A DNA stretch of 64,000 nucleotides, taken from NCBI RefSeq assembly GCF_025685655.1, contig NZ_JAGSYG010000001.1, forward strand, positions 868,001 through 932,000, written 5' to 3'. Numbering within the stretch: the stretch's first letter is position 1; every line of letters starts with the position of its first letter. The translations under genes were made by a program, and so were the position numbers. This stretch comes from Acidicapsa ligni. GTDB taxonomy: Bacteria > Acidobacteriota > Terriglobia > Terriglobales > Acidobacteriaceae. Shown in pieces: positions 1 through 64,000 of the stretch. Under the pieces are notes generated by a model. That model was not told the DNA's origin, searched no databases, and was given only the letters and a program-made list of their open reading frames with translations.

Positions 1-659
1 GCTATCGTGCCATCCTGATAGATAGCCGCGGGCATGGTCGCAGTACGCGGGATGCGCGGCCGTTTTCGTATGAATTGATGGCATCCGATATGCTGGCTGT
101 GATGGATGCGTTGCATCTTGAACGGGCAGTCCTGGTGGGCTGGAGCGATGGAGCGTGTACCGCGTTAGTTCTTGCGGATAAGGCTCCTTCGCGCGTTGCG
201 GGCGTGTTCTTTTTTGCATGCAACATGGACCCGAGTGGCGTTAAGCCGTTTGAAGCTACTCCGACTTTGGACCGATGCTTCGCGCGACATACGAAGGATT
301 ATGCCGAGTTATCAGCAACACCGGAGCGCTTCAAAGACTTCGTCGCGGACCTTACCCTGATGCAGCGGACGCAGCCTGATTTTTCTGCGCATGATCTCGC
401 GAAGATCAGTGTGCCGGTCGCGATCGTACAGAGTGAGTTCGATGAATTTATCGAGCGTGGACATGCGGAGTATCTCGCGCGAAATATTCCAAATGCGGAG
501 TTTGTCTTTCTAAGCGGCGTGAGTCATTTCGCGCCGCTGCAAAGGCCAGAGCAGTTCAATATCGAGATGGTTGCGTTTGTCAGAAAGCTCCGCACAAGTG
601 CGGATGGTGGCGCGTTCTCATCGAGGCATCTTCAGCAAGCTGCTGTTTCCGGCCTCTAA
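1..659 (+). CDS. alpha/beta hydrolase, 5' end outside window
   Basis: The reading frame is open from the left edge, so the N-terminus is missing. The visible part has the nucleophile elbow GWSDGA, with the serine codon at 144-146, and a late histidine in GVSHFAPLQRPEQF that fits the catalytic His of the alpha/beta hydrolase fold. The substrate cannot be named; the family covers esterases, lactonases and C-C hydrolases. The last 42 bp overlap the end of ogt on the other strand (tail to tail), which is unusual, and the final ~25 residues are probably not part of the fold. The family call is safe and the exact enzyme unknown. Confidence 0.8.
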   Translation, partial: YRAILIDSRGHGRSTRDARPFSYELMASDMLAVMDALHLERAVLVGWSDGACTALVLADKAPSRVAGVFFFACNMDPSGVKPFEATPTLDRCFARHTKDYAELSATPERFKDFVADLTLMQRTQPDFSAHDLAKISVPVAIVQSEFDEFIERGHAEYLARNIPNAEFVFLSGVSHFAPLQRPEQFNIEMVAFVRKLRTSADGGAFSSRHLQQAAVSGL

Positions 660-1124
660 CTCTAGTAGATGTGCCTTGGTGTCGAGGCCGCCTGCGAATC
701 CTGTTAGTTTGCCCGTGGCTCCGATTACGCGATGGCATGGGACTATGATCGAAATCGGATTTCTGCCATTGGCTGCGCCTACAGCTCGCGAGGCATTGGG
801 AGTTCCCAACTGCTTTGCCAGTTGTCCATAGCTTCTCGTTTCACCGAATGGAATGGCCAGAAGAGCTTCCCAGACGTTGTTTTGAAATGGAGTTCCTCGC
901 ATGTCGAGTGAGAGCGAAAACGTCTTTCGTTTTCCTGCGAAGTACTCCTCAAGCTGACGTTCTGTTTCGCGAAGAACGGAATGCTTCTCGTCCTCGACAA
1001 GTTCCCCGAGCCGCACTCGGCGCGGGTTGTCATCCTGCCAGAGAATGGCAACGAGACCCTTGTCGCTTGCTACAAGTTTTAGCTTTCCTACGGGAGAGTT
1101 CATGAATTTATAGACCAGTTTCAT
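618..1124 (-). CDS. ogt: methylated-DNA--[protein]-cysteine S-methyltransferase
   Basis: Suicide DNA repair protein that moves the alkyl group from O6-alkylguanine (and O4-alkylthymine) to its own cysteine. The 168-residue product has the N-terminal ribonuclease-H-like domain and the C-terminal DNA-binding domain with the active-site motif IIVPCHRVIG, acceptor Cys130. The ATG at 1124 is chosen because an AAGGAAAG ribosome-binding site precedes it; the open frame runs further upstream without family similarity. It follows the Ada-AlkA gene by 49 bp on the same strand, so they probably form one operon. The upstream Ada protein lacks this domain, so the pair splits what E. coli Ada joins. Confidence 0.93.
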   Translation of the reverse strand: MKLVYKFMNSPVGKLKLVASDKGLVAILWQDDNPRRVRLGELVEDEKHSVLRETERQLEEYFAGKRKTFSLSLDMRGTPFQNNVWEALLAIPFGETRSYGQLAKQLGTPNASRAVGAANGRNPISIIVPCHRVIGATGKLTGFAGGLDTKAHLLELEAGNSSLLKMPR

Positions 1125-1173
1125 AGTCTTTCCTTTCAGGGGCGATTTTGTTGCTCCGTTGCTGACGGCATTC

Positions 1174-2664
1174 TCAGATTTGCCGGGGCTGCTTCGCCGG
1201 GTCCGCGGCCCAGAGATGTTGTGCTGCGTAAGCGCGCCAGGGACGCCAGGAGCGCGCACGATCCAATAGGTGAGCTGCGGTAAGCTTCTCTCCTTTGATG
1301 GCCTCTGCGCTGCGGAGCAGGCCGATGTCCGATGCGGGGAAGGCATCCGATTCGCGAATGGCGCGCAGGGCGATGTACTGTGCTGTCCAATCACCGATTC
1401 CGCGAATCATGCGCAGCCTTTCTACTGTTTCTTCGATACTGCCGAGTGGGCGAAATAGATTCGGATCCGCGACTGTAGCTTCGGCTACTGCTTTCAGTGA
1501 GGATTGACGGGCTGCAGGCATTCCCAGGCCGAGTGATGCGGCGGAGGCCAGCCGTTGCGGAGTGGGGAAGGCATAGATCAGTTCTGGATGATGCCTTTGC
1601 TCCATCGGCAACTCTTTGCCATGCAGTGCAACGAGTTGTCCGGCGAGCCGGCGTGCTGCGGCAACGTTGATCTGCTGGCCGAGCACGGCACGCACCGCGA
1701 TTTCAAAACCGTCCCATGCGCCGGGGGCGCGTAGTCCGGGGCGCTGCGCTACAAGCGGGGCCAGAAACTGATCGCTCGCGAGGTGAGCGTCAATCGTCTC
1801 AATGTCTGCTCCTACATCGAAGAGACGCCGCACCCGCGCGACAATGGCGGGCAGCGATTTCACATTGGGGAAGCGAATCGTGGCGCAGAGACTCTGCCAC
1901 TTCGGCTGATGTGCAATCTCAACGCTTCCACATAGGCCATCGATGTCGACGGTGCGCAGATAGCGTCCGTTCTCGACTAATTCGACGCCTGGAATTGCCC
2001 GCGCCTGGAGAAAGGCGAGGATCGAATCCCAGTCATAGGGAGGGCGATATTGAATCCGCAACGTCACCCCGGTTTCGTTGCCGGTGCGACTTGCGGATGT
2101 CTTTCGACGCAGTGCGCCTGGAGGACGATGGTAGAGTTCCTGGAAGGTTTCATTGAACCGTCGCAGGCTGCTGAATCCGGCTGCGGCTGCGACTTCTGTC
2201 ATGGGCAGTTGCGTTTCGTGGATCAGCTGCTTGGCGAACAGCACTCGGCGCGTTTGGGCCACTGAGATGGGTGCGGCTCCCAGGTGTTGCAGGAAGAGGC
2301 GCCGAAGCTGCCGCTCGCCTAGTCCGAGACGCGCTGCAAGTTTTTCAACGCTTGCTCCTGCGCCGTCAAGAGCACCTTCGGCAATGAGAGCGAGTGCGCG
2401 TGAAACCGTATTCGAAGTGCCGCGCCAGGAGGCGAGATCCGGGGCGCTTTCGGGACGGCAGCGAAGGCACGGGCGAAAGCCTGCTTCCTGAGCTGCAGCG
2501 GCAGAACTGTAAAAATTGCAGTTCTCAAACTTCGGTGTTCGCGCGGGGCAGATGGGGCGGCAATAGATGCCCGTGGATTGAACGCCTACATAGATCAAGC
2601 CGTCAAAGCGGGCGTCCCTGCTCTGCAATGCTCGATAACAGACGCTGTTCTCAGGCAATCTCAT
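1174..2664 (-). CDS. Ada-type regulator fused to AlkA DNA-3-methyladenine glycosylase
   Basis: Bifunctional protein of the adaptive response to alkylation. Residues 1-75 form the Ada zinc domain with Cys35, Cys39, Cys66 and Cys69 (TGIYCRPICP and FRPCLRC); Cys35 corresponds to the methylphosphotriester acceptor. Residues ~85-180 are an AraC-type helix-turn-helix. Residues ~205-496 are an AlkA-type glycosylase with the helix-hairpin-helix IRGIGDWTAQY and catalytic aspartate near 446 (FPASDIG). It should sense methylated DNA, activate its own operon with ogt, and remove alkylated bases. The ATG at 2664 matches the usual family N-terminus; an in-frame ATG at 2769 would add 35 residues and neither has a strong ribosome-binding site. 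Confidence 0.9.
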   Translation of the reverse strand: MRLPENSVCYRALQSRDARFDGLIYVGVQSTGIYCRPICPARTPKFENCNFYSSAAAAQEAGFRPCLRCRPESAPDLASWRGTSNTVSRALALIAEGALDGAGASVEKLAARLGLGERQLRRLFLQHLGAAPISVAQTRRVLFAKQLIHETQLPMTEVAAAAGFSSLRRFNETFQELYHRPPGALRRKTSASRTGNETGVTLRIQYRPPYDWDSILAFLQARAIPGVELVENGRYLRTVDIDGLCGSVEIAHQPKWQSLCATIRFPNVKSLPAIVARVRRLFDVGADIETIDAHLASDQFLAPLVAQRPGLRAPGAWDGFEIAVRAVLGQQINVAAARRLAGQLVALHGKELPMEQRHHPELIYAFPTPQRLASAASLGLGMPAARQSSLKAVAEATVADPNLFRPLGSIEETVERLRMIRGIGDWTAQYIALRAIRESDAFPASDIGLLRSAEAIKGEKLTAAHLLDRARSWRPWRAYAAQHLWAADPAKQPRQI

Positions 2665-2946
2665 GGGATGATTGTCCCACCGATCGGCGTACAAAACTCG
2701 CGCTTTTCGGACATCATCGTGGAATCGATGAATAAGAGGCAGACTGGCAGGAAGACAGGGTTGATCCATCGTAAATGAGTATTCGAGGTGGGGCGTATAA
2801 CCTTTTCGCAGGAAAAGGAGTATTACTGAAGGGAAGCTGGTTTCAGTCGATATTGACCACGTCGTGCATAGTCGAATTAGCGGAATAGCCGTTGCTGGAA
2901 GGTTCTTTTCGATCTGTAACTAGTCTCTTGCTCTACAGGAGTGGAT

Positions 2947-3516
2947 ATGGGACGTCGCTTTGCAGAAGTCGCATTCACGCCGCATGTGAAGAAGCTGCAG
3001 GAGCTTCACGGGAGTCGCCGGCAATATCACCGAGTCGAGGAGTTTGGTGAGCCTGGAGATCGTCTTGGGCCATACGAGCGAACTTTTATCAGTGGCAGAG
3101 ATGGTTTTTACATGGCTACGGTGAGTGAGACGGGCTGGCCTTATATCCAGTTTCGCGGCGGCCCGAAAGGGTTTCTACGTGTGCTGGATGACAAGACGAT
3201 TGGGTTCGCAGATCTTCGCGGGAATAAGCAGTACATCAGTGTTGGCAACCTCCTGCACGATGATCGGGTTTGTCTTTTTCTGATGGACTACGTGGAGCAG
3301 CAGCGCCTCAAGATCTATGGCAGAGCCAGGATTTCCGAGGGAGACGAGGAATCTCAAGCGCTGATTCGCAAGCTGCAGACAGAGGAAAAGAACTCGTTGC
3401 CGGAGCGAGCGATGGTGATTCAGATTGAGGCGTTCGATTGGAATTGTCCGCAACATATCACGCCGCGTTTCACGCTGGAAGAGTTGGATGCGCTGGAAAA
3501 AGAGGATGCCGGATGA
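2947..3516 (+). CDS. pyridoxamine 5'-phosphate oxidase family (PPOX-like) flavin protein
   Basis: A 189-residue split-barrel protein of the PPOX class; motifs such as FYMATVSETGWPYIQFRGG and KIYGRARI are typical of the group that binds FMN or F420. Members reduce or oxidise small molecules; the substrate is not readable here. Translation could begin at GTG 2941 or ATG 2947; the ATG is preferred because AGGAG sits 5 bp ahead of it. It is divergent from the Ada-AlkA gene and convergent with the alkyltransferase-like gene, so any role in the alkylation response rests only on position. Confidence 0.82.
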   Translation: MGRRFAEVAFTPHVKKLQELHGSRRQYHRVEEFGEPGDRLGPYERTFISGRDGFYMATVSETGWPYIQFRGGPKGFLRVLDDKTIGFADLRGNKQYISVGNLLHDDRVCLFLMDYVEQQRLKIYGRARISEGDEESQALIRKLQTEEKNSLPERAMVIQIEAFDWNCPQHITPRFTLEELDALEKEDAG

Positions 3517-3560
3517 CTATTCGCAGTCATCCTACGGGTCTTAGCTATCCCAGGTTCCTA
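3517..3560. repeat. short direct repeat between two convergent genes
   Basis: Two copies of a CTATCCCA-type unit preceded by TAG (around 3542-3549 and 3562-3569) flank the end of the alkyltransferase-like gene, after a small GATGACT/AGTCATC inverted repeat at 3510-3530. No T-run follows, so it is not a clear terminator. Confidence 0.35.
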
Positions 3561-3941
3561 GCTATCCCACGGTCTTAACGCGTGTTCGTACTCTTCCATG
3601 TCGACACGTCGGCCGCGAAATTTGACACCCTCCATTTGCAGACGCAGGCGTTGCTCGGCTGCAGCCTCACCGCGTAATTTAATCTCTCCGCCTATGCCTA
3701 CTACGCGTTGCCACGGCAGGGAGAGAGGCTCGACCCGCAGCAGGCGCGCTACGGCTCGATGATAGAGCGGATAACCTGCTGCCGCGGCAACTCTGCCGTA
3801 CGTGCTCACCCTGCCTTTAGGAATAGAGCGTATGACTCGACGAAACGCAGCGTCGCGATCGTCGTTCGGCTTTATTCCATCTCTGATGAGCTGCCGCTTC
3901 AGCCTGGACCTGGCGCCGGGGTCGTTTTCAGATATAGCCAT
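3558..3941 (-). CDS. alkyltransferase-like protein (ATL, MGMT-related)
   Basis: A 127-residue protein with the MGMT DNA-binding fold (GRVSTYGRVAAAAGYP) but with Trp77 in SLPWQRVVG where MGMT has the acceptor cysteine of PCHRV. This Cys-to-Trp change defines the ATL proteins, which cannot transfer the alkyl group, bind O6-alkylguanine and hand the lesion to nucleotide excision repair. The following histidine is glutamine here (PWQR instead of PWHR), a small departure from the family. With Ogt and Ada-AlkA it makes three alkylation-response genes within 3.4 kb. Confidence 0.85.
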   Translation of the reverse strand: MAISENDPGARSRLKRQLIRDGIKPNDDRDAAFRRVIRSIPKGRVSTYGRVAAAAGYPLYHRAVARLLRVEPLSLPWQRVVGIGGEIKLRGEAAAEQRLRLQMEGVKFRGRRVDMEEYEHALRPWDS

Positions 3942-4014
3942 GGTTTTATCCGTACCAACAGATTCATTGGATGTAATAGAGGATAAGGCCGATCACGAAG
4001 CAGGGAGAATGCTT

Positions 4015-4749
4015 TTAGTGCTCATAGGGGGATTTAGCGTTCGGATCGTAGGCGCTGCCAAACTTGTTTGTATGGGCTGCATTGGCGGCTGGAGCCGTGG
4101 TGATAGTCACGGTACCCAGATCGACTGTGCCACGCGAAAGATGCACGGGACGGGTTGAGCTATCCAGAACGGGCTGCGGTATGCCTTCGATCCAAAGATG
4201 CAAGTTGTAATCGCCAGGTGGAACATTGCGGATTATGACGGAGTCGTTCGTGTCGGCAACGGTATAAAGAGGCGTTGAGAGAGCCAATACGACCGCGCTC
4301 ATCTCAGGATGGATGTTGCAAAAAATATAAGAAGCGCCCTCGCGCGTGAAGGTGACGGACTTGCTCGATCCTGCTTCGTAGAGACCGAGATCGAAGCGTT
4401 TGCCATCGAAGAGCGAGAAGACATTATGGAAAAAAGGATCTGCGTTGGGGAACTGAACTGACGTGCCGACCGGGATGATTTGCAGGTGCGGGATGAACAT
4501 GCGGTTCTTTTGCAGCAGTGTGTAGTGTCCATGAGGCACGAAGGCCAGCGCTGGGGTTCCTGCGGTTGGTTCCAGCCAGGCGACAGCAGGAACAGGGCCA
4601 TGCTTCTCTTTCAGCGGCAAGCCAATGTGCAGGCGTAACTCGGTTACGGGCGCAGCGGGAGGATTGCTCTGCGCGTGTATCACCCCAGACGTCAGGGCGA
4701 CAGCGACACAGCAAAACAACCAGTTGGCAAAGTGCCTCTTACGTGTCAA
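4015..4749 (-). CDS. secreted plastocyanin-like (methylamine-utilization-type) protein
   Basis: A 244-residue protein with a signal peptide ending near VIHAQS, a cupredoxin domain, and a short C-terminal carboxypeptidase-regulatory-like strand set (NVPPGDYNLHLWIEG). Copper ligands are visible: His in PFFHNVF and the Cys-His-Met group in FCNIHPEMS. It probably carries electrons in the periplasm. Translation starts at TTG 4749, overlapping the TGA of the preceding barrel gene by 4 bases (TTGA), so the two are translationally coupled. It is the last gene of the regulator-kinase-barrel group. Confidence 0.8.
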   Translation of the reverse strand: MTRKRHFANWLFCCVAVALTSGVIHAQSNPPAAPVTELRLHIGLPLKEKHGPVPAVAWLEPTAGTPALAFVPHGHYTLLQKNRMFIPHLQIIPVGTSVQFPNADPFFHNVFSLFDGKRFDLGLYEAGSSKSVTFTREGASYIFCNIHPEMSAVVLALSTPLYTVADTNDSVIIRNVPPGDYNLHLWIEGIPQPVLDSSTRPVHLSRGTVDLGTVTITTAPAANAAHTNKFGSAYDPNAKSPYEH

Positions 4750-6371
4750 AACTTATATCCTGCGCCCAAGCCGATGATGTTGCTTCCGCTCGAGAGACCA
4801 TTGACAGGAGAACTCTCCAGATGACGATACTCCAGCGAGAAGAGCAGATAAGCGCTGGGGCTATAAATTACATTCCCGGTATAAGTCCGGTTTCTGGCGA
4901 GGTTCTGATAGACCGTTCCACCTGGGACAGCATAACGCCGCAATTCCCTGGCCGTTACGTTGTCGAGTCCAAGAGCAGCGTTGAACTCCACTCGCTCGTT
5001 GACCTTTTCTTTCAGTTGCGCCCATCCGCCTACATCGTCGAGGGGGTGGAAGTAGTAGCCGCCTGCATCCATATTGACACGGTAGACGACATCCTTGAAA
5101 GCTCCGCCTCCGAGACCACCCAGCGCCTGTCCGCGGTAAAAACTCCCGGTAAATTCGAAATTGGCGGGCAGAAGCCAGCGAGTATCGACAGTACCGGCCC
5201 ATGAATCGAAGTGACGGCCGACGGGGCTGAGATGCGGTGCGAAGTATCCGCCGAAACCGAGATGGTTTCCTTCATCCGCCTTGGACCCGATCACGGCAAT
5301 TCGAGCTTCCGTTCCCGGCTTGCGACTTTGTTCCGATGAGCTGGGGGGCGCCGCTGTTGCGTTGGTAGACGAGGTCAGGGGCAACAGGTATCCATCGCCC
5401 ACGTCGATCAATGCAGCCTGCAGGCGAAGATTGCTTGAACCAACGAACTTGAGATCCTGCGTCACACCGCCCTGTGGATTCCATGTCCACAGGTTGCCGG
5501 ACCAGGCAAGCGCAGGCATGGCAACGGCTGTCAATGACGTCGGTGTATTGGGGCTGAAGATTGGCCGATCCAATGAGAAATAGGCAGTGGTCTTGCGCCA
5601 TTGCAGACCTGCGTGGACCGTGCGGAGCCGCAGGAACGAGGCATTCGTGCTGTAGTTGCCGGAGTACACTGCGGGCGAAGTCGCGGACTGCGATGTCCCG
5701 TCGAAATCCACACTCAAATCGGCATAGCTGCGAGCGCCGAACAGATGTGGGCCACGTAGATCGATACCGAGGATCGTCTGTCGCACGGATGCCCCGGTGC
5801 TGCCTGAGCCCGGAATCGATACAGTCGGTGTCGCCGCCATATCGACCTGGCCGGAATTGGCGAATCCGTTTAGCAGGAGCAGTCCGGTTATCTTTACCGG
5901 ATACTTCGATTCGCTTTCGACCTTCGTTTGTTCGTGGGTTGCGATTTGAGCCTGTTGCATGGCCAACTGTTCGCGCAGATCGTCAATCGCGGCTGCGGTG
6001 GCTGGAGGGATGGTTTCAGGTGCTGATGCCGGAGTTGCATTGGGGATGGCTGAAGTTGTTGCTGTCGATCCGGCCTGTGACCCGGTTTGCGGCCCGGTTT
6101 GCGCCATCTGACGTTGCAGGGCAAGCAACTGCTGGCGCATCTCGTCCAGTTGGCGCTGCGACTGCTCAAGTTGAGCCTGCGTTCGCGTCATGGATTCGGT
6201 CAGCTTCTGGATTTGCTCGGAGATATTTTCGGGGTTCGTGGTCTGCGGATTTCCCGTCTGCGCATGAACCAGGTGAAACGATAGTCCTGAAAAGATCATA
6301 AGCAGGGGCAACACGCGCCATGGGTTTCCAAGAGGAACCCCACGGCGCATAAATCTACTGTAAATTCTCAT
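4746..6371 (-). CDS. outer-membrane beta-barrel protein with N-terminal coiled coil (porin-like)
   Basis: A 541-residue exported protein. After a signal peptide (cleavage near LVHAQ) comes a heptad-like, Gln/Leu-rich helix (about residues 45-95) as in DcaP- and OprO/P-type porins, a Ser/Ala/Pro-rich linker, and many alternating amphipathic strands to a C-terminal GLGAGYKF, a usual barrel end. It may let a small solute through the outer membrane; substrate unknown. It overlaps the kinase gene end by 17 bp when the ATG at 6371 is used (AAGG 9 bp upstream); ATG 6350 is the alternative. Its coupling to the copper protein suggests a shared task. Confidence 0.75.
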   Translation of the reverse strand: MRIYSRFMRRGVPLGNPWRVLPLLMIFSGLSFHLVHAQTGNPQTTNPENISEQIQKLTESMTRTQAQLEQSQRQLDEMRQQLLALQRQMAQTGPQTGSQAGSTATTSAIPNATPASAPETIPPATAAAIDDLREQLAMQQAQIATHEQTKVESESKYPVKITGLLLLNGFANSGQVDMAATPTVSIPGSGSTGASVRQTILGIDLRGPHLFGARSYADLSVDFDGTSQSATSPAVYSGNYSTNASFLRLRTVHAGLQWRKTTAYFSLDRPIFSPNTPTSLTAVAMPALAWSGNLWTWNPQGGVTQDLKFVGSSNLRLQAALIDVGDGYLLPLTSSTNATAAPPSSSEQSRKPGTEARIAVIGSKADEGNHLGFGGYFAPHLSPVGRHFDSWAGTVDTRWLLPANFEFTGSFYRGQALGGLGGGAFKDVVYRVNMDAGGYYFHPLDDVGGWAQLKEKVNERVEFNAALGLDNVTARELRRYAVPGGTVYQNLARNRTYTGNVIYSPSAYLLFSLEYRHLESSPVNGLSSGSNIIGLGAGYKF

Positions 6372-8229
6372 GTGCGATGACCTTATCGTGACTGTCTGCC
6401 TCAGCTAAAACCGGAGCATCCCACGGCTGGAGTTCGCGCGCTATTTTCATTTGAAATATCGTTTCACCGGGATGACTACTGAAGAGAACGACCTCTCCTC
6501 CGTGTTCAACCGCAATGCAATGAGCCAATGTAAGGCCAAGACCGGTTCCCTTCTGTTTTCCTTCGCTCACGAAAGGCTCAAGAAGGTTGTTGCGAATGTT
6601 TCCTGGAACGCCGTTTCCATTATCGACGACGCTCACTATCATATCCTTTTCTCGTGTATCCAGAGTCAATGAGACCTTGGCCGGTCTTCCGGTATCCCGG
6701 GCGGCCTGGCAGGCATTGAGCAGTAGATTGCAGATGGCGCGTTCGATCTGTTTTCCGTCGACAACAGCCGCGGTCTCCACGGGATTGCCGTAATGCGTGA
6801 TCAGAGAGACTCCCTCTGCATCCGGATGCGCGCGGACAAGCGTCATTGCGCGTTCGAGTAGAGTCGCCATCAATTCAGGCGCCCTTCTCATACTGGCGCC
6901 GCCAGTACGGCTGAAGATCAGCAATGACTCGATCATATCGGTCGTGCCATGAACAGCGGAGCGGATGTCGATGAAAATCTCCGCGCGTTCCTTTTCGGAG
7001 AGGCGATGCGATGCGAGAAACTCCGAGTTGGCATAAATTGCGGCGAGATAGTGGCGCAGATCGTGAGAGACAGAACTTGCCATTCGGCCGATAGTAGCCA
7101 GCCGCTCAGATTCAAGCAATGCCCGATTGGCCTGCTGAATCTCTTTACGCATGCCGGCAAAGGCCGTACTTAGCTGCCGTACCTCCTGCGTACCGTACCG
7201 CGGAATACGATATTTCCCATCTCCCACGCCAAACGCAATCACGCTTTGGGAGAGCTCTTCGAGTGGACGAGTCACGAGCCGAGAGAGCGTGATCATCAAT
7301 ATGGTGCCGGACAATAACGCGAGGAGGCCTGCGCTCAAGACCATCCGGTCAATGCGGTTGATCGAGTGCTCCGCTGGTTCAAAGGACTTCAGGACGACCA
7401 GTTGCAGCGAAGATGTAGCAACTGCAGAGAGATCTTCCGTTGCGGCAAGAAATCTGGTGCCTGCAAACTTCACCGTGGACGGCGCCTGGGGTGTTCCCGA
7501 GAGCAACCGCGGCTGAGTGGCCAGACCAGCCTGGCCTGAGGGGCTGAGCGTGCTGGCTACAACGCGCCCTCCGCTAAGGAAGGTAGCTTCTACGCCAGTG
7601 GGCTGACTTATCTGCCGTACGGTGCGTTCCGTCGAAACGCCGCTGATGACATATCCAAGCAGCGTGCCGTCTTTATCGTTGCCAAAGTAAAGCGGGCGCA
7701 GGGAGCAAATATAGAGCCCTTGGCGGTCAATCAGATAATGCTTGTCCGGAGACGCCAGCAGGGTCTTCAGGCCTTGTCGAAGATCCGCGTCCGGAGTTGC
7801 ACCTTTTGTATAGACCGCTACGACACGTCCGTTCAGATCCACGAGGGCAAACAGATCGTTTCCGCTTAGCTGCCAGAACTCAATCGCACCGTCCTGAATG
7901 GTGAGGTCATCGCCACTGGTCATCAGCGCTTTGAGGGTAGGCAGTTCGGCGAGCAGGGAGTTTTCGCGATCCAGTGCTCCTACACGCTCCGCCTGCAGAT
8001 TTTCAAAGGTGATGACGGAATGATTGAGATCTTGAGACAGATCATCTGTAACCTGCGCAAGCAGGCGATGACGGATAAGCAACAGGCACATGCCGGTAAC
8101 AATTGCGATTACCAGTGCCATGGCGACAACGAGCAGAACATATGTTCGGACGCCTTGCTTTTCGGGCATGTTTGTTACTTCCACAGCGCTTTCGTCTGAC
8201 CGCTGGGTGAGGTGAGAATCATGGGACAA
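6355..8229 (-). CDS. membrane sensor histidine kinase
   Basis: A 624-residue kinase with a transmembrane helix at about 28-52, a ~240-residue periplasmic sensor region of Cache-like pattern, a second helix near 300, HAMP, a dimerisation domain with the phospho-acceptor His in SSVSHDLRHYLAAI, and a HATPase domain with N-box NLLLNACQA, G1 VVDNGNGVP and G2 KGTGLGLTLAH. It overlaps the response regulator stop by 11 bp, which makes the two a cognate pair. The ligand is unknown; the linked barrel and copper proteins hint at a periplasmic redox or metal cue (inference). Confidence 0.9.
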   Translation of the reverse strand: MSHDSHLTQRSDESAVEVTNMPEKQGVRTYVLLVVAMALVIAIVTGMCLLLIRHRLLAQVTDDLSQDLNHSVITFENLQAERVGALDRENSLLAELPTLKALMTSGDDLTIQDGAIEFWQLSGNDLFALVDLNGRVVAVYTKGATPDADLRQGLKTLLASPDKHYLIDRQGLYICSLRPLYFGNDKDGTLLGYVISGVSTERTVRQISQPTGVEATFLSGGRVVASTLSPSGQAGLATQPRLLSGTPQAPSTVKFAGTRFLAATEDLSAVATSSLQLVVLKSFEPAEHSINRIDRMVLSAGLLALLSGTILMITLSRLVTRPLEELSQSVIAFGVGDGKYRIPRYGTQEVRQLSTAFAGMRKEIQQANRALLESERLATIGRMASSVSHDLRHYLAAIYANSEFLASHRLSEKERAEIFIDIRSAVHGTTDMIESLLIFSRTGGASMRRAPELMATLLERAMTLVRAHPDAEGVSLITHYGNPVETAAVVDGKQIERAICNLLLNACQAARDTGRPAKVSLTLDTREKDMIVSVVDNGNGVPGNIRNNLLEPFVSEGKQKGTGLGLTLAHCIAVEHGGEVVLFSSHPGETIFQMKIARELQPWDAPVLAEADSHDKVIAHENLQ

Positions 8230-8959
8230 ATTTATACCCTGCGCCGTAAATTGTGAGCAGATATCTAGGATTTGCCGGATCAGGCTCCAATTTCTGACGC
8301 AATTTCAGAATCTGGTTATCGACAGTTCGTGTTGTTGGATAGGAGTTGTATCCCCATACTTCGTTAAGCAGGAGCTCCCGAGTAAGTACGCGATCCGCGT
8401 TGTCGGTAAAAAATTTCAGCAACTTAAACTCGTGAGCAGTCAGGACCACGGGAACGCCGCCCCGGCGTGCGCTCATGCTCTTGAAGTCGATCTCGCAATC
8501 CGCAAAGCGAAAAACGCTTGACGGAATCGGTTTGCGTTGCCTGCGAATCGCCGCTTGAACGCGCGCTGTCAGCTCGCGGGGGCTAAACGGTTTGGTAACG
8601 TAGTCGTCTGCGCCTAACTCGAGGAGCAATACTTTGTCGACGACTTCGCTGATAGCACTGAGCACAACGATCGGTGTTTCATTCGAGAGGTTTTTAAACG
8701 TCTGGCAGAGCTCGCGTCCGGATATCCGCGGAAGAATCAGATCCAGGACGACGGCGAGTGGATGCTCGCTCTTGAACAGTTCGAGTCCGGTTTGGCCATC
8801 GCCGGCAACGACGACAGCATAATGCTCCTCTGCGAAAATTCTGCGGAGCACCTTCTGCATGCGAGGATCGTCTTCGATGACCAGTATTGTGCCTAGATTT
8901 GCCACCGGGGGAGTATCGAATTCTGCCCCTTCATCCATCAAATCCGTATCTGTGATCAT
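8219..8959 (-). CDS. OmpR/PhoB-family response regulator
   Basis: A 246-residue two-domain regulator. The receiver has the acidic pair at ~30-31, phospho-acceptor Asp73 in VVLDLILPR and Lys123 in DDYVTKPFSP. The C-terminal domain is a winged helix (LTAHEFKLLKFF, VWGYNSYPTTRTVDNQI). This family binds 10-11-bp direct repeats. The ATG at 8959 is chosen for its GAGG ribosome-binding site; the frame extends to 9043 without family similarity. First gene of a leftward operon with the kinase, barrel and plastocyanin-like protein. It lies 1.1 kb from the nearest of the 11-bp-repeat sites and is the obvious local candidate for binding them, but that is not shown. Confidence 0.92.
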   Translation of the reverse strand: MITDTDLMDEGAEFDTPPVANLGTILVIEDDPRMQKVLRRIFAEEHYAVVVAGDGQTGLELFKSEHPLAVVLDLILPRISGRELCQTFKNLSNETPIVVLSAISEVVDKVLLLELGADDYVTKPFSPRELTARVQAAIRRQRKPIPSSVFRFADCEIDFKSMSARRGGVPVVLTAHEFKLLKFFTDNADRVLTRELLLNEVWGYNSYPTTRTVDNQILKLRQKLEPDPANPRYLLTIYGAGYKFVP

Positions 8960-9005
8960 GATTTCGCGCCTCAATTTGCTGGTTTGGTTGATCCGATCTC
9001 TTAAT

Positions 9006-9021
9006 TGTTCTACCAATGTCC
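9006..9021 (-). promoter_or_regulatory. weak candidate repeat site upstream of the response regulator
   Basis: TGTTC at 9006 and TGTCC at 9017 are 11 bp apart in the orientation seen at the stronger sites, 47 bp ahead of the regulator's start. Only two degenerate units are present, so autoregulation is possible but poorly supported. Confidence 0.25.
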
Positions 9022-9108
9022 AAAAAATACAATCGGATAACAATTTTGAGCGGACTTATGAATTCGTCCTTCTGTTCCAGATAAGTCTGATGAAACAGAC
9101 GGACTAAC

Positions 9109-9579
9109 TCAATGGTTGTACATATCCGGAGTTCCGAGACTGCCTGCTGGAGGTAAATGACGCAGGAAAGCTACGATCGACCAGAGCTCGTCGTCACTCA
9201 GAATTCCCTTGGAGCCCGGCATGCCGGAAGGACTGATTCCGTTATCGAGAATCCATTTCAATTGCCCATCGGTGTATCGCTGTACGTCTGCAGACGCCAG
9301 GGATGGAATCGGCGGCGAGATGTGATCGGCAAAAGGAACGCCTGTATTCTGACCGTCCATGCCGTGGCAGGCAACACAGTAATGAGAGAATGCTTCCTTG
9401 CCGTCGGCACGAGTTTCTGCGGTATCCGGCAGCGGATTCTTCTGCTTTTTGTTCCCCACAAGAACGTCATGCTTGGCCGAAGTCATAATCTTCGTTTCCA
9501 GCTTGCCGGGCTGGCTGGCTTTGCAGCCCGCCAGCCCGGTAAGAGTGATTGCGGCGATCGTAACGATGAGCAGACGCAT
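9109..9579 (-). CDS. lipoprotein c-type cytochrome
   Basis: A 156-residue monohaem cytochrome c. The N-terminus is a lipoprotein signal with lipobox LAGC (lipid-bound Cys19). The haem site is CVACH (Cys68, Cys71, His72) and the likely axial methionine lies in SPSGMPGSKG; the closing DDELWSIVAFLRHLP helix is typical of class I cytochrome c. It should be membrane-anchored on the periplasmic side. Its start is 2 bp behind the stop of the CuA-type cupredoxin, so they are one transcript and probably exchange electrons. Confidence 0.9.
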   Translation of the reverse strand: MRLLIVTIAAITLTGLAGCKASQPGKLETKIMTSAKHDVLVGNKKQKNPLPDTAETRADGKEAFSHYCVACHGMDGQNTGVPFADHISPPIPSLASADVQRYTDGQLKWILDNGISPSGMPGSKGILSDDELWSIVAFLRHLPPAGSLGTPDMYNH

Positions 9580-9581
9580 TG

Positions 9582-9944
9582 CTAGTCCACCACGTGCAAC
9601 GTCAATGCCATTGAGCCGTGACCGGAGCCACAGAATACAGAGCAATGACCGATAAAATCGCCTGTCTTATCGGCGGTGAACTTCAACTCTGAAGTTCCGC
9701 CTTTGGGTACCTTGATGTCCAGGTTGAGTTCACGAAAACGCAGTCCATGCGCGACGTCTGTGCTTTTGAGGACGAGTACGACAGGCTCTCCCTTTTTCAC
9801 GGTGATCTCGCCGGGTTCAAATGTAAATCGCTTGCTCGTGACTTCAATTCTTCGCGGTGCGGCTTGAGCCTTGAGGAAATGGGGGGTGAACGCAGCCGTG
9901 GCTATGATGCCGCCCAGCAAAATCATTGACATGAACTTCTTCAT
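9582..9944 (-). CDS. exported CuA-type cupredoxin (COX2-like domain)
   Basis: A 120-residue secreted protein: signal peptide to about residue 27, then a single cupredoxin domain. It keeps the binuclear CuA ligand pattern: His66 (DVAHGL), then Cys101, Cys105, His109 and Met112 in HCSVFCGSGHGSM. Unlike cytochrome oxidase subunit II it lacks the transmembrane hairpin, so it is a stand-alone soluble or secreted domain. The start at ATG 9944 has an excellent AAAGGAGAG site. It leads the two-gene operon with the cytochrome c, under repeat site A. A donor role to a terminal oxidase elsewhere is plausible; no oxidase subunit I is in the window. Confidence 0.85.
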   Translation of the reverse strand: MKKFMSMILLGGIIATAAFTPHFLKAQAAPRRIEVTSKRFTFEPGEITVKKGEPVVLVLKSTDVAHGLRFRELNLDIKVPKGGTSELKFTADKTGDFIGHCSVFCGSGHGSMALTLHVVD

Positions 9945-10074
9945 AAACTCTCCTTTAGATAGGAACGATTGCGGGGGCCGTAGATCTGCTCTGCAAGGGA
10001 GCGGACTGCTGGCGCCGTGGATGTCGATCGTATCCAACGGCTATATTCACCCTAGCGATTCGCTGGGAGGGAGT

Positions 10075-10112
10075 TGTCATGCGGTGGTTAGTTAATTGTC
10101 ACTATTTTGTCT
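10075..10112 (-). promoter_or_regulatory. 11-bp-phased TGTCA repeat, site A
   Basis: Units begin at 10075, 10086, 10097 and 10108: TGTCA-N6-GGTTA-N6-TGTCA-N6-TGTCT on the + strand, hence TGACA towards the leftward cupredoxin gene, 131 bp from its start codon. The spacers resemble site B closely (TGCGGT versus TGCGTT; GTTAAT versus GTGAAT). A T/C-rich run follows to 10155. Confidence 0.6.
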
Positions 10113-10229
10113 TGCCTGTTTTGCCTTGTCTTTTTTGCCTTTTCTCTGAGGCGGAGCGAGCTTTCAATACAAAATATTTATCGACTGTCCCTACTCTCAA
10201 TGGAGCTAATTAAAGTACGAATAAATAGG

Positions 10230-10697
10230 TCAGCGGGTTGTTGAACTGCGACACGGTGCGACGCTGCCTGACACGCGTTGCCAGCTCTCTGTTTTGCCAA
10301 AAACAGGCAATCCCACATAACCACGCAGCATTAAAGTGTTATCCATAACAGTCATTGTGCCGCGATAAGTTTTACCGGACTTCGGATCGTATAGCGTGCC
10401 TTCGGAAGCGTGGGTTGCGTCGTTGAGTTGAAAGCGACTTCCGATTACAAGATCGCAGAGAGAGCGATTGCGTTGAGCTGCATCCGGATTGTGTACATCC
10501 ACAGTAGCGGGAGCCTTAGGGCTGAGCAGCACCAATCGCAGGCAGAGGCCACTTGCGCATTGTTCGACATGGATAACGGACCCAGTAGGCTCACGCCAAT
10601 TGCCCAGCAACGGCGATGTCTGCGCGCGGGAGGATGGAGGTAAGAGCATAACTGCAATTAAAAAGATGGCTGAGAATATTCGCATACGGAGATTCAT
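10230..10697 (-). CDS. DUF2147-family secreted protein
   Basis: A 155-residue exported protein: signal peptide to about SSRAQ, then the DUF2147 pattern GNWREPTGSVIHVEQC...LCLRLVLLS and the later GTLYDPKSGKTYRGTMTV. The family has a lipocalin-like beta barrel and no agreed biochemical role. It stands 17 bp behind the flavoprotein gene and is probably the last gene of the exopolysaccharide-polyketide series. Two Met codons near the start (MNLRM) make the exact start uncertain by four residues. Confidence 0.78.
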   Translation of the reverse strand: MNLRMRIFSAIFLIAVMLLPPSSRAQTSPLLGNWREPTGSVIHVEQCASGLCLRLVLLSPKAPATVDVHNPDAAQRNRSLCDLVIGSRFQLNDATHASEGTLYDPKSGKTYRGTMTVMDNTLMLRGYVGLPVFGKTESWQRVSGSVAPCRSSTTR

Positions 10698-10714
10698 ACC
10701 TGTCGATAGTGTTG

Positions 10715-11899
10715 TTAGTGGCTTGCGGCATGGATCACACTTCCAGGTAGCCGTGTTGCGGTGAAGATTTCAGTCAACGCGGAGGGCCATAGCCGAGCTA
10801 CCTGCGCTATCGCTGGCATTGCGATCATCAAACGGGAAAGCATGGTTGTGTAGTAAAGGCGGTGCTTGAATTCGCGGCGAGCTTCGGCATGAAACGCCGC
10901 TGAGGTCGAACCACTTAGATAGAGTTCAGCAGCGCGTTCAGCGGTATAGAGTGCGATGCCCATTCCATCGCCGCAAAAAGAAGGGATAACTGCAGCCTGA
11001 TCTCCGAGCCGCCAGGGAGAAGGTTCATCGATTGCCGGTCCAACGCAGTAACCATATGGAATCGCAGAGAGAGCAAGCGGACGGTCTAGCACCTGCCTTG
11101 CGCCACTCAGACGGCGAGCCAGGTGGGGAGAGTGATGCTGCATATGTTCGAGCAGTCGATCCCAGCGGCCATCGAGAGAACGCAACTTGTCACGCGTAAT
11201 CAGTGCGCAAAGATTCACCATGCCAGACTCTACCGGTTGCAGCCCTGCATACCCATCTGAATAGAGAATGAGCTCAACGTGCCCAGCTATTTTTGCCTGC
11301 TGTTCCGGCGAAAGAACGAAGTACATTTTCAGCGCCACCAGATTGTCCTGAGTGCCGCGTGCTTCGCGTTGCCAGCCGCGAAGATCGTGCTTGCCGGTTG
11401 CGAGAAATGCATCCTGACCATGAATGGAAATCGAAGAGTGAGAGGTGTCTTTGATCTGGGCGTGCCATAAACCCGATGCCACTCCGCTTCCATGATTCGT
11501 CCTGTACTGAGCACCATCTCTTGACAGATGCTCCACCGTATAGCCACGCAGCAGGCTCACTCCGGCATGTTGTGCGGATAGAAGAAGACTCTCATCCAGC
11601 GTTCGCCGGGTAAGTGAAAGTGCTGGAGATGGCAGCTCTACTTCAGTAATGACATCCCGCCCAGCTACGCGCATGGAGTGAATCGTTTGTGCGCCTAGTT
11701 CTTCAGGATGAATGCCGATGCGGCGAAGATACGGCAGGCTTTCAGGACTGAGAAATTCGCCACAAACCTTATGCTGCGCGCTCTTGCTCTTTTCAATAAG
11801 AACAGCATGGCGGCCAGCGCGAGCCAGCGCAATCGCAAGGGTGCATCCCGCTGGTCCGCCACCGACGATCAGTGCGTCATGACAAAGAGTCAGAATCAT
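10715..11899 (-). CDS. FAD-dependent oxidoreductase (geranylgeranyl reductase/hydroxylase type)
   Basis: A 394-residue flavoprotein with the N-terminal dinucleotide fold ALIVGGGPAGCTLAIALAR, the HKVCGEFLSPE segment seen in geranylgeranyl-reductase-like flavoproteins, and the second FAD motif RLGDQAAVIPSFCGDGMGIAL. Start ATG 11899 overlaps the methyltransferase stop as ATGA. With the adjacent type III polyketide synthase and methyltransferase it forms the three-gene set comparable to Streptomyces SrsA-B-C, where the flavoprotein hydroxylates the phenolic ring of an alkylresorcinol. The same order of steps is a reasonable but untested reading here. Confidence 0.85.
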   Translation of the reverse strand: MILTLCHDALIVGGGPAGCTLAIALARAGRHAVLIEKSKSAQHKVCGEFLSPESLPYLRRIGIHPEELGAQTIHSMRVAGRDVITEVELPSPALSLTRRTLDESLLLSAQHAGVSLLRGYTVEHLSRDGAQYRTNHGSGVASGLWHAQIKDTSHSSISIHGQDAFLATGKHDLRGWQREARGTQDNLVALKMYFVLSPEQQAKIAGHVELILYSDGYAGLQPVESGMVNLCALITRDKLRSLDGRWDRLLEHMQHHSPHLARRLSGARQVLDRPLALSAIPYGYCVGPAIDEPSPWRLGDQAAVIPSFCGDGMGIALYTAERAAELYLSGSTSAAFHAEARREFKHRLYYTTMLSRLMIAMPAIAQVARLWPSALTEIFTATRLPGSVIHAASH

Positions 11900-12660
11900 A
11901 GCTTGCTCCGCGAGACGGAAAGACGACCGGGCCAGTGTGTTTCGATGCGAATAGAGTTTAGCGATAATCCGGATGCGTACGCATACTGAGGCCACTCAGC
12001 CGGTCGAAGAGCACGGCAAATCGAGACGGGTCCATCGTGACGAACGAAGGGGTGCCAGCGCGCAACCCTGGCAAGCATCTCGAAGCCACGATATGCAGCC
12101 TTGCTTCTGCATAGATCAGAGATGAACCAGCCGCGCTGTGCCACGCTCTCCATCCACTGGAGAAATTGCATGATCTCTTCGTCAGACAGGTGATGTGTAA
12201 AGAGAGAGCTGATGACGAGATCGACTGGTTCCTTTGTGGTGTTAAACGAATCAGATTTGCCTGTGAACCAGCGGATGCGGCTATTCGCCGGCGTGAACTC
12301 CTGCGCGGCGCGAATAGCATTGGGATTCATATCAATGCCGGTAAGGCGAATTGAAGTTTTTTTACGGAGAGCCCAGCGCTCGATGTGACGCAACATATCG
12401 CCTCCGCCACAACCGACATCGACAATATGAAGAGGCCGGTTGTGGGGCGAGGGCTGCATGAACTGCTCCAACCACTGGAGCGTGGGACGATATGCAGACA
12501 AAACACGATTGACCTGCGCAAGATCGCGAAGGCAGTCGCGCAGATCTTCATACGAACAGGGCTCGTCCATCAGCTCAGAGAGATACGCACGTTGCGAGAA
12601 GTCGAGCGTGTACTCGGGAGGATGCTTCTTCATCGCGAGGGCATCCGTATTAAAGGACAT
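11896..12660 (-). CDS. class I SAM-dependent methyltransferase
   Basis: A 254-residue methyltransferase with the SAM-binding motif IVDVGCGGGDMLRHIE at about 79-94, an acidic ribose-binding position in LTGIDMNPNAI, and DLVISSLFTHHL as the motif IV region. It overlaps the polyketide synthase end by 11 bp and the flavoprotein start by 4 bp. It probably methylates the product of the neighbouring type III synthase (O- or C-methylation not decided). An alternative ATG at 12633 would shorten it by nine residues. Confidence 0.85.
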   Translation of the reverse strand: MSFNTDALAMKKHPPEYTLDFSQRAYLSELMDEPCSYEDLRDCLRDLAQVNRVLSAYRPTLQWLEQFMQPSPHNRPLHIVDVGCGGGDMLRHIERWALRKKTSIRLTGIDMNPNAIRAAQEFTPANSRIRWFTGKSDSFNTTKEPVDLVISSLFTHHLSDEEIMQFLQWMESVAQRGWFISDLCRSKAAYRGFEMLARVARWHPFVRHDGPVSICRALRPAEWPQYAYASGLSLNSIRIETHWPGRLSVSRSKL

Positions 12661-13711
12661 GGAAGTTCATCGTCTCTGCGGTGAGGCCAGGTCCAAAAGA
12701 CATGGCGCATCCACGTTGACCGGATTGAGCTGTACGCATGAGTTCTTCAAGCACAAACATAACCGTTGCCGAACTCATGTTGCCGAAGCGTCGCAGAATT
12801 GAACGCGATGCCGCCAGCGTGTCAGGCGCTAACTCCATGCTGGACTCTACAGCATCGAGAATCGAACGCCCACCTGGGTGGACTGCCCACAAATCAATAT
12901 TCTTTTCCGGATTAATTTCATCCACTTTCAAGCTGAGCGTTTTCCGTATTTCACCGGGAACTTTCCCTGACAAATCCATATCAAAGCCGCTATCGCCGAC
13001 GCGCCAGCGAATCAGATCGCGTGCCTCAGGAATTGTGTATGCTCTGAAGTTATCAAGTGCAAATCCCTGGTCGCTCGCGCGAATCAGACTTACAGCGCAG
13101 CCATCCCCGAAGAGCAGAAAGGCGAGAATTTTCTCAAGCTCCTGAGTCTTCTGAAAATGGAGAGAACAGAGTTCCAGGTTGATCATCAGCACGCTGGCAG
13201 TGGGTTCGGAGCGCACAATATGGCGGGCCAGCTTCAGGCCATTGATGGCCGCATAGCAGCCCATAAAGCCGACCATCGTGCGATCAGTTCCAGGATCGAG
13301 TTGCAGGTAGTCGATTGCAGCGAAGTCCAGTCCGGGCGCGAATAATCCGGTACAGCACGTAACAATGACATGACGAATACTCTGGCGCTCCTCCTCGTTG
13401 AGAGCGAGCCGATCAAGCGCGGAATGCAGCAACTGAGGCGAAAAAGTTTCAAATATCTCCATCCGTTTTGCTGTCGCGGGAAAGCTGCCTTCATGATAGA
13501 AGGCTTCGCCATTAAACGTTCCCTGGGTATTATTTCTTTCTGCCTTAACGAATGAGTAGCGATGATCGATGCCGGATCGCTTCGCCATGTGATTTAACAA
13601 AGCGCGCTTACGCTGATCGAGCAACATACTGGACGCATAATCGAGAAATCCAGCATGCACGTCGTGCGGCGGAGTCGCGGTTGCAATTCGACTAATACAG
13701 ACAGGCATCAT
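12650..13711 (-). CDS. type III polyketide synthase (chalcone/stilbene synthase-like)
   Basis: A 353-residue homodimer-type ketosynthase. The Cys-His-Asn triad is in place: Cys152 in VGFMGCYAAINGLK, His278 in LWAVHPGGRSI and Asn311 in RRFGNMSSATVMF; the C-terminal MSFGPGLTAE loop is also standard. Such enzymes extend a starter acyl-CoA with malonyl-CoA into alkylresorcinols, alkylpyrones or related phenolic lipids; the starter cannot be read from sequence. Start ATG 13711 overlaps the WecG-type glycosyltransferase stop as ATGA, so it is physically part of the exopolysaccharide transcript. Confidence 0.95.
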   Translation of the reverse strand: MMPVCISRIATATPPHDVHAGFLDYASSMLLDQRKRALLNHMAKRSGIDHRYSFVKAERNNTQGTFNGEAFYHEGSFPATAKRMEIFETFSPQLLHSALDRLALNEEERQSIRHVIVTCCTGLFAPGLDFAAIDYLQLDPGTDRTMVGFMGCYAAINGLKLARHIVRSEPTASVLMINLELCSLHFQKTQELEKILAFLLFGDGCAVSLIRASDQGFALDNFRAYTIPEARDLIRWRVGDSGFDMDLSGKVPGEIRKTLSLKVDEINPEKNIDLWAVHPGGRSILDAVESSMELAPDTLAASRSILRRFGNMSSATVMFVLEELMRTAQSGQRGCAMSFGPGLTAETMNFHVL

Positions 13712-14535
13712 GAGCGCACCTCAACATTACGTTGTGTTTCTGGTTTATGTATATCTGAGCGGAGCGGCTCTCGCCGCATTCTCAATATTTGTAATCCTAT
13801 GAGCAACACGAAGCGAGGATTGTTGCGAAGATAGCGCCACCACAATCGTTTGGGATCCTGTACTAATCTGTGCAGCCATTGTAGACCTGCCGACTTGACC
13901 CATTCAGCGCAGTCGCGAATACGTCCGGTGTGATAATCAAACGCCGCTCCTACTCCGAACATCAGCTTTGTTTCAAGCATCGGAAGGTAGCGTGCCATAA
14001 AGATTTCCTGCTTGGGGCAGCTTATGCCGACCCAGATGATATCAGGCTTCAGTTCCTTGATTGTTGAGACAAACTGCTTCTGTTCAGAATCGGAGAGTTC
14101 ACGAAAGGGCGGTGTGTATGTGCCGACGATCTTTACCCAGGGAAACCGTTCTTTCAATTTATCGCGCAGCTCTTCTGCTATCCCTTCATCTCCGCCATAG
14201 ATGAAGTGCGTGACGTGAGCGAACTCGCTGCGACGAAATATCTCAAGCATCAGATCTGGTCCAGTGACACGCTGCATCTTTGCATGCCCCTGCATGCGTC
14301 CGACCCACACTAAAGGCATGCCATCCGGGATAGTCATTTCGGATGCGGAGTAGACCTCCAGTAGTTGTGAGTTGCGCTGTGCTTCCATGACACCGTGTAC
14401 TCCAGCCACGCACACATAACCTTTGCGAGAGCCCTGCAATACAGTGGCGACACGTCCCAATGCTCCTTGCATATCGATAGCATCGACGTCTATTCCGAGG
14501 ACGTGGGCTACGGGGTGGCTACCTGTTGCTTTCAT
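13708..14535 (-). CDS. WecG/TagA/CpsF-family glycosyltransferase
   Basis: A 275-residue GT26 enzyme. Family signs: IPDGMPLVWVGRMQG, the Tyr/Gly-rich IYGGDEGIAEELRDKL, IIWVGISCPKQEIFMA and the closing AGLQWLHRLVQDPKRLWWRYL. Members add ManNAc, ManNAcA or glucose to an undecaprenyl-diphosphate-linked sugar on the inner face of the cytoplasmic membrane. Coupled to the upstream GT4 gene and the downstream polyketide synthase by ATGA overlaps. Confidence 0.92.
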   Translation of the reverse strand: MKATGSHPVAHVLGIDVDAIDMQGALGRVATVLQGSRKGYVCVAGVHGVMEAQRNSQLLEVYSASEMTIPDGMPLVWVGRMQGHAKMQRVTGPDLMLEIFRRSEFAHVTHFIYGGDEGIAEELRDKLKERFPWVKIVGTYTPPFRELSDSEQKQFVSTIKELKPDIIWVGISCPKQEIFMARYLPMLETKLMFGVGAAFDYHTGRIRDCAEWVKSAGLQWLHRLVQDPKRLWWRYLRNNPRFVLLIGLQILRMRREPLRSDIHKPETQRNVEVRS

Positions 14536-15749
14536 AGTGAATGCCTTTCTGATGCTGACGTCTGGATTGAAGCTGACAGCAGGCCAGACGTTTGATGGGC
14601 AGCGGATAAAGGCTGCAATACGTTTGTACGTTTACCTAGTAAGAGACTGGAATACAAAGCCAGATACATGGCGGCTGCTTGTTGCGGTTCGAGTCCAACA
14701 GGCGAGATTGCGGTACTACGCGGGGTCGTAATCGCCTTTTGTAATGCGGTCAAAAGCGATTCGCCGCTGTTGTCTTCCGGATCAAAAAATGTGCATCGCG
14801 TAGCCCCGATGGAACGAAACGCGGGAATATCTGAACAGACCACATTGCTTCCGGCAGTCAACGCCTCTGCCACCGGCAATCCAAATCCCTCAAGCAGCGA
14901 TGGAGCGATGACGAGGTCGCAATTGGCATAGAGAGATGCGAGACGTGCATCGGATATGCCACGTAGAAATAAGACTCGGCTATCGAGGTGGTACTGGGTG
15001 ATGATTCGATGAAGGCGCTGTGTTTCCGGTCCTTCTTTACCAACCACAACCAGCTTGGAGTCCGCCGGTATTACACCGCGATCGAGAGCAAGGTAAAACG
15101 ATCGCAACAGCAGAGGGAGATTCTTATTCGCACGATGTTGCGCTACGCACAGAAAGAACGGGCAGTCACGGACTGCACCTGGCAGAGAGGCGTAACGAAG
15201 CTCAGACGGAAGATAGATTGAGTTAGGTATGGTGACTGTCTTGCCCGAACTCCTCACAGGAAAGAGCTCATGCACGCGAGCACTTGTCTCTTCGGAGACG
15301 CAAGCGATCGCGTCTGCATTTTGCAGGCAGAACTTAAGCGCGGCGCGATTGAGCCACGCTTTTTTCCCGAAGTTCTGGGGAATATCGAATGGGTACAGAT
15401 CGTGAAGGCTCACAACGACAGGTGGGCCTCCTGCGGATTGCAGAACAGGCATCGGATACGCGAGATGAATAATATCTGCGCCATATTGCCGGGCTGCTGC
15501 GGGAAGTCCACGCAGGTACCAGAGATTGCGCGCCAAGGACCGATTGCTTATTGAGACGTGCCGAATCTCCAGCCTCTCATCTTTGAGGTCGAAGGCATTG
15601 CAGAAGTAATCCGATTGCCACTCTCCAGTGAGCATCGTTACTTTTTTCACAGCAGGGAGTGCGAGCATCCCGCGTGCAATATTTGCAGCGTGGCGGCATA
15701 CCCCGGCAGGAGATGTTGCAGATGATACGGAAGCAAGCAGTACATGCAT
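14532..15749 (-). CDS. GT4 glycosyltransferase
   Basis: A 405-residue GT-B enzyme. The C-terminal donor domain has FFLCVAQHRANKNLPLLL and the E-x7-E region PSLLEGFGLPVAEALTAG. It probably extends the lipid-linked repeat unit of the exopolysaccharide with a nucleotide-activated sugar. A 17-bp gap separates it from the upstream GT2 gene. Donor and linkage are unknown. Confidence 0.9.
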   Translation of the reverse strand: MHVLLASVSSATSPAGVCRHAANIARGMLALPAVKKVTMLTGEWQSDYFCNAFDLKDERLEIRHVSISNRSLARNLWYLRGLPAAARQYGADIIHLAYPMPVLQSAGGPPVVVSLHDLYPFDIPQNFGKKAWLNRAALKFCLQNADAIACVSEETSARVHELFPVRSSGKTVTIPNSIYLPSELRYASLPGAVRDCPFFLCVAQHRANKNLPLLLRSFYLALDRGVIPADSKLVVVGKEGPETQRLHRIITQYHLDSRVLFLRGISDARLASLYANCDLVIAPSLLEGFGLPVAEALTAGSNVVCSDIPAFRSIGATRCTFFDPEDNSGESLLTALQKAITTPRSTAISPVGLEPQQAAAMYLALYSSLLLGKRTNVLQPLSAAHQTSGLLSASIQTSASERHSL

Positions 15750-15766
15750 GGAACAACCTCTTGGTC

Positions 15767-16606
15767 TTAACGAATCGGGCGCTCGCGTCCGATGATGCTA
15801 TCGGGCAGGTAGTAGCCGCGGAGTAATTTTTCGGTGTAACGTGCGAATGGAGCGGCAATCTGCATTGCGTAAAGGCAAATGTCGCGTAGCGTCTTATTCT
15901 TGACGCGGGTTGCTACAGGCGAATACTTGTGCATTGTCATGCGCGTTTCAGCGAGCTGTCTCGCGCCTGTTGCGCAGGTCTTGCTTGTAGGGTGAAGACG
16001 AAAGTCAGCGAGCAATGCATGGATATGCTTGAAGCGATAACCCTTGTTCACAAGCCGGACAAAGAACTCGTAGTCCATTGCAAATTGCAGAGACTCGTCA
16101 AAGAAGTTGCCCTCGTCGAAAATCCTGCGACGAAAAAAAGTGGCCGTCGATGGAATCGGAGAGATGCGATGGTAAAAAAGCACGAGGCGGCTGAATTCAA
16201 TTTCACGACGAACGCGCAGATGCGTGCCATGCTCGTTCATGAAGGTGAAGTCGCCGTAGATCACATCGATATCCGGATTTTGCTCGAATATTTTCGCGAC
16301 GAGTTCCAGGCATCCAGGCCGGTAGCGATCGTCGGAGTTAAGCCAGCCGATGATATCTCCTGTAGCGAGGCGGATGCCTTTGTTCAAAGCCTGTGTGCAG
16401 CCGCCATCGCGCTCCGATACCCAGCTCATGTGCTGCCATTCAGGCCCGGTTTTAGCCAGCAGCAGTGCTACGGATCCGTCCGTGGAAACGCCATCAAGCA
16501 CAAGGTGTTCTACGTTCGCATAATTTTGTATGCGAATACTTTCGAGGGTTTCGCCGAGGTAGGCACACTGATTGAGCGAGGGAGTGATGATAGAAATTTT
16601 GTTCAT
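15767..16606 (-). CDS. GT2 glycosyltransferase
   Basis: A 279-residue GT-A enzyme: ISIITPSLNQCAYLGETLES at the N-terminus, VSERDGGCTQALNKGI, the DxD-like GWLNSDDRYRPG and the acceptor-side FDESLQFAMDYEFFVRL. It adds one sugar of the exopolysaccharide repeat at the cytoplasmic membrane. Overlaps the polymerase stop by 4 bp. Confidence 0.92.
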   Translation of the reverse strand: MNKISIITPSLNQCAYLGETLESIRIQNYANVEHLVLDGVSTDGSVALLLAKTGPEWQHMSWVSERDGGCTQALNKGIRLATGDIIGWLNSDDRYRPGCLELVAKIFEQNPDIDVIYGDFTFMNEHGTHLRVRREIEFSRLVLFYHRISPIPSTATFFRRRIFDEGNFFDESLQFAMDYEFFVRLVNKGYRFKHIHALLADFRLHPTSKTCATGARQLAETRMTMHKYSPVATRVKNKTLRDICLYAMQIAAPFARYTEKLLRGYYLPDSIIGRERPIR

Positions 16607-17853
16607 GATGTACCTGCCTTCGATGACGATTGCTCAAGCACGATTGCGAGTGCAGCAAAAAGCCATAGAGGGATGGAGAGTCCAAAGTTTACAGATTCGG
16701 TGAGTCCATGAATGATCGCGAACAGTATGACAACAGTGGCGAGCTTCCCATAAGGGCGCGATGTGTTCGATGCAGCGACCAGCATTTTTGCAGTAAATCG
16801 TTTCGCTGCAGAGATCAGCGAAAGGTAGATGCCGATGGTCACTACGACACCGAGCAGTCCATATTCAAAGAACTCCTGTAAGAGCTCATTGTGTGCATGC
16901 CAAGGCTCGAAGCTGCCGAACGCTGGGATGAGGGCGCGGAAAGAATAGAAGCCATGTCCGAGCAATGGCTTCTCAATCGCCATGAAGAAGGCTGTCGCCC
17001 AGATCGCCGTGCGGCCAGTAAGAGTCTCAGCCTGGTTAACGCCGCCGCTCGTGGTGTAGATCTCAAGATACGATTCCATCAGCGTTGCAAAAACCGCAAA
17101 AACGATAAGAGCTACTGCGGCGATCTGAATCTTTACGCGGCGACGGATGTGTTTGTCGCGCAGCAGATAGAATGACTCCGCGATGAAAAAGGCGATGATG
17201 GAAGTCTTGCTGATACTGCGCAGCATGGTGATGCCGAGTGCAAGGCAGGCCCATCTCCACATGCGTTCTTCAAGTGCTAGATGTTGCGCGAGGAAAAATG
17301 CAAGCGCGGAGTACATACCGATAATGTTGGGATGTAGAAAGTCGTAATCTCCGATTCGGAGATCGGGTAAGGTTGGTCCCATCCACGCTACGGCTCCTAC
17401 GAACAACATGCCCAGTACAAAACCTTTGAGAAGCGCATCGACTCCGACTGCTACGTTCGGCCGCTTCACGATCAACAGTACGGTCGCGACCTCCATCACC
17501 ATTCCGGTCCATAAGCCGCCGGCATCCATGATGGATTCAGCGCCTGTCCAAAGCAGACTAAGGCCGGACATCCCCAGGTAAGCCAGCAGCCACCACACAG
17601 TGCGGCCGGTGAAGAGAAAGCGTATGGAAAAGTTTTCGTCTCCCACGGTGTAAAGAATGGAGGCGGTGAGAATGAGAGCACTGCACGCGAGAGTTGTTAT
17701 GGAGCCCGCGCGCGGGTCCGATTGAAACCCCAGATAAATGAGAGCGAATCTGTAAGCGAAGAAGAACCCTGCGAGCAATTGCAGCGGCGTGCGAAAGGAG
17801 CTCTTGCTGCCCGCGTCCGCTTTGGCTTGAGGAATGTGGTTGGCCGATATCAT
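16603..17853 (-). CDS. O-antigen ligase/polymerase (Wzy/WaaL-type) membrane protein
   Basis: A 416-residue protein with about 10-12 hydrophobic helices and a large periplasmic loop holding LTGRTAIWATAFFMAIEKPLLGHGFYSF and the HAHNELLQEFFEYG motif of the O-antigen ligase family. With the flippase, Wzz and exporter it makes a Wzx/Wzy-dependent polysaccharide pathway, so polymerase is preferred over lipid-A ligase. Flanked by 4-bp overlaps on both sides. Confidence 0.88.
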   Translation of the reverse strand: MISANHIPQAKADAGSKSSFRTPLQLLAGFFFAYRFALIYLGFQSDPRAGSITTLACSALILTASILYTVGDENFSIRFLFTGRTVWWLLAYLGMSGLSLLWTGAESIMDAGGLWTGMVMEVATVLLIVKRPNVAVGVDALLKGFVLGMLFVGAVAWMGPTLPDLRIGDYDFLHPNIIGMYSALAFFLAQHLALEERMWRWACLALGITMLRSISKTSIIAFFIAESFYLLRDKHIRRRVKIQIAAVALIVFAVFATLMESYLEIYTTSGGVNQAETLTGRTAIWATAFFMAIEKPLLGHGFYSFRALIPAFGSFEPWHAHNELLQEFFEYGLLGVVVTIGIYLSLISAAKRFTAKMLVAASNTSRPYGKLATVVILFAIIHGLTESVNFGLSIPLWLFAALAIVLEQSSSKAGTS

Positions 17854-19184
17854 AGAGCCCCCTGCATGGAAGCCTGGGTCGGAACGCCCTGCGTGATATG
17901 CAGCGCCTTACGCAGAGGGATGTAGATGAGGCAGATGATTGGGCCATAAATGAGACGTCCTGCGGCAGCGCCCACGATGCCGAAGCGAGGAGCGAGAATT
18001 GCGATGGCCGCGAGCATGGCCGCTGCTCCTGCAACATTGACAAGGGCAAGCAGCTTGATACGGCCCATTGCCATGAGCATGTAGAAGCCTGTTACGTTCA
18101 GTCCCAGCAATGCGAATCCACACGCGGTTATGGAGAGAGCAACGTACGCGTGGGATGAGAAATCTTCACCCATCCAAAGACGGAGAATGTATCGGCTACC
18201 AAAGATCACTGGTGCGGCCAGGGCTGCAACCAATACGACGTTGACCGCAAAAGCAGTGGCAAACTTTTGCCGCATGGCAGAGGCGCTTAGCAATCCGAGC
18301 CGTGCAGCGAGATACGGAAAGAGCACCTGCAGGCCAGCAGCCACGATACCGTGAATAGGCAGTGCAGCCTGCACGCAGATGCTGTAGTAAGCGATCGCAT
18401 GCATGCCGAGAAGATAGCCGACTAGAAAGCGATCCGCTTGCCCAGTCAAAAGCCCGACTGCTCCCTGTATCCAACTGAAGGCGCCGAAGCCGAAGAGCTC
18501 TCTGACGGATGCGCGATTCAGACTTGGCAATAGGCTATGCATCGCAAGCCGGCGCCAGACTGCAAATGCCTGCAAGCTCGCGCTGATGATAGCAATCAGC
18601 AGAGTTGAAAGCATGATGGTGACGGTTCCTCGCCCAAAGGCGGCGATCGCAACCGCTGCACCTATGGTTGCAACCCGTGTTGCGATTGTGAATCGAGCCG
18701 CAACATCATAGCGCTCATAGGCGCGCTGTGCGCAGATGAAGACACTCTCCACCGCTTTTACCACGAGCAGGATGCAGCCGATGGCAAGTGCGCGTTGATA
18801 GCTGATCCGCAACGCTGCGCTTACATTGGGCAAATGCGAAACCAGGAAGGGGATCAATAGCCCTACCAGGATCGCAATCGTAGTGCCAAGAGCGAGGTTG
18901 ATTCCAAGGAGCGTGCGGATGATGCGTTCCACGCCAACATGATCGTTGCTGCCTCGGTACGCTGCGATAAACTTCAACGCGGCATCGCCAAAGCCTGCCG
19001 AGAGAAGAATGCCGCTGGTCACGGCTGCGCTTGCGAGTACCCAGATCGCATACTGTTCAACTCCAAGCCGATGGAGTAAGAACGGTGCGGAGCAAAGCAT
19101 AAGCGCAGGCAGCGAAACATAATCCGCAATGCCATAAGTGGCATTGGAGATATGTACGCTGCGCAGTTTGGCGGTGAAGCTCAT
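17850..19184 (-). CDS. polysaccharide flippase (Wzx-like)
   Basis: A 444-residue membrane protein with about 12-14 helices in the pattern of the polysaccharide transporter family (MATE-related): FGIVGAAAGRLIYGPI near the end and QADRFLVGYLLGMHAIAYYSI in the middle. It should turn the undecaprenyl-linked repeat unit to the periplasmic face. Coupled to Wzz and the polymerase through 4-bp overlaps. Confidence 0.88.
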   Translation of the reverse strand: MSFTAKLRSVHISNATYGIADYVSLPALMLCSAPFLLHRLGVEQYAIWVLASAAVTSGILLSAGFGDAALKFIAAYRGSNDHVGVERIIRTLLGINLALGTTIAILVGLLIPFLVSHLPNVSAALRISYQRALAIGCILLVVKAVESVFICAQRAYERYDVAARFTIATRVATIGAAVAIAAFGRGTVTIMLSTLLIAIISASLQAFAVWRRLAMHSLLPSLNRASVRELFGFGAFSWIQGAVGLLTGQADRFLVGYLLGMHAIAYYSICVQAALPIHGIVAAGLQVLFPYLAARLGLLSASAMRQKFATAFAVNVVLVAALAAPVIFGSRYILRLWMGEDFSSHAYVALSITACGFALLGLNVTGFYMLMAMGRIKLLALVNVAGAAAMLAAIAILAPRFGIVGAAAGRLIYGPIICLIYIPLRKALHITQGVPTQASMQGAL

Positions 19185-20491
19185 ACATGCGCCCCATCAG
19201 AGTGTGACGTGGCATTACGAGACTTGAATATACGGACTAGCTTTTTGAGATCATCGCTTTCATCCAACTCGTGCCAGTTCCGGAGATACAACATTACGAA
19301 TGACGCAAACAGGAGTACGATCAGCGTTCCCGCGAGCATGAAGATGAGGCGTGGAGGGAAGGACTTCTTCTCTGGCCAGCCTGCGGAATCAATGGTGCTG
19401 ACGGTCGGAATCTCTTTCGCTTCCTGAATGCGAGCCGTCTCGTACTCAGCCGAGAGGAGTTCGTAGACAGTCTCTTGAACTTTTACGCGGCGAAACAGGT
19501 TCGCATAGCGTACGCCGAGTTCCGGCAGACGCCTAAGAGGCGGGTAGAGTTCATCCTTCGAGAGTGCAAGGGGAGCGTTGGTGGTATCTGAGGAACCGCC
19601 GATCTTGCCGAGCTCACGCTGCAGAACACCGATGCGTTCGCTTGCTGCTTTCACGCGTACGTTGTTGTCCCCGTATATCTGCTTCAGGGATTCGAGCTCA
19701 GACTCGCCAAAGATCATCTGTGCCTGCAGCTTCGCTCCCGCGTCGACTGTGGCCCTGGTTTGTTCGCGGATGTCGATTGTCGAAGTGCTGCTTGAGAACT
19801 GGCTTAACTGTTCTTCGGCATCGTCGAGTTCCTTCAGAACTGCGGCTTGACGCTGTTCTACAAATTGCCGTTCGCGACGTGCAGACGAAGTGCTGACTCG
19901 CGCCAGGACTTTGTTTAATTCTTCAACATAGCCACGAGCGAGATCCTGCGCGCGTTGACGATCAGTATCCGTAACAACGATTGTGATGACGCCGCTCTTC
20001 TTACTCTCGGTGATTTGAGTGTTTGAGCTGAGCTTCTTCAGCGTGTCCTTCATGTACCTTTTTTTGTAGATTTGCTGCAGGTGAAAGCGTTCAGCAAGGG
20101 ATCCTGTAACTGTTCCGCTGCGCAGGAGATCGATGTACAGATCGCCGTTGCCCTTTGCTCCGAGCAGCCCGCTGGCGAGCATGCCCAGACTGCCTGCTCC
20201 ACCGCCGGCGCGTCCGGCGAGAGCGGCCAGTAACGCTGTTCCGCTACCTTGCTGCTCTGGAGGCATGATGTTTGTGGTCGACTTATAACGCTTCGGGATA
20301 GTGAACGCGATCACTGTGCTGAGAATGAATGCTACGATTCCGATCCGCAGCAGCGTCTTGCGACGCTGCCACAGATACAGAAGGTTCCTTGCCCACGCAG
20401 CGCTTGGGGGAGCGTCTGCCACTACGGGATCGTTCTTGTGCGAGATAAAGTTTTCCATGGCAGCTGTTATATTCCTGCGATCACGTTGCAT
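19181..20491 (-). CDS. Wzz-type chain-length/co-polymerase protein
   Basis: A 436-residue protein with two transmembrane helices (about 47-66 and 385-407) around a long periplasmic coiled-coil region; N-terminal Wzz domain (IPKRYKSTTNIMPPEQ) and the GNVR-type late segment near IPTVSTIDSAGWPEKKSFPPR. It sets polymer length and contacts the outer-membrane exporter. It has no fused tyrosine kinase and no separate kinase gene is nearby. Start 20491 versus ATG 20458 is undecided; neither has a clear ribosome-binding site. Confidence 0.88.
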   Translation of the reverse strand: MQRDRRNITAAMENFISHKNDPVVADAPPSAAWARNLLYLWQRRKTLLRIGIVAFILSTVIAFTIPKRYKSTTNIMPPEQQGSGTALLAALAGRAGGGAGSLGMLASGLLGAKGNGDLYIDLLRSGTVTGSLAERFHLQQIYKKRYMKDTLKKLSSNTQITESKKSGVITIVVTDTDRQRAQDLARGYVEELNKVLARVSTSSARRERQFVEQRQAAVLKELDDAEEQLSQFSSSTSTIDIREQTRATVDAGAKLQAQMIFGESELESLKQIYGDNNVRVKAASERIGVLQRELGKIGGSSDTTNAPLALSKDELYPPLRRLPELGVRYANLFRRVKVQETVYELLSAEYETARIQEAKEIPTVSTIDSAGWPEKKSFPPRLIFMLAGTLIVLLFASFVMLYLRNWHELDESDDLKKLVRIFKSRNATSHSDGAHV

Positions 20492-20533
20492 TGTTGTGCG
20501 GTGATGTTGAGCATTGTTGTAAGCATGGTGCGT

Positions 20534-23500
20534 CTAGATGGACGCAACTGCTGCAGTGATTGCGATCGACGAAGCAAGCTGCGCAGTCGTCAACAGGTTC
20601 TTCCAGAAGAGAGAGGATCCGAGGATTTTCTGTGGAACGACTACTACGTCTCCTGGATCGAGCTTGGTCGCAAGTACACCCGCGGCGAACTTTCCATTCG
20701 AGTGACGACCTATGACAGAGCCATTGGCACGGATGACGAAAATCTCTTTGCGATTGGCCGTGGTATTTGTTCCACCCGCATGACTCAGATACCATCCTGC
20801 GGTTTTGCCTGGCGTAAAGGTAAGTGCGGTGGAGTTGTAGACCTGACCAGTTACCAGTACAAAGCTAGGCCGCTTCGGGATTGTCAAAACGTCACCGCGG
20901 CGCAATTCGATATCTGCGGATGTGTTAGCCCAGCTATCAATATCTGCGCTGATATGAACAACCAGGCGTCCAGTAGGAGGAGTGCTCTTTAGCTGTGATA
21001 GCACGTCATCCTGTTGCGCCTTGATTAGTTGCAGCGTTCCACCTGAATCTCCTCCTCCGAGATTCGGAGCGAGCCGCGCGGCCGAAGAGTTCGTCTCGAT
21101 CTGCCGGATAAGTTCCTGTCTGCTCTTCTCTTCAAGATCACGTACCTGTTCGCGTGTCAGTACTGCACCTTCGGGGTAGGCTGTATCGCGAAACGAGCCG
21201 GCGCGTCGGAGAACGGAACTGAGGTGCTCACCTTCCTGGAAGCCGTAGGTCCCGGGGAACTTGACCTGACCCTCAATCGTCAACGATTCACCGATGTCAT
21301 CCCATCCCGTGATCCGGTGAATGGTTAGAATGTCGCCGGGCTTGAGCACTACATCCGCATTCGGATCGGCTCCGGAGACAGCGGCTCCAATATGTATTGT
21401 TGCGAGGCTTCCAGCGATTTGATTGCCGTTCAATATGCCATAGCTGGTCAGGTCTGCACTGTCGAGCAGAGCGTCGCGCTTGAATCCGCCAGCCATGCGT
21501 ACGAGTTGCGCGGCTGTCATATCTTTCGATAGCGGATACATGGCAGGACGCAGCACCTCACCTTGAATAGAGACCTTAGGCGCATCAACCTCATAACGCC
21601 CGAGGATGCGTATCGTGTCGAATGGCTGGAGATCGAGATTTGCATTCCCGATCAATACATCGGTCACATTGAAGTCGATAGTCTCTGCGTGAAGATCGGG
21701 TGGAACAAGACGGATAACTTCGCCGTGAGTAGATGGCTCAGGCAGCATGTCCTGGTAGCTATGCAATACATCGCTCAGACGCATGCCGTCCGTGTAAGGA
21801 AATCGACCAGGGCGTACTACATGCCCCATAAGATAGATGGCGCGTTGACTGTATGGGAGGATCGGAGCAATGCGGATACGATCTCCGTCTTTTACCTGGA
21901 AGGCTGCGATGGCATCAAGATCCGCCTGAGAGTTCTGCTCGCCTGTAGTTTTCACTGTGATGGTTTCGCGCTGATGAGTGGCATCGATACGTTCGACCGT
22001 GATGTGGCCAAGAGAGGCTGCTGCAGTAACGCCACCGGCCTGATCGATCACGGCATTGAGCGTTGATTCACCGGCCTTGAGTTCATAGATAGCAGGCCGC
22101 TTGACCGCTCCAGAGATCGCCACCTGTGCTCCCGCAGGAGGCACAAGCAAGGTGTCGCCACCTTCAAAATGTGTACTGCCGTTGCGAACTCCGTGAAGCA
22201 GAAAGTCATAGAGATCAACATCTTCGATCAACTGCTTGCCGCGGTAGTGACGTGCGATGCGGAGCGAACCGACCGATGTCGGACCTCCTGCCGCATACAG
22301 AGCACTTAATGGAGTAGCGAGCGAGCTGATGTCGTAGCCGCCAGGACGTTGAACATCTCCTACGACGTATACGCGTACCGAACGCAGATGCGAGACAGTG
22401 ACCGAGACCTGCACATTTCGGAACTGTTGTTTGAGCGCGCCCTCGATCATGCTTTGCGCCTGCTGTAGCGGAAGGCCAGCTACCTCAAGAGATCCTGCCT
22501 CGGGCAAGAGAATGCGACCATCGCGGTCAACGACGCGGGAGGTGCTCTGAGTCATGCCGCCCCACATGTTGATTGTGAGCGTATCGCCTGCGCCTACGAC
22601 ATAATCCGGACCGAGCGGCACATCCAGCGGAGTGTCGCGTCCAGAGTTTCCACGTGCCATTGCAGAGATGGTCCGATTGATGAAGACTTCAGATCCGAAT
22701 CGCTTCAGTGACGCAGTTCGCTCGGGTATCTGCGTGTAAAGATCACGCATGGATTGGAGATTGTAAGGTGCTGGCTTCCGAAGTACTTTCGGCAAATCGG
22801 TCGATGCGTTTGACTGTTCGTGCCCGCGCTTTTGCACGCTGCTCTGGGTGTTGGTCGTAGGGCTCATGGATTGAGCTGACAGAGCGGAAAGGCCGCTTGC
22901 ATCCGTGGGAGATAATCCCGAGTTGATGCCAGAACCAGAAGCTGAAGCGAGCCCTGACGAACCTAGACCGCTCGATAACGCAAGTGCTCGTTGCCCAGAG
23001 GACAAATCGTCGCTGGTAAGGTCATCGGAGCCGGTGGATCCAACAGACTGGAGATCATCCGAGGAGACATAGCCGCGCGCTCGCAGATAGGTGGTAATGC
23101 TCCCACGCAGGCTGGCATTCGTCGCGATCTGGCTATAGAGCATCTCGTCCGAGATATCATTTGCATCAACCTGCGTACCCTGCTGTTGCAGGCGATCAGC
23201 CACCTGGGATTTTACTTCCACGACCAGATCCGGGCTTTGCTGCAGAATGCGAATGATTTGATCCGAGGTGAGAGCGGTCGAATTCGCCAGACCCGTGCCG
23301 GTCAGGATTCCCGTGCTGGTCGAGGAGTTGCTATCGTCCGATGAAGTGTCACTATCCGCGGACGATGTTATCGCTCCAGCTCCAGTGGTGGAGTCGTCCG
23401 CCGAAGACGGGGACGTACCCTGGGATGAGGATGGGGATGACCCAAGTGGGATCTGTCCATAAGCCGTAGATCCTAAGGCGAAAACAAACGCCAAAGCGGC

Positions 23501-23575
23501 TGTAGATAGAATCGAAACCAACCGCGGAATGCGATCGAAATTGGTGCGTGTGTGCGATTGGCGACTGCGATTCAT
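20534..23575 (-). CDS. SLBB-domain polysaccharide export protein (Wza-like, very long)
   Basis: A 1,013-residue outer-membrane export protein, against ~380 residues for E. coli Wza. After a signal peptide (cleavage near STAYG) come ~270 residues rich in Ser, Thr, Asp and Gly, then the polysaccharide-export domain (DYVVGAGDTLTINMWGG) and at least four SLBB modules (VYVVGDVQRPGGYDI; ISGAVKRPAIYEL; YLMGHVVRPGRFPY; IQGEVLRPAMYPL; IEGQVKFPGTYGF). A C-terminal hydrophobic stretch follows. Start ATG 23575 is preferred to 23611 because AGGTG lies about 10 bp upstream and gives a normal signal peptide. First gene of the exopolysaccharide series. Confidence 0.9.
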   Translation of the reverse strand: MNRSRQSHTRTNFDRIPRLVSILSTAALAFVFALGSTAYGQIPLGSSPSSSQGTSPSSADDSTTGAGAITSSADSDTSSDDSNSSTSTGILTGTGLANSTALTSDQIIRILQQSPDLVVEVKSQVADRLQQQGTQVDANDISDEMLYSQIATNASLRGSITTYLRARGYVSSDDLQSVGSTGSDDLTSDDLSSGQRALALSSGLGSSGLASASGSGINSGLSPTDASGLSALSAQSMSPTTNTQSSVQKRGHEQSNASTDLPKVLRKPAPYNLQSMRDLYTQIPERTASLKRFGSEVFINRTISAMARGNSGRDTPLDVPLGPDYVVGAGDTLTINMWGGMTQSTSRVVDRDGRILLPEAGSLEVAGLPLQQAQSMIEGALKQQFRNVQVSVTVSHLRSVRVYVVGDVQRPGGYDISSLATPLSALYAAGGPTSVGSLRIARHYRGKQLIEDVDLYDFLLHGVRNGSTHFEGGDTLLVPPAGAQVAISGAVKRPAIYELKAGESTLNAVIDQAGGVTAAASLGHITVERIDATHQRETITVKTTGEQNSQADLDAIAAFQVKDGDRIRIAPILPYSQRAIYLMGHVVRPGRFPYTDGMRLSDVLHSYQDMLPEPSTHGEVIRLVPPDLHAETIDFNVTDVLIGNANLDLQPFDTIRILGRYEVDAPKVSIQGEVLRPAMYPLSKDMTAAQLVRMAGGFKRDALLDSADLTSYGILNGNQIAGSLATIHIGAAVSGADPNADVVLKPGDILTIHRITGWDDIGESLTIEGQVKFPGTYGFQEGEHLSSVLRRAGSFRDTAYPEGAVLTREQVRDLEEKSRQELIRQIETNSSAARLAPNLGGGDSGGTLQLIKAQQDDVLSQLKSTPPTGRLVVHISADIDSWANTSADIELRRGDVLTIPKRPSFVLVTGQVYNSTALTFTPGKTAGWYLSHAGGTNTTANRKEIFVIRANGSVIGRHSNGKFAAGVLATKLDPGDVVVVPQKILGSSLFWKNLLTTAQLASSIAITAAVASI

Positions 23576-23659
23576 CTGGATGACACCTGCGAAAGTTGGG
23601 AATTGCGACATAGGCTTTTACTCTTCGTCTTTCACCGTAAAGAACCGGATCAGTGGGGG

Positions 23660-23697
23660 TGTCATGCGTTCGTCAGTGAATTGTCATTCTTTTGTTG
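23660..23697 (-). promoter_or_regulatory. 11-bp-phased TGTCA repeat, site B
   Basis: Units at 23660, 23671, 23682 and 23693: TGTCA-N6-CGTCA-N6-TGTCA-N6-TGTTG. This is the most regular copy. It lies 85 bp ahead of the chosen start of the SLBB export gene and would control the whole exopolysaccharide-polyketide series. Confidence 0.65.
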
Positions 23698-23806
23698 CCT
23701 GTGATAGAGGCGGATTTTCGAGAGTTGGGATGGTTCAAAAGATTTCTCGGCCCCGGCCATGACAGCTGATCAGGGCCGCTGAAAGGGGTATTTTCTTTCA
23801 AATTTG

Positions 23807-23822
23807 TGACAGTTCTCTGACA
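23807..23822 (+). promoter_or_regulatory. 11-bp-phased TGACA repeat, site C
   Basis: TGACA at 23807 and 23818, exactly 11 bp apart, followed by ATTCA as after the second unit of site B. Oriented towards the methyltransferase gene starting at 23937. Only two clean units. Confidence 0.45.
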
Positions 23823-23936
23823 ATTCAAAAGCCAGTAATCGCTATGGTTTAAGAGAAAATCGATTCGGATGCGAGGCTGTGTTGTCGACATCCATTGGAA
23901 TCGCCCTTGAATATTCAGGAGAAGAAGACGAGAAAT

Positions 23937-24584
23937 ATGCAGCTGCTCACCATTCATCAGAAGGTGTTTATTGTCTTCCGGCGGCGGCGGATGAAGAAGT
24001 TCTACGCTATGTTTCGGCCCTCTGCGCAGACACCGCTGCTCGACATTGGCGGCGCCCCGAATACCTGGATTACGGAGTCGCAATACGACTTCAAATTTCC
24101 AGTCGTGTTGGTGAACCTGATATTTCCAGACCCAGCCGTACTAAGTGATAGCCGCTTTACGGCAGTCGTGGGCGATGCGACCAATTTGCCATTTGCGGAT
24201 GCGAGTTTCGATATCGCGTATTCAAACTCTGTTATCGAGCACATGACGACCTGGGAACGGCAACAGGCATTCGCAGCGGAGGCTCGACGTGCGGGAAAGA
24301 GGCTTTGGATACAGACACCCGCCCGCAGTTTTCCGCTAGAGTCGCACCTGCTTGCCCCGTTCTTTCAGTACCTTCCCCGAAGCCTGCAGACCCGCATGGC
24401 GCGGCATTTTACCCTCTGGGGTCTACTGACGAAGCCGAGCGTGGCTCAGGTGGAGGAGATGCTGTCTGACATCCGACTGCTGACTTACAAGGAGATGAAG
24501 CAGTTGTTTCCCGACTGCCTTATCCTCAAGGAGCGGGTGCTTGGCCTGACAAAGAGTTATGTCGCAGTTCGCGGATTCAACTAA
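23937..24584 (+). CDS. class I SAM-dependent methyltransferase
   Basis: A 215-residue Methyltransf_11-type enzyme: SAM-binding LLDIGGAPNTWI, VVGDATNLPFADASFDIAY and the motif-IV SNSVIEHM. The substrate is unknown; the divergent exopolysaccharide genes make a sugar or lipid acceptor possible. ATG 23937 is chosen; an in-frame TTG at 23895 would add 14 residues. The gene converges on the nucleotidyltransferase-like gene with 7 bp between stops. Confidence 0.82.
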   Translation: MQLLTIHQKVFIVFRRRRMKKFYAMFRPSAQTPLLDIGGAPNTWITESQYDFKFPVVLVNLIFPDPAVLSDSRFTAVVGDATNLPFADASFDIAYSNSVIEHMTTWERQQAFAAEARRAGKRLWIQTPARSFPLESHLLAPFFQYLPRSLQTRMARHFTLWGLLTKPSVAQVEEMLSDIRLLTYKEMKQLFPDCLILKERVLGLTKSYVAVRGFN

Positions 24585-24591
24585 CGAATTA

Positions 24592-25839
24592 CTATCCTTC
24601 GAATTCACTCGTGTACCGCCGCCAACGGCGCAACTCGTATGCATAGCGCAGCCCCTCTACGGCGTGAAAACGTAGGCGGGAAAAGACAAAACGAAGCTGC
24701 ATATGATGGCGATGGATAAGCGCTGTCAATGTCTCATTCTCTGGCGCGTGCGCGATAACAGGCGGTAAAGCCAAAGGCACAAGTGCTTTTATAAGAGAAC
24801 GTTTTGCAGGAACACCAACGACCTCAAGCTCCCTTAGTAACAGCAGGTAGAGCTTGCTTCCCGGAACGCTGGCTAAGACCGTGCGATGTCCATATCGCTC
24901 CACCCAGAGTCGAGCGAAAGCTGGAAGAGTATCAACGGTCCAGCTTGAAAACGCCACAGGTGCAAAATCGCCCATGACCTGTGTGATCAGCAGCGTAACC
25001 ACTCCAAGCGAGAAGGATGCTCGCGGATTGTCCTGCGCTCTCAATCGAACTTCACTCCAGAAAGCGTCATCATCGCGGCGCGCGATCACATGCCGACGAA
25101 ACTCAATCAGGTGTGCGGTGCGCGAAAATTCGCTGCACACATGTTTGTACATGTGCAATCCCTGGCCTAGAAACAGATCGGCGGGTGAAAGTACCGGCAC
25201 GCGCACGCGGTGAAAGTCGAGATTCTCGGTGCGTTCGAGCAAAAGCGGGCGGCCTTGATTCGCCGCCTCCAGGTGCAACTCTACGCAACGAAAAGGGACA
25301 GTCTTGTATAGATCTTTCAGTGAGCCACCAGGAGTGAAGTTTGTCTTGAACTCCCAGCTTCGGCCACTGATGGCGTGAAGGTGATAGCCCCTGCTCTCGA
25401 GGATCTGTCGTGCCTGGGGAGCATCTTTCGCTGCTATCAGGAAATCAATATCGAGCTGCGAACGAAGCCACGGTTTAGGTACAGAATGAGGCCAGAGGGA
25501 AAATCCCTTTAATATCGCATAGGAGAATTGTGCATCCTGAAACTCACGATGGATAGCATTCGATTCATCGATCATCCCCTGGGTGCGTTCGGTGTTGTCG
25601 ACTAGATTCTCTTGCAGTCGCGCAAGCACGGCGGGGGGAAATACTTCGCGGAGCTGTAACTCCGTCATGCGATCGAGAAAGTACAGCGCCAGACCACTCG
25701 TGTCCAACCAATACAACAGCCTTCTCCAGTCCCTGCCGGAGAGGCGTCGAAGCAGCGAGCATTGCTCTGGTAAAGGATCGCAAAAGCTCAACAGTACAGC
25801 CTCACGTATCCGCTGTTCTCTGCGGAGACGGACTGGCAT
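24592..25839 (-). CDS. uncharacterised nucleotidyltransferase-family protein
   Basis: A 415-residue protein of the uncharacterised nucleotidyltransferase group (PF14907-like): FSYAILKGFSLWP and WLRSQLDIDFLIAAKD give the polymerase-beta-like pattern of a Gly/Lys turn followed by D-x-D. These proteins occur beside HprK-related kinases in exopolysaccharide loci and as tailoring enzymes in some lasso-peptide clusters; the acceptor is not known. The frame opens to ATG 25902, but that codon lies inside repeat site D, so the later ATG 25839 is chosen; it has no clear ribosome-binding site, so the start is uncertain. Confidence 0.75.
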   Translation of the reverse strand: MPVRLRREQRIREAVLLSFCDPLPEQCSLLRRLSGRDWRRLLYWLDTSGLALYFLDRMTELQLREVFPPAVLARLQENLVDNTERTQGMIDESNAIHREFQDAQFSYAILKGFSLWPHSVPKPWLRSQLDIDFLIAAKDAPQARQILESRGYHLHAISGRSWEFKTNFTPGGSLKDLYKTVPFRCVELHLEAANQGRPLLLERTENLDFHRVRVPVLSPADLFLGQGLHMYKHVCSEFSRTAHLIEFRRHVIARRDDDAFWSEVRLRAQDNPRASFSLGVVTLLITQVMGDFAPVAFSSWTVDTLPAFARLWVERYGHRTVLASVPGSKLYLLLLRELEVVGVPAKRSLIKALVPLALPPVIAHAPENETLTALIHRHHMQLRFVFSRLRFHAVEGLRYAYELRRWRRYTSEFEG

Positions 25840-25896
25840 CGCATTGGAATTAAGTATTGGCACCCCGTTCACTCTATCCAGCCTGAGATGGAGGAT

Positions 25897-25934
25897 TGTC
25901 ATGTGCCTGTAAGCCGATTGTCATTGTATTGTTG
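25897..25934 (-). promoter_or_regulatory. 11-bp-phased TGTCA repeat, site D
   Basis: Units at 25897, 25908, 25919 and 25930: TGTCA-N6-TGTAA-N6-TGTCA-N6-TGTTG, nearly the layout of site B including the last unit. It faces the leftward nucleotidyltransferase gene, 58 bp from the start at 25839, and covers the upstream ATG at 25902. Confidence 0.62.
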
Positions 25935-25966
25935 GTCATTCTTTGCGGTCGAGAGGCAATCGCAAA

Positions 25967-25993
25967 TGACAATCAATTGACAAAGGCCAGACT
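25967..25993 (+). promoter_or_regulatory. 11-bp-phased TGACA repeat, site E
   Basis: TGACA at 25967 and 25978 and a degenerate AGACT at 25989, all in 11-bp phase and facing the rightward barrel gene at 26038. It stands back to back with site D. Confidence 0.5.
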
Positions 25994-26037
25994 ATCCGGA
26001 GACACATCGTGCGGAGAGTACCGCTACAGTCACTACT

Positions 26038-27099
26038 ATGCCGCGTCCACGAAACTCCCTCTATCTCTTACGATTGGCACGACCAACGAGGCTTATTGTC
26101 TTCATTTTGGCCATGCTCTGCGCCGTGCGGTACGGAACGGCACAAAACACACCACTGATCTCAGGAGGTGTCGGATTTTTTTCGACCACCAATGCCGGTA
26201 GTACCAGCTATTTGCCTATCATTGAGCCGCTTCTATCTGCACCAATCGGTAATCATTTCCTCGTCGAATCCCGAGCAGCATTGCTTGAGACCTTCGCTCC
26301 CAATGGCCCTGGTGATCCTGGTTACAATCATTCTCACTTCATTGGCCTGACTTATCTTCAGGGGGATTACATTGCTTCGCCACATGCCACCGTGGTCATA
26401 GGCAGCTTCCTGACTCCCTTCGGAACTTACAATGAACGTCTCTCTCCTATCTGGATCGGAAACTTTCAGGATGGGCCACTGATCAGCGGCCTCGGTGTCA
26501 TGTCCACTGGCACTGGTCTCGGTGGAATGTTACGTGGGTCTGCAATCTCCAGGCACAATTACTCCATTGACTACACCGCCTATTACTCCACGCGCAGCGC
26601 AAACGTGCAATTTAGTTCCGAACGTTCCTCAGGTGGTCGTGCGAGCCTTTTCCTGCCCAATAGCGGACTGGAAGTCGGTCTCTCTTATGGTCGCTCTCTG
26701 CAGGGAATCCAGGAAAACTTCTACGGCACGCATGTCTGGTGGGAGCCCAAAGATACGGCCTTCCGACTACGCTCTGAGTTTGCGCGCGGCCATCATGCCC
26801 AGGGCTACTGGGTTGAAGCCGACTATCGCACCCAGGCATTCGGTGGCCTCGACAGTTGGATTGGTCGCTTCGAGCCTTTGTTCCGCATCCAGCAGACCTT
26901 TCGCCGCGATACGGCAGCCAGCGACAGTGTTCCACTTGTGAACACGCAGCGCGCAGACTTCGGACTCGATTACAACCTGCCGCACAACACCAGGATACTT
27001 ACCAGCTACGCGCGGCAGTTCTCGTCCACCGGTAACACCAATGTATGGGAGACTGGAATTGTCTATCGCTTCCTGTTTCCAGCCTGGAAAGGAAAATAG
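26038..27099 (+). CDS. exported outer-membrane beta-barrel protein
   Basis: A 353-residue protein with a signal sequence (cleavage near RYGTAQ) and alternating amphipathic strands to a terminal Phe/Tyr-rich strand (WETGIVYRFLFPAW), the shape of a small porin-like barrel. The family is not recognised. A c-type cytochrome gene follows 2 bp after the stop, so the pair is one operon and may place a haem protein near the outer membrane. Preceded by repeat site E. Confidence 0.7.
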   Translation: MPRPRNSLYLLRLARPTRLIVFILAMLCAVRYGTAQNTPLISGGVGFFSTTNAGSTSYLPIIEPLLSAPIGNHFLVESRAALLETFAPNGPGDPGYNHSHFIGLTYLQGDYIASPHATVVIGSFLTPFGTYNERLSPIWIGNFQDGPLISGLGVMSTGTGLGGMLRGSAISRHNYSIDYTAYYSTRSANVQFSSERSSGGRASLFLPNSGLEVGLSYGRSLQGIQENFYGTHVWWEPKDTAFRLRSEFARGHHAQGYWVEADYRTQAFGGLDSWIGRFEPLFRIQQTFRRDTAASDSVPLVNTQRADFGLDYNLPHNTRILTSYARQFSSTGNTNVWETGIVYRFLFPAWKGK

Positions 27100-27101
27100 C
27101 C

Positions 27102-27422
27102 ATGAGCCATAAACATCTCTTCGCCTGTACTCTTGCTGTCGGAGCGCTCCTAACACCATTGGTTGCTGTCGTACACGCTCAGCCACAGTCCGCACCACAA
27201 GCTACTACTCACGCGGATAAGAAGAACACCGCAGCACCAAAGAAACCAGGACGCGTGCAGAGTGAAGGCGAACGCATCTTCGCACAGAACTGCTCTCGTT
27301 GCCACACGGCTCCGGATGGTTTCTCTCCCAGCATCTCGGGGACAGTTGTACGTCACATGCGTGTACGTGCATCGCTTAGCCAGCATGATGAGCAAGAGCT
27401 GCTTCGCTTCCTGAATCCATAA
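27102..27422 (+). CDS. small periplasmic c-type cytochrome
   Basis: A 106-residue monohaem cytochrome c: signal peptide ending near VVHAQ, a Lys/Pro/Ala linker, then haem site CSRCH (Cys64, Cys67, His68) and a short core ending in SQHDEQELLRFL. Met in VRHMRVR is the probable sixth ligand. The domain is shorter than usual class I forms. ATG 27102 is used instead of the earlier in-frame start because it begins the signal peptide. Followed by a clear terminator. Confidence 0.88.
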   Translation: MSHKHLFACTLAVGALLTPLVAVVHAQPQSAPQATTHADKKNTAAPKKPGRVQSEGERIFAQNCSRCHTAPDGFSPSISGTVVRHMRVRASLSQHDEQELLRFLNP

Positions 27423-27457
27423 TGCATCGGTAAATTAGTTAGAGATCTACTTCGATC

Positions 27458-27488
27458 AAGCCTCCACACTCAGGTGTGGGGGCTTTTC
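27458..27488 (+). terminator. rho-independent terminator after the cytochrome gene
   Basis: A 12-bp stem (27458-27469 with 27474-27485; one G-T pair) with a 4-base loop, running into TTTT. It starts 35 bp past the cytochrome stop. Confidence 0.85.
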
Positions 27489-27583
27489 TCTGGCATGAAA
27501 CAGGCTGCTGTATTGGTGATTAAAGATGCCAAGGGTGTGTGACGTATTCATCGGATTGGATCGGGATGGAAGAGCTCGCCGCC

Positions 27584-27617
27584 GGCGCCTCCACGAATGG
27601 AGGCGCCAAGTTCTTTT
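27584..27617 (+). terminator. second terminator-like hairpin
   Basis: A perfect 10-bp GC-rich stem (27584-27593 with 27598-27607), loop CGAA, followed on the + strand by AAGTTCTTTT. No annotated + strand gene lies between it and the terminator at 27458, so it is either a back-up terminator or the end of a short transcript. Confidence 0.6.
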
Positions 27618-27671
27618 GAGCGGACGAGTGTTGCAGTGTATCTAATTTATTGAATTTATCTATGATTGTAT

Positions 27672-29432
27672 TTATGAATGAAGGTTTTCAATTGTCGTAA
27701 TAGCCCATGAAGATAGCTCTGCGTCTGGTCCGCCTGTGGCGTGAATTGCCCGCAGCTTATCGAGGGACTTGGTATCTCCCTGCCAGGCCACGATGTGAAT
27801 TGCTCGTCGACGGACCGCGGAGTTATCGCTGTCAAGTGCTTTGCGTACTTCGGGCAATACCATCGGCCCGGCTTTCACTAACATCCACTCTGCGCGGTCT
27901 GCTGCTTCTCCATCGCTCGATCCCAATGCTTGTATGGCAGGCTCTACATCTGCTCCGATGCGATCCCACAACTGGAATGCTGCGATGATTTTGTTGAACT
28001 CTGAAAAATCTTCTCCCACTCGAAAAGCCTGGGCTTCCAGTTCGCGTGTAGCAGCGTCGTTCTTCACCAGTGAGATCGCATGCACCATCTGGATCTGGCA
28101 GCGGAATGAAGACATGATTACGTCGGTCTCTGCCTGTGTCAGCTTGGGTTTACCGCGCTTTATATAATCGTCGTAAATTACCCGCTCGTCTTTCATCTCA
28201 ATGCGAAGCTGTGTTGGGATGGCCTTCGCTGCAACCTCGGGTTGATGCTGTGCCAGCGCTATGGAAGCGGCTCCACGCACGGCGGGATCGGCATTGGATA
28301 ACAAGGGCAACAGTGTCTCGGAGCTTATTTCTCCGGGTATGCGAGCCAGGGATAGCAGCGTCTGCTGAAGAACGAGCGAATCGTTGTCCTTGAGCAGTGG
28401 AAGCAACATCGATGCAGGAGCCTGCAGCATGCCCAGAGCCCACGCAGCATTTGCCCGTGCGCTCGAATGCTCCGACACGAGTGCTGCGGAGAAAACAGCA
28501 GGCGCTGTTCGAGGACGCGCCGTTACCAATGCCTGAGCTGCAGTCCGCGAGACATGATCGTCTGCATCGAGTAGCCAACGCGCAAAATCATCCTGCAAAG
28601 GAAATCCACTATAGCGGGACAGTTCCAGAATTGCAGCAACTCGCGAGTCGCTTTCACCTGCATCGGCCTTGAGAATCAGCTCATGCAGCTTGCGCTCTAC
28701 GGGCCTGCCTACTGCATCCGCGCCCAGTCGAGGATAGTCCACATTGATGGCGTCTACACCTGCAGCCACTGCAGCTTTCATCCCGGCCAAATCCAGATCA
28801 TGTTTATTGGCAGAGAAGTTGACGATCACTGCGTTGCCCTCATGGTGATACGCCGCCACTTGTGCAGGTGTTACTCCCGGCTGTACCCATACGGCGGTGT
28901 CGCCTGCACCTCTCGCGCCTGGGTATAACTTCTTTACATCGTCCCATTCACCATTGAACTGAACATGCTCCAGCATGCCCTCGCGTTGCAGTATCTGTAA
29001 GACTTCCGGGCCCATGCCCTTGGTCTTCATATCTACAACGAGTCGAATGTCCATTTTTCGCGCTACGCGCAGAGCATCTTCAAACAGCACCATGTGCATG
29101 CCTGTGAATCTTTCGCCCATCCAGGCACCGGCATCTCGTAGTTGCAGATCGCCGTAGTAGCTCTTCTCAGCTTCGCCTATGCCATCTGTAAGCCGCTCGA
29201 GAATGCCGTCATGGTTGAGGACTATCTTGCCGTCCAGAGTGCGTCGCAGATCGAGCTCGACTACGTTGCATCCCAGTAATGCTGCCTGTTCTACGCTCTC
29301 CAGCGTGTTCTCCGGTATGTCTTCATTCGCGGTACGATGGCAGAGCAATTGAGGCCCAGGCAGTACAGCAGCGGCGTGTGCCGTTGTGGCCGCGACTGAC
29401 ACAAAAAACATCGAGACAAAGATACGCTTCAT
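27672..29432 (-). CDS. secreted glycerophosphodiester phosphodiesterase with HEAT-repeat tail
   Basis: A 586-residue exported enzyme. Signal peptide ends near AAVLPG. Residues ~30-250 are a GDPD TIM barrel with the catalytic signs LLCHRTANEDIPENT, VVELDLRRTLDG and IVLNHDG. The rest is made of alpha-helical HEAT-type repeats (AAQALV, ARANAAWALG, VRGAASIALAQH, VRRRAIHIVAWQG), presumably a binding scaffold. It should release glycerol-3-phosphate from glycerophosphodiesters outside the cytoplasm. ATG 29432 has GAGGAG 7 bp upstream. It lies 16 bp behind the MFS gene, last in the TonB-kinase-MFS group. Confidence 0.85.
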   Translation of the reverse strand: MKRIFVSMFFVSVAATTAHAAAVLPGPQLLCHRTANEDIPENTLESVEQAALLGCNVVELDLRRTLDGKIVLNHDGILERLTDGIGEAEKSYYGDLQLRDAGAWMGERFTGMHMVLFEDALRVARKMDIRLVVDMKTKGMGPEVLQILQREGMLEHVQFNGEWDDVKKLYPGARGAGDTAVWVQPGVTPAQVAAYHHEGNAVIVNFSANKHDLDLAGMKAAVAAGVDAINVDYPRLGADAVGRPVERKLHELILKADAGESDSRVAAILELSRYSGFPLQDDFARWLLDADDHVSRTAAQALVTARPRTAPAVFSAALVSEHSSARANAAWALGMLQAPASMLLPLLKDNDSLVLQQTLLSLARIPGEISSETLLPLLSNADPAVRGAASIALAQHQPEVAAKAIPTQLRIEMKDERVIYDDYIKRGKPKLTQAETDVIMSSFRCQIQMVHAISLVKNDAATRELEAQAFRVGEDFSEFNKIIAAFQLWDRIGADVEPAIQALGSSDGEAADRAEWMLVKAGPMVLPEVRKALDSDNSAVRRRAIHIVAWQGDTKSLDKLRAIHATGGPDAELSSWAITTIENLHS

Positions 29433-29448
29433 TGCGGACTCCTCGTGA

Positions 29449-30771
29449 TTACGGAACAAGTTGTGCGACCTCCTGCGATTGTCTTGTTGTGGAGCGCTCT
29501 TTCCCGAGTAGCACCCGGAAGAGAATTGCGATCACTGCTGCGATACAAGCGATCCCGGCCAGAACATGCGGATATCCCAATCGGGTATACAAAGTTCCCG
29601 CTATTGCTGTTGAGGCTGCACCAGCCAGGGCATTGCAGAACATCATCGTCGCCGATGCCATGCTGAGATCTTTATCGGGGGTTTCATTCGTCAGCAAACT
29701 ATTGAGCCCAGGAAAGCTCATCCATTGGATAGCGCAGAAAGTCAGATAGAACCCTATCGCCAAATTTCCATTGCCCGCTGCTGCCATCGCGCCAAGTGCA
29801 AGAGCAATGGCTACCTGTATGGTGACAATGCCATTTATCAATCCGAGAAGACGGAAAACTACCGGCGCCAATAATCCCATGCAAAGCTGTAGTACTTGCG
29901 CGGCTGAAAAGATGAGTCCGATTCGTGTCAGAGGAATGTGTAGCTGGCGCGATAGATAGACATTGGAGAATGGAGTAAAGGCAGCTTCGATTGTGGCCCA
30001 TAGCGCCATAACCGGCAGAAAGCGCAGAAGGAACGAGTGACCTTTGAGCCTCTGGAGCAGATGGCCGCCTACCGGTCTGATCTCCGCCTCTTCTTTCGCT
30101 TCAGACGGAGCCGGTAGTTGCAGCTTCATCATCGGAATGATTCCGAGCAGAACGATACCGCAGGAAGCCATCAGGATCAGCCGTTTGATCTCTGTAGCCT
30201 GCAGATTAAATCCGGCCATGGCTAGCCATTTAGGCAGATAGCCACACACCAGGCCACCCAATGCGCCGGTACCGATACCCACTGCAAAAAGCAGACTGAA
30301 AGCGGAAGGGCGATTCTTTTCAGTTGTAAGCCGCGCAACCGCTGGAATGAAACAAACTCCCCATGAAGACATCAGCGCGCCTGCGAGAAAAGCCATGACG
30401 ATCTGCGCAGGTTCCCATATCCATACTGCGCGCAACTCAAAGAGCAGCGGCGGTGCGATAAGAGAAAAGAAGAGGAGCGGACGCAGGCCAATCCTTCGTG
30501 CCAATATGCCTGAAGGCAATGTTCCGGCCAGCGAGCCGAGCGTCATTGCTCCACCTATCAGACCTATCTGGCGTTCATTGAAATGAAAATCGAGCAGGTA
30601 GAGATTAAAGAGGAAAAGATATACCGAGAAGCCCGCAGTAAAAAAGAATGCAACCGCAAAGAATTGCCAGAAGCCGTTACCCAGCTCCTTTTGTCTAAGC
30701 CAACCGACAGGATTTTTCCAAAAAGAAAAAGTATCCTCGATAGCAAGTCCAGGTTGGGGCTCTAACTCCAC
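29449..30771 (-). CDS. MFS transporter
   Basis: A 440-residue transporter with 12 predicted helices and the loop signature SGILARRIGLRPL after helix 2. Substrate unknown; beside a GDPD a glycerophospho compound is possible. The start is GTG at 30771: AGGAAGGA lies 5 bp ahead and the GTG shares its G with the TAG of the kinase gene (TAGTG). The upstream ATG at 30816 would lie inside the kinase gene and add 15 unrelated residues. Confidence 0.85.
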   Translation of the reverse strand: MELEPQPGLAIEDTFSFWKNPVGWLRQKELGNGFWQFFAVAFFFTAGFSVYLFLFNLYLLDFHFNERQIGLIGGAMTLGSLAGTLPSGILARRIGLRPLLFFSLIAPPLLFELRAVWIWEPAQIVMAFLAGALMSSWGVCFIPAVARLTTEKNRPSAFSLLFAVGIGTGALGGLVCGYLPKWLAMAGFNLQATEIKRLILMASCGIVLLGIIPMMKLQLPAPSEAKEEAEIRPVGGHLLQRLKGHSFLLRFLPVMALWATIEAAFTPFSNVYLSRQLHIPLTRIGLIFSAAQVLQLCMGLLAPVVFRLLGLINGIVTIQVAIALALGAMAAAGNGNLAIGFYLTFCAIQWMSFPGLNSLLTNETPDKDLSMASATMMFCNALAGAASTAIAGTLYTRLGYPHVLAGIACIAAVIAILFRVLLGKERSTTRQSQEVAQLVP

Positions 30772-31778
30772 TATCGTCCTTCCTGCACGAGTGTTCGCAG
30801 TCGTTCGATAGCCCAATCAAGATCGGTATAGCGAAGCTCCAGGATATCCACTGCCAGCAAGCGCTCAACTGCTTGAGAGTGCTTCAGCAGCGTCTCTCCC
30901 GTTCCAGAAATATAGCTTCGCAAAAAGGTACGTGCGGCGTCTTTGGAATAAGGCACAAGTTCGTGCGGCCCATCACTGTGCCGATTCAGAAAGACCATAT
31001 AGCGCACCTCTTCCATGTGGGAGGGAACGATATCCGGCAGGTCTGTCGTGGGTAATTCGATTGACGGCTTGCCGCCTGCGCGATCCGTAAGCTCCTTGCC
31101 CGCGACCTCAGGAAAGAGAGATGCAGCGCTTGGGCGGAAGCGTACTCGATAGCAATTGCCAGTCACCAGATTGCGCTCCTCGTTATGCAGCAGAAACGAG
31201 CAGTCGTCCGTAACATACTTCCATCCGGATCGTGCGCAGGCATAGGTCAAAGTCGACTTGCCGGCACCGGAGTCGCCACACAGAAGCACTCCGGTTCCTT
31301 CGAGCGATACGAACCCGGCATGCAGGGCAGTCGCATACGAAGTTCCAAGGTGAACGCCTGCTATCGACTCCATGAAGAAAAATCTCAGATATGGTTCGTG
31401 CTGCATCGCTGCGCTCGATAGCGTCATATAGGATCTTCTGGTTGGAAAGTGGAGGATGAGGTAATTGTCCTTGTCCGCCACGGCTGTGAATATCGGATAG
31501 GTCTGCCGATAGGCCGGTGGAGGCGGGCACTCATTTGACTCTGTTTCAACGACGCGAATCTCAGCGCGAATGGGTTCTACATCAAAGCACTTTTCAAAAG
31601 CTCCCAGCATATCGGTCAAGAGAGCGATGATCTCGGCCGAGTTGGTCTTCACTTCCATGGGAAATCCGTACGGATATAACTTGCATTGCAGCAAGAGCTC
31701 CTGCTCTTCGAGACCCTGTGGGCGGGGCTCTGCCAATTGCAACTGAGCCGCTGCTACTTCTATCTCCTCGGTCGTCAC
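30771..31778 (-). CDS. HprK-like P-loop kinase
   Basis: A 335-residue protein with an HPr-kinase-type P-loop GDSGAGKS (about 168-175), followed by GWKYVTDDCSFL in the position of the HprK catalytic loop, and a Tyr/Leu-rich N-terminal domain unlike Lactobacillus HprK. Relatives called HprK-related kinases accompany nucleotidyltransferase-like and PqqD-like proteins or lasso-peptide genes; the phosphorylated target is unknown. The start is GTG 31778 with AAGGAG 5 bp ahead. No HPr or PqqD-like gene is visible in the window. Confidence 0.78.
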   Translation of the reverse strand: MTTEEIEVAAAQLQLAEPRPQGLEEQELLLQCKLYPYGFPMEVKTNSAEIIALLTDMLGAFEKCFDVEPIRAEIRVVETESNECPPPPAYRQTYPIFTAVADKDNYLILHFPTRRSYMTLSSAAMQHEPYLRFFFMESIAGVHLGTSYATALHAGFVSLEGTGVLLCGDSGAGKSTLTYACARSGWKYVTDDCSFLLHNEERNLVTGNCYRVRFRPSAASLFPEVAGKELTDRAGGKPSIELPTTDLPDIVPSHMEEVRYMVFLNRHSDGPHELVPYSKDAARTFLRSYISGTGETLLKHSQAVERLLAVDILELRYTDLDWAIERLRTLVQEGR

Positions 31779-31820
31779 ATCATCTCCTTTTCAAAGTCGT
31801 AGAGTGCGAAGTCGTAGAGC

Positions 31821-31853
31821 GCGAAGCGGAAAGTATTCAGCCTTCCGCTTCGC
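31821..31853. other. hairpin between TonB receptor and kinase genes
   Basis: Perfect 11-bp stem (31821-31831 with 31843-31853), no T-run on either strand. It comes just after the receptor stop and may limit read-through or protect the mRNA end. Two copies of a GTCGTAGAG-type 15-bp unit follow at 31796 and 31811. Confidence 0.5.
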
Positions 31854-31862
31854 TGACTCTGC

Positions 31863-34800
31863 TTAGAACACGTACTTCGCTGCGAACTGAATGATGCGCG
31901 GGTGCGGGCCGCCCTGTTCCCCTGAGATCTGACCAAACCCAGAGCTGGCCACGGGATTTGGAAGTGTTGCAACTCCATAGCCCAGGCTGGTGTTCGGGTT
32001 GCCGAACTGCGGCGTGTTTGTCACGTTAAAGAATTCAGCACGGAACCGGAAGCTGCTCCAGCTCTTTACTGGAAACACTCGTTCCACGGCCATATCGAGA
32101 TTGTGTTGCCCAGGGCCGCGCACGATGCCTACGCTGCTGTTGCCAAAATTCTGGTCTGCCAGGCTTGTTCCATTGGGTGCTTCGGGCGCACGCGTGAATG
32201 CGGTTGCGTCCAGGTAGCGGCCGCTTCCAACTACGCGCGAGAAGAGCGATCCGTGCGTTGAAGGACTACTTCCAGTAGCCTGTGCGCGATTGTTGAAGTT
32301 TCCATAGACAGAGCCAGCGTTGCCGTCAAAGATACTCAGTGCAGCGCCAGACTGTATTACTCCGATGCCTGAGAATTCCCAATTCGTAAGCACGTGACGC
32401 GGCAGCGTTGGAAGCGAAGTAAACTTCGGTGCTGTCCATGTGAAGTTTGCCACGATTCGTTGATCCCGATCGTCACCCGCAAGTCCGTATGAAGACTGCC
32501 GCAGATTGTGTTGATCATTGGTCGGGAGCTGGGTTTCGAAAGTATCGTTCCCGCCCTCTCCATTGAGCTCGTCCAGATTCTTCGACCAGACATAGCTTGC
32601 CTGAACCTGGAAGCCATGCGTCATCCGTTTCGTAACGCTGATCTGCAGAGAATTGTAGTTACCAACGAAGACCGATTCTGCGAAGAGCGATCCTTGAGGT
32701 ACGCCCTGGAATGGTTGCCGGGCAGCGACATTGTTGACCGAGTTTGTCGTCTCCCCGTTCACTGGACTTTCAGGACTGGCCAACAGCGACTGATTGAACT
32801 CGATCTGACCAGGCCGATGCACAGAACGCGTTCCTACGTAGCCCACTTCGAGGAGATAGTCACGACCAAGCGCATACTGCACATTCAGGTTGTACTCCTG
32901 GGTCCTGCCGTCCTTGATGTTCGGGTCAGATCCCTGAGTAAAGGGAAGAGGGGTAGCTGTACTGCGTGTTATGAAGATTGGATAACTGGAGTTAGGCAGC
33001 ACCAATGGGTCATACGGGCTCTGCAAGGTCGCTCGTCCGTTGGCAGCTCCCTGGATGATATTTCCCGTGGAATATGGAGGCTGCGATAATCCCGACTCCA
33101 CGATGCCAGCCGAATGCTGGTCATAGTAAATGCCATATCCGCCACGCAGTACCAGCACGGGCTTTTCTGTCATCTGCCACACAAAACCAAGCCGTGGCGA
33201 CACGTCCGCGTGTGGGGTCTTCCATAGTCCTGCATACGATGTCCGGACTATGCCCGCAGGTATCGTGCCCTCAAAGTTGGATGGCACCGTAAATCCGCTG
33301 AATGTTCCCGAGGCTGGCAGAAGCCCTTGCTGGGCAATGTTCGCGTCGAAGTTCGCCAGCCGTCCATTCGCCTCTGTCGGAGCGCCGAAAATCTCGTATC
33401 GCAGACCGGCATTGATTGTCAGACGCCGGGTCAGCTTGACGTCATCCTGTGCGAAGATCGCGAGATCCGAATAGCGTATATCCCTGCGGAAAATACCTCC
33501 ACCCGATTGCGTGGTCCCCACATTGCTGAATCCAAATGGACTGCCGTTCTGCGCCGCGCTCTGCCCCAGCAGAAAGTCGTCGAAGCTGGGAAGTTGCAGT
33601 AAACCGTCGGTTTCGTTCGGGGAGTTTATATCGGCCTGATGCCGTCTAAACTCGGCTCCGTAGCGCATGTTGTGACGGCCCTTGGTCAGTGCGATCGTGT
33701 CCTGGTAGATGAAGGAGTTTGTCACCTGCCACTCAGACGGTGTGCCTGCGTCGCCGATTGTAAGTCCAGCGACCATCAACCCCGGTGCGCTCAGCGTAGG
33801 TCCTACTGCGCCCGTTGGTGTGCCGATCCCAATTGCCTGTGCCGTGATCGGGCTCTGTACCCTCGATAGTCCATCGAACCGGGTGTAACCAAGCCGGGCG
33901 ATGTTCAGCAAGTTTGAAGTGAAGACATGCGTATCCGCCAGTACAAACATGGTGTTGCGGCTCAGATCGTTGGTGGGCCATCCCGGAACATTCGCTGCTC
34001 CGTTCGGCGAAAATGCCAGCGTCTCCGGTGCGCGTGCGTAAAAGAACCGCCCGGACAAAGTATTTTTCTGGTTCAGTATCTGGTCGAGATCAACCGTAAA
34101 CTGGTCTTCCCGATAATGTGCCGGAATCGCGTACGTCGATGCTCCCAAAGGCAACTGATCGGTAGGGTCACTGCCGCTGTTCGGGACAGCAGTCTGAGGA
34201 CTTGGTACCGCCAACTGACCATTCGGCAGCTTGGCGTTCAGGATAGCCAGCGCCGTGGGATTAATGTTTGATCCATCGCAAGCTACCTGAGTTCCGCCAG
34301 CCAATGTCAGATATCCTGTCGCCGGCTGGCCCATCGCATTCAGATGTCCAGCAGGGCAAAACTGCGCTCCAAGCCCAGCCGCCGAACGGTCAGCGGTCAG
34401 CAGTGGGTAGACATCATTCTGTTCATCACCCAGGCCATTCACCTCGGTCGATCCCTGATAGGCCCCAAAGAAGAACGTCCTGTCGTGCCTGATCGGTCCA
34501 CCGATGGACGCGCCAAACTGATTCTGCTTCAGATCCGCACGCGGCTGTCCATGCAGCTTAGAGAAGAAGTCATTTGCATTGAAGATGTTATTCCGCAGAA
34601 ATTCCCATGCGCTTCCGTGGAATTTATTCGTACCGCTCTTACTTACCAGGTCTACATTTGCGCCTGTACCACGTCCGTATGCAGCATCGAAGTTAGCCGT
34701 CTGTACCCGAAATTCTTCGATTGTGTCCGGTGCCGGAATGGCCGTACCCACGATAGAGCTTTCGGCATTGGATGCTGAGTTTTCGTATATGTTGTTGGCA

Positions 34801-35408
34801 TCGACGCCGTTGAATTGAATATTGTTATTCGTCGCAGTAGCACCGTTCGATGCTACATTCTGCGTTCCATTTCCAAGCGCTGTAGCGGTCGGCAGGTCGA
34901 CGACCACACCAGGAGCCAGTCCCAGGATCTGCGTATAATTTCGGCTCGACAGGGGCAATGCGCGAATCGCGGTTTCATCTACCAGGCCTCCGAGCGTCGA
35001 GCTTTCAAGCTTCGATACTTCAGCACTTCCGCCTGTAACCTGCACACTGGTACTAGCCGCTGCAATCGCCAGTTTTACGTTCAACGACGTCGTTGCGCTC
35101 ACTGTTACTTCAATCGAGTGGGAAGTGTTTCCTGAAAATCCTGTTGCGATAACTGTGACTGTATACATGCCCGGTGGCAGTAGAGGAACGCGAAATACTC
35201 CCTCAGAGGTGGTCGTCACCGATCGTGAGACATGAGTTGCCTCATTCACTGCAAGTATCTGAGCGTTCGACACCACACGGTCCGCAGGGTCGCTAACGAC
35301 GCCTGAAATCGCACCCGTACCTGGAGTTTGCCCAAAGGCCGTTCCGATAAATAAAAGGAAAATTGCTGCAACTGATGCGATATGGATTCGCAGTGAATCT
35401 GTTTTCAT
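31863..35408 (-). CDS. Oar-like TonB-dependent receptor with carboxypeptidase-regulatory domain
   Basis: A 1,181-residue outer-membrane receptor typical of Acidobacteriota. Signal peptide to about TAFGQ; CarboxypepD_reg domain (AISGVVSDPADRVVSNAQI) at ~25-110; plug domain with SSRNYTQILGLAPGVVVDLP and FNGVDANNIYENS; then a ~950-residue barrel ending in Phe (IIQFAAKYVF). Ligand unknown; the downstream kinase, MFS and GDPD genes suggest uptake of a phosphorylated or glycerol-containing compound (inference). ATG 35408 has AGAGG 8 bp upstream. Repeat site F lies 76 bp ahead. Confidence 0.9.
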   Translation of the reverse strand: MKTDSLRIHIASVAAIFLLFIGTAFGQTPGTGAISGVVSDPADRVVSNAQILAVNEATHVSRSVTTTSEGVFRVPLLPPGMYTVTVIATGFSGNTSHSIEVTVSATTSLNVKLAIAAASTSVQVTGGSAEVSKLESSTLGGLVDETAIRALPLSSRNYTQILGLAPGVVVDLPTATALGNGTQNVASNGATATNNNIQFNGVDANNIYENSASNAESSIVGTAIPAPDTIEEFRVQTANFDAAYGRGTGANVDLVSKSGTNKFHGSAWEFLRNNIFNANDFFSKLHGQPRADLKQNQFGASIGGPIRHDRTFFFGAYQGSTEVNGLGDEQNDVYPLLTADRSAAGLGAQFCPAGHLNAMGQPATGYLTLAGGTQVACDGSNINPTALAILNAKLPNGQLAVPSPQTAVPNSGSDPTDQLPLGASTYAIPAHYREDQFTVDLDQILNQKNTLSGRFFYARAPETLAFSPNGAANVPGWPTNDLSRNTMFVLADTHVFTSNLLNIARLGYTRFDGLSRVQSPITAQAIGIGTPTGAVGPTLSAPGLMVAGLTIGDAGTPSEWQVTNSFIYQDTIALTKGRHNMRYGAEFRRHQADINSPNETDGLLQLPSFDDFLLGQSAAQNGSPFGFSNVGTTQSGGGIFRRDIRYSDLAIFAQDDVKLTRRLTINAGLRYEIFGAPTEANGRLANFDANIAQQGLLPASGTFSGFTVPSNFEGTIPAGIVRTSYAGLWKTPHADVSPRLGFVWQMTEKPVLVLRGGYGIYYDQHSAGIVESGLSQPPYSTGNIIQGAANGRATLQSPYDPLVLPNSSYPIFITRSTATPLPFTQGSDPNIKDGRTQEYNLNVQYALGRDYLLEVGYVGTRSVHRPGQIEFNQSLLASPESPVNGETTNSVNNVAARQPFQGVPQGSLFAESVFVGNYNSLQISVTKRMTHGFQVQASYVWSKNLDELNGEGGNDTFETQLPTNDQHNLRQSSYGLAGDDRDQRIVANFTWTAPKFTSLPTLPRHVLTNWEFSGIGVIQSGAALSIFDGNAGSVYGNFNNRAQATGSSPSTHGSLFSRVVGSGRYLDATAFTRAPEAPNGTSLADQNFGNSSVGIVRGPGQHNLDMAVERVFPVKSWSSFRFRAEFFNVTNTPQFGNPNTSLGYGVATLPNPVASSGFGQISGEQGGPHPRIIQFAAKYVF

Positions 35409-35483
35409 ACACTTACCTCTCACAATGGCTTCCTTATGGTTCATCTTTCCTTGGCTGAGTATGAAGAGATGGATACTGCAAGT

Positions 35484-35510
35484 TGTTATTGATTTGTCAC
35501 TTCTTTGTCC
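35484..35510 (-). promoter_or_regulatory. 11-bp-phased TGTCA repeat, site F
   Basis: Units at 35484, 35495 and 35506: TGTTA-N6-TGTCA-N6-TGTCC, matching the last three units of site A including the TGTCC/TGTCT end. It sits at the very end of the ABC gene and faces the TonB receptor gene. Confidence 0.55.
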
Positions 35511-37281
35511 CGATGTATGCATGTTCCGGGGACAACTCTGAGACAGGCTCTTCGATCAGGCGGCCCTGTTGCAGCCTGAATACGCGCTGAGCGTAAGCTC
35601 GCCTATGAGCACGATGCGTTACAAGCAGCACCGCCATTCCAGAAGTACTCAGGCTCTCAAGAATTCGTGATTCGTTCTCTTCGTCCAGTGCCGAAGTCGC
35701 TTCATCGAGTAACAACAACCTGGAGCCGCGAAGGATAGCTCGAGCGAGCCCCAGCCTCTGCCGCTGGCCTCCACTAAATAAAGCTCCGTTGTCGCCTACA
35801 CCAGTATCCAGACCTTGAGGTTGTGCAGCGACGAACTCGTCCAGCCGAGCAATAGCTAACGCGCTCATTAACTCCGCATCGCTCTTTGCCGCCAACCCGA
35901 ACAGCAGGTTATTGCGTATCGAATCATCCAGCAGGGCGATGTCCTGAGGCACGTAGGCGATGTTCGCGCGATCGACTCGAACATCGCCTGAATTCGGTTG
36001 TAACACGCCTGCGACGATGTTTAGAAGGGAACTTTTTCCGCTCCCGGAAACGCCATGAAGCACAACCGTTTCGCCTCTGCGCATATATAAGGACACATTC
36101 CGAAGAATCGGAACATCCTCATGAAACGAAAAACTAACACGGTCGATTTCTATAACTAAGTCTTCATCCGGTAGCTGCATCGTGGGTGCAACCATGCGAT
36201 GCAGCATGCAATCGTTGAATTCATAAGCGACAACCTGAACATTCTTATAGGAGCTTTCCATCTGCCCGGCCATGAATGATATCTGGCTTATGAGAGGCAG
36301 CAGGCGTCGAGAGAGTACGAAATAAAAGACCAACAGGGATAGTAGCTGACGCGTATCTCCGTTGCGCAGTTGCACCGCGACAACAATGAAGAGAAAGAGC
36401 AGCACCACACCTTGATCGGCCAGAATCCTTGCAATCTGAGGAAGAAGGACGACCTGCAAATGCCCCGCAGCTACATCGCGCGCCTGCTTGCCGATCCGGT
36501 TCTGAAAGAAGCTTTCGATCCCGTAACTGCGTATTTCTTTCCCCGAAGAAAACATGTCCGCGAGACTTCTTTGCAAAACTCGCAGAGACTGTTCGCGCTC
36601 CGACACTGCCTTTTGTAGTTTCGTGCGAATGAAAAATCTGTGTATGACATAAAACAACAACACGGCAACGCCAAGGCCGCAAGCAGCCGCAGGGTTCTGA
36701 TAGACGAGCGCTACGGTCATGACCAGCACGACAACAATGGACGTTATCATCTCGATGACAAGATGATAGAAATTCGCTGCCTCTCGTGCCGAATACATCG
36801 CATGGTTCAGAAGTTCACTGCGATTGCGCTCTACAAACCGGCTCCACTGCATCTCGTTATAGCCAGTTGTCAGGCGTAGCAGGATTTCTGTATAGAGACG
36901 TTGAATATGGCTGACAACAGCGCGAGTTGAAGAGATATCCATCAGGGTTCGAAGAACGACCAGGGCGGATGTGGTCAGGGCCGCTGATAGCGTCGTCTTC
37001 GGTGTCCACCAGAGATGATGTGTCGGCGGAGCGCCTTGCAGCAATAAGAATAAGAAGTACATCGAGCCGGCAAGCAATAGATCGCAAATGCCAACCGCGA
37101 CTCTCGCTACAATTAACCACGCGAAGGTAAAGCGCTGTCGATTGCCGACGAGATGAAGCGCTGATCGAAGACTCTCGGCAACGCGAAAGGGCCGCTTTGC
37201 ACCAGCAGGAAGATCCGACAGATTCGTCTGCTTCAACGGATCTGCCGACTCGACTGGATGCCCTTGCGATTGTCTGCCCAT
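35497..37281 (-). CDS. ABC exporter, fused membrane and ATPase domains
   Basis: A 594-residue half-transporter: six-helix membrane domain (about 50-340) and an ATPase domain with Walker A GVSGSGKSS, signature FSGGQRQRLGLARA, Walker B LLLLDEATSALD and the switch histidine in VTHRAHR. The fold is that of lipid-, peptide- or oligosaccharide-linked exporters (MsbA, PglK, lasso-peptide D proteins). It lacks a C39 peptidase domain. Its own repeat site G lies 33 bp ahead; the downstream TonB receptor begins 88 bp past its stop. Confidence 0.9.
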   Translation of the reverse strand: MGRQSQGHPVESADPLKQTNLSDLPAGAKRPFRVAESLRSALHLVGNRQRFTFAWLIVARVAVGICDLLLAGSMYFLFLLLQGAPPTHHLWWTPKTTLSAALTTSALVVLRTLMDISSTRAVVSHIQRLYTEILLRLTTGYNEMQWSRFVERNRSELLNHAMYSAREAANFYHLVIEMITSIVVVLVMTVALVYQNPAAACGLGVAVLLFYVIHRFFIRTKLQKAVSEREQSLRVLQRSLADMFSSGKEIRSYGIESFFQNRIGKQARDVAAGHLQVVLLPQIARILADQGVVLLFLFIVVAVQLRNGDTRQLLSLLVFYFVLSRRLLPLISQISFMAGQMESSYKNVQVVAYEFNDCMLHRMVAPTMQLPDEDLVIEIDRVSFSFHEDVPILRNVSLYMRRGETVVLHGVSGSGKSSLLNIVAGVLQPNSGDVRVDRANIAYVPQDIALLDDSIRNNLLFGLAAKSDAELMSALAIARLDEFVAAQPQGLDTGVGDNGALFSGGQRQRLGLARAILRGSRLLLLDEATSALDEENESRILESLSTSGMAVLLVTHRAHRRAYAQRVFRLQQGRLIEEPVSELSPEHAYIGTKK

Positions 37282-37313
37282 AGAGCGAAGCTATCAATCA
37301 ACGGACCCGGTGT

Positions 37314-37351
37314 TGTCAGAGGTCCGTCGCTCAAATGTCAGCGAATTGTAA
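37314..37351 (-). promoter_or_regulatory. 11-bp-phased TGTCA repeat, site G
   Basis: Units at 37314, 37325, 37336 and 37347: TGTCA-N6-CGTCG-N6-TGTCA-N6-TGTAA, the same layout as sites B and D. It lies between the HisC-like gene and the ABC gene, 33 bp from the ABC start. Confidence 0.6.
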
Positions 37352-37389
37352 TTAGGGCAATTGAGGGTGCAAGAAACCGATAGAACTTT

Positions 37390-38535
37390 TTATCGAAGTA
37401 TCTGCCGAAGCGCCGATTGAGCACGAAGATTTTCTTCCGGCAGCCCGATGGTGATGCGCGCCCAGTTTGTGTATGGAGGATGTGCGCGCCCAATATCGAT
37501 GCCATGCGCACGCATTGCCGCTGCAAGCTTTGGCTGGGGCTGACCGGTATCGAAGAACACAAAGTTGGTATAAGTGTCGGTGTGCGGCAGGTTAAGATCT
37601 CGCAGCACAGATACCCACTGTTCGCGTTCTTTCGCTACCGTTGTACGAGTACGTGTTATTTGCGCAGTATCACTCAATGCGGCCCCGGCGGCTGCAATGT
37701 TGAGACGCCCCAATCCCTCTGCATCCCCTGCACCCTGCTTTCGCAACGCATCGGCGAGTGAGCGAGGCGCCAGCACATATCCAATAGGCAAGCCTGCCAG
37801 CCCATGAATCTTATCGAAGGTGCGAAAGACCATAACATTCGCTCCGTCTCGTACCAGTGAAGCTGCGGAGCGCTCTTCGAAATCATCTGTATATTCCAGA
37901 TATGCTTCATCCACGATCGCGACAGCGTGTTGTGAACTCTCCCGCAGGAACTGCTTGAATACATGGCTATCTTCGACTGTCCCCGTAGGATTGTGAGGGT
38001 TGACCAGATAAATGCCACGAGTCCTGGGCGTGATCTTCTTCGCGAGAGTTACAAGATCGTTGTGATACTGCTCGTTAAGTGGAACAGGGACGCCGACTCC
38101 TCCAACGTGCGCGGCCGCATCAATGAGGGCAAGATAGCCTGGCGTGGAGTAGAGAAACTCAGAGCCAGGGCCGCCCTCGCTGCCGAGATAAAGGCCGAGA
38201 ACATTAAGGATTTCGCCCAGCACTACCTGCTCGACTGGAATACGTTCGTACGCTGCAATTTGCTCGGCTAGCTGTTGCGCTGCCGTCGCATCCGCATATC
38301 GATTCAACCGCGTAAATTCACGTCGGATTGCTTCAGCGACCAGCGGCGATGGGCCGTATGGATTCTCATTCAGAGACAAGCGCGTGAGAGTTTTTGCATT
38401 TGCCGTAGCGTCCGCTGAGGCATCTATGGCCTGTGCGGGACGCAAAGAAAGCACACTTGCTCCCAGCGCGAATCCAGAGGCTTTCAATACATTGCGTCGG
38501 CTGAGCCTCGTTGAACTTATCGGATACATCGACAT
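37390..38535 (-). CDS. Tat-exported HisC-like PLP aminotransferase
   Basis: A 381-residue fold-type I aminotransferase similar to histidinol-phosphate aminotransferase: substrate loop LSLNENPYGPSP, PHNPTGT, Asp209 in AIVDEAYLEY, and the PLP lysine Lys242 in FRTFDKIHGLAGLPIGY. The N-terminus is a twin-arginine signal, SRRNVLKASGFALGASVL, so the folded holoenzyme is probably sent to the periplasm, which is odd for a HisC relative. It is 90 bp behind the second TonB receptor. Substrate unknown; an exported amino-sugar or amino-acid derivative is possible. Start 38535 has AAGGA about 10 bp upstream. Confidence 0.88.
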   Translation of the reverse strand: MSMYPISSTRLSRRNVLKASGFALGASVLSLRPAQAIDASADATANAKTLTRLSLNENPYGPSPLVAEAIRREFTRLNRYADATAAQQLAEQIAAYERIPVEQVVLGEILNVLGLYLGSEGGPGSEFLYSTPGYLALIDAAAHVGGVGVPVPLNEQYHNDLVTLAKKITPRTRGIYLVNPHNPTGTVEDSHVFKQFLRESSQHAVAIVDEAYLEYTDDFEERSAASLVRDGANVMVFRTFDKIHGLAGLPIGYVLAPRSLADALRKQGAGDAEGLGRLNIAAAGAALSDTAQITRTRTTVAKEREQWVSVLRDLNLPHTDTYTNFVFFDTGQPQPKLAAAMRAHGIDIGRAHPPYTNWARITIGLPEENLRAQSALRQILR

Positions 38536-38576
38536 TCAATTCGTTCCTTTCAAAGCTGTTGCATAAAACGAAAACT

Positions 38577-38608
38577 CCGTTACGGCACTCCTGCGAGTGC
38601 CGTAACGG
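38577..38608 (-). terminator. terminator after second TonB receptor
   Basis: Perfect 14-bp stem (38577-38590 with 38595-38608), loop CTGC, followed on the minus strand by a T-rich run. It ends the receptor transcript before the HisC-like gene. Confidence 0.8.
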
Positions 38609-38625
38609 CGCGATTCAAATCAAAG

Positions 38626-41600
38626 CTAGAACCCGACGCGCAATCCGAGTTGCAGGTAGCGCGGGAAGTTCGCCTGCGATGTAATGGCGCCGAAGTTAGA
38701 ACTGCCAAAGGATGTATTTGGTCCAGAAAATTGCGGAGTATTAAAGGCGTTGAAACTCTCCGCGCGAAACTGAACGTTGAAGCGATCATGGATCAATACA
38801 TTCTTGAATAGCGCGAGATCCCAGTTTTCAAAACCTGGTCCACGCAGCGAAAGCGTACGCGGGGCATTGCCGAAAGTGAGCACAGAAGAAGTGCTGAAGG
38901 CAGTGGGATTGATGTAGCCGCCAAGCCTGCCATACACGCTTCCGTGAGTTCCAAGAGAAATGCCTGGGTTCAGATTTGGCCGCTGCACACCATTACCCAC
39001 AATCGAACTGTTCGGATTGCTGCTCTGGCTAATTGTGACAGGGAAACCAGCCTGGAAGGTTGGAACCACATTAAGCTGCCAGTTGCCGACGATCAAATCA
39101 GCAATGCTCGATCCAGTAGAGAATCGTTGACCGTGCCCGACTGGCAGATCATAAGTAACTCCGGCAGAGAAGCGATAAGGAACATTGTTGACAGCGAGCC
39201 CGTACTCGGCCTTCAAGTCATAGATGTTTTGAGGCGCGCTCGCCGCAGGTGCTTGAATACTGTTTGTTGTTGCGAAAGAAGCATCCCGATTGCGCGACCA
39301 TGTAAAGGAAGAGATCAAGTTTAGCCCGCGCCCCACACGGCGCTCAGCCTTGACGAGCAACGCGTTGTAGTCGGCATGGCTGGATGAATCCAGTAGGTTG
39401 ACTGAGCTGAACTGGGGATACGGTAGCAGTAGCTGCGACTGTGCAACTGTTGCGCTACCAATTATCCCGGTACCGCCATTTCCGAAGTAGGGGTTTGCCA
39501 CCGAGTTACTCAATGCAGCGTAGCCAAGGCCAAAGTTGGATGGGTTGAGCTGGTTGTAATTGATTGGAGTAGCGCCCGTGGAACCGGGTGAAAGATTCGT
39601 CGAACGCGAACCGATGTAGTCTACTTCGAGAGCAATGCCGCCAGGTAACTCACGCTCTATGCCCGCAGAGAATTGTTGTACACGAGGTGCGCGGAAATGC
39701 TGATCGTACGTGGTGACGGAGCTTCCAATCCCGGTCAACAAACCTGCGGAGTTACCCGCGGGCTTTTCAATTCCACTCGGGAATGGATTGTCCAACACGT
39801 TGGCGGGCGTTTGATCATTGTCATTACTGGCCACGTAGGGCGTGTACTGCGTATAACCAGGGGCGAGAGCTGCGCTGGGATCATATCGTATCGGCGCATA
39901 CAGGATGCCATAGCCGCCGCGTAATACAGTCTTTGAATCAAGCGCATACGAAGCGCCAAGACGCGGAGCAAATTTCAATCGGGAGAGATCTCCGATGTCG
40001 CGTGGATTGCCGTTCACGCCTGCGAACAGAACTCCGCCTGTCACCTTTGTGTTGGGAGCAAGTGACGTAGTCGCAGTCGGATCAAATCCAACAGCCAATT
40101 GGTTATGGTCTTCCTTCAAGCCGGTTTCGCTTTCGTAACGCAATCCGAGGTTCAGCGTAAGCTTCCGGGTGAGACGCAGATCGTCCTGCGCAAAGATGCC
40201 GAAGTAGTCGAGATACGTGTTCAATTGCGTTGAAGTTTCCACCTTGCCGCTAACAGGATGCCCCAGCAATAGATCGGCCATATCGGAGCCGCTGCCGTCC
40301 CCGGATACACCTGGAAATGCCTGCGTGAATGCACCGCTGAACGTGTAGGTTCCAGGGGCATCCCCGAGATCGATGAAGTTCATGCGGATGCGGCGATACT
40401 CCGCGCCAAAGGAGAGGTTGTGTTTGCCTTCACTCCGAGTAAGAGTACCGCTCAAAGTCTGCGATTTCCAATTGTCCAGCGAGCTCGTGTCCTGACCAAG
40501 TTGTGAAAAGTTGCGCAAGAAGATAGTCGGAAAGAAATTAGCTTGAAACTGGCTTGTCAGAGAGGTAGGAAAACCGAGCGAAGATGGATTGAATCCCTCG
40601 CTAACTTCAGCGATAAGGTTAGGGAAGCGGTTGTTGCCGTAACGTGCGGTGAAAACTGTTTTGGGATTGAGGATCCAGGTACTATTCAATTGTGTCGCAT
40701 CTACCTGTCGATGATAGGTATAGGAATAACTTCCCGGAAGAGTTCCCAGAGGATTACCCAGTGGCTGAAGAGCTTCATAGAAGATATACGAACCACTGAT
40801 ATTCCACCACGGACGGATCTGCTGATCCAGCTTAACTGTTACTTCCTGTGCATGGTCGCGCACATTATCCGTGCCGGTGAAGTTAGTCTGTCCTGTAGGT
40901 GCGGCTAACTGGGGAAGCGGATAGTAAGACGCGATGTTCTTACCTACATTGCTCAAGCGATTTTGAGGGATGATGTTGCCTTCAAAAGGAGTGCGATGGA
41001 TGACGCCTGCCGTATCCGTATATGTCTTAGTGGGGTCATAAATCACGTTGAGTGAACCATCTGTGTTGTGACTGCTCGAGAAATCGCCTGTGCGCTCCTG
41101 CGCCGTAGGTACTGCGAAGCTCTCAGTGTAAGGCGATGTCTGAATATAACCTTCCGATGCTATAAAAAAGAACGTCTTATTGTGTCCATCGTAGACATGC
41201 GGAACGAAGACAAATCCACCAAGCGATGCGCCCCAGTTGTAATAAGGGCTGTCAGGCCGTGGGATTCCAGAGCGGTTGGCAAAAAAATCATTGGCCAGCC
41301 ATTCTGTTTGCCGCGTAGCTCCAAAGACCGATCCGTGATAAACATTGGATCCCGAGCGCAGCAGGGTATTGAATACAGCGCCGCCTGTGCGGCCTACCTG
41401 CGCATCGTAAGTGTTTGCCTGCACTTTCACATCTTGAATAGCTTCGATTGTAGGAATAGCAATCGGCCGATTATTCGTATCCGTGATTGGAACGCCATCG
41501 ATCAGATATTGGTTCGAGCCGATAGGTCCACCTGCAACGGATGTTTGTGTCGTTCCATTTTGATCGGCAAAACGGACGAACTGCGGGCTGCCCGTGTTGA

Positions 41601-42135
41601 CGAATAAGCCTGAGACTTTAACCGTCATGTATGGGTTGCGACCAAGGATGGGTAAGTTCACAAGCTGTTGCTGGCTTAAGTCCGTACTTACCGAGGCTGT
41701 CGAAGGATCAACGAGTGCAGCCTCCGCATTTACCTGCACCACATCCGTAGCCTTGCCCACCGTCAGAGGGACGTCAAGGGTGAGAAAGTCCTGTGTGGCA
41801 AGCAGAATGTGTATACGATCGGTCGCACTGAATCCGGCGTCATCGATATGAAGGGTATATGCGGAGGGACGAAGCTCACTGAATGCATAGGCGCCGATGT
41901 TATCCGTGATAACTGTGCGTATCTGGTGTGTTGCTTCATCCGTGAGAGTTACCTTTGCACCCGGTAACGCGGCCCCATTGGAGTCTGTGATAGTCCCGCG
42001 CAACCCGCTATTGAAGGTTTGTGCTATGGAGGATACAGGCATGCCAGCAAGAAGAAATGCGGCGAATAACGCCGTTAAAAATGTGAATTGAGAAAATAAA
42101 GGCCAAAAACTGCGGTGAAATATGGATTGTGTCAC
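38626..42135 (-). CDS. Oar-like TonB-dependent receptor, second copy
   Basis: A 1,169-residue receptor of the same architecture as the one at 31.9 kb: signal peptide to VSSIAQ, CarboxypepD_reg domain (GLRGTITDSNGAALPGAKV), plug with NLPILGRNPYMTVKVSGLF and NQYLIDGVPITD, large barrel ending RYLQLGLRVGF. The start is GTG 42135: TAGGAG lies 5 bp ahead and the signal peptide begins there; the open frame to 42243 is unlikely coding. The divergent mannan-hydrolase genes nearby suggest an oligosaccharide ligand, by position only. Confidence 0.9.
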   Translation of the reverse strand: MTQSIFHRSFWPLFSQFTFLTALFAAFLLAGMPVSSIAQTFNSGLRGTITDSNGAALPGAKVTLTDEATHQIRTVITDNIGAYAFSELRPSAYTLHIDDAGFSATDRIHILLATQDFLTLDVPLTVGKATDVVQVNAEAALVDPSTASVSTDLSQQQLVNLPILGRNPYMTVKVSGLFVNTGSPQFVRFADQNGTTQTSVAGGPIGSNQYLIDGVPITDTNNRPIAIPTIEAIQDVKVQANTYDAQVGRTGGAVFNTLLRSGSNVYHGSVFGATRQTEWLANDFFANRSGIPRPDSPYYNWGASLGGFVFVPHVYDGHNKTFFFIASEGYIQTSPYTESFAVPTAQERTGDFSSSHNTDGSLNVIYDPTKTYTDTAGVIHRTPFEGNIIPQNRLSNVGKNIASYYPLPQLAAPTGQTNFTGTDNVRDHAQEVTVKLDQQIRPWWNISGSYIFYEALQPLGNPLGTLPGSYSYTYHRQVDATQLNSTWILNPKTVFTARYGNNRFPNLIAEVSEGFNPSSLGFPTSLTSQFQANFFPTIFLRNFSQLGQDTSSLDNWKSQTLSGTLTRSEGKHNLSFGAEYRRIRMNFIDLGDAPGTYTFSGAFTQAFPGVSGDGSGSDMADLLLGHPVSGKVETSTQLNTYLDYFGIFAQDDLRLTRKLTLNLGLRYESETGLKEDHNQLAVGFDPTATTSLAPNTKVTGGVLFAGVNGNPRDIGDLSRLKFAPRLGASYALDSKTVLRGGYGILYAPIRYDPSAALAPGYTQYTPYVASNDNDQTPANVLDNPFPSGIEKPAGNSAGLLTGIGSSVTTYDQHFRAPRVQQFSAGIERELPGGIALEVDYIGSRSTNLSPGSTGATPINYNQLNPSNFGLGYAALSNSVANPYFGNGGTGIIGSATVAQSQLLLPYPQFSSVNLLDSSSHADYNALLVKAERRVGRGLNLISSFTWSRNRDASFATTNSIQAPAASAPQNIYDLKAEYGLAVNNVPYRFSAGVTYDLPVGHGQRFSTGSSIADLIVGNWQLNVVPTFQAGFPVTISQSSNPNSSIVGNGVQRPNLNPGISLGTHGSVYGRLGGYINPTAFSTSSVLTFGNAPRTLSLRGPGFENWDLALFKNVLIHDRFNVQFRAESFNAFNTPQFSGPNTSFGSSNFGAITSQANFPRYLQLGLRVGF

Positions 42136-42577
42136 GTGATCTCCTAAAGGTTGCAGTGAGAATATCCGCGCCAGGAAAGAGGAAAGAATCACATAACTCC
42201 ATGCCAGGAATCTGGTCTTTTGGAGTTTCGATTCCTGACGCAATTTTGATTTCTGCTGGGATGCATAGCAGAAATCCTTGCTAAGAGGATTCCTTAGTTA
42301 CGGGATAGGAAAAAGAGAGTCGTCAGAGGACTATCGACAACTCTGCGCGGCGAGCACATAGCTCAACTGTGCAGGGCAAACCTGCCAGGAGCAACAACAA
42401 CTATGCTTTTGGGCCAAACGCATGTCAGGATTTTAGATAAGCACTAAACGTCTGTCAAATCAGTACCCGGCAAGTATTACCCCAATAAAGATAGTTGCAC
42501 CCCGATCTTTGAGATTTAGCCACCAATGTTAGTCGATCGAGAGGTCGCCGGCAGTACAAAGTCGGGCGGTCAAGGTA
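42136..42577. other. intergenic region upstream of second TonB receptor
   Basis: About 440 bp without a recognisable gene. A perfect 10-bp inverted repeat (42248-42257 with 42267-42276) lies ~110 bp upstream of the receptor start and could be an operator. Two TGTCA words at 42424 and 42453 are 29 bp apart and do not fit the 11-bp phase. Confidence 0.5.
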
Positions 42578-43159
42578 GTGCAAAATTCAGTAATCAAGAA
42601 AAATCTTGACATCCCAAAGGATACGCAAGCACAATTTTCAAATCAATGGAATCGTTACCACAAAGAATGGAAACCTTCCCACGTGTGGAATCTTTCCCTT
42701 GGAAAGGGATCTTTGGTACTCTCGAATCCAAACCGGGCCATCGGGACGATTGTTAACGATTGGACTCACAGCACCGTATCTGTATACCAGAGTGGAACGC
42801 CAGTAGGCATCAATACCGGCTATTTCTACACTTGCAATACGAGCTGCTGGCAGAATATCCCAACGAGGGGATTGTACGATCTCGCAGAGACAATCAACCA
42901 GATAAGTACCCAAACCATTGCAAACATAGATTTGTCGCTGCAAAAGGGAGTTTGGATCCGCGACAACATTTGCTTCCGTCTTCGTTTGGACACCTTCAAC
43001 GCTCTCAATACCGTGCTATTTCCAGGGCCCAATACGAATCCTGGAGATTGCTGCGCCCACTTTATTACCGGGTCAGGCTGGACCGGCTTTTGGACTGTGC
43101 CGGAAATCCAGCAGAACTTCCCAAGAGCCCTGCAAGTCTCCGGGAAGACTACATTCTGA
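42578..43159 (+). pseudogene. C-terminal remnant of a third TonB-dependent receptor
   Basis: The 193-codon frame ends like the last barrel strands of Oar-like receptors: SVYQSGTPVGINTG, NIDLSLQKGVWIRDN, FRLRLDTFNALNTVLFPG, NFPRALQVSGKTTF. The first ~900 residues (signal, regulatory domain, plug, most of the barrel) are absent, no ribosome-binding site precedes it, and 42.2-42.6 kb shows no other matching frame. It is a decayed gene of a different subgroup from the two intact receptors, transcribed in the opposite direction. Confidence 0.75.
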
Positions 43160-43305
43160 TCAACGCTATGGTGAGGATTCAGGTAAGTACGCATGCCCGA
43201 GTCCTCGTCATATAACCTTCAGTTATTGCGATAGATTGTTTACGGCACTGGTTTTTCGTCCAGTGTCATATCTGTTTGTTGGAACAAGGCATATTGGGAG
43301 TCAAG

Positions 43306-46300
43306 ATGCGAAAACTTTACATCACTTTAATGGCCGTCTCATTGGGCTTTAGCCCATTGCTTGGTGTTGCCCAGGTGCAAACGTCGGAAAAGCCCGACCT
43401 TACAAAACAGCCAACGCTTTATGTGGTTGGATACGCGCATCTCGACACAGAGTGGCGGTGGGAATATCCCCAGGTCATCGATGAATACATTCGCAAGACG
43501 ATGGAAGACAACTTCAAACTGTTCGATAAATATCCCCATTATGTCTTCAATTTCAGCGGCGCCAATCGTTATCGCTTCATGAAGGAGTACTTCCCTGCGG
43601 ATTACGCAAGGTTGAAGACGTATGTCGATCAGGGACGTTGGTTCCCTGCCGGTTCGTCGATGGAAGAAGGCGATGTGAATGCGCCCAACGCTGAAGCCAT
43701 CATCCGGCAAATTCTCTACGGCAATAACTGGTTTCGCAAGGAGTTTGGCAAGGCCAGCAATGAATACATGCTGCCGGACTGCTTCGGCTTTCCTGCCTCG
43801 CTGCCGACAATTCTGGCGCACTCCGGTGTAAAGGGTTTCTCGACGCAAAAGCTTGTCTGGGGATCTTCTGCCGATGCAGGCGGCCCGGAATCGCTTGAGA
43901 AAACACCCGAAGGAACTCCATTCAACGTAGGCATCTGGGTCGGACCTGACGGCGAAAGCGTACTCGCCGGCCTCAATCCTGGTTCTTACAGCGGCGGCAT
44001 CTACAGCGACCTCAGCAAGCCGTTGCCTGAGGAACCCATAAGCCCCGTATCTATTGAACTGGAAAAGAAAATCGGTGATTTGCAGCAGAAGATACAGCAG
44101 GCTCAGCAGAAAAAAGAGAAGCCTGATGAGAAGGATCTGCAGCAGTTGTTCGGCCTGCGGTCTGAACAGGCTGCGCTGGCCCAGGGACGGCATGATCGGG
44201 ATGAGCAGCGATACCAGGGTGACTGGGCTGCGCGCGTCGTGCAAAACGGTAAGGTAACCGGCCTCTTCGCCGACTATCACTATTACGGCACCGGCGATAT
44301 CGGTGGCTCGCCCAGCGAAGAGTCCGTGAAGCTGCTGGAAGCGATCGTCACGCAAGGCGACGCCACCCTACCGCAGGGAAGATTCTCCAGGGGACAGAGC
44401 CATTCCGAGGCGCCTAGCCAGAAGGTTGGCGATGGTCCAGTGCATGTGATCTCTGCGACCGCCGATCAGATGTTCCTCAACATCACTCCAGCCGAAACAG
44501 CCACACTGCCTCGTTACACCGGCGAGATGGAGCTCACGAATCACTCCGCTGCCTCGCTGACCTCGCAGGCCTATCAGAAGCGTTGGATTCGCCAGCAGGA
44601 ACTGCTTGCCGACGCTGCCGAGAAGTCGTCGATTGCAGCCGAGTGGCTTGGCGCGCGGACCTATCCGCTTGATCGCCTCAACGATGCGTGGACACTCGCC
44701 ATGGGCGCGCACTTCCACGATATCGCCGCAGGAACCGCTACTCCAAGAAGCTACGAGTTTGCATGGAACGACGATGTCATCGCGATGAACCAGTTCGCAG
44801 GCGTATTTACCAACGCCAGCGAAGCAGTTGCCGCGAGCCTCGATACGCAAGCCAAAGGCGTTCCCCTCGTTGTATTCAACCCACTCAACATCGCGCGCGA
44901 AGACCTGGTGCAGGCCAAGGTCAACTTCCCTGGTGGCACCCCGAAGGCCGTGCGCGTTACCGCTCCAGATGGCAAAGAAGTGCCGGCACAGATTGCGGAT
45001 GGTAAAGTCCTCTTCCTCGCAAATGTGCCGTCGGTTGGCTACGCCGTCTATGACGTAGAGCCCACCTCAGGCTCTGCTTCCTCTTCGACGCTGCAAGTCT
45101 CCAGGCAAGGCATGGAGAATGAGTATTACCGCGTAAAGCTGAACGAAGATGGAGATGTCTCCAGCATCTACGACAAGCAGGCAGAAAAAGAATTGCTCGC
45201 TGCGCCTGCACGTCTGGCTATCTCCTATGACAACCCGCAACAGTGGCCCGCATGGAATATGGATTGGGATCAGGAACAAGCCGCTCCCAAGGCCTACGTC
45301 TCCGGTCCTGCGCAGATCAAGGTAGTCGAAGACGGTCCAGTTCGCGTTGCGATTGAAGTATCGCGCGAGACTGCTGGTTCCCGCTTCGTTCAGACGATCA
45401 GCCTTACGGCAGGCGATGGCGGAAAGCGTGTTGAGTTCGGCAACGTTATCGATTGGAATACGCGCGAAGCCAATCTCAAGGCAACCTTCCCCCTCACCGC
45501 GTCGAACCAGATGGCTACCTATAACTGGGACATCGGCACCATCCAACGCCCCTCGGCACAACCGAAGAAGTTTGAAGTCCCGTCGCATCAGTGGATCGAT
45601 CTGACCGATGCCAGTGGCAAGTTCGGCGCGACGGTACTCACCGATGCCAAGAACGGATCGGATAAGCCAAATGACAACACGATTCGTCTGACACTTCTCG
45701 TTACGCCGGGCACTGCTGGCGGCTATGCCGACCAGGCCACGCAGGACATTGGCCATCACGAATTCATCTACGGCATCGCAGGTCACTCCAACGGATGGCG
45801 CGATGCTCAAACCGATTGGCAGGGGCAGCGTTTGAATGCTCCGCTGATTGCCTTTGAAACGTCAAAGCATGACGGCTCGCAGGGCCGTATCTTCTCTCTT
45901 CTGAAGGTCAGCAACCCGCGTGTACGTGTGATGGCTGTCAAGAAGGCAGAGCAGGGAGACGAAGTTATCGTGCGTCTCGTCGAGCTCGATGGCAAGCCGC
46001 AACCGGATGTGCATGTTTCCTTCGCTGCACCAATTACCGCAGCACGCGAAGTCAATGGCCAGGAGCAGCCGGTTGGACCTGCAACCTTGAATGAAGGCGC
46101 TCTGGTTACGTCCTTCGGTGCATATCAACCGCGTACTTTCGCCCTGAAGCTCGCAGCTCCCTCCACCAAACTGGCAGCCGTACAATCCGCTCCTGTTACC
46201 TTGCACTACGATCTGGCGACTGCCAGCAACGATGGCGACCACGCTGCTGCCGGGTTCGACGGCAAGGGTAATACGCTACCGGCAGAAATGCTGCCTTCGC

Positions 46301-47688
46301 AGATCACATTCAATGATGTTCAGTTCAAGCTTGCACCTGCAAAGACTGGCACTCCGAATGCGATCGTTGCCAAGGGACAGAAGATTGATCTTCCCGCCGG
46401 CGATTACAACCGCGTCTATCTGCTTGCTGCATCCAGTGACGGCGATCAGAAAGCAACCTTCGACTTGGGCGGCAAAAAGGTCGAGCTTAACATTCAGAAC
46501 TGGGGCGGCTTCATCGGTCAGTGGGATGATCGGCAATGGAGCTCCGCAGACACCAGCCATGACAACTACGGCGAAATGATCGGGCTGAAACCCGGCTTTA
46601 TCAAGCGCGCCAATCTCGCCTGGTATTCCAGCCACCATCACAATGCATCGGGCCAGAATGCAACGTATGCGTATTCTTATCTCTTTGGATACGCGATCGA
46701 TCTCGCACCGGGTACAAAGTCGATTCTGTTGCCAAAGAACGACAAGATCCGAATCCTCGCGATCTCTGTAGCCACTGAAAATCCTGCAGTGGAACCAGCT
46801 CGTCCGCTCTACGACGTGCTTCCTTCTCCTAACGCGGGCGCTAGTGATTTCACACTTTCACCATCCTCTGCCAGCATCTCGGTATCTCAAGGAAAGACCG
46901 CTACAACGCACGTCCTTGTCATGCCGAGAGGCAGCTTCAGTGGAGCGGTCAACCTCACCGCATCTGGATTGCCCGCAGGAGTAACGGCAGCATTCAGCCC
47001 GGCCAGCACTACGGGCTCAAGCGCTCTCACTCTCACCACCACCAAGTCAACCGCTCCGGCCACAGCTCAAGTCACGGTGACAGGAGTGTCCGATGGCGTA
47101 TCGCACTCTTTCACCACCGATGTGTCAGTTACTCCCGTTCTTGAAGGGACAGTGGCTGTCGATTTGTCATCGGCGTACAACGTCACCGGAATCTATGACG
47201 ATGGCAAAAAGTTTGAGGCATCGGCCAGCCTCGACGACGGTGGCTATTCTCTATCCAGGCAGGCACTTGGTTCTGAAGCGATCGGCGAAAGCGTCGTCTT
47301 CAAGCTCGGTCCGGCCAACGCTCCCGATGTGGTGACAGGCAAAACGATTACTCTTCCGTCAGGCAAGTTCACCAGCCTCAAGATTCTCGCCACGGCAGTC
47401 GAAGAGAACCAGAGGCAACAGATCTTCACGGTCAACTACACGGATGGCACCAGCTCTTCGTTTACGCGGACTCTGAGCGACTGGGCCTCCACCGGCAATG
47501 TCAAAGGTGAGACTGCTGCAGCCGATATGCCCTATCGTCTCATTGCGGATGGTTCGAAGGATGGCAACCCGTTTTATCTCCATGCTTACTCTTTGAATCT
47601 TGATACAAACAAAACCGTCCAAAGCATCACACTGCCGAGCAACAGAAATGTTCTGGTCTTCGGCATTACCCTGGTGCCGTCGAAATAG
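43306..47688 (+). CDS. secreted GH38-type alpha-mannosidase with extra C-terminal modules
   Basis: A 1,460-residue exported enzyme. Signal peptide to about GVAQ. The GH38 catalytic domain begins with VGYAHLDTEWRW (zinc ligands His45, Asp47) and has the nucleophile Asp158 in YMLPDCFGFP. Residues ~243-305 are a Gln/Lys-rich helical insertion inside the catalytic part. The GH38 middle and C-terminal domains follow to about 950. The tail holds two similar beta-rich units (about 970-1170 and 1285-1460) around an Ig-like module (SDFTLSPSSASISVSQG). It should trim alpha-mannosides outside the cytoplasm. ATG 43306 has GGGAG 5 bp ahead. A GH76 gene follows. Confidence 0.88.
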   Translation: MRKLYITLMAVSLGFSPLLGVAQVQTSEKPDLTKQPTLYVVGYAHLDTEWRWEYPQVIDEYIRKTMEDNFKLFDKYPHYVFNFSGANRYRFMKEYFPADYARLKTYVDQGRWFPAGSSMEEGDVNAPNAEAIIRQILYGNNWFRKEFGKASNEYMLPDCFGFPASLPTILAHSGVKGFSTQKLVWGSSADAGGPESLEKTPEGTPFNVGIWVGPDGESVLAGLNPGSYSGGIYSDLSKPLPEEPISPVSIELEKKIGDLQQKIQQAQQKKEKPDEKDLQQLFGLRSEQAALAQGRHDRDEQRYQGDWAARVVQNGKVTGLFADYHYYGTGDIGGSPSEESVKLLEAIVTQGDATLPQGRFSRGQSHSEAPSQKVGDGPVHVISATADQMFLNITPAETATLPRYTGEMELTNHSAASLTSQAYQKRWIRQQELLADAAEKSSIAAEWLGARTYPLDRLNDAWTLAMGAHFHDIAAGTATPRSYEFAWNDDVIAMNQFAGVFTNASEAVAASLDTQAKGVPLVVFNPLNIAREDLVQAKVNFPGGTPKAVRVTAPDGKEVPAQIADGKVLFLANVPSVGYAVYDVEPTSGSASSSTLQVSRQGMENEYYRVKLNEDGDVSSIYDKQAEKELLAAPARLAISYDNPQQWPAWNMDWDQEQAAPKAYVSGPAQIKVVEDGPVRVAIEVSRETAGSRFVQTISLTAGDGGKRVEFGNVIDWNTREANLKATFPLTASNQMATYNWDIGTIQRPSAQPKKFEVPSHQWIDLTDASGKFGATVLTDAKNGSDKPNDNTIRLTLLVTPGTAGGYADQATQDIGHHEFIYGIAGHSNGWRDAQTDWQGQRLNAPLIAFETSKHDGSQGRIFSLLKVSNPRVRVMAVKKAEQGDEVIVRLVELDGKPQPDVHVSFAAPITAAREVNGQEQPVGPATLNEGALVTSFGAYQPRTFALKLAAPSTKLAAVQSAPVTLHYDLATASNDGDHAAAGFDGKGNTLPAEMLPSQITFNDVQFKLAPAKTGTPNAIVAKGQKIDLPAGDYNRVYLLAASSDGDQKATFDLGGKKVELNIQNWGGFIGQWDDRQWSSADTSHDNYGEMIGLKPGFIKRANLAWYSSHHHNASGQNATYAYSYLFGYAIDLAPGTKSILLPKNDKIRILAISVATENPAVEPARPLYDVLPSPNAGASDFTLSPSSASISVSQGKTATTHVLVMPRGSFSGAVNLTASGLPAGVTAAFSPASTTGSSALTLTTTKSTAPATAQVTVTGVSDGVSHSFTTDVSVTPVLEGTVAVDLSSAYNVTGIYDDGKKFEASASLDDGGYSLSRQALGSEAIGESVVFKLGPANAPDVVTGKTITLPSGKFTSLKILATAVEENQRQQIFTVNYTDGTSSSFTRTLSDWASTGNVKGETAAADMPYRLIADGSKDGNPFYLHAYSLNLDTNKTVQSITLPSNRNVLVFGITLVPSK

Positions 47689-47717
47689 TAGATAAGAAGA
47701 TGACCAGGCAGCATAAG

Positions 47718-47743
47718 AAAGGGCAGGCGCGAGCCTGCCCTTT
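47718..47743 (+). terminator. terminator after GH38 gene
   Basis: Perfect 11-bp stem (47718-47728 with 47733-47743), loop GCGA, with T residues at the end of the stem and a T-run just beyond. Confidence 0.8.
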
Positions 47744-47817
47744 CTGCTTAATTTTTCAATGAACCCTGGCGATGCATAAATCAAAAGCATGTAACTAGAA
47801 GGGAAGGCGAAGAGTCA

Positions 47818-48984
47818 ATGTCGCTACTGAATTCAAAACGAAACAGGCTTACACTTCGCTGGGCTCTTCTGCCTTTGTTCTTATGTGCAGTGCATAGCCG
47901 CAGCCTTAAGGCAGGCGAAACAGGCGCGGCCACACAGGCTGAAAGCACTGCATATGCCCAGCACGCCACGCAGGCGGTTCAGGCTCTTCAGTCCTGGTAT
48001 GACCTCGACACAGGTCTCTATCGCACCACCGGCTGGTGGAACTCGGCGAACGCGATCACCGTCCTCGCCGATTACGCGCGAGTAACGCAATCAAGAGAAT
48101 ATGATTTTGTTTTCTCGAACACGTTCTCCACCGCGCAGAAGACAGCTCCGGGCTTCATCAACAAGTTCTACGACGATGAAGGCTGGTGGGCGTTGGCATG
48201 GATCGATGCCTATGGCATAACGAAAGATCAGCGCTACCTGACAGTAGCAAAATCTATCTTTACCGATATGACGTATGGCTGGGATAACACCTGTTCCGGC
48301 GGGATCTGGTGGAGTAAAGATCGCAATTACAAAAATGCGATAGCCAATGAATTATTCCTGTCCGTCGCGGCACAGCTTGCAAATTCGACAAGCGACCCCA
48401 GAGAGAAAGCAACCTATCTCGCATGGGCCAGGCGTGAGTGGAGTTGGTTCTCTCACTCCGGCATGATCAACGGAAAAGGCCTGGTGAATGACGGGCTCAC
48501 AGAGAAGTGCGAGAACAATCGGAAGACGACCTGGACTTATAATCAGGGCGTGATTCTGGGCGGCCTCGTTGCTCTGCATCAGTCTGATCCCAAGTCTGAT
48601 TCAGGCCCCGCACTCATGCAGGAAGCAAGCCGGATTGCCGATGCCGCCATCGCAGCCCTGGCAGACGCCCAGGGAATTCTTCACGATCCCTGCGAGCCGA
48701 ATTGCGGCGGTGATGGCACACAATTCAAAGGCATCTTCGTGCGCAATCTCAGCACACTGGAAGACTCAGATTCCAGGCCACAATTCAAGCGCTTCCTGTT
48801 GACCAATGCAGACAGTATCTGGAGCCAGGTACACCCGCCTGATTTTCATCTTGGAGAAGTGTGGATCGCGCCCTTCAGTGGATCAAATGCCAGCAGTCAG
48901 AGTTCCGCGTTGGATGCACTCGTAGCCGCCGCACACGTCGCAGGAAAACCGCATGAAAGTCACCGATCCTTGACTGACCATTGA
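47818..48984 (+). CDS. secreted GH76-family protein (alpha-1,6-mannanase type)
   Basis: A 388-residue exported enzyme: signal peptide within the first ~35 residues, then the (alpha/alpha)6 barrel of GH76. The paired catalytic aspartates are present as Asp119-Asp120 in NKFYDDEGWWALAW; ELFLSVAAQL and TWTYNQGVILGGLV are other family signs. GH76 enzymes cut alpha-1,6-mannan backbones of fungal cell walls, and the preceding GH38 enzyme would remove mannosyl ends, so the two fit one mannan-degrading function. A terminator stands between them, so they are separate transcripts. Confidence 0.88.
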   Translation: MSLLNSKRNRLTLRWALLPLFLCAVHSRSLKAGETGAATQAESTAYAQHATQAVQALQSWYDLDTGLYRTTGWWNSANAITVLADYARVTQSREYDFVFSNTFSTAQKTAPGFINKFYDDEGWWALAWIDAYGITKDQRYLTVAKSIFTDMTYGWDNTCSGGIWWSKDRNYKNAIANELFLSVAAQLANSTSDPREKATYLAWARREWSWFSHSGMINGKGLVNDGLTEKCENNRKTTWTYNQGVILGGLVALHQSDPKSDSGPALMQEASRIADAAIAALADAQGILHDPCEPNCGGDGTQFKGIFVRNLSTLEDSDSRPQFKRFLLTNADSIWSQVHPPDFHLGEVWIAPFSGSNASSQSSALDALVAAAHVAGKPHESHRSLTDH

Positions 48985-49034
48985 TGGATCCGGATGGCGT
49001 TTACTAAGGGATAAGTATTGAGAAATCAAAAGCA

Positions 49035-49065
49035 ATGGGCTGGCCTTCATTCGAGGCCAGCCCAT
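49035..49065 (-). terminator. terminator after csbD-like gene
   Basis: Perfect 11-bp stem (49035-49045 with 49055-49065) with a 9-base loop, followed on the minus strand by a T-rich stretch. It lies 30 bp past the small CsbD-family gene and also between convergent transcripts. Confidence 0.75.
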
Positions 49066-49094
49066 CGCGTTGAATGCGTTGTAAAAGCAAGAGA

Positions 49095-49274
49095 CTACTT
49101 TTCAAATACCTGCTTAACCTGCCCGACCTTCTTTTCGACGGTGCCATCAATGCGCTGAGCTGTACCTTCGTCTTCAAGATTCGGATCATCGGTAGCTCGG
49201 CCGATCTTTTCCTTCACCTTGCCGATAACTTCATTCGTTTTTCCGTGAACCTGATCATGTGTGCTGGTTGTCAT
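49095..49274 (-). CDS. CsbD-family stress protein
   Basis: A 59-residue, charged, probably flexible cytoplasmic protein with the CsbD pattern HGKTNEVIGKVKEKIGRATDD and a second similar half (IDGTVEKKVGQVKQVFEK). Members are induced in general stress and stationary phase; their molecular role is not settled. ATG 49274 has an ideal AAGGAGG site 7 bp upstream. Single gene with its own terminator. Confidence 0.9.
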   Translation of the reverse strand: MTTSTHDQVHGKTNEVIGKVKEKIGRATDDPNLEDEGTAQRIDGTVEKKVGQVKQVFEK

Positions 49275-49475
49275 TTGCAATCCTCCTTGTGCTTCAAACA
49301 ATTGGATGGATGCTATCCCCGAAAGGTTTGCCGAAACGGCTTACAGACCGCACTTCAGATTTACCGAAAGACACAAACTTGATTGGATCAAAACCCGCCG
49401 TTTCATGGGCTATAAGCTAACTCTATGAATTGAATCAGCCGTACTCGGAAAGCTGTACGAAAGCGCTCAAGTTAT

Positions 49476-49535
49476 AACTTCATGGCTTGTAACTTTCTGC
49501 GTTGTATTTCATGACTTGCAACTTCACGGCTTGGG
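49476..49535. repeat. imperfect 29-bp tandem repeat
   Basis: The word TTCATGRCTTGYAACTT occurs at about 49479 and 49508 with a third decayed copy at 49523 overlapping the end of the GH28-like gene. It does not encode anything visible. Confidence 0.45.
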
Positions 49536-51773
49536 TGTAACATCGCCTGTTTTGGCGGCAATCGCTTTTGGTGCGGCTGCAACGACGCTGCCATGACTGA
49601 ATGCTTTCGCCGGTATATCTGTAAGGCCGATGCCCGGGCCTGCCCATAGCAGCCGGGGTGTTCCCTGGCTTATCGACTGTAGCGTTTTCAGTTGCAATAC
49701 ATGCTTGCCCGCGCGAAGTCCGATGCTTCCCTGCGCATATCGCACGGCGTTGTTATGCGAGCCGCAAACTTCGGCAAAGGGTGGTCCAGTCTGCGCTAAT
49801 GGAACACCATCAATCGTAAGCTGCGCACCATCGCGTGCCATGAGTGCGAATTGATAGCCACCATCCTGGGGCACGTCGATGAACCCATCGTAGACCGCAG
49901 CATAGTGCGTGAAGCCACCAGTATCCGTTGTATCCAGCGTCGCGGTAGTTCCACTCTTCATCGATTTTTCCAGCACAAACGTTGGAAAATCAGGCCACGT
50001 TCCGGGATAGATGTTGTAGTTCAAGCCGGGTGCCGTTTGTTTTTTGGCTGCAGCCTCATGCCAATGCGCAACCACGACAACTCCATGCTCTGCCCAATCC
50101 TGTACCGGCCGTTTTTCGCCGAGAATGGCCTTGCTCTCAACCTGCAGCAGCACGCGAAAACGCCCTGCTCCCGCAGCATCGGTTGCATTGAGTTCCGTGC
50201 CGCGTGCATCTACAAAGCGATGCCGTATCTGCCTGCCACGCGCCGTTGTTCCGTCGCCAAAGAGCCATGTATAACGCGCATGAGGATCGGTAGTTTTATC
50301 TGCGGTAAAGGTAGCGTGCGTGCCCGTCTGCACCACCGCAGGGGTCACCTTGAACTGTGCCCTGGCTCGTTTGTCTCCTGCAGCAAATACCGGTTGTTGC
50401 GCCCCATCTGATATCGAAAGCGGCAGATGGGCATTCGACGTAATTACGGTTTGCTCATACTTCACATTTTCCAGGCGAATATCCGTTACAGGTCCTCGTA
50501 CCTCCGACGTTACAAGCGGAGGTTGCTCCAGAGCCCAGATGTTGCGAAAGGTAAATCCATGCAAGCCGGGCTGCTCCTGTTCCATTTGAAAAAGAGAGTA
50601 CCAATCATCGAGCCACAGATTTTCAAATGTGTAACCGGAGTGGCTACCCGTCGCGCCTTCCGCACCCCAAAAAGTAAACAGCGCAAATGGAGGTCCGCAG
50701 GACCCGATGCCACCGTGCAGAATATCCGAGTCCCGCAGCGTGAAGCCGCGCGAGTTGAAGCTCTTCTGCGGCCATCCCGCACGCACGATATTTGAAATGC
50801 TTGTAGACAGCACGCTGTGTTCCACAAGGATGTTGGACACATCATGCCCGGGCAGCTTGATCTCATCTTCCGTGTAGCCATCCCAGTTGCCCTGCATCGC
50901 AAACACATCGTCCGAAGCGCGAAAGAATGAGTCGCGTACGATCGTGTCGCCGCCGCCAAGCCAGTCCATGCCGTCCTGATTGGCATTGCCAGGATTGCCG
51001 CCGATTACGCGCACGTTTTCATACAGCAGGTTGGTCGAGTCCTTCATCTGGATAGACCACGTGCGGCTTCGTACCAGGCATGTAACCCCGTTGATCTCGA
51101 TGCGATTCGCCTGCATCGCGCCCACGCAATGCCAGTCGGGCTTCTGCATCCAGCCATCGTCATCCTGTGGGTTTTGCGGGCCATCGTAGACGATAACGCC
51201 ACGCCCCAGAACTTTGACGTCGTGCACCTTCCACAGGTTCAGGCTGCCGAGAATCACGGCGCCGGGAGTCAGATAGTAGGTTTCACCGCTCTTCGGATTC
51301 AGGCTTCCTTTGTGAATGCCCGGCGCAATGATGTGAACCGTCGCCGACGCTGCCGGAGCCTTTCCCAGCGGATGCGAAGCGAATAGAAACAGCATGCGTG
51401 CATGGTTAAGAAAGTCGTCAGGGCGGGAGATGGAAAGCTTCGCGGGAGTCTTCAGCCGAAAGCGAATTGTGTTCCTGCTTACGGTGGGCCGTATCCCCAG
51501 CCGCCAGGGCTGTATATCGACTCCGTGGTCCCAGAATCCATCCTGCGATGAAGTTATGGAGACAGTGACCGCCCCGGTCGTATCGAAATTTACATAATCG
51601 TAGTTCGCCGCCGCGTGTGCCACGTCGATCGGTTTGCCGTTGATCTCTACCTTGTACCGGGTCGAACGCAGTTCCTGGGGCACAGGAACAGGAAGCACGC
51701 GCGCCTCTGCAACGAGACCGGCGATGAGAACCAAGGCAAGAAAAGGCAAACGGAAGTTACGCAAACGAAACAT
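49524..51773 (-). CDS. secreted GH28-like beta-helix glycosidase with PKD and PA14 modules
   Basis: A 749-residue exported protein. After the signal peptide comes a beta-sandwich resembling the N-terminal domain of dextranases (GVDIQPWRLGIRPTV), then a right-handed beta-helix with paired acidic motifs NQDGMDWLGG and FRASDDVFAMQG as in GH28/GH49 enzymes. A PKD-like unit (YTWLFGDGTT) and a C-terminal PA14-type domain (YDGFIDVPQDGGYQFALMARDG) follow. It probably cuts a plant or microbial polysaccharide; pectin versus dextran cannot be decided. The start is uncertain: ATG 51773 gives the cleanest signal peptide, ATG 51794 is possible. Confidence 0.8.
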   Translation of the reverse strand: MFRLRNFRLPFLALVLIAGLVAEARVLPVPVPQELRSTRYKVEINGKPIDVAHAAANYDYVNFDTTGAVTVSITSSQDGFWDHGVDIQPWRLGIRPTVSRNTIRFRLKTPAKLSISRPDDFLNHARMLFLFASHPLGKAPAASATVHIIAPGIHKGSLNPKSGETYYLTPGAVILGSLNLWKVHDVKVLGRGVIVYDGPQNPQDDDGWMQKPDWHCVGAMQANRIEINGVTCLVRSRTWSIQMKDSTNLLYENVRVIGGNPGNANQDGMDWLGGGDTIVRDSFFRASDDVFAMQGNWDGYTEDEIKLPGHDVSNILVEHSVLSTSISNIVRAGWPQKSFNSRGFTLRDSDILHGGIGSCGPPFALFTFWGAEGATGSHSGYTFENLWLDDWYSLFQMEQEQPGLHGFTFRNIWALEQPPLVTSEVRGPVTDIRLENVKYEQTVITSNAHLPLSISDGAQQPVFAAGDKRARAQFKVTPAVVQTGTHATFTADKTTDPHARYTWLFGDGTTARGRQIRHRFVDARGTELNATDAAGAGRFRVLLQVESKAILGEKRPVQDWAEHGVVVVAHWHEAAAKKQTAPGLNYNIYPGTWPDFPTFVLEKSMKSGTTATLDTTDTGGFTHYAAVYDGFIDVPQDGGYQFALMARDGAQLTIDGVPLAQTGPPFAEVCGSHNNAVRYAQGSIGLRAGKHVLQLKTLQSISQGTPRLLWAGPGIGLTDIPAKAFSHGSVVAAAPKAIAAKTGDVTPKP

Positions 51774-51980
51774 ATCCAGGAAAACAACTTCCATGAAGAA
51801 TTCTTGCAGTGTACTTGCCCGGATGAAGTTGTGGCATCCCCGGAAAGGGGAATGAGGTCGTTGCAGAGCTGGAGTATGTCTCCTGTCGGTATATTCTGGG
51901 CGACTGCCGCTTGCGTGGCTTTTCATCAGAAAAAGCCAACTTCGCGAGTCCGGATGGTGCATTGCAATAGGAGAAATGCT

Positions 51981-52754
51981 CTAAATCCCTTCACCCATAG
52001 ATACATAATTGCGCAATCGCTCCAGTTCATCGCGGTAGGCCGCGCGCTCCAATTCTTCCGCCATAAATGTATTCGGGGTTTTATGCGTTCCAGGTGCTTT
52101 TTGATCGCCGTTCGATATTTCCAGCCGTGTTTCCATTAGTTCAACCCTTTGCGCCAGTGCAATTAACGCATCCGATAAGGGGTCTTTCACTTCGTGAGGA
52201 TCAGTAATCAGAACCCGCTGCCCATTGCGGTAAACAATATGCGCGGGCACGCCTACGACGGTGGAGTTAGGCGGAACATCCATCAGCACCACCGATCCCG
52301 CGCCTACCCGCGAGTTCTCGCCAATCGTAATATCGCCGAGAATATTCGCGTTGTTGCCGACAAACACTCCGTCGCACAGCGTCGGATGCCGCTTCTTGCG
52401 TCCCTTGTCGTTCGCACTGCCAGTGCCGCCGAGAGTTACGCCCTGATACAGTGTCACATCGTTGCCGACAACCGCTGTTTCGCCGATCACCACGCCCATT
52501 CCGTGGTCAATCAGCAACCGCCGTCCCAGCGTTGCTCCAGGATGAATCTCGACTCCTGTCCAGAAGCGAGTGGTCTGCGAAAACACCCGCGCAGTCAGCC
52601 GCCATCCCCGCAGCCATAGCCAGTGATGAATGGAATGAGCCCAGACCGCATGCAGCCCCGGTGAGCACAGAAATACCTGCACCCCGGATTGCGCCGCCGG
52701 ATCGCGTTTCATCACCGAACCAATGTCTTCGCGAATCCGCGCCAGCAACGCCAT
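51981..52754 (-). CDS. cysE: serine O-acetyltransferase
   Basis: A 257-residue left-handed beta-helix acetyltransferase. It has the family signs [39 protein letters not shown] and the hexapeptide run [19 protein letters not shown]. It makes O-acetylserine from serine and acetyl-CoA, the substrate of CysK next door. Length and the lack of a long N-terminal helical domain resemble the short EpsC/SAT type. It is 72 bp behind cysK on the same strand, so both steps of cysteine synthesis are together. Confidence 0.93.
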
Positions 52755-52770
52755 GCAAAACCCTCGGCCC

Positions 52771-52811
52771 CCAGCTACAGCCGCCAGCCACCAGCAGGAG
52801 CTGGTAGCTGG
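52771..52811. repeat. inverted repeat between cysK and cysE
   Basis: CCAGCTAC at 52771 pairs with GTAGCTGG at 52804, with further CCAGC/GCTGG pairing inside. No T-run follows; it may modulate expression of cysE relative to cysK. Confidence 0.45.
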
Positions 52812-52826
52812 TTGCTGATAGCAGTA

Positions 52827-53798
52827 TTACAAGTTGACAGGTTGTGGCTGTAGCGCCTGCACTTCATTGCGAATGGCTTCAAACAATACGCTCGATAGAT
52901 AACGTTCGCCAAAGCTGGGGATAATCACCACGATCCGCTTGCCTGCATTTTCAGGCCGTGCTGCCACTTTTAGAGCAGCAGATACCGCCGCGCCCGAAGA
53001 GATGCCCACAAACAAGCCTTCTTCCAGAGGAAGCCGTCTCGCCGTCTCGATCGACTCTTCATTGGTAACGGTAATGATTTCATCGATCAGATCCGTCTTC
53101 AGAATGGTCGGCACAAACCCCGCACCGATGCCCTGAATTTTATGTGGTCCCGGCTTGCCACCGCTCAGCACCGCGCTGTCGACAGGCTCGACGGCGATGA
53201 CCTTAAGATTTGGATTCTTCTCTTTAAGAAAACTTGCCGCACCTGTCAGCGTTCCGCCGGTTCCGACCGCGGAGATAAAGAAGTCGACCTTACCGTCGGT
53301 ATCCGCCCAGATCTCTGGTCCGGTGGTCGCATAGTGGATCGCCGGGTTGGCAGGGTTGTCAAACTGACGCAGGATGTGGCCATTTGGCGTCTGCGCGAGC
53401 AACTCATCCGCCTTGGCAATCGCGCCCTTCATTCCATTCGGTCCCGGCGTGAGGATCAGCTCCGCGCCAAGGCTGCGTAGAACAATCCGCCGCTCCATGC
53501 TCATCGTCTCGGGCATGGTCAGGATCAGCTTGTAGCCTTTTACCGCCGAGGCAAACGCGAGTCCAATGCCCGTATTGCCACTGGTCGGCTCAATCAGGAT
53601 GGTTTCGCCGGCCTTGATCTTGCCTTCCTTCTCGGCAGCTTCAATCATTGCCAGGCCGATGCGGTCTTTTACGCTGCCCATCGGGTTCTGGCTCTCCAGC
53701 TTGGCCAGTATCTCGCCAGGCAGGCCTTTGGTTACGCGGTTCAGCCGTACCAGCGGAGTCTTGCCAATCAGTTCCGTAACGCTCGCTGCAATGCTCAT
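52827..53798 (-). CDS. cysK: cysteine synthase A
   Basis: A 323-residue fold-type II PLP enzyme: PLP lysine Lys44 in NPMGSVKDR, the substrate loop TSGNTG, the phosphate-binding GTGGTLTG and the C-terminal FVGISSGAA. It makes cysteine from O-acetylserine and sulfide in the cytoplasm and typically binds CysE. No riboswitch-like structure is visible in the ~250 bp upstream. Confidence 0.95.
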
Positions 53799-54047
53799 GG
53801 AATATACCTCGTCTTTTTGAACTTGGATTCAGATTTAATTGGGTTTGTTGTGTAGGAGTGGGGTTAAACCCCGGCGCGAATAATGGTGTCAAACTGCATG
53901 CGCACGAATTCCTCGGCATAAGCACCAACCGGTACTAACGACATCGAGGCATGGCGAAAGACTACGCCCTCAGACCGCTGGTGCGCAACCGGGCGTAACT
54001 CTCAAACTAAAAATCTCACAGTGAAAGTATTTTGATAGCTGTGCGAT

Positions 54048-54914
54048 TTACGGAGTCTGGATTGCAGGAGTGCCGGTAGCCTCAGCTTCCTCTGAAACTA
54101 CGAAAAAGCTGGTGAGCGTCGAACTTCCAAAGGAAGTCAAAAACGCCACATCGGCCGCATCCCGGCCCGTCGCCATTAGCACCCGTCCAATCCGGGGCAT
54201 GTTGTTGCGGGCATCGAATGCCCACCACCTGCCATCCAGATACACCTCAAACCACGCGCTGAAATCCATCGGCAACCGCAGCGGCACACCGATATCGCCC
54301 AGATATCCCGCCACGTACCGCGCCGGAATATTCATACACCGGCAGAATGTTACCGCCAGATGCTGAAAATCGCGACAAACGCCTACCCGCTCCGTAAATA
54401 CATCCAGGGCCGTCTTCGTAGGGCGCGTCATTCCGTAATTGAAGGTAACTTTCGCGTTCACCCAGTTGCAGATCGCCTGCACACGGTTCCATCCCGGATC
54501 GACTGCGCCAAAAAGCTCGTAGGCCACCGCCGACAGCGAATCCACCTCGCAATACCGGCTGCTCAGCAGAAAGGGAAGCACATTGTCCGGCAGATCCTGC
54601 GGCGGAATCTCCCGAGCGCCCCACTCCACCGGGTCCGGCAGTCCGGAGTCATCAATCGACGTCGCGGTCCACACTCTGAGATGCCCCTGTGGAGCATAAA
54701 AGCGCGTGCATATATTCCCGTAAGAATCGATATACTCGCTGGTAGGGATGTCCGTCGTATCCCCGCCGATCCCGTCGCTGCTCGTGACATGCACCACATC
54801 CGGTTCACGAAGTTCGGCAGCGCGTGAGGAATGCACCCGAAGCTGGGCCACAAAGGCCAGCGGAGCAGGAACATCGAATTGGATGTCGTACCCTAAGCGA
54901 ATCAGCATGGTCAC
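54048..54914 (-). CDS. transglutaminase-like (papain-fold) protein with altered triad
   Basis: A 288-residue protein of the bacterial transglutaminase-like family. The nucleophile Cys180 is present in RVGVCRDFQHLAV and Asp234 in WAFDARNN, but the position that carries the catalytic His in many relatives (DFHAWFE) is Ser219 here (MDFSAWFEVYLDG). N-terminal beta-rich domain ~1-110. Proteins of this type often accompany Anbu peptidases; here Anbu is divergent, 83 bp away. Either a cysteine peptidase/amide-forming enzyme or, given the altered site, a binding protein. Confidence 0.82.
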   Translation of the reverse strand: MTMLIRLGYDIQFDVPAPLAFVAQLRVHSSRAAELREPDVVHVTSSDGIGGDTTDIPTSEYIDSYGNICTRFYAPQGHLRVWTATSIDDSGLPDPVEWGAREIPPQDLPDNVLPFLLSSRYCEVDSLSAVAYELFGAVDPGWNRVQAICNWVNAKVTFNYGMTRPTKTALDVFTERVGVCRDFQHLAVTFCRCMNIPARYVAGYLGDIGVPLRLPMDFSAWFEVYLDGRWWAFDARNNMPRIGRVLMATGRDAADVAFLTSFGSSTLTSFFVVSEEAEATGTPAIQTP

Positions 54915-54997
54915 TTGGATGCCCTTGATTTTCTTAATGTTGTGAACTGCTGAGAAATTAGAGTGCCACAGAGCAGACCGCGGAGACCCGGAAGCGC

Positions 54998-55759
54998 ATG
55001 ACTTATTGTTTAAGCATCATGACACACGAAGGACTGGTCATGGCATCGGATTCGCGTACCAACGCCGGTTCTGACGATCTGAATGTTACGCGCAAGATGC
55101 ACACCTTCGTTCAACCGGGTGAGCGCGTCTTCGTCATTCTATGCAGCGGAAGCCTCTCCCTCAGCCAGTCCGTCATCAATCTCCTGCGCACCAGTTTCGA
55201 CTCCGGCGAGGGCTTGGCCAAGGCCAATTCGATGTATGACGCCGCCCGCGAAGTAGGCGAAGCGGTCCGCCAGGTCTCCGATCTGGACCGTGCCGCCCTG
55301 GAGCGCGACAGCTACAGCTTCAACGTCCACCTCTTGCTTGGCGGCCAGGTGCTCGGCGAAAAGCCGCAGACATTCCTGATTTATCCCCAGGGAAATCCCC
55401 TGAGTTCCACCGAGGATTCGCCATTTCTCCAGCTCGGCGAATGCAAATATGGCCGCCCTATTCTCGATCGCGGCATCGTTTTTGAGTCCACCAGCCTCAA
55501 ATCGGCGGCGAAATACGCGCTGTTGTCTTTCGATGCCACCATGCGCTCCAACGTCACCGTCGGGCCGCCCATTGAACTGCTGCTCTACAAAAAGGACAGC
55601 CTGCACCTCGACACCTATCGCAAGTTCCGCGACAAGGACCCTGAGCTTGAAACCATCCATGCTCTCTGGGAGAGATCGCTCAGAAATGCCGTCGAAGACC
55701 TGCCCGACCTCGGCTTCGACCAGCATCCCTCCCAGCCGCAGCAACCGGTCCTGATTTAA
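54998..55759 (+). CDS. Anbu-type proteasome-like peptidase
   Basis: A 253-residue Ntn-hydrolase fold protein. The start MTYCLSI would expose Thr1 after Met removal, and GLVMASDSRTNAGSDDLNVTRKMHTF matches the conserved strand-turn region of Anbu, the proposed ancestor of HslV and proteasome beta subunits. It should form a self-compartmented complex; its substrates are unknown. Usual partners are an alpha-E protein, a circularly permuted ATP-grasp protein and a transglutaminase-like protein; only the last is in the window. Confidence 0.85.
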   Translation: MTYCLSIMTHEGLVMASDSRTNAGSDDLNVTRKMHTFVQPGERVFVILCSGSLSLSQSVINLLRTSFDSGEGLAKANSMYDAAREVGEAVRQVSDLDRAALERDSYSFNVHLLLGGQVLGEKPQTFLIYPQGNPLSSTEDSPFLQLGECKYGRPILDRGIVFESTSLKSAAKYALLSFDATMRSNVTVGPPIELLLYKKDSLHLDTYRKFRDKDPELETIHALWERSLRNAVEDLPDLGFDQHPSQPQQPVLI

Positions 55760-55814
55760 TTTCCTGCTTTTGTCGGAGGATGGATCGTCGCCAGGCCTCA
55801 GCAGTTGCGACGAT

Positions 55815-56588
55815 TCAATCGGCACTTCGGGCAAGCCCCTTCGAGTCTCCCGGCAGGAAGATCCGGGTAATGGAGGGTCGAACGACCAGGTTCAATAGAT
55901 CCAGCAGCGCATGTGCCCCGGCCGCAATCCAGATGTTTCCCGTCCACACGTAAAGCACTGTGAGTAAGGTGCCTACTACCGTCGTAGCCAACACCCCTAC
56001 CCATCCCTGGTACGCGTGAATCAGCCCGAAAAGAATCGCCGCCAACACAAACGCCAGCATGGCCTTCCCCAGGATCAGTGTCAGCAGCAGGGGAATAAGG
56101 AGGCGAAAGAAAAACTCCTCGCTCAATCCGGCATTCAGAGAGAGCAGGGCGGTGTAAAAAGTCTCTGCCCAATTCCGAGGGAGCAGCGGTTCGAAATCGC
56201 CGGTTAGGGCAATGTTTTTCTTATGCTTGAGGAGTGTCGCAGCGATTGAACCGCCCACCATCCCGGCAACAATTGCTCCACTGAACCCGATCAAAAAACT
56301 TTTACTGACGGCCCATAGGCGGGAATGAGCCCGAAGCGCCTCGGCTACTCCAGCAAACTCCGCAGGCAAAGTGGAAAGCGAATGAATCTTCCCCAGGAAA
56401 GCTAGCCCCAGCAGGCTGGTCCCAAAAAAGAGAAGAAAACTCTTAAGCGTCCAGATTCGGTATCGTTTTTGCCGGTCCGAGGTCTCGGTCAGCAGTTTGA
56501 ATGCCGCATAATCCGCAGCGTCGTTGCGTACGAAATACCACATCTCTCCAAGACAGAGTAAAAACAGCCCCCACTCAATAATTCGCAT
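55815..56588 (-). CDS. CPBP-family intramembrane glutamic endopeptidase
   Basis: A 257-residue membrane protein with about seven hydrophobic segments and the three motifs of the CAAX-protease/Rce1-like family: SEEFFFRLL (EExxxR), FGLIHAYQG (FxxxH) and GAHALLDLLN. Bacterial members cleave membrane or bacteriocin-like substrates; no substrate is suggested by the neighbours. It converges on the Anbu gene. Confidence 0.88.
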   Translation of the reverse strand: MRIIEWGLFLLCLGEMWYFVRNDAADYAAFKLLTETSDRQKRYRIWTLKSFLLFFGTSLLGLAFLGKIHSLSTLPAEFAGVAEALRAHSRLWAVSKSFLIGFSGAIVAGMVGGSIAATLLKHKKNIALTGDFEPLLPRNWAETFYTALLSLNAGLSEEFFFRLLIPLLLTLILGKAMLAFVLAAILFGLIHAYQGWVGVLATTVVGTLLTVLYVWTGNIWIAAGAHALLDLLNLVVRPSITRIFLPGDSKGLARSAD

Positions 56589-56966
56589 GCAGAAACCCTA
56601 TCATTCGCATCTTCACGGCATTTTCAAAGAACGAACCTCGCGCCAAAACCCTGCAAAATCGACCTAGCTGGTAGAATGTAGAAATGCCGCACTGTGCGGC
56701 TGCTCTCCGCTCGTATGTTCCGGACGCGCCATGGGTTGCAAGCGTGCCTGAAAGGCCACCCCACGGAAAGCAGATGCATGGGCCACCTGCAAAACGGCCG
56801 CCTGCAAAGCCTTACCGGAACGCACAAACTGCGCTCAAGCAGCGTAATGAGTGATTGGCAAATCGGGAGAGCCCCGCGAACCGGCATGACCGGACGAGAC
56901 AAGAACGCAACAACCTCCCCGCTGCCGGAATCCAAGGCAAAAGGGAATTAAGGAACAGTTACACCT
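56589..56966. other. long leader/intergenic region before typA
   Basis: About 380 bp without a convincing gene. A possible -10 box TAGAAT at ~56672 would give a leader of ~280 nt. An 85-codon frame (56694-56951) shows no family pattern and ends just before typA; I do not call it a gene. Confidence 0.4.
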
Positions 56967-58784
56967 GTGAGCCAGACCATCCGCAACATCGCCATCATTG
57001 CCCACGTAGATCACGGCAAGACCACCCTCGTCGACGCCATGTTGCGTCAGTCCGGCACCTTCCGCGCCAATGAAGCTGTCGCCGACCGCGTCATGGATTC
57101 CAACGACCTCGAGCGCGAGCGCGGCATCACGATTCTTGCCAAGAACACGGCCATTTTCGTCGATGGCGGCAAGATCAACATCATCGACACCCCAGGCCAC
57201 GCCGATTTCGGCGGCGAGGTCGAACGCGGCCTCAAGATGGTCGATGGCGTCATGCTCCTGGTGGATGCTGCAGAAGGTCCGCTGCCCCAGACCCGCTACG
57301 TGCTGGCCAAGGCCCTCGCAGCCGGTCTTAAGCCGATGGTCGTCATCAACAAGGTTGACCGTCCCGACGCACGCGCGCAGGAAGTTCTGAACGAAGTCTA
57401 TGACCTCTTCATCGATCTCGATGCGGAAGAAGATCAGCTCGATTTCCCCGTTCTTTTCTGCGTCGCCAAGCTGGGCACCGCAACCACCGATCTGGCCGTT
57501 CCCGGCACCGACCTCAAGCCGCTCTTTGACGCCATCATCAATACGATTCCGCCAGCCAAGGGCGATCCGGAAGCACCGCTTCAGATCCTGGTCACCAATC
57601 TCGACTACTCCGAGTACTTCGGCCGCATCGCCATCGCCCGCGTATTCCAGGGCACCCTGCATGTCGGCGATGAAGTCATGCTCTCCCGCCGCGATCTTTC
57701 CCTGCAAAAGGTCAAGATCACCAAGCTCTTCACCTTTGCTGGCCTCAAGCGTACCGAGACCACCGAGACCGAGATTGGCGACATCGTGGCCATTGCCGGC
57801 GTTGAGGGCATCACCATCGGTGAGACCCTCACCAGCGTTGAAAATCCCATGCCGCTGCCGCTGATCATCATCGACGAGCCCACCATCGCCATGCAGTTTT
57901 CGGTGAACAACTCACCCTTCTGCGGTAAGGAAGGCAAGTTCGTCACCAGCCGTAACCTGCGCGAGCGTCTCGATCGCGAACTGCTCACCAACGTGTCGAT
58001 TCGCGTTGAAGATACCGGTAGCCCGGATAGCTTCAAGGTTCTCGGCCGCGGCGAAATGCAGCTCGGCGTGCTCATCGAAATGATGCGCCGCGAAGGCTTT
58101 GAAATCCTCGTTGGCCGCCCCGAGATCGTCGTAAAAGTTGTCGACGGCGTCAAAATGGAACCCGTCGAGCACCTCACCATCGACGTTCCCGAAGAGTTCA
58201 CCGGCGTCGTCATCGAAAAGCTCGGACCCCGCAAGGGCGAAATGACCAAGATGCACAACCACGGCTCAGGCCGCGTTCGCATGGAGTTCCGCGTGCCCTC
58301 CCGCGGCATCATCGGCCTCCGCAGCGAAATGCTCACCGAAACCCGCGGCACCATCGTCATGAACACGCTGTTTGATGGCTACATCCCCTACCAGGGCGAA
58401 ATCCCGCAGCGTCTCTCCGGCGCACTGATCAGCGACCGCACCGGCACCACCACCACCTACGCGCTCTTTGGCATGCAGGATCGCGGCGTTCTTCTCGTCA
58501 GCAGTGGTGTCGAAGTCTACGAAGGCATGATCGTCGGCGAGCACTCCCGCGACAACGACCTCGATGTGAACGTCGTTCGCGAAAAGAAGCTCACCAACAT
58601 GCGTGCCTCATCTTCGGACGAAGCTCTGCGTCTGGCTCCTGCCCGCCTGATGAACCTGGAACAGGCCATCGAGTTCATCGCCGAAGACGAACTCGTCGAG
58701 GTCACTCCTAAATCACTCCGCCTGCGTAAGAAAGTTCTCCAGGCCAACCAACGTCCCAAGTCCCGCAAGGGCGGCAACGACTAA
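56967..58784 (+). CDS. typA: ribosome-associated GTPase TypA/BipA
   Basis: A 605-residue translational GTPase: G1 AHVDHGKTT, effector ERERGITI, G3 [16 protein letters not shown]4 NKVDRPDAR, then domain II, EF-G-like domains III and V and the BipA-specific C-terminal domain. It binds the ribosome in the cytoplasm and aids 50S assembly and stress adaptation. Start is GTG 56967 with AAGGA about 12 bp upstream, a long spacing. Codon third positions are strongly C-biased, as expected of a well-expressed core gene. Confidence 0.95.
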
Positions 58785-58817
58785 GCATTTCGTTTCCAAC
58801 CGCATTTACTGTGGTGT

Positions 58818-58856
58818 CCTGTCTGAACCGCGCATACTCTGCGCAGTTCAGGCAGG
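58818..58856. other. strong 17-bp hairpin after typA
   Basis: Bases 58818-58834 pair with 58840-58856 (one mismatch, one wobble) around a 5-base loop. No T-run follows on either strand. It stands 34 bp past the typA stop and may stop transcription weakly or protect the mRNA end. Confidence 0.55.
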
Positions 58857-58969
58857 AGAAACGAAAATCAGCTTCGTGCCTTCCGCCAGAAACCGCCGCC
58901 CGGGAATCCTGGCCGCCCATTATGGTACCGTTCAGATACGGAGCTAAGAGGTTTGGCGCCGATTTCGTG

Positions 58970-59395
58970 ATGTCCGAGCAGCAACCGCCAAAGCCCGTTC
59001 CTCTCACGACTGCCTCACCGGCAGCCGACGCCTCAAGCCCAGCGATTATCTTGCCAACATCCTCTTCCAATCCGGCTCAGGCATCGCTCTTCCCGCAGAT
59101 TCCGCCACCACTGCCAGAACCAAACCCAGGCACCCGGAGTCATCCTCCGCGCAGCCCCTATTGGCTGCGGCAAATGGTGCATTTCTTGTTCATCTATCTG
59201 CGTATGACACTCGGCATGGTGGTCTGCATGGTCCCCTGGTATTCGCCCTTCTGGGACGCAAATCCACTCTTCGCCCAGCCTTCAGGATTGGCGACTTTCA
59301 TGGGTACCGGAGCTATCCGCGGCCTGGTTTCCGGTCTCGGCCTGCTCAATCTCTGGATCGCCGTCCGCGACGCCATGCACTCCCCGAAAGTCTGA
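58970..59395 (+). CDS. hypothetical small membrane protein
   Basis: A 141-residue protein, not recognised. The first ~60 residues are rich in Pro, Ser and Ala and look disordered; then a basic stretch (YWLRQM) leads into two hydrophobic helices (HFLFIYLRMTLGMVVCMVPW and ATFMGTGAIRGLVSGLGLLN). ATG 58970 is chosen because the earlier frame reads through the hairpin region. Codon bias resembles the flanking genes. Confidence 0.6.
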   Translation: MSEQQPPKPVPLTTASPAADASSPAIILPTSSSNPAQASLFPQIPPPLPEPNPGTRSHPPRSPYWLRQMVHFLFIYLRMTLGMVVCMVPWYSPFWDANPLFAQPSGLATFMGTGAIRGLVSGLGLLNLWIAVRDAMHSPKV

Positions 59396-59510
59396 GTCGC
59401 AAGTCCCAGCCCCCGAATTCGTTAAACGCCTCGGTTCTGCTCCCGATCACCACTCAGCCACACTCCCAATTACACTCATTGCTAGCACCAGTGAGGTTCC
59501 TCAGACCAGC

Positions 59511-60569
59511 ATGAGTGAAGAATCCCGTTCCAATAATTCCCCCGGCGACAGCGCTCAGCCCGAGCCCGCCTTACCCGAGCCCGCCCTATCTGAGCCACCC
59601 ATTCTTGAGCGTGCCGCGCTTGCCTATGAGAATCCGGCATTCGTAAACAGCGCCGAAGGCCGCCTCATCCGCATCCTCGCCGAATATACTGAGCCGCTCG
59701 CCCGTTTTCGCCGCGAACGTATCCAGGACACCGTAGTCTTCTTCGGCTCGGCTCGTTTTCAGGGCCGCGAAGAAGCCGACCGCGCGCTCGGCCAGATATT
59801 GGAACTGCTCGACAACACCGGCTCAGTCCAGCCCGCACCCGCATCGGAACAACCCGCCACCATCCCCGAGATTGCCGATGGCACTGCCAGCGAACTAGGC
59901 CGTCGCCGCGCCGTCGCCGCCGTTGAAATGGCCCGTTATTACGAGGATGCCCGGCGTCTCGCAGCCATGGTCACCACCTGGGCCAAGGAGATTCCCTCGC
60001 GCCGTCATCGCTTCGTCGTCACCTCCGGCGGAGGCCCCGGCATCATGGAGGCCGCCAATCGCGGAGCCTGGGAGGCCGGAGGCAAGTCCATTGGCCTCAA
60101 CATCCGCCTGCCTTTCGAGCAGAATCCCAACCCCTACATCACCCCGGCGCTCAACTTCGAATTCCATTACTTCTTCATGCGCAAGCTCTGGTTCGCCTAC
60201 CTTGCCAAGGCTCTGGTGGTCTTTCCCGGCGGCTTTGGCACGCTGGATGAAATGTTCGAAGTCATTACGCTCGCCCAGACTCACAAACTCGCGAAAAATA
60301 TCACGGTCATCATCTACGGCCCCGACTACTGGAAAAAAGTCTTCAACATGCAGGCCCTCGTCGATACCGGGGCAATCTCGCCCAAGGATCTCGATCTATT
60401 CCAGTTCGCCGATACGCCAGAGCAGGCCTTTGAACTCCTGAAAAAAGGGTTGACCGAGAATTACCTCATTCCCGAAGCCGAGCAGCAGAAGCAGCATCCC
60501 GCGCAGGAAGTTACCCCCGGCTTCAGCCTCGAAGACTTCCTCGGCCCGGAATTTGCCCGCACCCGCTAA
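59511..60569 (+). CDS. LOG-family protein (nucleotide phosphoribohydrolase-like)
   Basis: A 352-residue Rossmann-fold protein with the LOG signatures VVTSGGGPGIMEAANRGA and VVFPGGFGTLDEMFEVITL. Members release bases from nucleoside 5'-monophosphates (cytokinin activation, or AMP nucleosidase-type activity) and were once called lysine decarboxylases. The first ~35 residues are a low-complexity stretch with repeated PEPAL-like units, and a ~30-residue insertion lies near 105-135, making it longer than the ~190-residue plant and bacterial LOG proteins. Confidence 0.85.
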   Translation: MSEESRSNNSPGDSAQPEPALPEPALSEPPILERAALAYENPAFVNSAEGRLIRILAEYTEPLARFRRERIQDTVVFFGSARFQGREEADRALGQILELLDNTGSVQPAPASEQPATIPEIADGTASELGRRRAVAAVEMARYYEDARRLAAMVTTWAKEIPSRRHRFVVTSGGGPGIMEAANRGAWEAGGKSIGLNIRLPFEQNPNPYITPALNFEFHYFFMRKLWFAYLAKALVVFPGGFGTLDEMFEVITLAQTHKLAKNITVIIYGPDYWKKVFNMQALVDTGAISPKDLDLFQFADTPEQAFELLKKGLTENYLIPEAEQQKQHPAQEVTPGFSLEDFLGPEFARTR

Positions 60570-60749
60570 CGTCTGCCTCGAATGCTCCCTGCCCTGAATA
60601 GGGGGCAACCCGCAGGGTACTCCCTTGATTCCCCAGTCTTTGAATCCGAAGTTTTGAACCCAAATTAGCACCCTATTCACAGCCTGTTTACCGCATGCGC
60701 GGGATACTACCCCGTAGAACCATCATCCAGAGAGCGGACAGGAGACTGT

Positions 60750-61910
60750 ATGCCTAATTCCACGATCTCGTATCTGTGGCGCGATCCAGCAGCCGCGCGC
60801 AACTTCCAGGCTGGAGTCTCACTCCACAGTCATACCAATCAGTCGCAGGAGACCCTCGACTTCGTGGCTGCCTGGAGCGCCCAGTATGCCCCCCTTCGTC
60901 CGCTCATGAGACGCCTGGAGCGCCGCTCGAAAGAAAGACACGGCATCGGCGTCAACTGGACAGAAAGCTATTGGACTCCGCCGCTCACTCCTCGCCTGGC
61001 TTTTGACCTGGAGAGCGGTCAGATCGAGAAGCTCGATCTCGCTGCGTTCGTCTCTTTTTCCGATCACGACAATATCCATGCTCCGCTGCTGCTGCGCTCC
61101 ATCCCCAGCGCGCGCCACATTCCCATCTCCGTCGAGTGGACAGCCCCCTACGCGGGTGTTCAGTCTTTCCACCTCGGCATTCACAATCTGCCCAGCGCCC
61201 GCGCATCCGAGTGGATGGAGACCCTGGCCGATTTCACCAAGAACCCCAGCGACAAGCGCCTTACCGAGATACTGGTAGCGTTGAATGAAGAGCCGAATGT
61301 TCTGGTCATCTTCAACCACCCGCTCTGGGATCTCTACATGATCGGGCAGGAGAAGCACGAGTTCCTCGTCAACCAGTTCCTGCAGCAAAATGGAGCACAC
61401 TTCCACGCTCTCGAACTCAACGGCCTGCGCAACTGGGAAGAGAATCGCGCTGTCCGCCGCCTCGCCGAGCGCTGGAACATGCTGCTCATCTCCGGTGGTG
61501 ATCGCCACGGCGTTGAACCGAACGCCAACATCAATCTCACCAATGCCACCAGCTTCAATGAGTTCGTGCACCAGGTTCGCAAGGAGCGTCGCAGCGACGT
61601 GCTCTTCATGCCGCAATATGCCGAACCGTGGAAGCATCGCATCATGCAGTCCACCATGGACGCCATCCGCGACTATCCTGAGTTTCCTCAGGGCTCCCGC
61701 ACCTGGGATGAGCGTGTCTATCACCCGGATTCGAAAGGCGTCGTTCGTCCCCTGTGCGAGATATGGCCCAACGGGCGTGCGCCGAGAATCCTGCAAAGCA
61801 TTCTTTCACTCATCCGCCTGATGGGTAAGGCCCCGGTTTCCGGCAGCCTGCGCCTCGCGTGGAACGAGTCTCATGAACTGCGCTTCGAACTTGGCGACCA
61901 GGAAGCCTAG
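60750..61910 (+). CDS. PHP-superfamily metal-dependent hydrolase-like protein
   Basis: A 386-residue protein with PHP-type metal motifs in order: GVSLHSHTNQS, FVSFSDHDNIHAP, VIFNHPLWD and ISGGDRHGVEPN. PHP proteins cleave phosphate esters with two or three metal ions; the substrate here is not known. It precedes a GT4 gene by 163 bp on the same strand, but the gap holds no obvious promoter or terminator, so co-transcription is possible. Confidence 0.78.
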   Translation: MPNSTISYLWRDPAAARNFQAGVSLHSHTNQSQETLDFVAAWSAQYAPLRPLMRRLERRSKERHGIGVNWTESYWTPPLTPRLAFDLESGQIEKLDLAAFVSFSDHDNIHAPLLLRSIPSARHIPISVEWTAPYAGVQSFHLGIHNLPSARASEWMETLADFTKNPSDKRLTEILVALNEEPNVLVIFNHPLWDLYMIGQEKHEFLVNQFLQQNGAHFHALELNGLRNWEENRAVRRLAERWNMLLISGGDRHGVEPNANINLTNATSFNEFVHQVRKERRSDVLFMPQYAEPWKHRIMQSTMDAIRDYPEFPQGSRTWDERVYHPDSKGVVRPLCEIWPNGRAPRILQSILSLIRLMGKAPVSGSLRLAWNESHELRFELGDQEA

Positions 61911-62073
61911 AACGGTTTCATCGAAACTGTCCGGGCTTGCCATCCTGAACGAAGTGAAAAGATCTGCTTTTGTACTCCCGATTTAGAACAGTTTAGTTCC
62001 CATCCCTGCGTTGTTTCATCGCGCCAGGGGTGGGGTTAAACTAAGCTGATAAGCAGCCGTCTCAATCTTTCGT
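61911..62073. other. intergenic region between PHP and GT4 genes
   Basis: It holds the segment CCATCCTGAACGAAGTG near 61942, which resembles the TCATCCTGAGCGAAG-type word often dispersed in Acidobacteriota intergenic DNA. A short CCAGGGGTGGGGTT stretch follows; nothing else seen. Confidence 0.3.
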
Positions 62074-63285
62074 ATGCCAATAAATCTGCCCCGAGTAGCG
62101 TACTTTCCTGACTCCTTCCATGAGGTCAACGGGGTTGCGCATACCAGCCGCCATTTCGAGGCTTTCGCACGGCGCGGCAACCTGCCCTTCCTGTGCATTC
62201 GCGGCGGTGACCGCAGCGAAGCCTTGATCGAAGACGGCAATGTCTGGACGCTTGAACTTCCGCGCGGCATCTTCTCCTTCGCACTCGAAAAAGATCTTCG
62301 CTTCGACCCCGCGTTCCCGCGCCATATTCCCATCATCGGAGAGGTCCTCGACCGCTTCCGTCCCGACCTCATCCACATTACCGGCCCCAGCGAAGTAGGC
62401 ATGCTGGGCGCAGGTCTCGCCTACCACCGCGACCTGCCGCTCGCCGCCTCCTGGCATACGAATGTGCATGAATATCTCGCCCGGCGCTCCGACTGGCTTC
62501 TGCGCCTGCTTCCCGAGCGCCACTCCTTCACCGCGGGCAAAAAGATTGAGAACGTAACCCTTGCCACCGCTGCCCGTTTCTACGCGCTTGCCAAGGTGTT
62601 GTTCGCGCCCAATATCGAGCTCTGCAAACTACTCGAATCCTCGACCGAACGCCCCTGCCATCTCATGCCGCGCGGCGTCGACACCGAACTCTTCACGGCA
62701 GCCCGCCGCAATCGCGCAGCGGATGACACAGCCTTCGTCCTCGGTTTTGTCGGCCGTCTTTCCGTTGAGAAAAACGTCACCCTGCTCGCCACGATCCATG
62801 ACCAGTTGATAGCGCTCGGCCACACCAACTTCCGATTCCTCATCATCGGTCATGGGCAGGAAGAAGCCTGGCTGCGCGAGCGGATGACCAACGTAGAGTT
62901 TGCCGGCGTTCTTCGCGGCGAAGAACTCGCCCAGGCCTATGCCAACATGGATCTCTTCGTCTTCCCGTCGCACACCGACACCTTCGGCAACGTCGTCCTC
63001 GAAGCGCTCGCCAGCGGCGTTCCAGCCATCGTCACTCCCGACGGAGGCCCCAGGTACATCGTGCATGACACTGCGAACGAAACCGCAACCGGCAGAATCG
63101 TCCCGGATGAGGGCTTTACAGAGTCAATAGCCGCGATTTTAAGCAGCCCCGCAACCCACAGCGCCATGCGTACAGCCGCCCGAGCCTACGCACTCACCGC
63201 CTCGTGGGATGCAGTCTTTGAAGGCGTCTACTCCGGCTATCAGGAAATTCTTCCCGCCAGCCATGAACTGGCCGCGGCCATTTAG
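62074..63285 (+). CDS. GT4 glycosyltransferase (mannosyltransferase-like)
   Basis: A 403-residue GT-B enzyme resembling MgtA/PimB-type alpha-mannosyltransferases: N-terminal YFPDSFHEVNGVAHTSRHFE, donor-domain GFVGRLSVEKNVTLL and the nucleotide-binding FPSHTDTFGNVVLEALASG. It probably adds a hexose to a glycolipid or polysaccharide at the cytoplasmic membrane. Donor specificity cannot be fixed from sequence. Confidence 0.88.
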   Translation: MPINLPRVAYFPDSFHEVNGVAHTSRHFEAFARRGNLPFLCIRGGDRSEALIEDGNVWTLELPRGIFSFALEKDLRFDPAFPRHIPIIGEVLDRFRPDLIHITGPSEVGMLGAGLAYHRDLPLAASWHTNVHEYLARRSDWLLRLLPERHSFTAGKKIENVTLATAARFYALAKVLFAPNIELCKLLESSTERPCHLMPRGVDTELFTAARRNRAADDTAFVLGFVGRLSVEKNVTLLATIHDQLIALGHTNFRFLIIGHGQEEAWLRERMTNVEFAGVLRGEELAQAYANMDLFVFPSHTDTFGNVVLEALASGVPAIVTPDGGPRYIVHDTANETATGRIVPDEGFTESIAAILSSPATHSAMRTAARAYALTASWDAVFEGVYSGYQEILPASHELAAAI

Positions 63286-63294
63286 CAGGCAAGA

Positions 63295-63330
63295 AAAAGA
63301 GGAACCCGAAAAACGGATTCCTCTTTTCTT
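63295..63330. terminator. bidirectional terminator
   Basis: A 14-bp stem with one mismatch (63295-63308 with 63314-63327) and an A5 loop, with A-rich sequence on one side and T-rich on the other, so it can act for both the GT4 gene and the convergent GH13 gene. Confidence 0.85.
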
Positions 63331-63359
63331 TCGCGCTTCAATCCGCACTTCAATCGAAT

Positions 63360-64000
63360 CTACTCAACCTCACCGATATACACCCCAAACGGCGGCAACT
63401 GTACATTCTCAAGGCTCTCCGGATCAGCCACGCCTGGAGACTTCAGCAGCGTCTTTGCGTGATGGCCTGGCGTCTCGGAAGCACTCGTCGCGCCAAGATT
63501 CACCGTCTGCGGCTCAGCCGTGAAATTCACAGATACCACGACAGCCTGCTTCCCCGGCTCTTTGCGAAGCCAGCTCAGCACCTTCGTGTTCTCCGTATCC
63601 AGCATCACGTTTTCGCCATGAATGAACACCGGATTCGTCTTCTTCAACCGGATCAAAGACTCATACCAATTCAGCAGCGAGTCAGGATCGGCCTCTTCCG
63701 ACTTCACATTGATCGTGTCCTTGTTCGAAGGCACCGGGAGCCACGGCGCGGCCGTTGAAAAGCCAGCATACGTCGAGTCATCCCACTGCATCGGAGTGCG
63801 CTCTCCATCGCGTCCCTTGTTCTTTGGCCAGCCTGTCAGACCTACCGGATCTTTGACATCTTCCTTGCGTGTCGGCGGGGTCGTCTTCATGCCAATCTCA
63901 GCGCCGTTGTAGAACAACGCCGAGCCCCTGCTCGCAAACAGCATCGTCGAGATCACGCGTGTAATCGCCGTGTCGTGCACCCCATCGCCGTACCGGGCGT
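63360..64000 (-). CDS. GH13 alpha-glucosidase-type enzyme, N-terminal part outside window
   Basis: The frame is open to the right edge; only the last ~213 residues are seen. Family signs: RYGDGVHDTA and ALFYNGAEIGM of the barrel's end, GRDGERTPMQWDDSTYAGFS as in oligo-1,6-glucosidases and trehalose synthases, and a C-terminal beta domain with WLRKEPGKQAVVVSVNF. It acts on alpha-glucosidic bonds of short glucans; exact specificity is set by regions outside the window. Confidence 0.88.
   Translation of the reverse strand, partial: ARYGDGVHDTAITRVISTMLFASRGSALFYNGAEIGMKTTPPTRKEDVKDPVGLTGWPKNKGRDGERTPMQWDDSTYAGFSTAAPWLPVPSNKDTINVKSEEADPDSLLNWYESLIRLKKTNPVFIHGENVMLDTENTKVLSWLRKEPGKQAVVVSVNFTAEPQTVNLGATSASETPGHHAKTLLKSPGVADPESLENVQLPPFGVYIGEVE

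Follow-up and report, generated by a model that had tools for sequence, protein, structure and literature searches.

Several response regulators of the OmpR/PhoB family bind direct repeats with a period of about 11 bp. Escherichia coli ArcA, a member of this family, recognizes direct repeats spaced 11 bp from center to center, mostly three to five in number, and controls a redox-related regulon (PMC3798270). The E. coli Pho box consists of 11-nt direct repeat units with a TGTCA core, to which PhoB binds in tandem, head to tail, while contacting sigma70 (PMC4415409), and Mycobacterium tuberculosis PhoP recognizes a 7-bp motif with a strict 4-bp spacer (hence, an 11-bp phase), binding tri- and tetra-repeats more tightly than a dimer site (PMC4832192). 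These three systems match the statement in the initial annotation of the DNA studied here that regulators of this family bind direct repeats of about this length. Acidobacteriota rank with the most abundant bacteria of soils, and to our knowledge, few regulons have been defined in them. By computational analysis of a 64-kb stretch of the Acidicapsa ligni genome (the window) and of related genomes, we delineate arrays of TGTCA units that resemble ArcA boxes in regulator family, 11-bp spacing, and the redox-related nature of the genes concerned. Unlike the ArcA sites, which vary in number and position and whose regulator is mainly a repressor, they are nearly fixed in the number of units (four) and in the distance to the -10 element; the core sequence of ArcA sites also differs from TGTCA. 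With M. tuberculosis PhoP they share the 11-bp phase, whereas the PhoP motif is TCACAGC and its regulon is unrelated. They differ from the E. coli Pho box in regulator, regulon, and phylum, in having four units rather than two, and in not being associated with phosphate genes. The type of site is already known; the regulator and gene set appear to be undescribed so far. A literature search found no description of this regulon, and nothing in the main text of an omics paper on Granulicella WH15 connects to it. We consider it probable (roughly 0.83) that the arrays are operators of the OmpR/PhoB-family two-component system encoded at positions 8219 to 9043 (regulator) and 6355 to 8229 (kinase), through which redox and surface genes would be activated.

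TGTCA arrays in the window and in related genomes

Inspection of the window confirmed all seven TGTCA sites of the initial annotation, each lying before a gene start with TGACA on the gene strand. Their units are direct, not inverted, repeats of a 5- to 7-bp motif, as in operators of the OmpR/PhoB family. On the reverse strand, four-unit arrays are found at 10075 to 10112 (-10 element TAGGGT at 10049 to 10054; whole promoter, 10049 to 10112), heading the cupredoxin-cytochrome c-response regulator-kinase operon; at 23660 to 23697 (TACGGT at 23634 to 23639; 23634 to 23697), heading an SLBB/Wza-type polysaccharide export operon; at 25897 to 25934 (TAGAGT at 25871 to 25876; 25871 to 25934), before an NTP_transf_5 gene (24592 to 25902); and at 37314 to 37351 (TAGCTT at 37288 to 37293; 37288 to 37351), before an ABC transporter gene (35497 to 37281). 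The forward-strand array at 25967 to 26004 (TACAGT at 26025 to 26030; 25967 to 26030), before the gene starting at 26038, had been counted as three units and in fact has four, two of them degenerate (TGACA, TGACA, AGACT, and AGACA). The forward-strand site before a methyltransferase gene (23895 to 24584) does have two good units (23807 and 23818), as originally described, but its outer units are degenerate, including a third unit that had been overlooked (TATGGT at 23843 to 23848; 23785 to 23848). The least certain call of the seven is the three-unit site at 35484 to 35510 on the reverse strand, before an Oar/TonB-type receptor gene, which has no -10 element at 20 bp. The reported agreement of spacer bases between sites holds only for the A/T bases next to the units, while the remaining spacer positions carry little information across sites.

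With a score threshold of 16/20, relatives' DNA (400 kb) and some stretches of the own genome contained 41 arrays in the 11-bp phase and none in a phase of 9, 10, 12, or 13 bp, with 0 to 1 recovered by scrambled units; the same phase test in the window gave 7 arrays versus 0 to 1 in controls. The own genome was examined by pattern searches and in selected stretches. Over its 5.68 Mb, the four-unit pattern with at most three mismatches recovered 6 matches, 4 of them in the window, versus 1 in the control, and the full promoter pattern recovered 9 (5 in the window) versus 1. In 150 genomes of the family, 116 sites were recovered versus 4 in controls, and in 200 genomes of the class the full promoter pattern gave 100 matches versus 0, which makes the array a sharp, low-noise signature from which a two-component regulon might be predicted class-wide, along with its gene content and the geometry of its promoters. 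The pattern, therefore, does not match random DNA. The view that the sites make up a local regulon was too narrow in scope, as three good sites lie outside the window and distant relatives have their sites dispersed.

Arrays again precede the orthologs in genomes from across Acidobacteriaceae and in some further families of the class, and the 11-bp phase is kept in the orthologous upstream regions. The footprint at the cupredoxin promoter is preserved in seven species, with the units as its invariant columns; its second unit stays (T/G)AAC in all seven, and orthologous promoters retain their own variants. An array also recurs before Oar orthologs at three loci (L039, L050, and L167). The TGTCA arrays are real, conserved promoter elements. 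One array-like match with a weak -10 lies within coding sequence at 15972, and an own-genome match (C7:197271) overlaps the end of a gene. These two matches are what might be expected of a chance pattern or of a repeat element that plays no part in regulation, a reading to which we give almost no credence in light of the near-zero controls, including the near-absence of arrays at other phases or with the pattern reversed, the fixed -10 element, and an orthologous conservation confined to the unit columns.

Promoter geometry and predicted activation

Alignment of 139 arrays yielded the gene-strand consensus ACA-N6-TGACA-N6-TGACR-N6-TGACA-N20-TANNNT. The TANNNT -10 element at a fixed 20 bp and the sites elsewhere in the genome are two features that the initial annotation lacked. 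In the window, TANNNT lies exactly 20 bp past the gene-proximal unit in six of the seven sites, and no properly spaced -35 element was found at these six. Across the alignment, 71 of the 139 arrays have TA at +21/22, versus 2 to 7 at most neighboring offsets, and 69 of these 71 have T at +26. TANNNT is also present in 128 of 162 promoters of a set whose search rule includes the -10 in its score. At 17 bp before the -10, the alignment columns show approximately ACAACT, without a -35 hexamer, and the gene-proximal unit covers -37 to -33. An operator over the -35 region, at a fixed distance from the -10 and without a consensus -35, is the arrangement of class II-like promoters and suggests an activator-dependent sigma70-type promoter; activation is predicted in preference to repression on a single argument, that of promoter geometry. 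The same regulator and sites could instead act in repression by covering the -35 region, and the gene-proximal unit does lie where a bound protein could block polymerase. We regard this as unlikely: no -35 hexamer occurs at the right spacing, a bare promoter of this type would be weak, so that little would be left to repress, and the rigid 20-bp register to the -10 fits protein-polymerase contact.

Two simpler promoter assignments were rejected. TGACA does not serve as a sigma70 -35 element, because the spacer is 20 bp rather than 16 to 18 bp; a standard promoter scan recovered fewer sites than in shuffled sequences. Repeated units in helical phase likewise misfit the -35/-10 pair of an ECF-sigma promoter.

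In the mechanism that we propose, the phosphorylated regulator would bind as tandem head-to-tail dimers, the dependence on phosphorylation being predicted, and normally two dimers would occupy the four TGACA half-sites on one helix face, with centers near -35, -46, -57, and -68. The gene-proximal half-site would stand in for the missing -35, and the regulator would recruit sigma70-type RNA polymerase to the TANNNT 20 bp downstream. The system would thereby switch on its own operon and jointly activate genes for blue-copper proteins, cytochromes c, outer-membrane receptors, transporters, and export-linked polysaccharide. The near-fixed four-repeat spacing and -10 distance offer a clean natural model for polymerase recruitment by stacked OmpR-family dimers.

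The candidate two-component system

Domain matches identified the product of 8219 to 9043 (reverse strand; true start probably near 8893) as a response regulator with a receiver and a winged-helix (Trans_reg_C) domain, an OmpR/PhoB-type protein linked to the sites, and that of 6355 to 8229 (reverse strand) as a sensor histidine kinase with a dCache_3-like sensor, HAMP, HisKA, and HATPase domains. The regulator shares its domain architecture with MtrA (the closest solved structure; PDB code 2gwr) and RpaB (the best NCBIfam model), but its scores fall far below the equivalog cutoffs and do not establish orthology. Every other regulator in the genome is at most 37% identical to it. The initial annotation had proposed it as the controller, and it is still the best candidate: its own operon begins with an array, the sites tend to occur in genomes that encode the kinase, and the recognition helix of the regulator hardly varies. 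Among the 59 genomes with sites, the kinase occurs in 55 (Fisher P = 5 × 10−16, uncorrected for shared ancestry), and the four without it are 67 to 82% complete. The helix core TRTVD...LRQKL of the kinase-adjacent regulator is found at 20 of 20 kinase loci and 19 of 20 distant loci. We infer from these sequence comparisons that the arrays are most likely the binding sites of one two-component regulator.

A different, unlinked transcription factor might bind the arrays, with the two-component system being a co-inherited neighbor, as might be read from the many sites that lie far from the kinase locus in distant genomes and from the 26 of 81 kinase-bearing genomes that have no strict-pattern site (in two of these, G173 and G174, the locus carries weaker arrays). 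This seems quite improbable given a kinase in nearly all site-bearing genomes, arrays beside the regulator gene in several distant genomes, and a conserved recognition helix; moreover, 11-bp direct repeats are a hallmark of the OmpR/PhoB family (PMC4832192, PMC3798270).

The arrays could also be Pho boxes bound by PhoB, in which case the genes would respond to phosphate starvation. The CTGTCAT core and 11-nt repeat are common to the arrays and the E. coli Pho box (PMC4415409), a glycerophosphodiesterase gene lies nearby, and the window regulator has TIGR02154 (PhoB) as one of its best-matching models. We nevertheless reject a Pho regulon as very improbable, because a separate phoB-phoR-pstS-pstC-pstA-pstB-phoU locus (region L158) has no TGTCA arrays and the window regulator is not a PhoB equivalog (184.6 bits versus a cutoff of 296.2). 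Its recognition helix is, furthermore, unlike that of the genome's own PhoB, and the sites co-occur with the window kinase. The repeats read TGACA toward the gene, opposite to the direction of those in the E. coli Pho box.

Genes downstream of the arrays

The operon of the preferred two-component system starts with a COX2-like cupredoxin (9582 to 10037), followed by a cytochrome c (9109 to 9645). Adjoining the kinase is a conserved protein with a signal peptide and a coiled coil (4746 to 6371), a probable outer-membrane barrel of putative fold (structure model pLDDT of 33 from 9 sequences), and beyond it is a blue-copper (type 1) protein (4015 to 4749) with invariant H108, C144, H147, and M150; all four are on the reverse strand. 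The forward-strand gene at 26038 to 27099 encodes a secreted protein, probably a beta-barrel (putative; pLDDT of 35 from 3 sequences), and precedes a single-heme cytochrome c (27045 to 27422). On the reverse strand, the NTP_transf_5 domain match identifies a nucleotidyltransferase, whose true start is probably below 25864; the Oar/TonB-dependent receptor-like outer-membrane protein (31863 to 35522) probably starts below 35484; and the ABC transporter is a fused permease/ATPase. A further reverse-strand operon begins with an SLBB/Poly_export protein (20534 to 23611; domain match) and reaches down to 10230, with Wzz, Wzx, Wzy, glycosyltransferases, and a type III polyketide synthase. The HprK, NTP_transf_5, and ABC genes brought to mind a lasso-peptide cluster, a candidate that we discarded, as there is no asparagine-synthase gene among the window genes scanned.

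The predicted regulon would extend past the window and consist mainly of secreted redox, outer-membrane, and polysaccharide genes. Downstream of sites in distant relatives, CxxCH proteins (L075 and L131) were suspected from their sequences of being Cyc2-like, an identity that we do not claim; that of L131 has no Pfam or NCBIfam match and that of L075 no NCBIfam match. Through the shared promoter element, proteins of obscure role, namely, the cupredoxins, the barrel-like 26038 protein, NTP_transf_5, an HprK-like kinase, and the TIGR03118 family, are joined as one testable unit. A more speculative and rather doubtful extension is that the system serves Acidobacteriota as a dedicated sensing circuit for redox or copper and sets up an extracellular surface for electron transfer or oxidation. 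Two blue-copper proteins and cytochromes, encoded in or close to the regulator operon, would belong to the signal path leading to the kinase, and polysaccharide, receptors, and barrel-cytochrome pairs would be codeployed from a single type of four-repeat promoter, with some of the mRNAs leaderless. The ATG of the 26038 gene falls at the predicted +1/+2, and that of the ABC transporter gene falls at the predicted +1.

Anatomy of the arrays and the associated promoter

All seven arrays of TGTCA units (TGACA on the gene strand) in 11-bp phase that the initial annotation had placed in the window (G000:C1:868001-932000 of the 5.68-Mb Acidicapsa ligni genome) are present, and at four of them units 1 and 3 are perfect and 22 bp apart. 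Sites 23807 and 35484 were correctly described, with two good units and three units, respectively; site 25967 (+), counted as having three, is better read as four (TGACA, TGACA, AGACT, and AGACA), two of them degenerate. TANNNT occurs exactly 20 bp off at six sites (TAGGGT, TACGGT, TATGGT, TAGAGT, TACAGT, and TAGCTT), with none at that distance at site 35484. A further four-unit-like array, without a proper −10, lies within a glycosyltransferase coding region (15935-15972) and is probably a chance match.

Alignment of 139 arrays yielded the gene-strand consensus NNACA-A-N5-TGACA-A-N5-TGACR-N6-TGACA-N20-TANNNT. TA is found at +21/22 past the last unit in 71 of the 139, versus 2 to 7 at most neighboring offsets, and is accompanied by T at +26 in 69 of those 71; because these arrays were chosen by their units alone, the −10 element emerged independently of the selection. 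A promoter rule that scores the −10 itself recovered 162 arrays; TANNNT is present in 128 of them, with spacings of 20 bp (94) and 21 bp (29) the most frequent. If TANNNT is taken as −12 to −7, the unit centers fall near −35, −46, −57, and −68, and the aligned arrays contain no −35 hexamer at normal spacing. This layout matches that expected for a class II-like activator, and we infer activation by the putative array-binding regulator. With gene starts called mechanically, the ATG codons of gene 26038, encoding a secreted, probably beta-barrel protein, and of the ABC transporter (in the stretches 26025-26038 and 37281-37293, respectively) coincide with the predicted transcription start, as in many 26038 orthologs; leaderless mRNAs are thus predicted for both genes.

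Enrichment and conservation in relatives

When an array was required to match at least 16 of 20 letters over four units, 41 were recovered in 11-bp phase from 400 kb of relatives' DNA and some A. ligni stretches, a count enriched by the choice of stretches near cupredoxin orthologs or pattern matches. The same 400 kb gave no arrays at a 9-, 10-, 12-, or 13-bp phase and 0 to 1 with scrambled units; it is because these controls were run on the very stretches that are enriched that they argue for more than chance. The window alone has 7 arrays versus 0 to 1 in controls. The proposal of a shared element held up more widely: a family scan allowing at most one mismatch found 116 sites (a few being one array counted in two registers) in 59 of 150 genomes, versus 4 with the reversed pattern, and a class-wide scan with the full promoter pattern found 100 matches in 30 of 200 genomes, versus 0 in the control, which fall in the same family as the window and in two further families (f5 and f7).

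By kinase similarity, the relatives of the genome are Granulicella, Edaphobacter, and other Acidobacteriaceae. The named relatives mostly share the order promoter-cupredoxin-cytochrome c-(polymerase-like gene)-regulator-kinase-4746-4015, and the promoter is at the expected place in the orthologous loci; 12 strong promoters were found in 171 kb, with none in shuffled or reversed DNA. Across seven aligned species, the invariant columns of the cupredoxin promoters lie almost all within units, and every one of the seven has (T/G)AAC as unit 2, a variant that this promoter has thus retained. An O-antigen-polymerase-like gene lies between cytochrome and regulator in relatives' stretches L161 to L168 (~7.7 to 9.1 kb); the window has none there and one at 16603-17853.

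The candidate regulator

The evidence on arrays, promoter, and regulator is all sequence based. The operon behind site 10075 encodes an OmpR-family regulator (8219-9043, −) and a sensor kinase (6355-8229, −). Of the 150 family genomes, 81 encode the kinase, as do 55 of the 59 that bear sites (Fisher P = 5 × 10−16, treating genomes as independent of ancestry); the four exceptions are 67 to 82% complete. Another 26 genomes have the kinase without strict-pattern sites, and in some of these the arrays are weaker. A regulator with a near-invariant recognition helix adjoins the kinase at 20/20 kinase loci and 19/20 distant loci, while its overall identity falls to ~55%. Several distant genomes have arrays next to the regulator gene that read away from it; in one (L226), the divergent genes encode a cupredoxin and a cytochrome c. 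The nearest A. ligni paralog (37% identical) is PhoB of a phoBR-pst locus, which has no arrays.

Regulators of the OmpR/PhoB family occupy direct repeats in the form of tandem dimers (PMC4832192). ArcA sites often have three to five repeats with 11-bp spacing (PMC3798270), Mycobacterium tuberculosis PhoP binds tri- and tetra-repeats tighter than a pair (PMC4832192), and the Escherichia coli Pho box shares a CTGTCAT core and 11-nt unit with the array element (PMC4415409). In light of these likenesses, the element is an instance of an already known kind. What appears to be novel is the pairing of regulator and regulon, its distribution across the class, and the nearly fixed four-unit promoter; a search of a literature collection with few subscription journals found no paper describing the element.

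The predicted regulon

Predicted members in the window are the cupredoxin-cytochrome-regulator operon, a polysaccharide export operon, a methyltransferase, NTP_transf_5, the 26038 barrel-like protein with a cytochrome, an Oar-type receptor, and the ABC transporter. Outside it, they are a secreted protein assigned by sequence to the TIGR03118 family (C1:333049), a B12-radical-SAM gene clustered with HprK and NTP_transf_5 paralogs (C5:122902), and a TonB-dependent receptor (C7:101318). Gene 4015 encodes a blue-copper protein in which H, C, H, and M are invariant, giving two copper proteins and one cytochrome from the regulator operon, which makes a redox or copper signal plausible for the two-component system.

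The polysaccharide operon (10230-23611) also includes genes for a type III polyketide synthase (12650-13711), for a methyltransferase, and for an FAD enzyme, which suggests that a phenolic lipid or modification is made along with the polymer. A second A. ligni cluster (L051; G000:C5:113000-132999), with HprK-like, NTP_transf_5, B12-radical-SAM, amidohydrolase-like, glycosyltransferase-like, and PhyH-like genes, of which one is preceded by a promoter of the four-unit type, resembles a natural-product cluster.

In distant relatives, 34 of 41 downstream products are secreted-like by a simple hydrophobicity rule, versus 47 of 123 control open reading frames, and they include TIGR03118, CHRD, kelch, TIG-domain, and CxxCH proteins. 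Some (L075, L077, L078, and L131) bear FARKYGL(R/P)CSACHE near the N terminus; with a single heme motif and then a long domain, they resemble fused cytochrome-porins and had no family match where scanned. TIGR03118-family secreted proteins recur after the promoter across genera (L053, 10245-11489; L055; L058; and L126).
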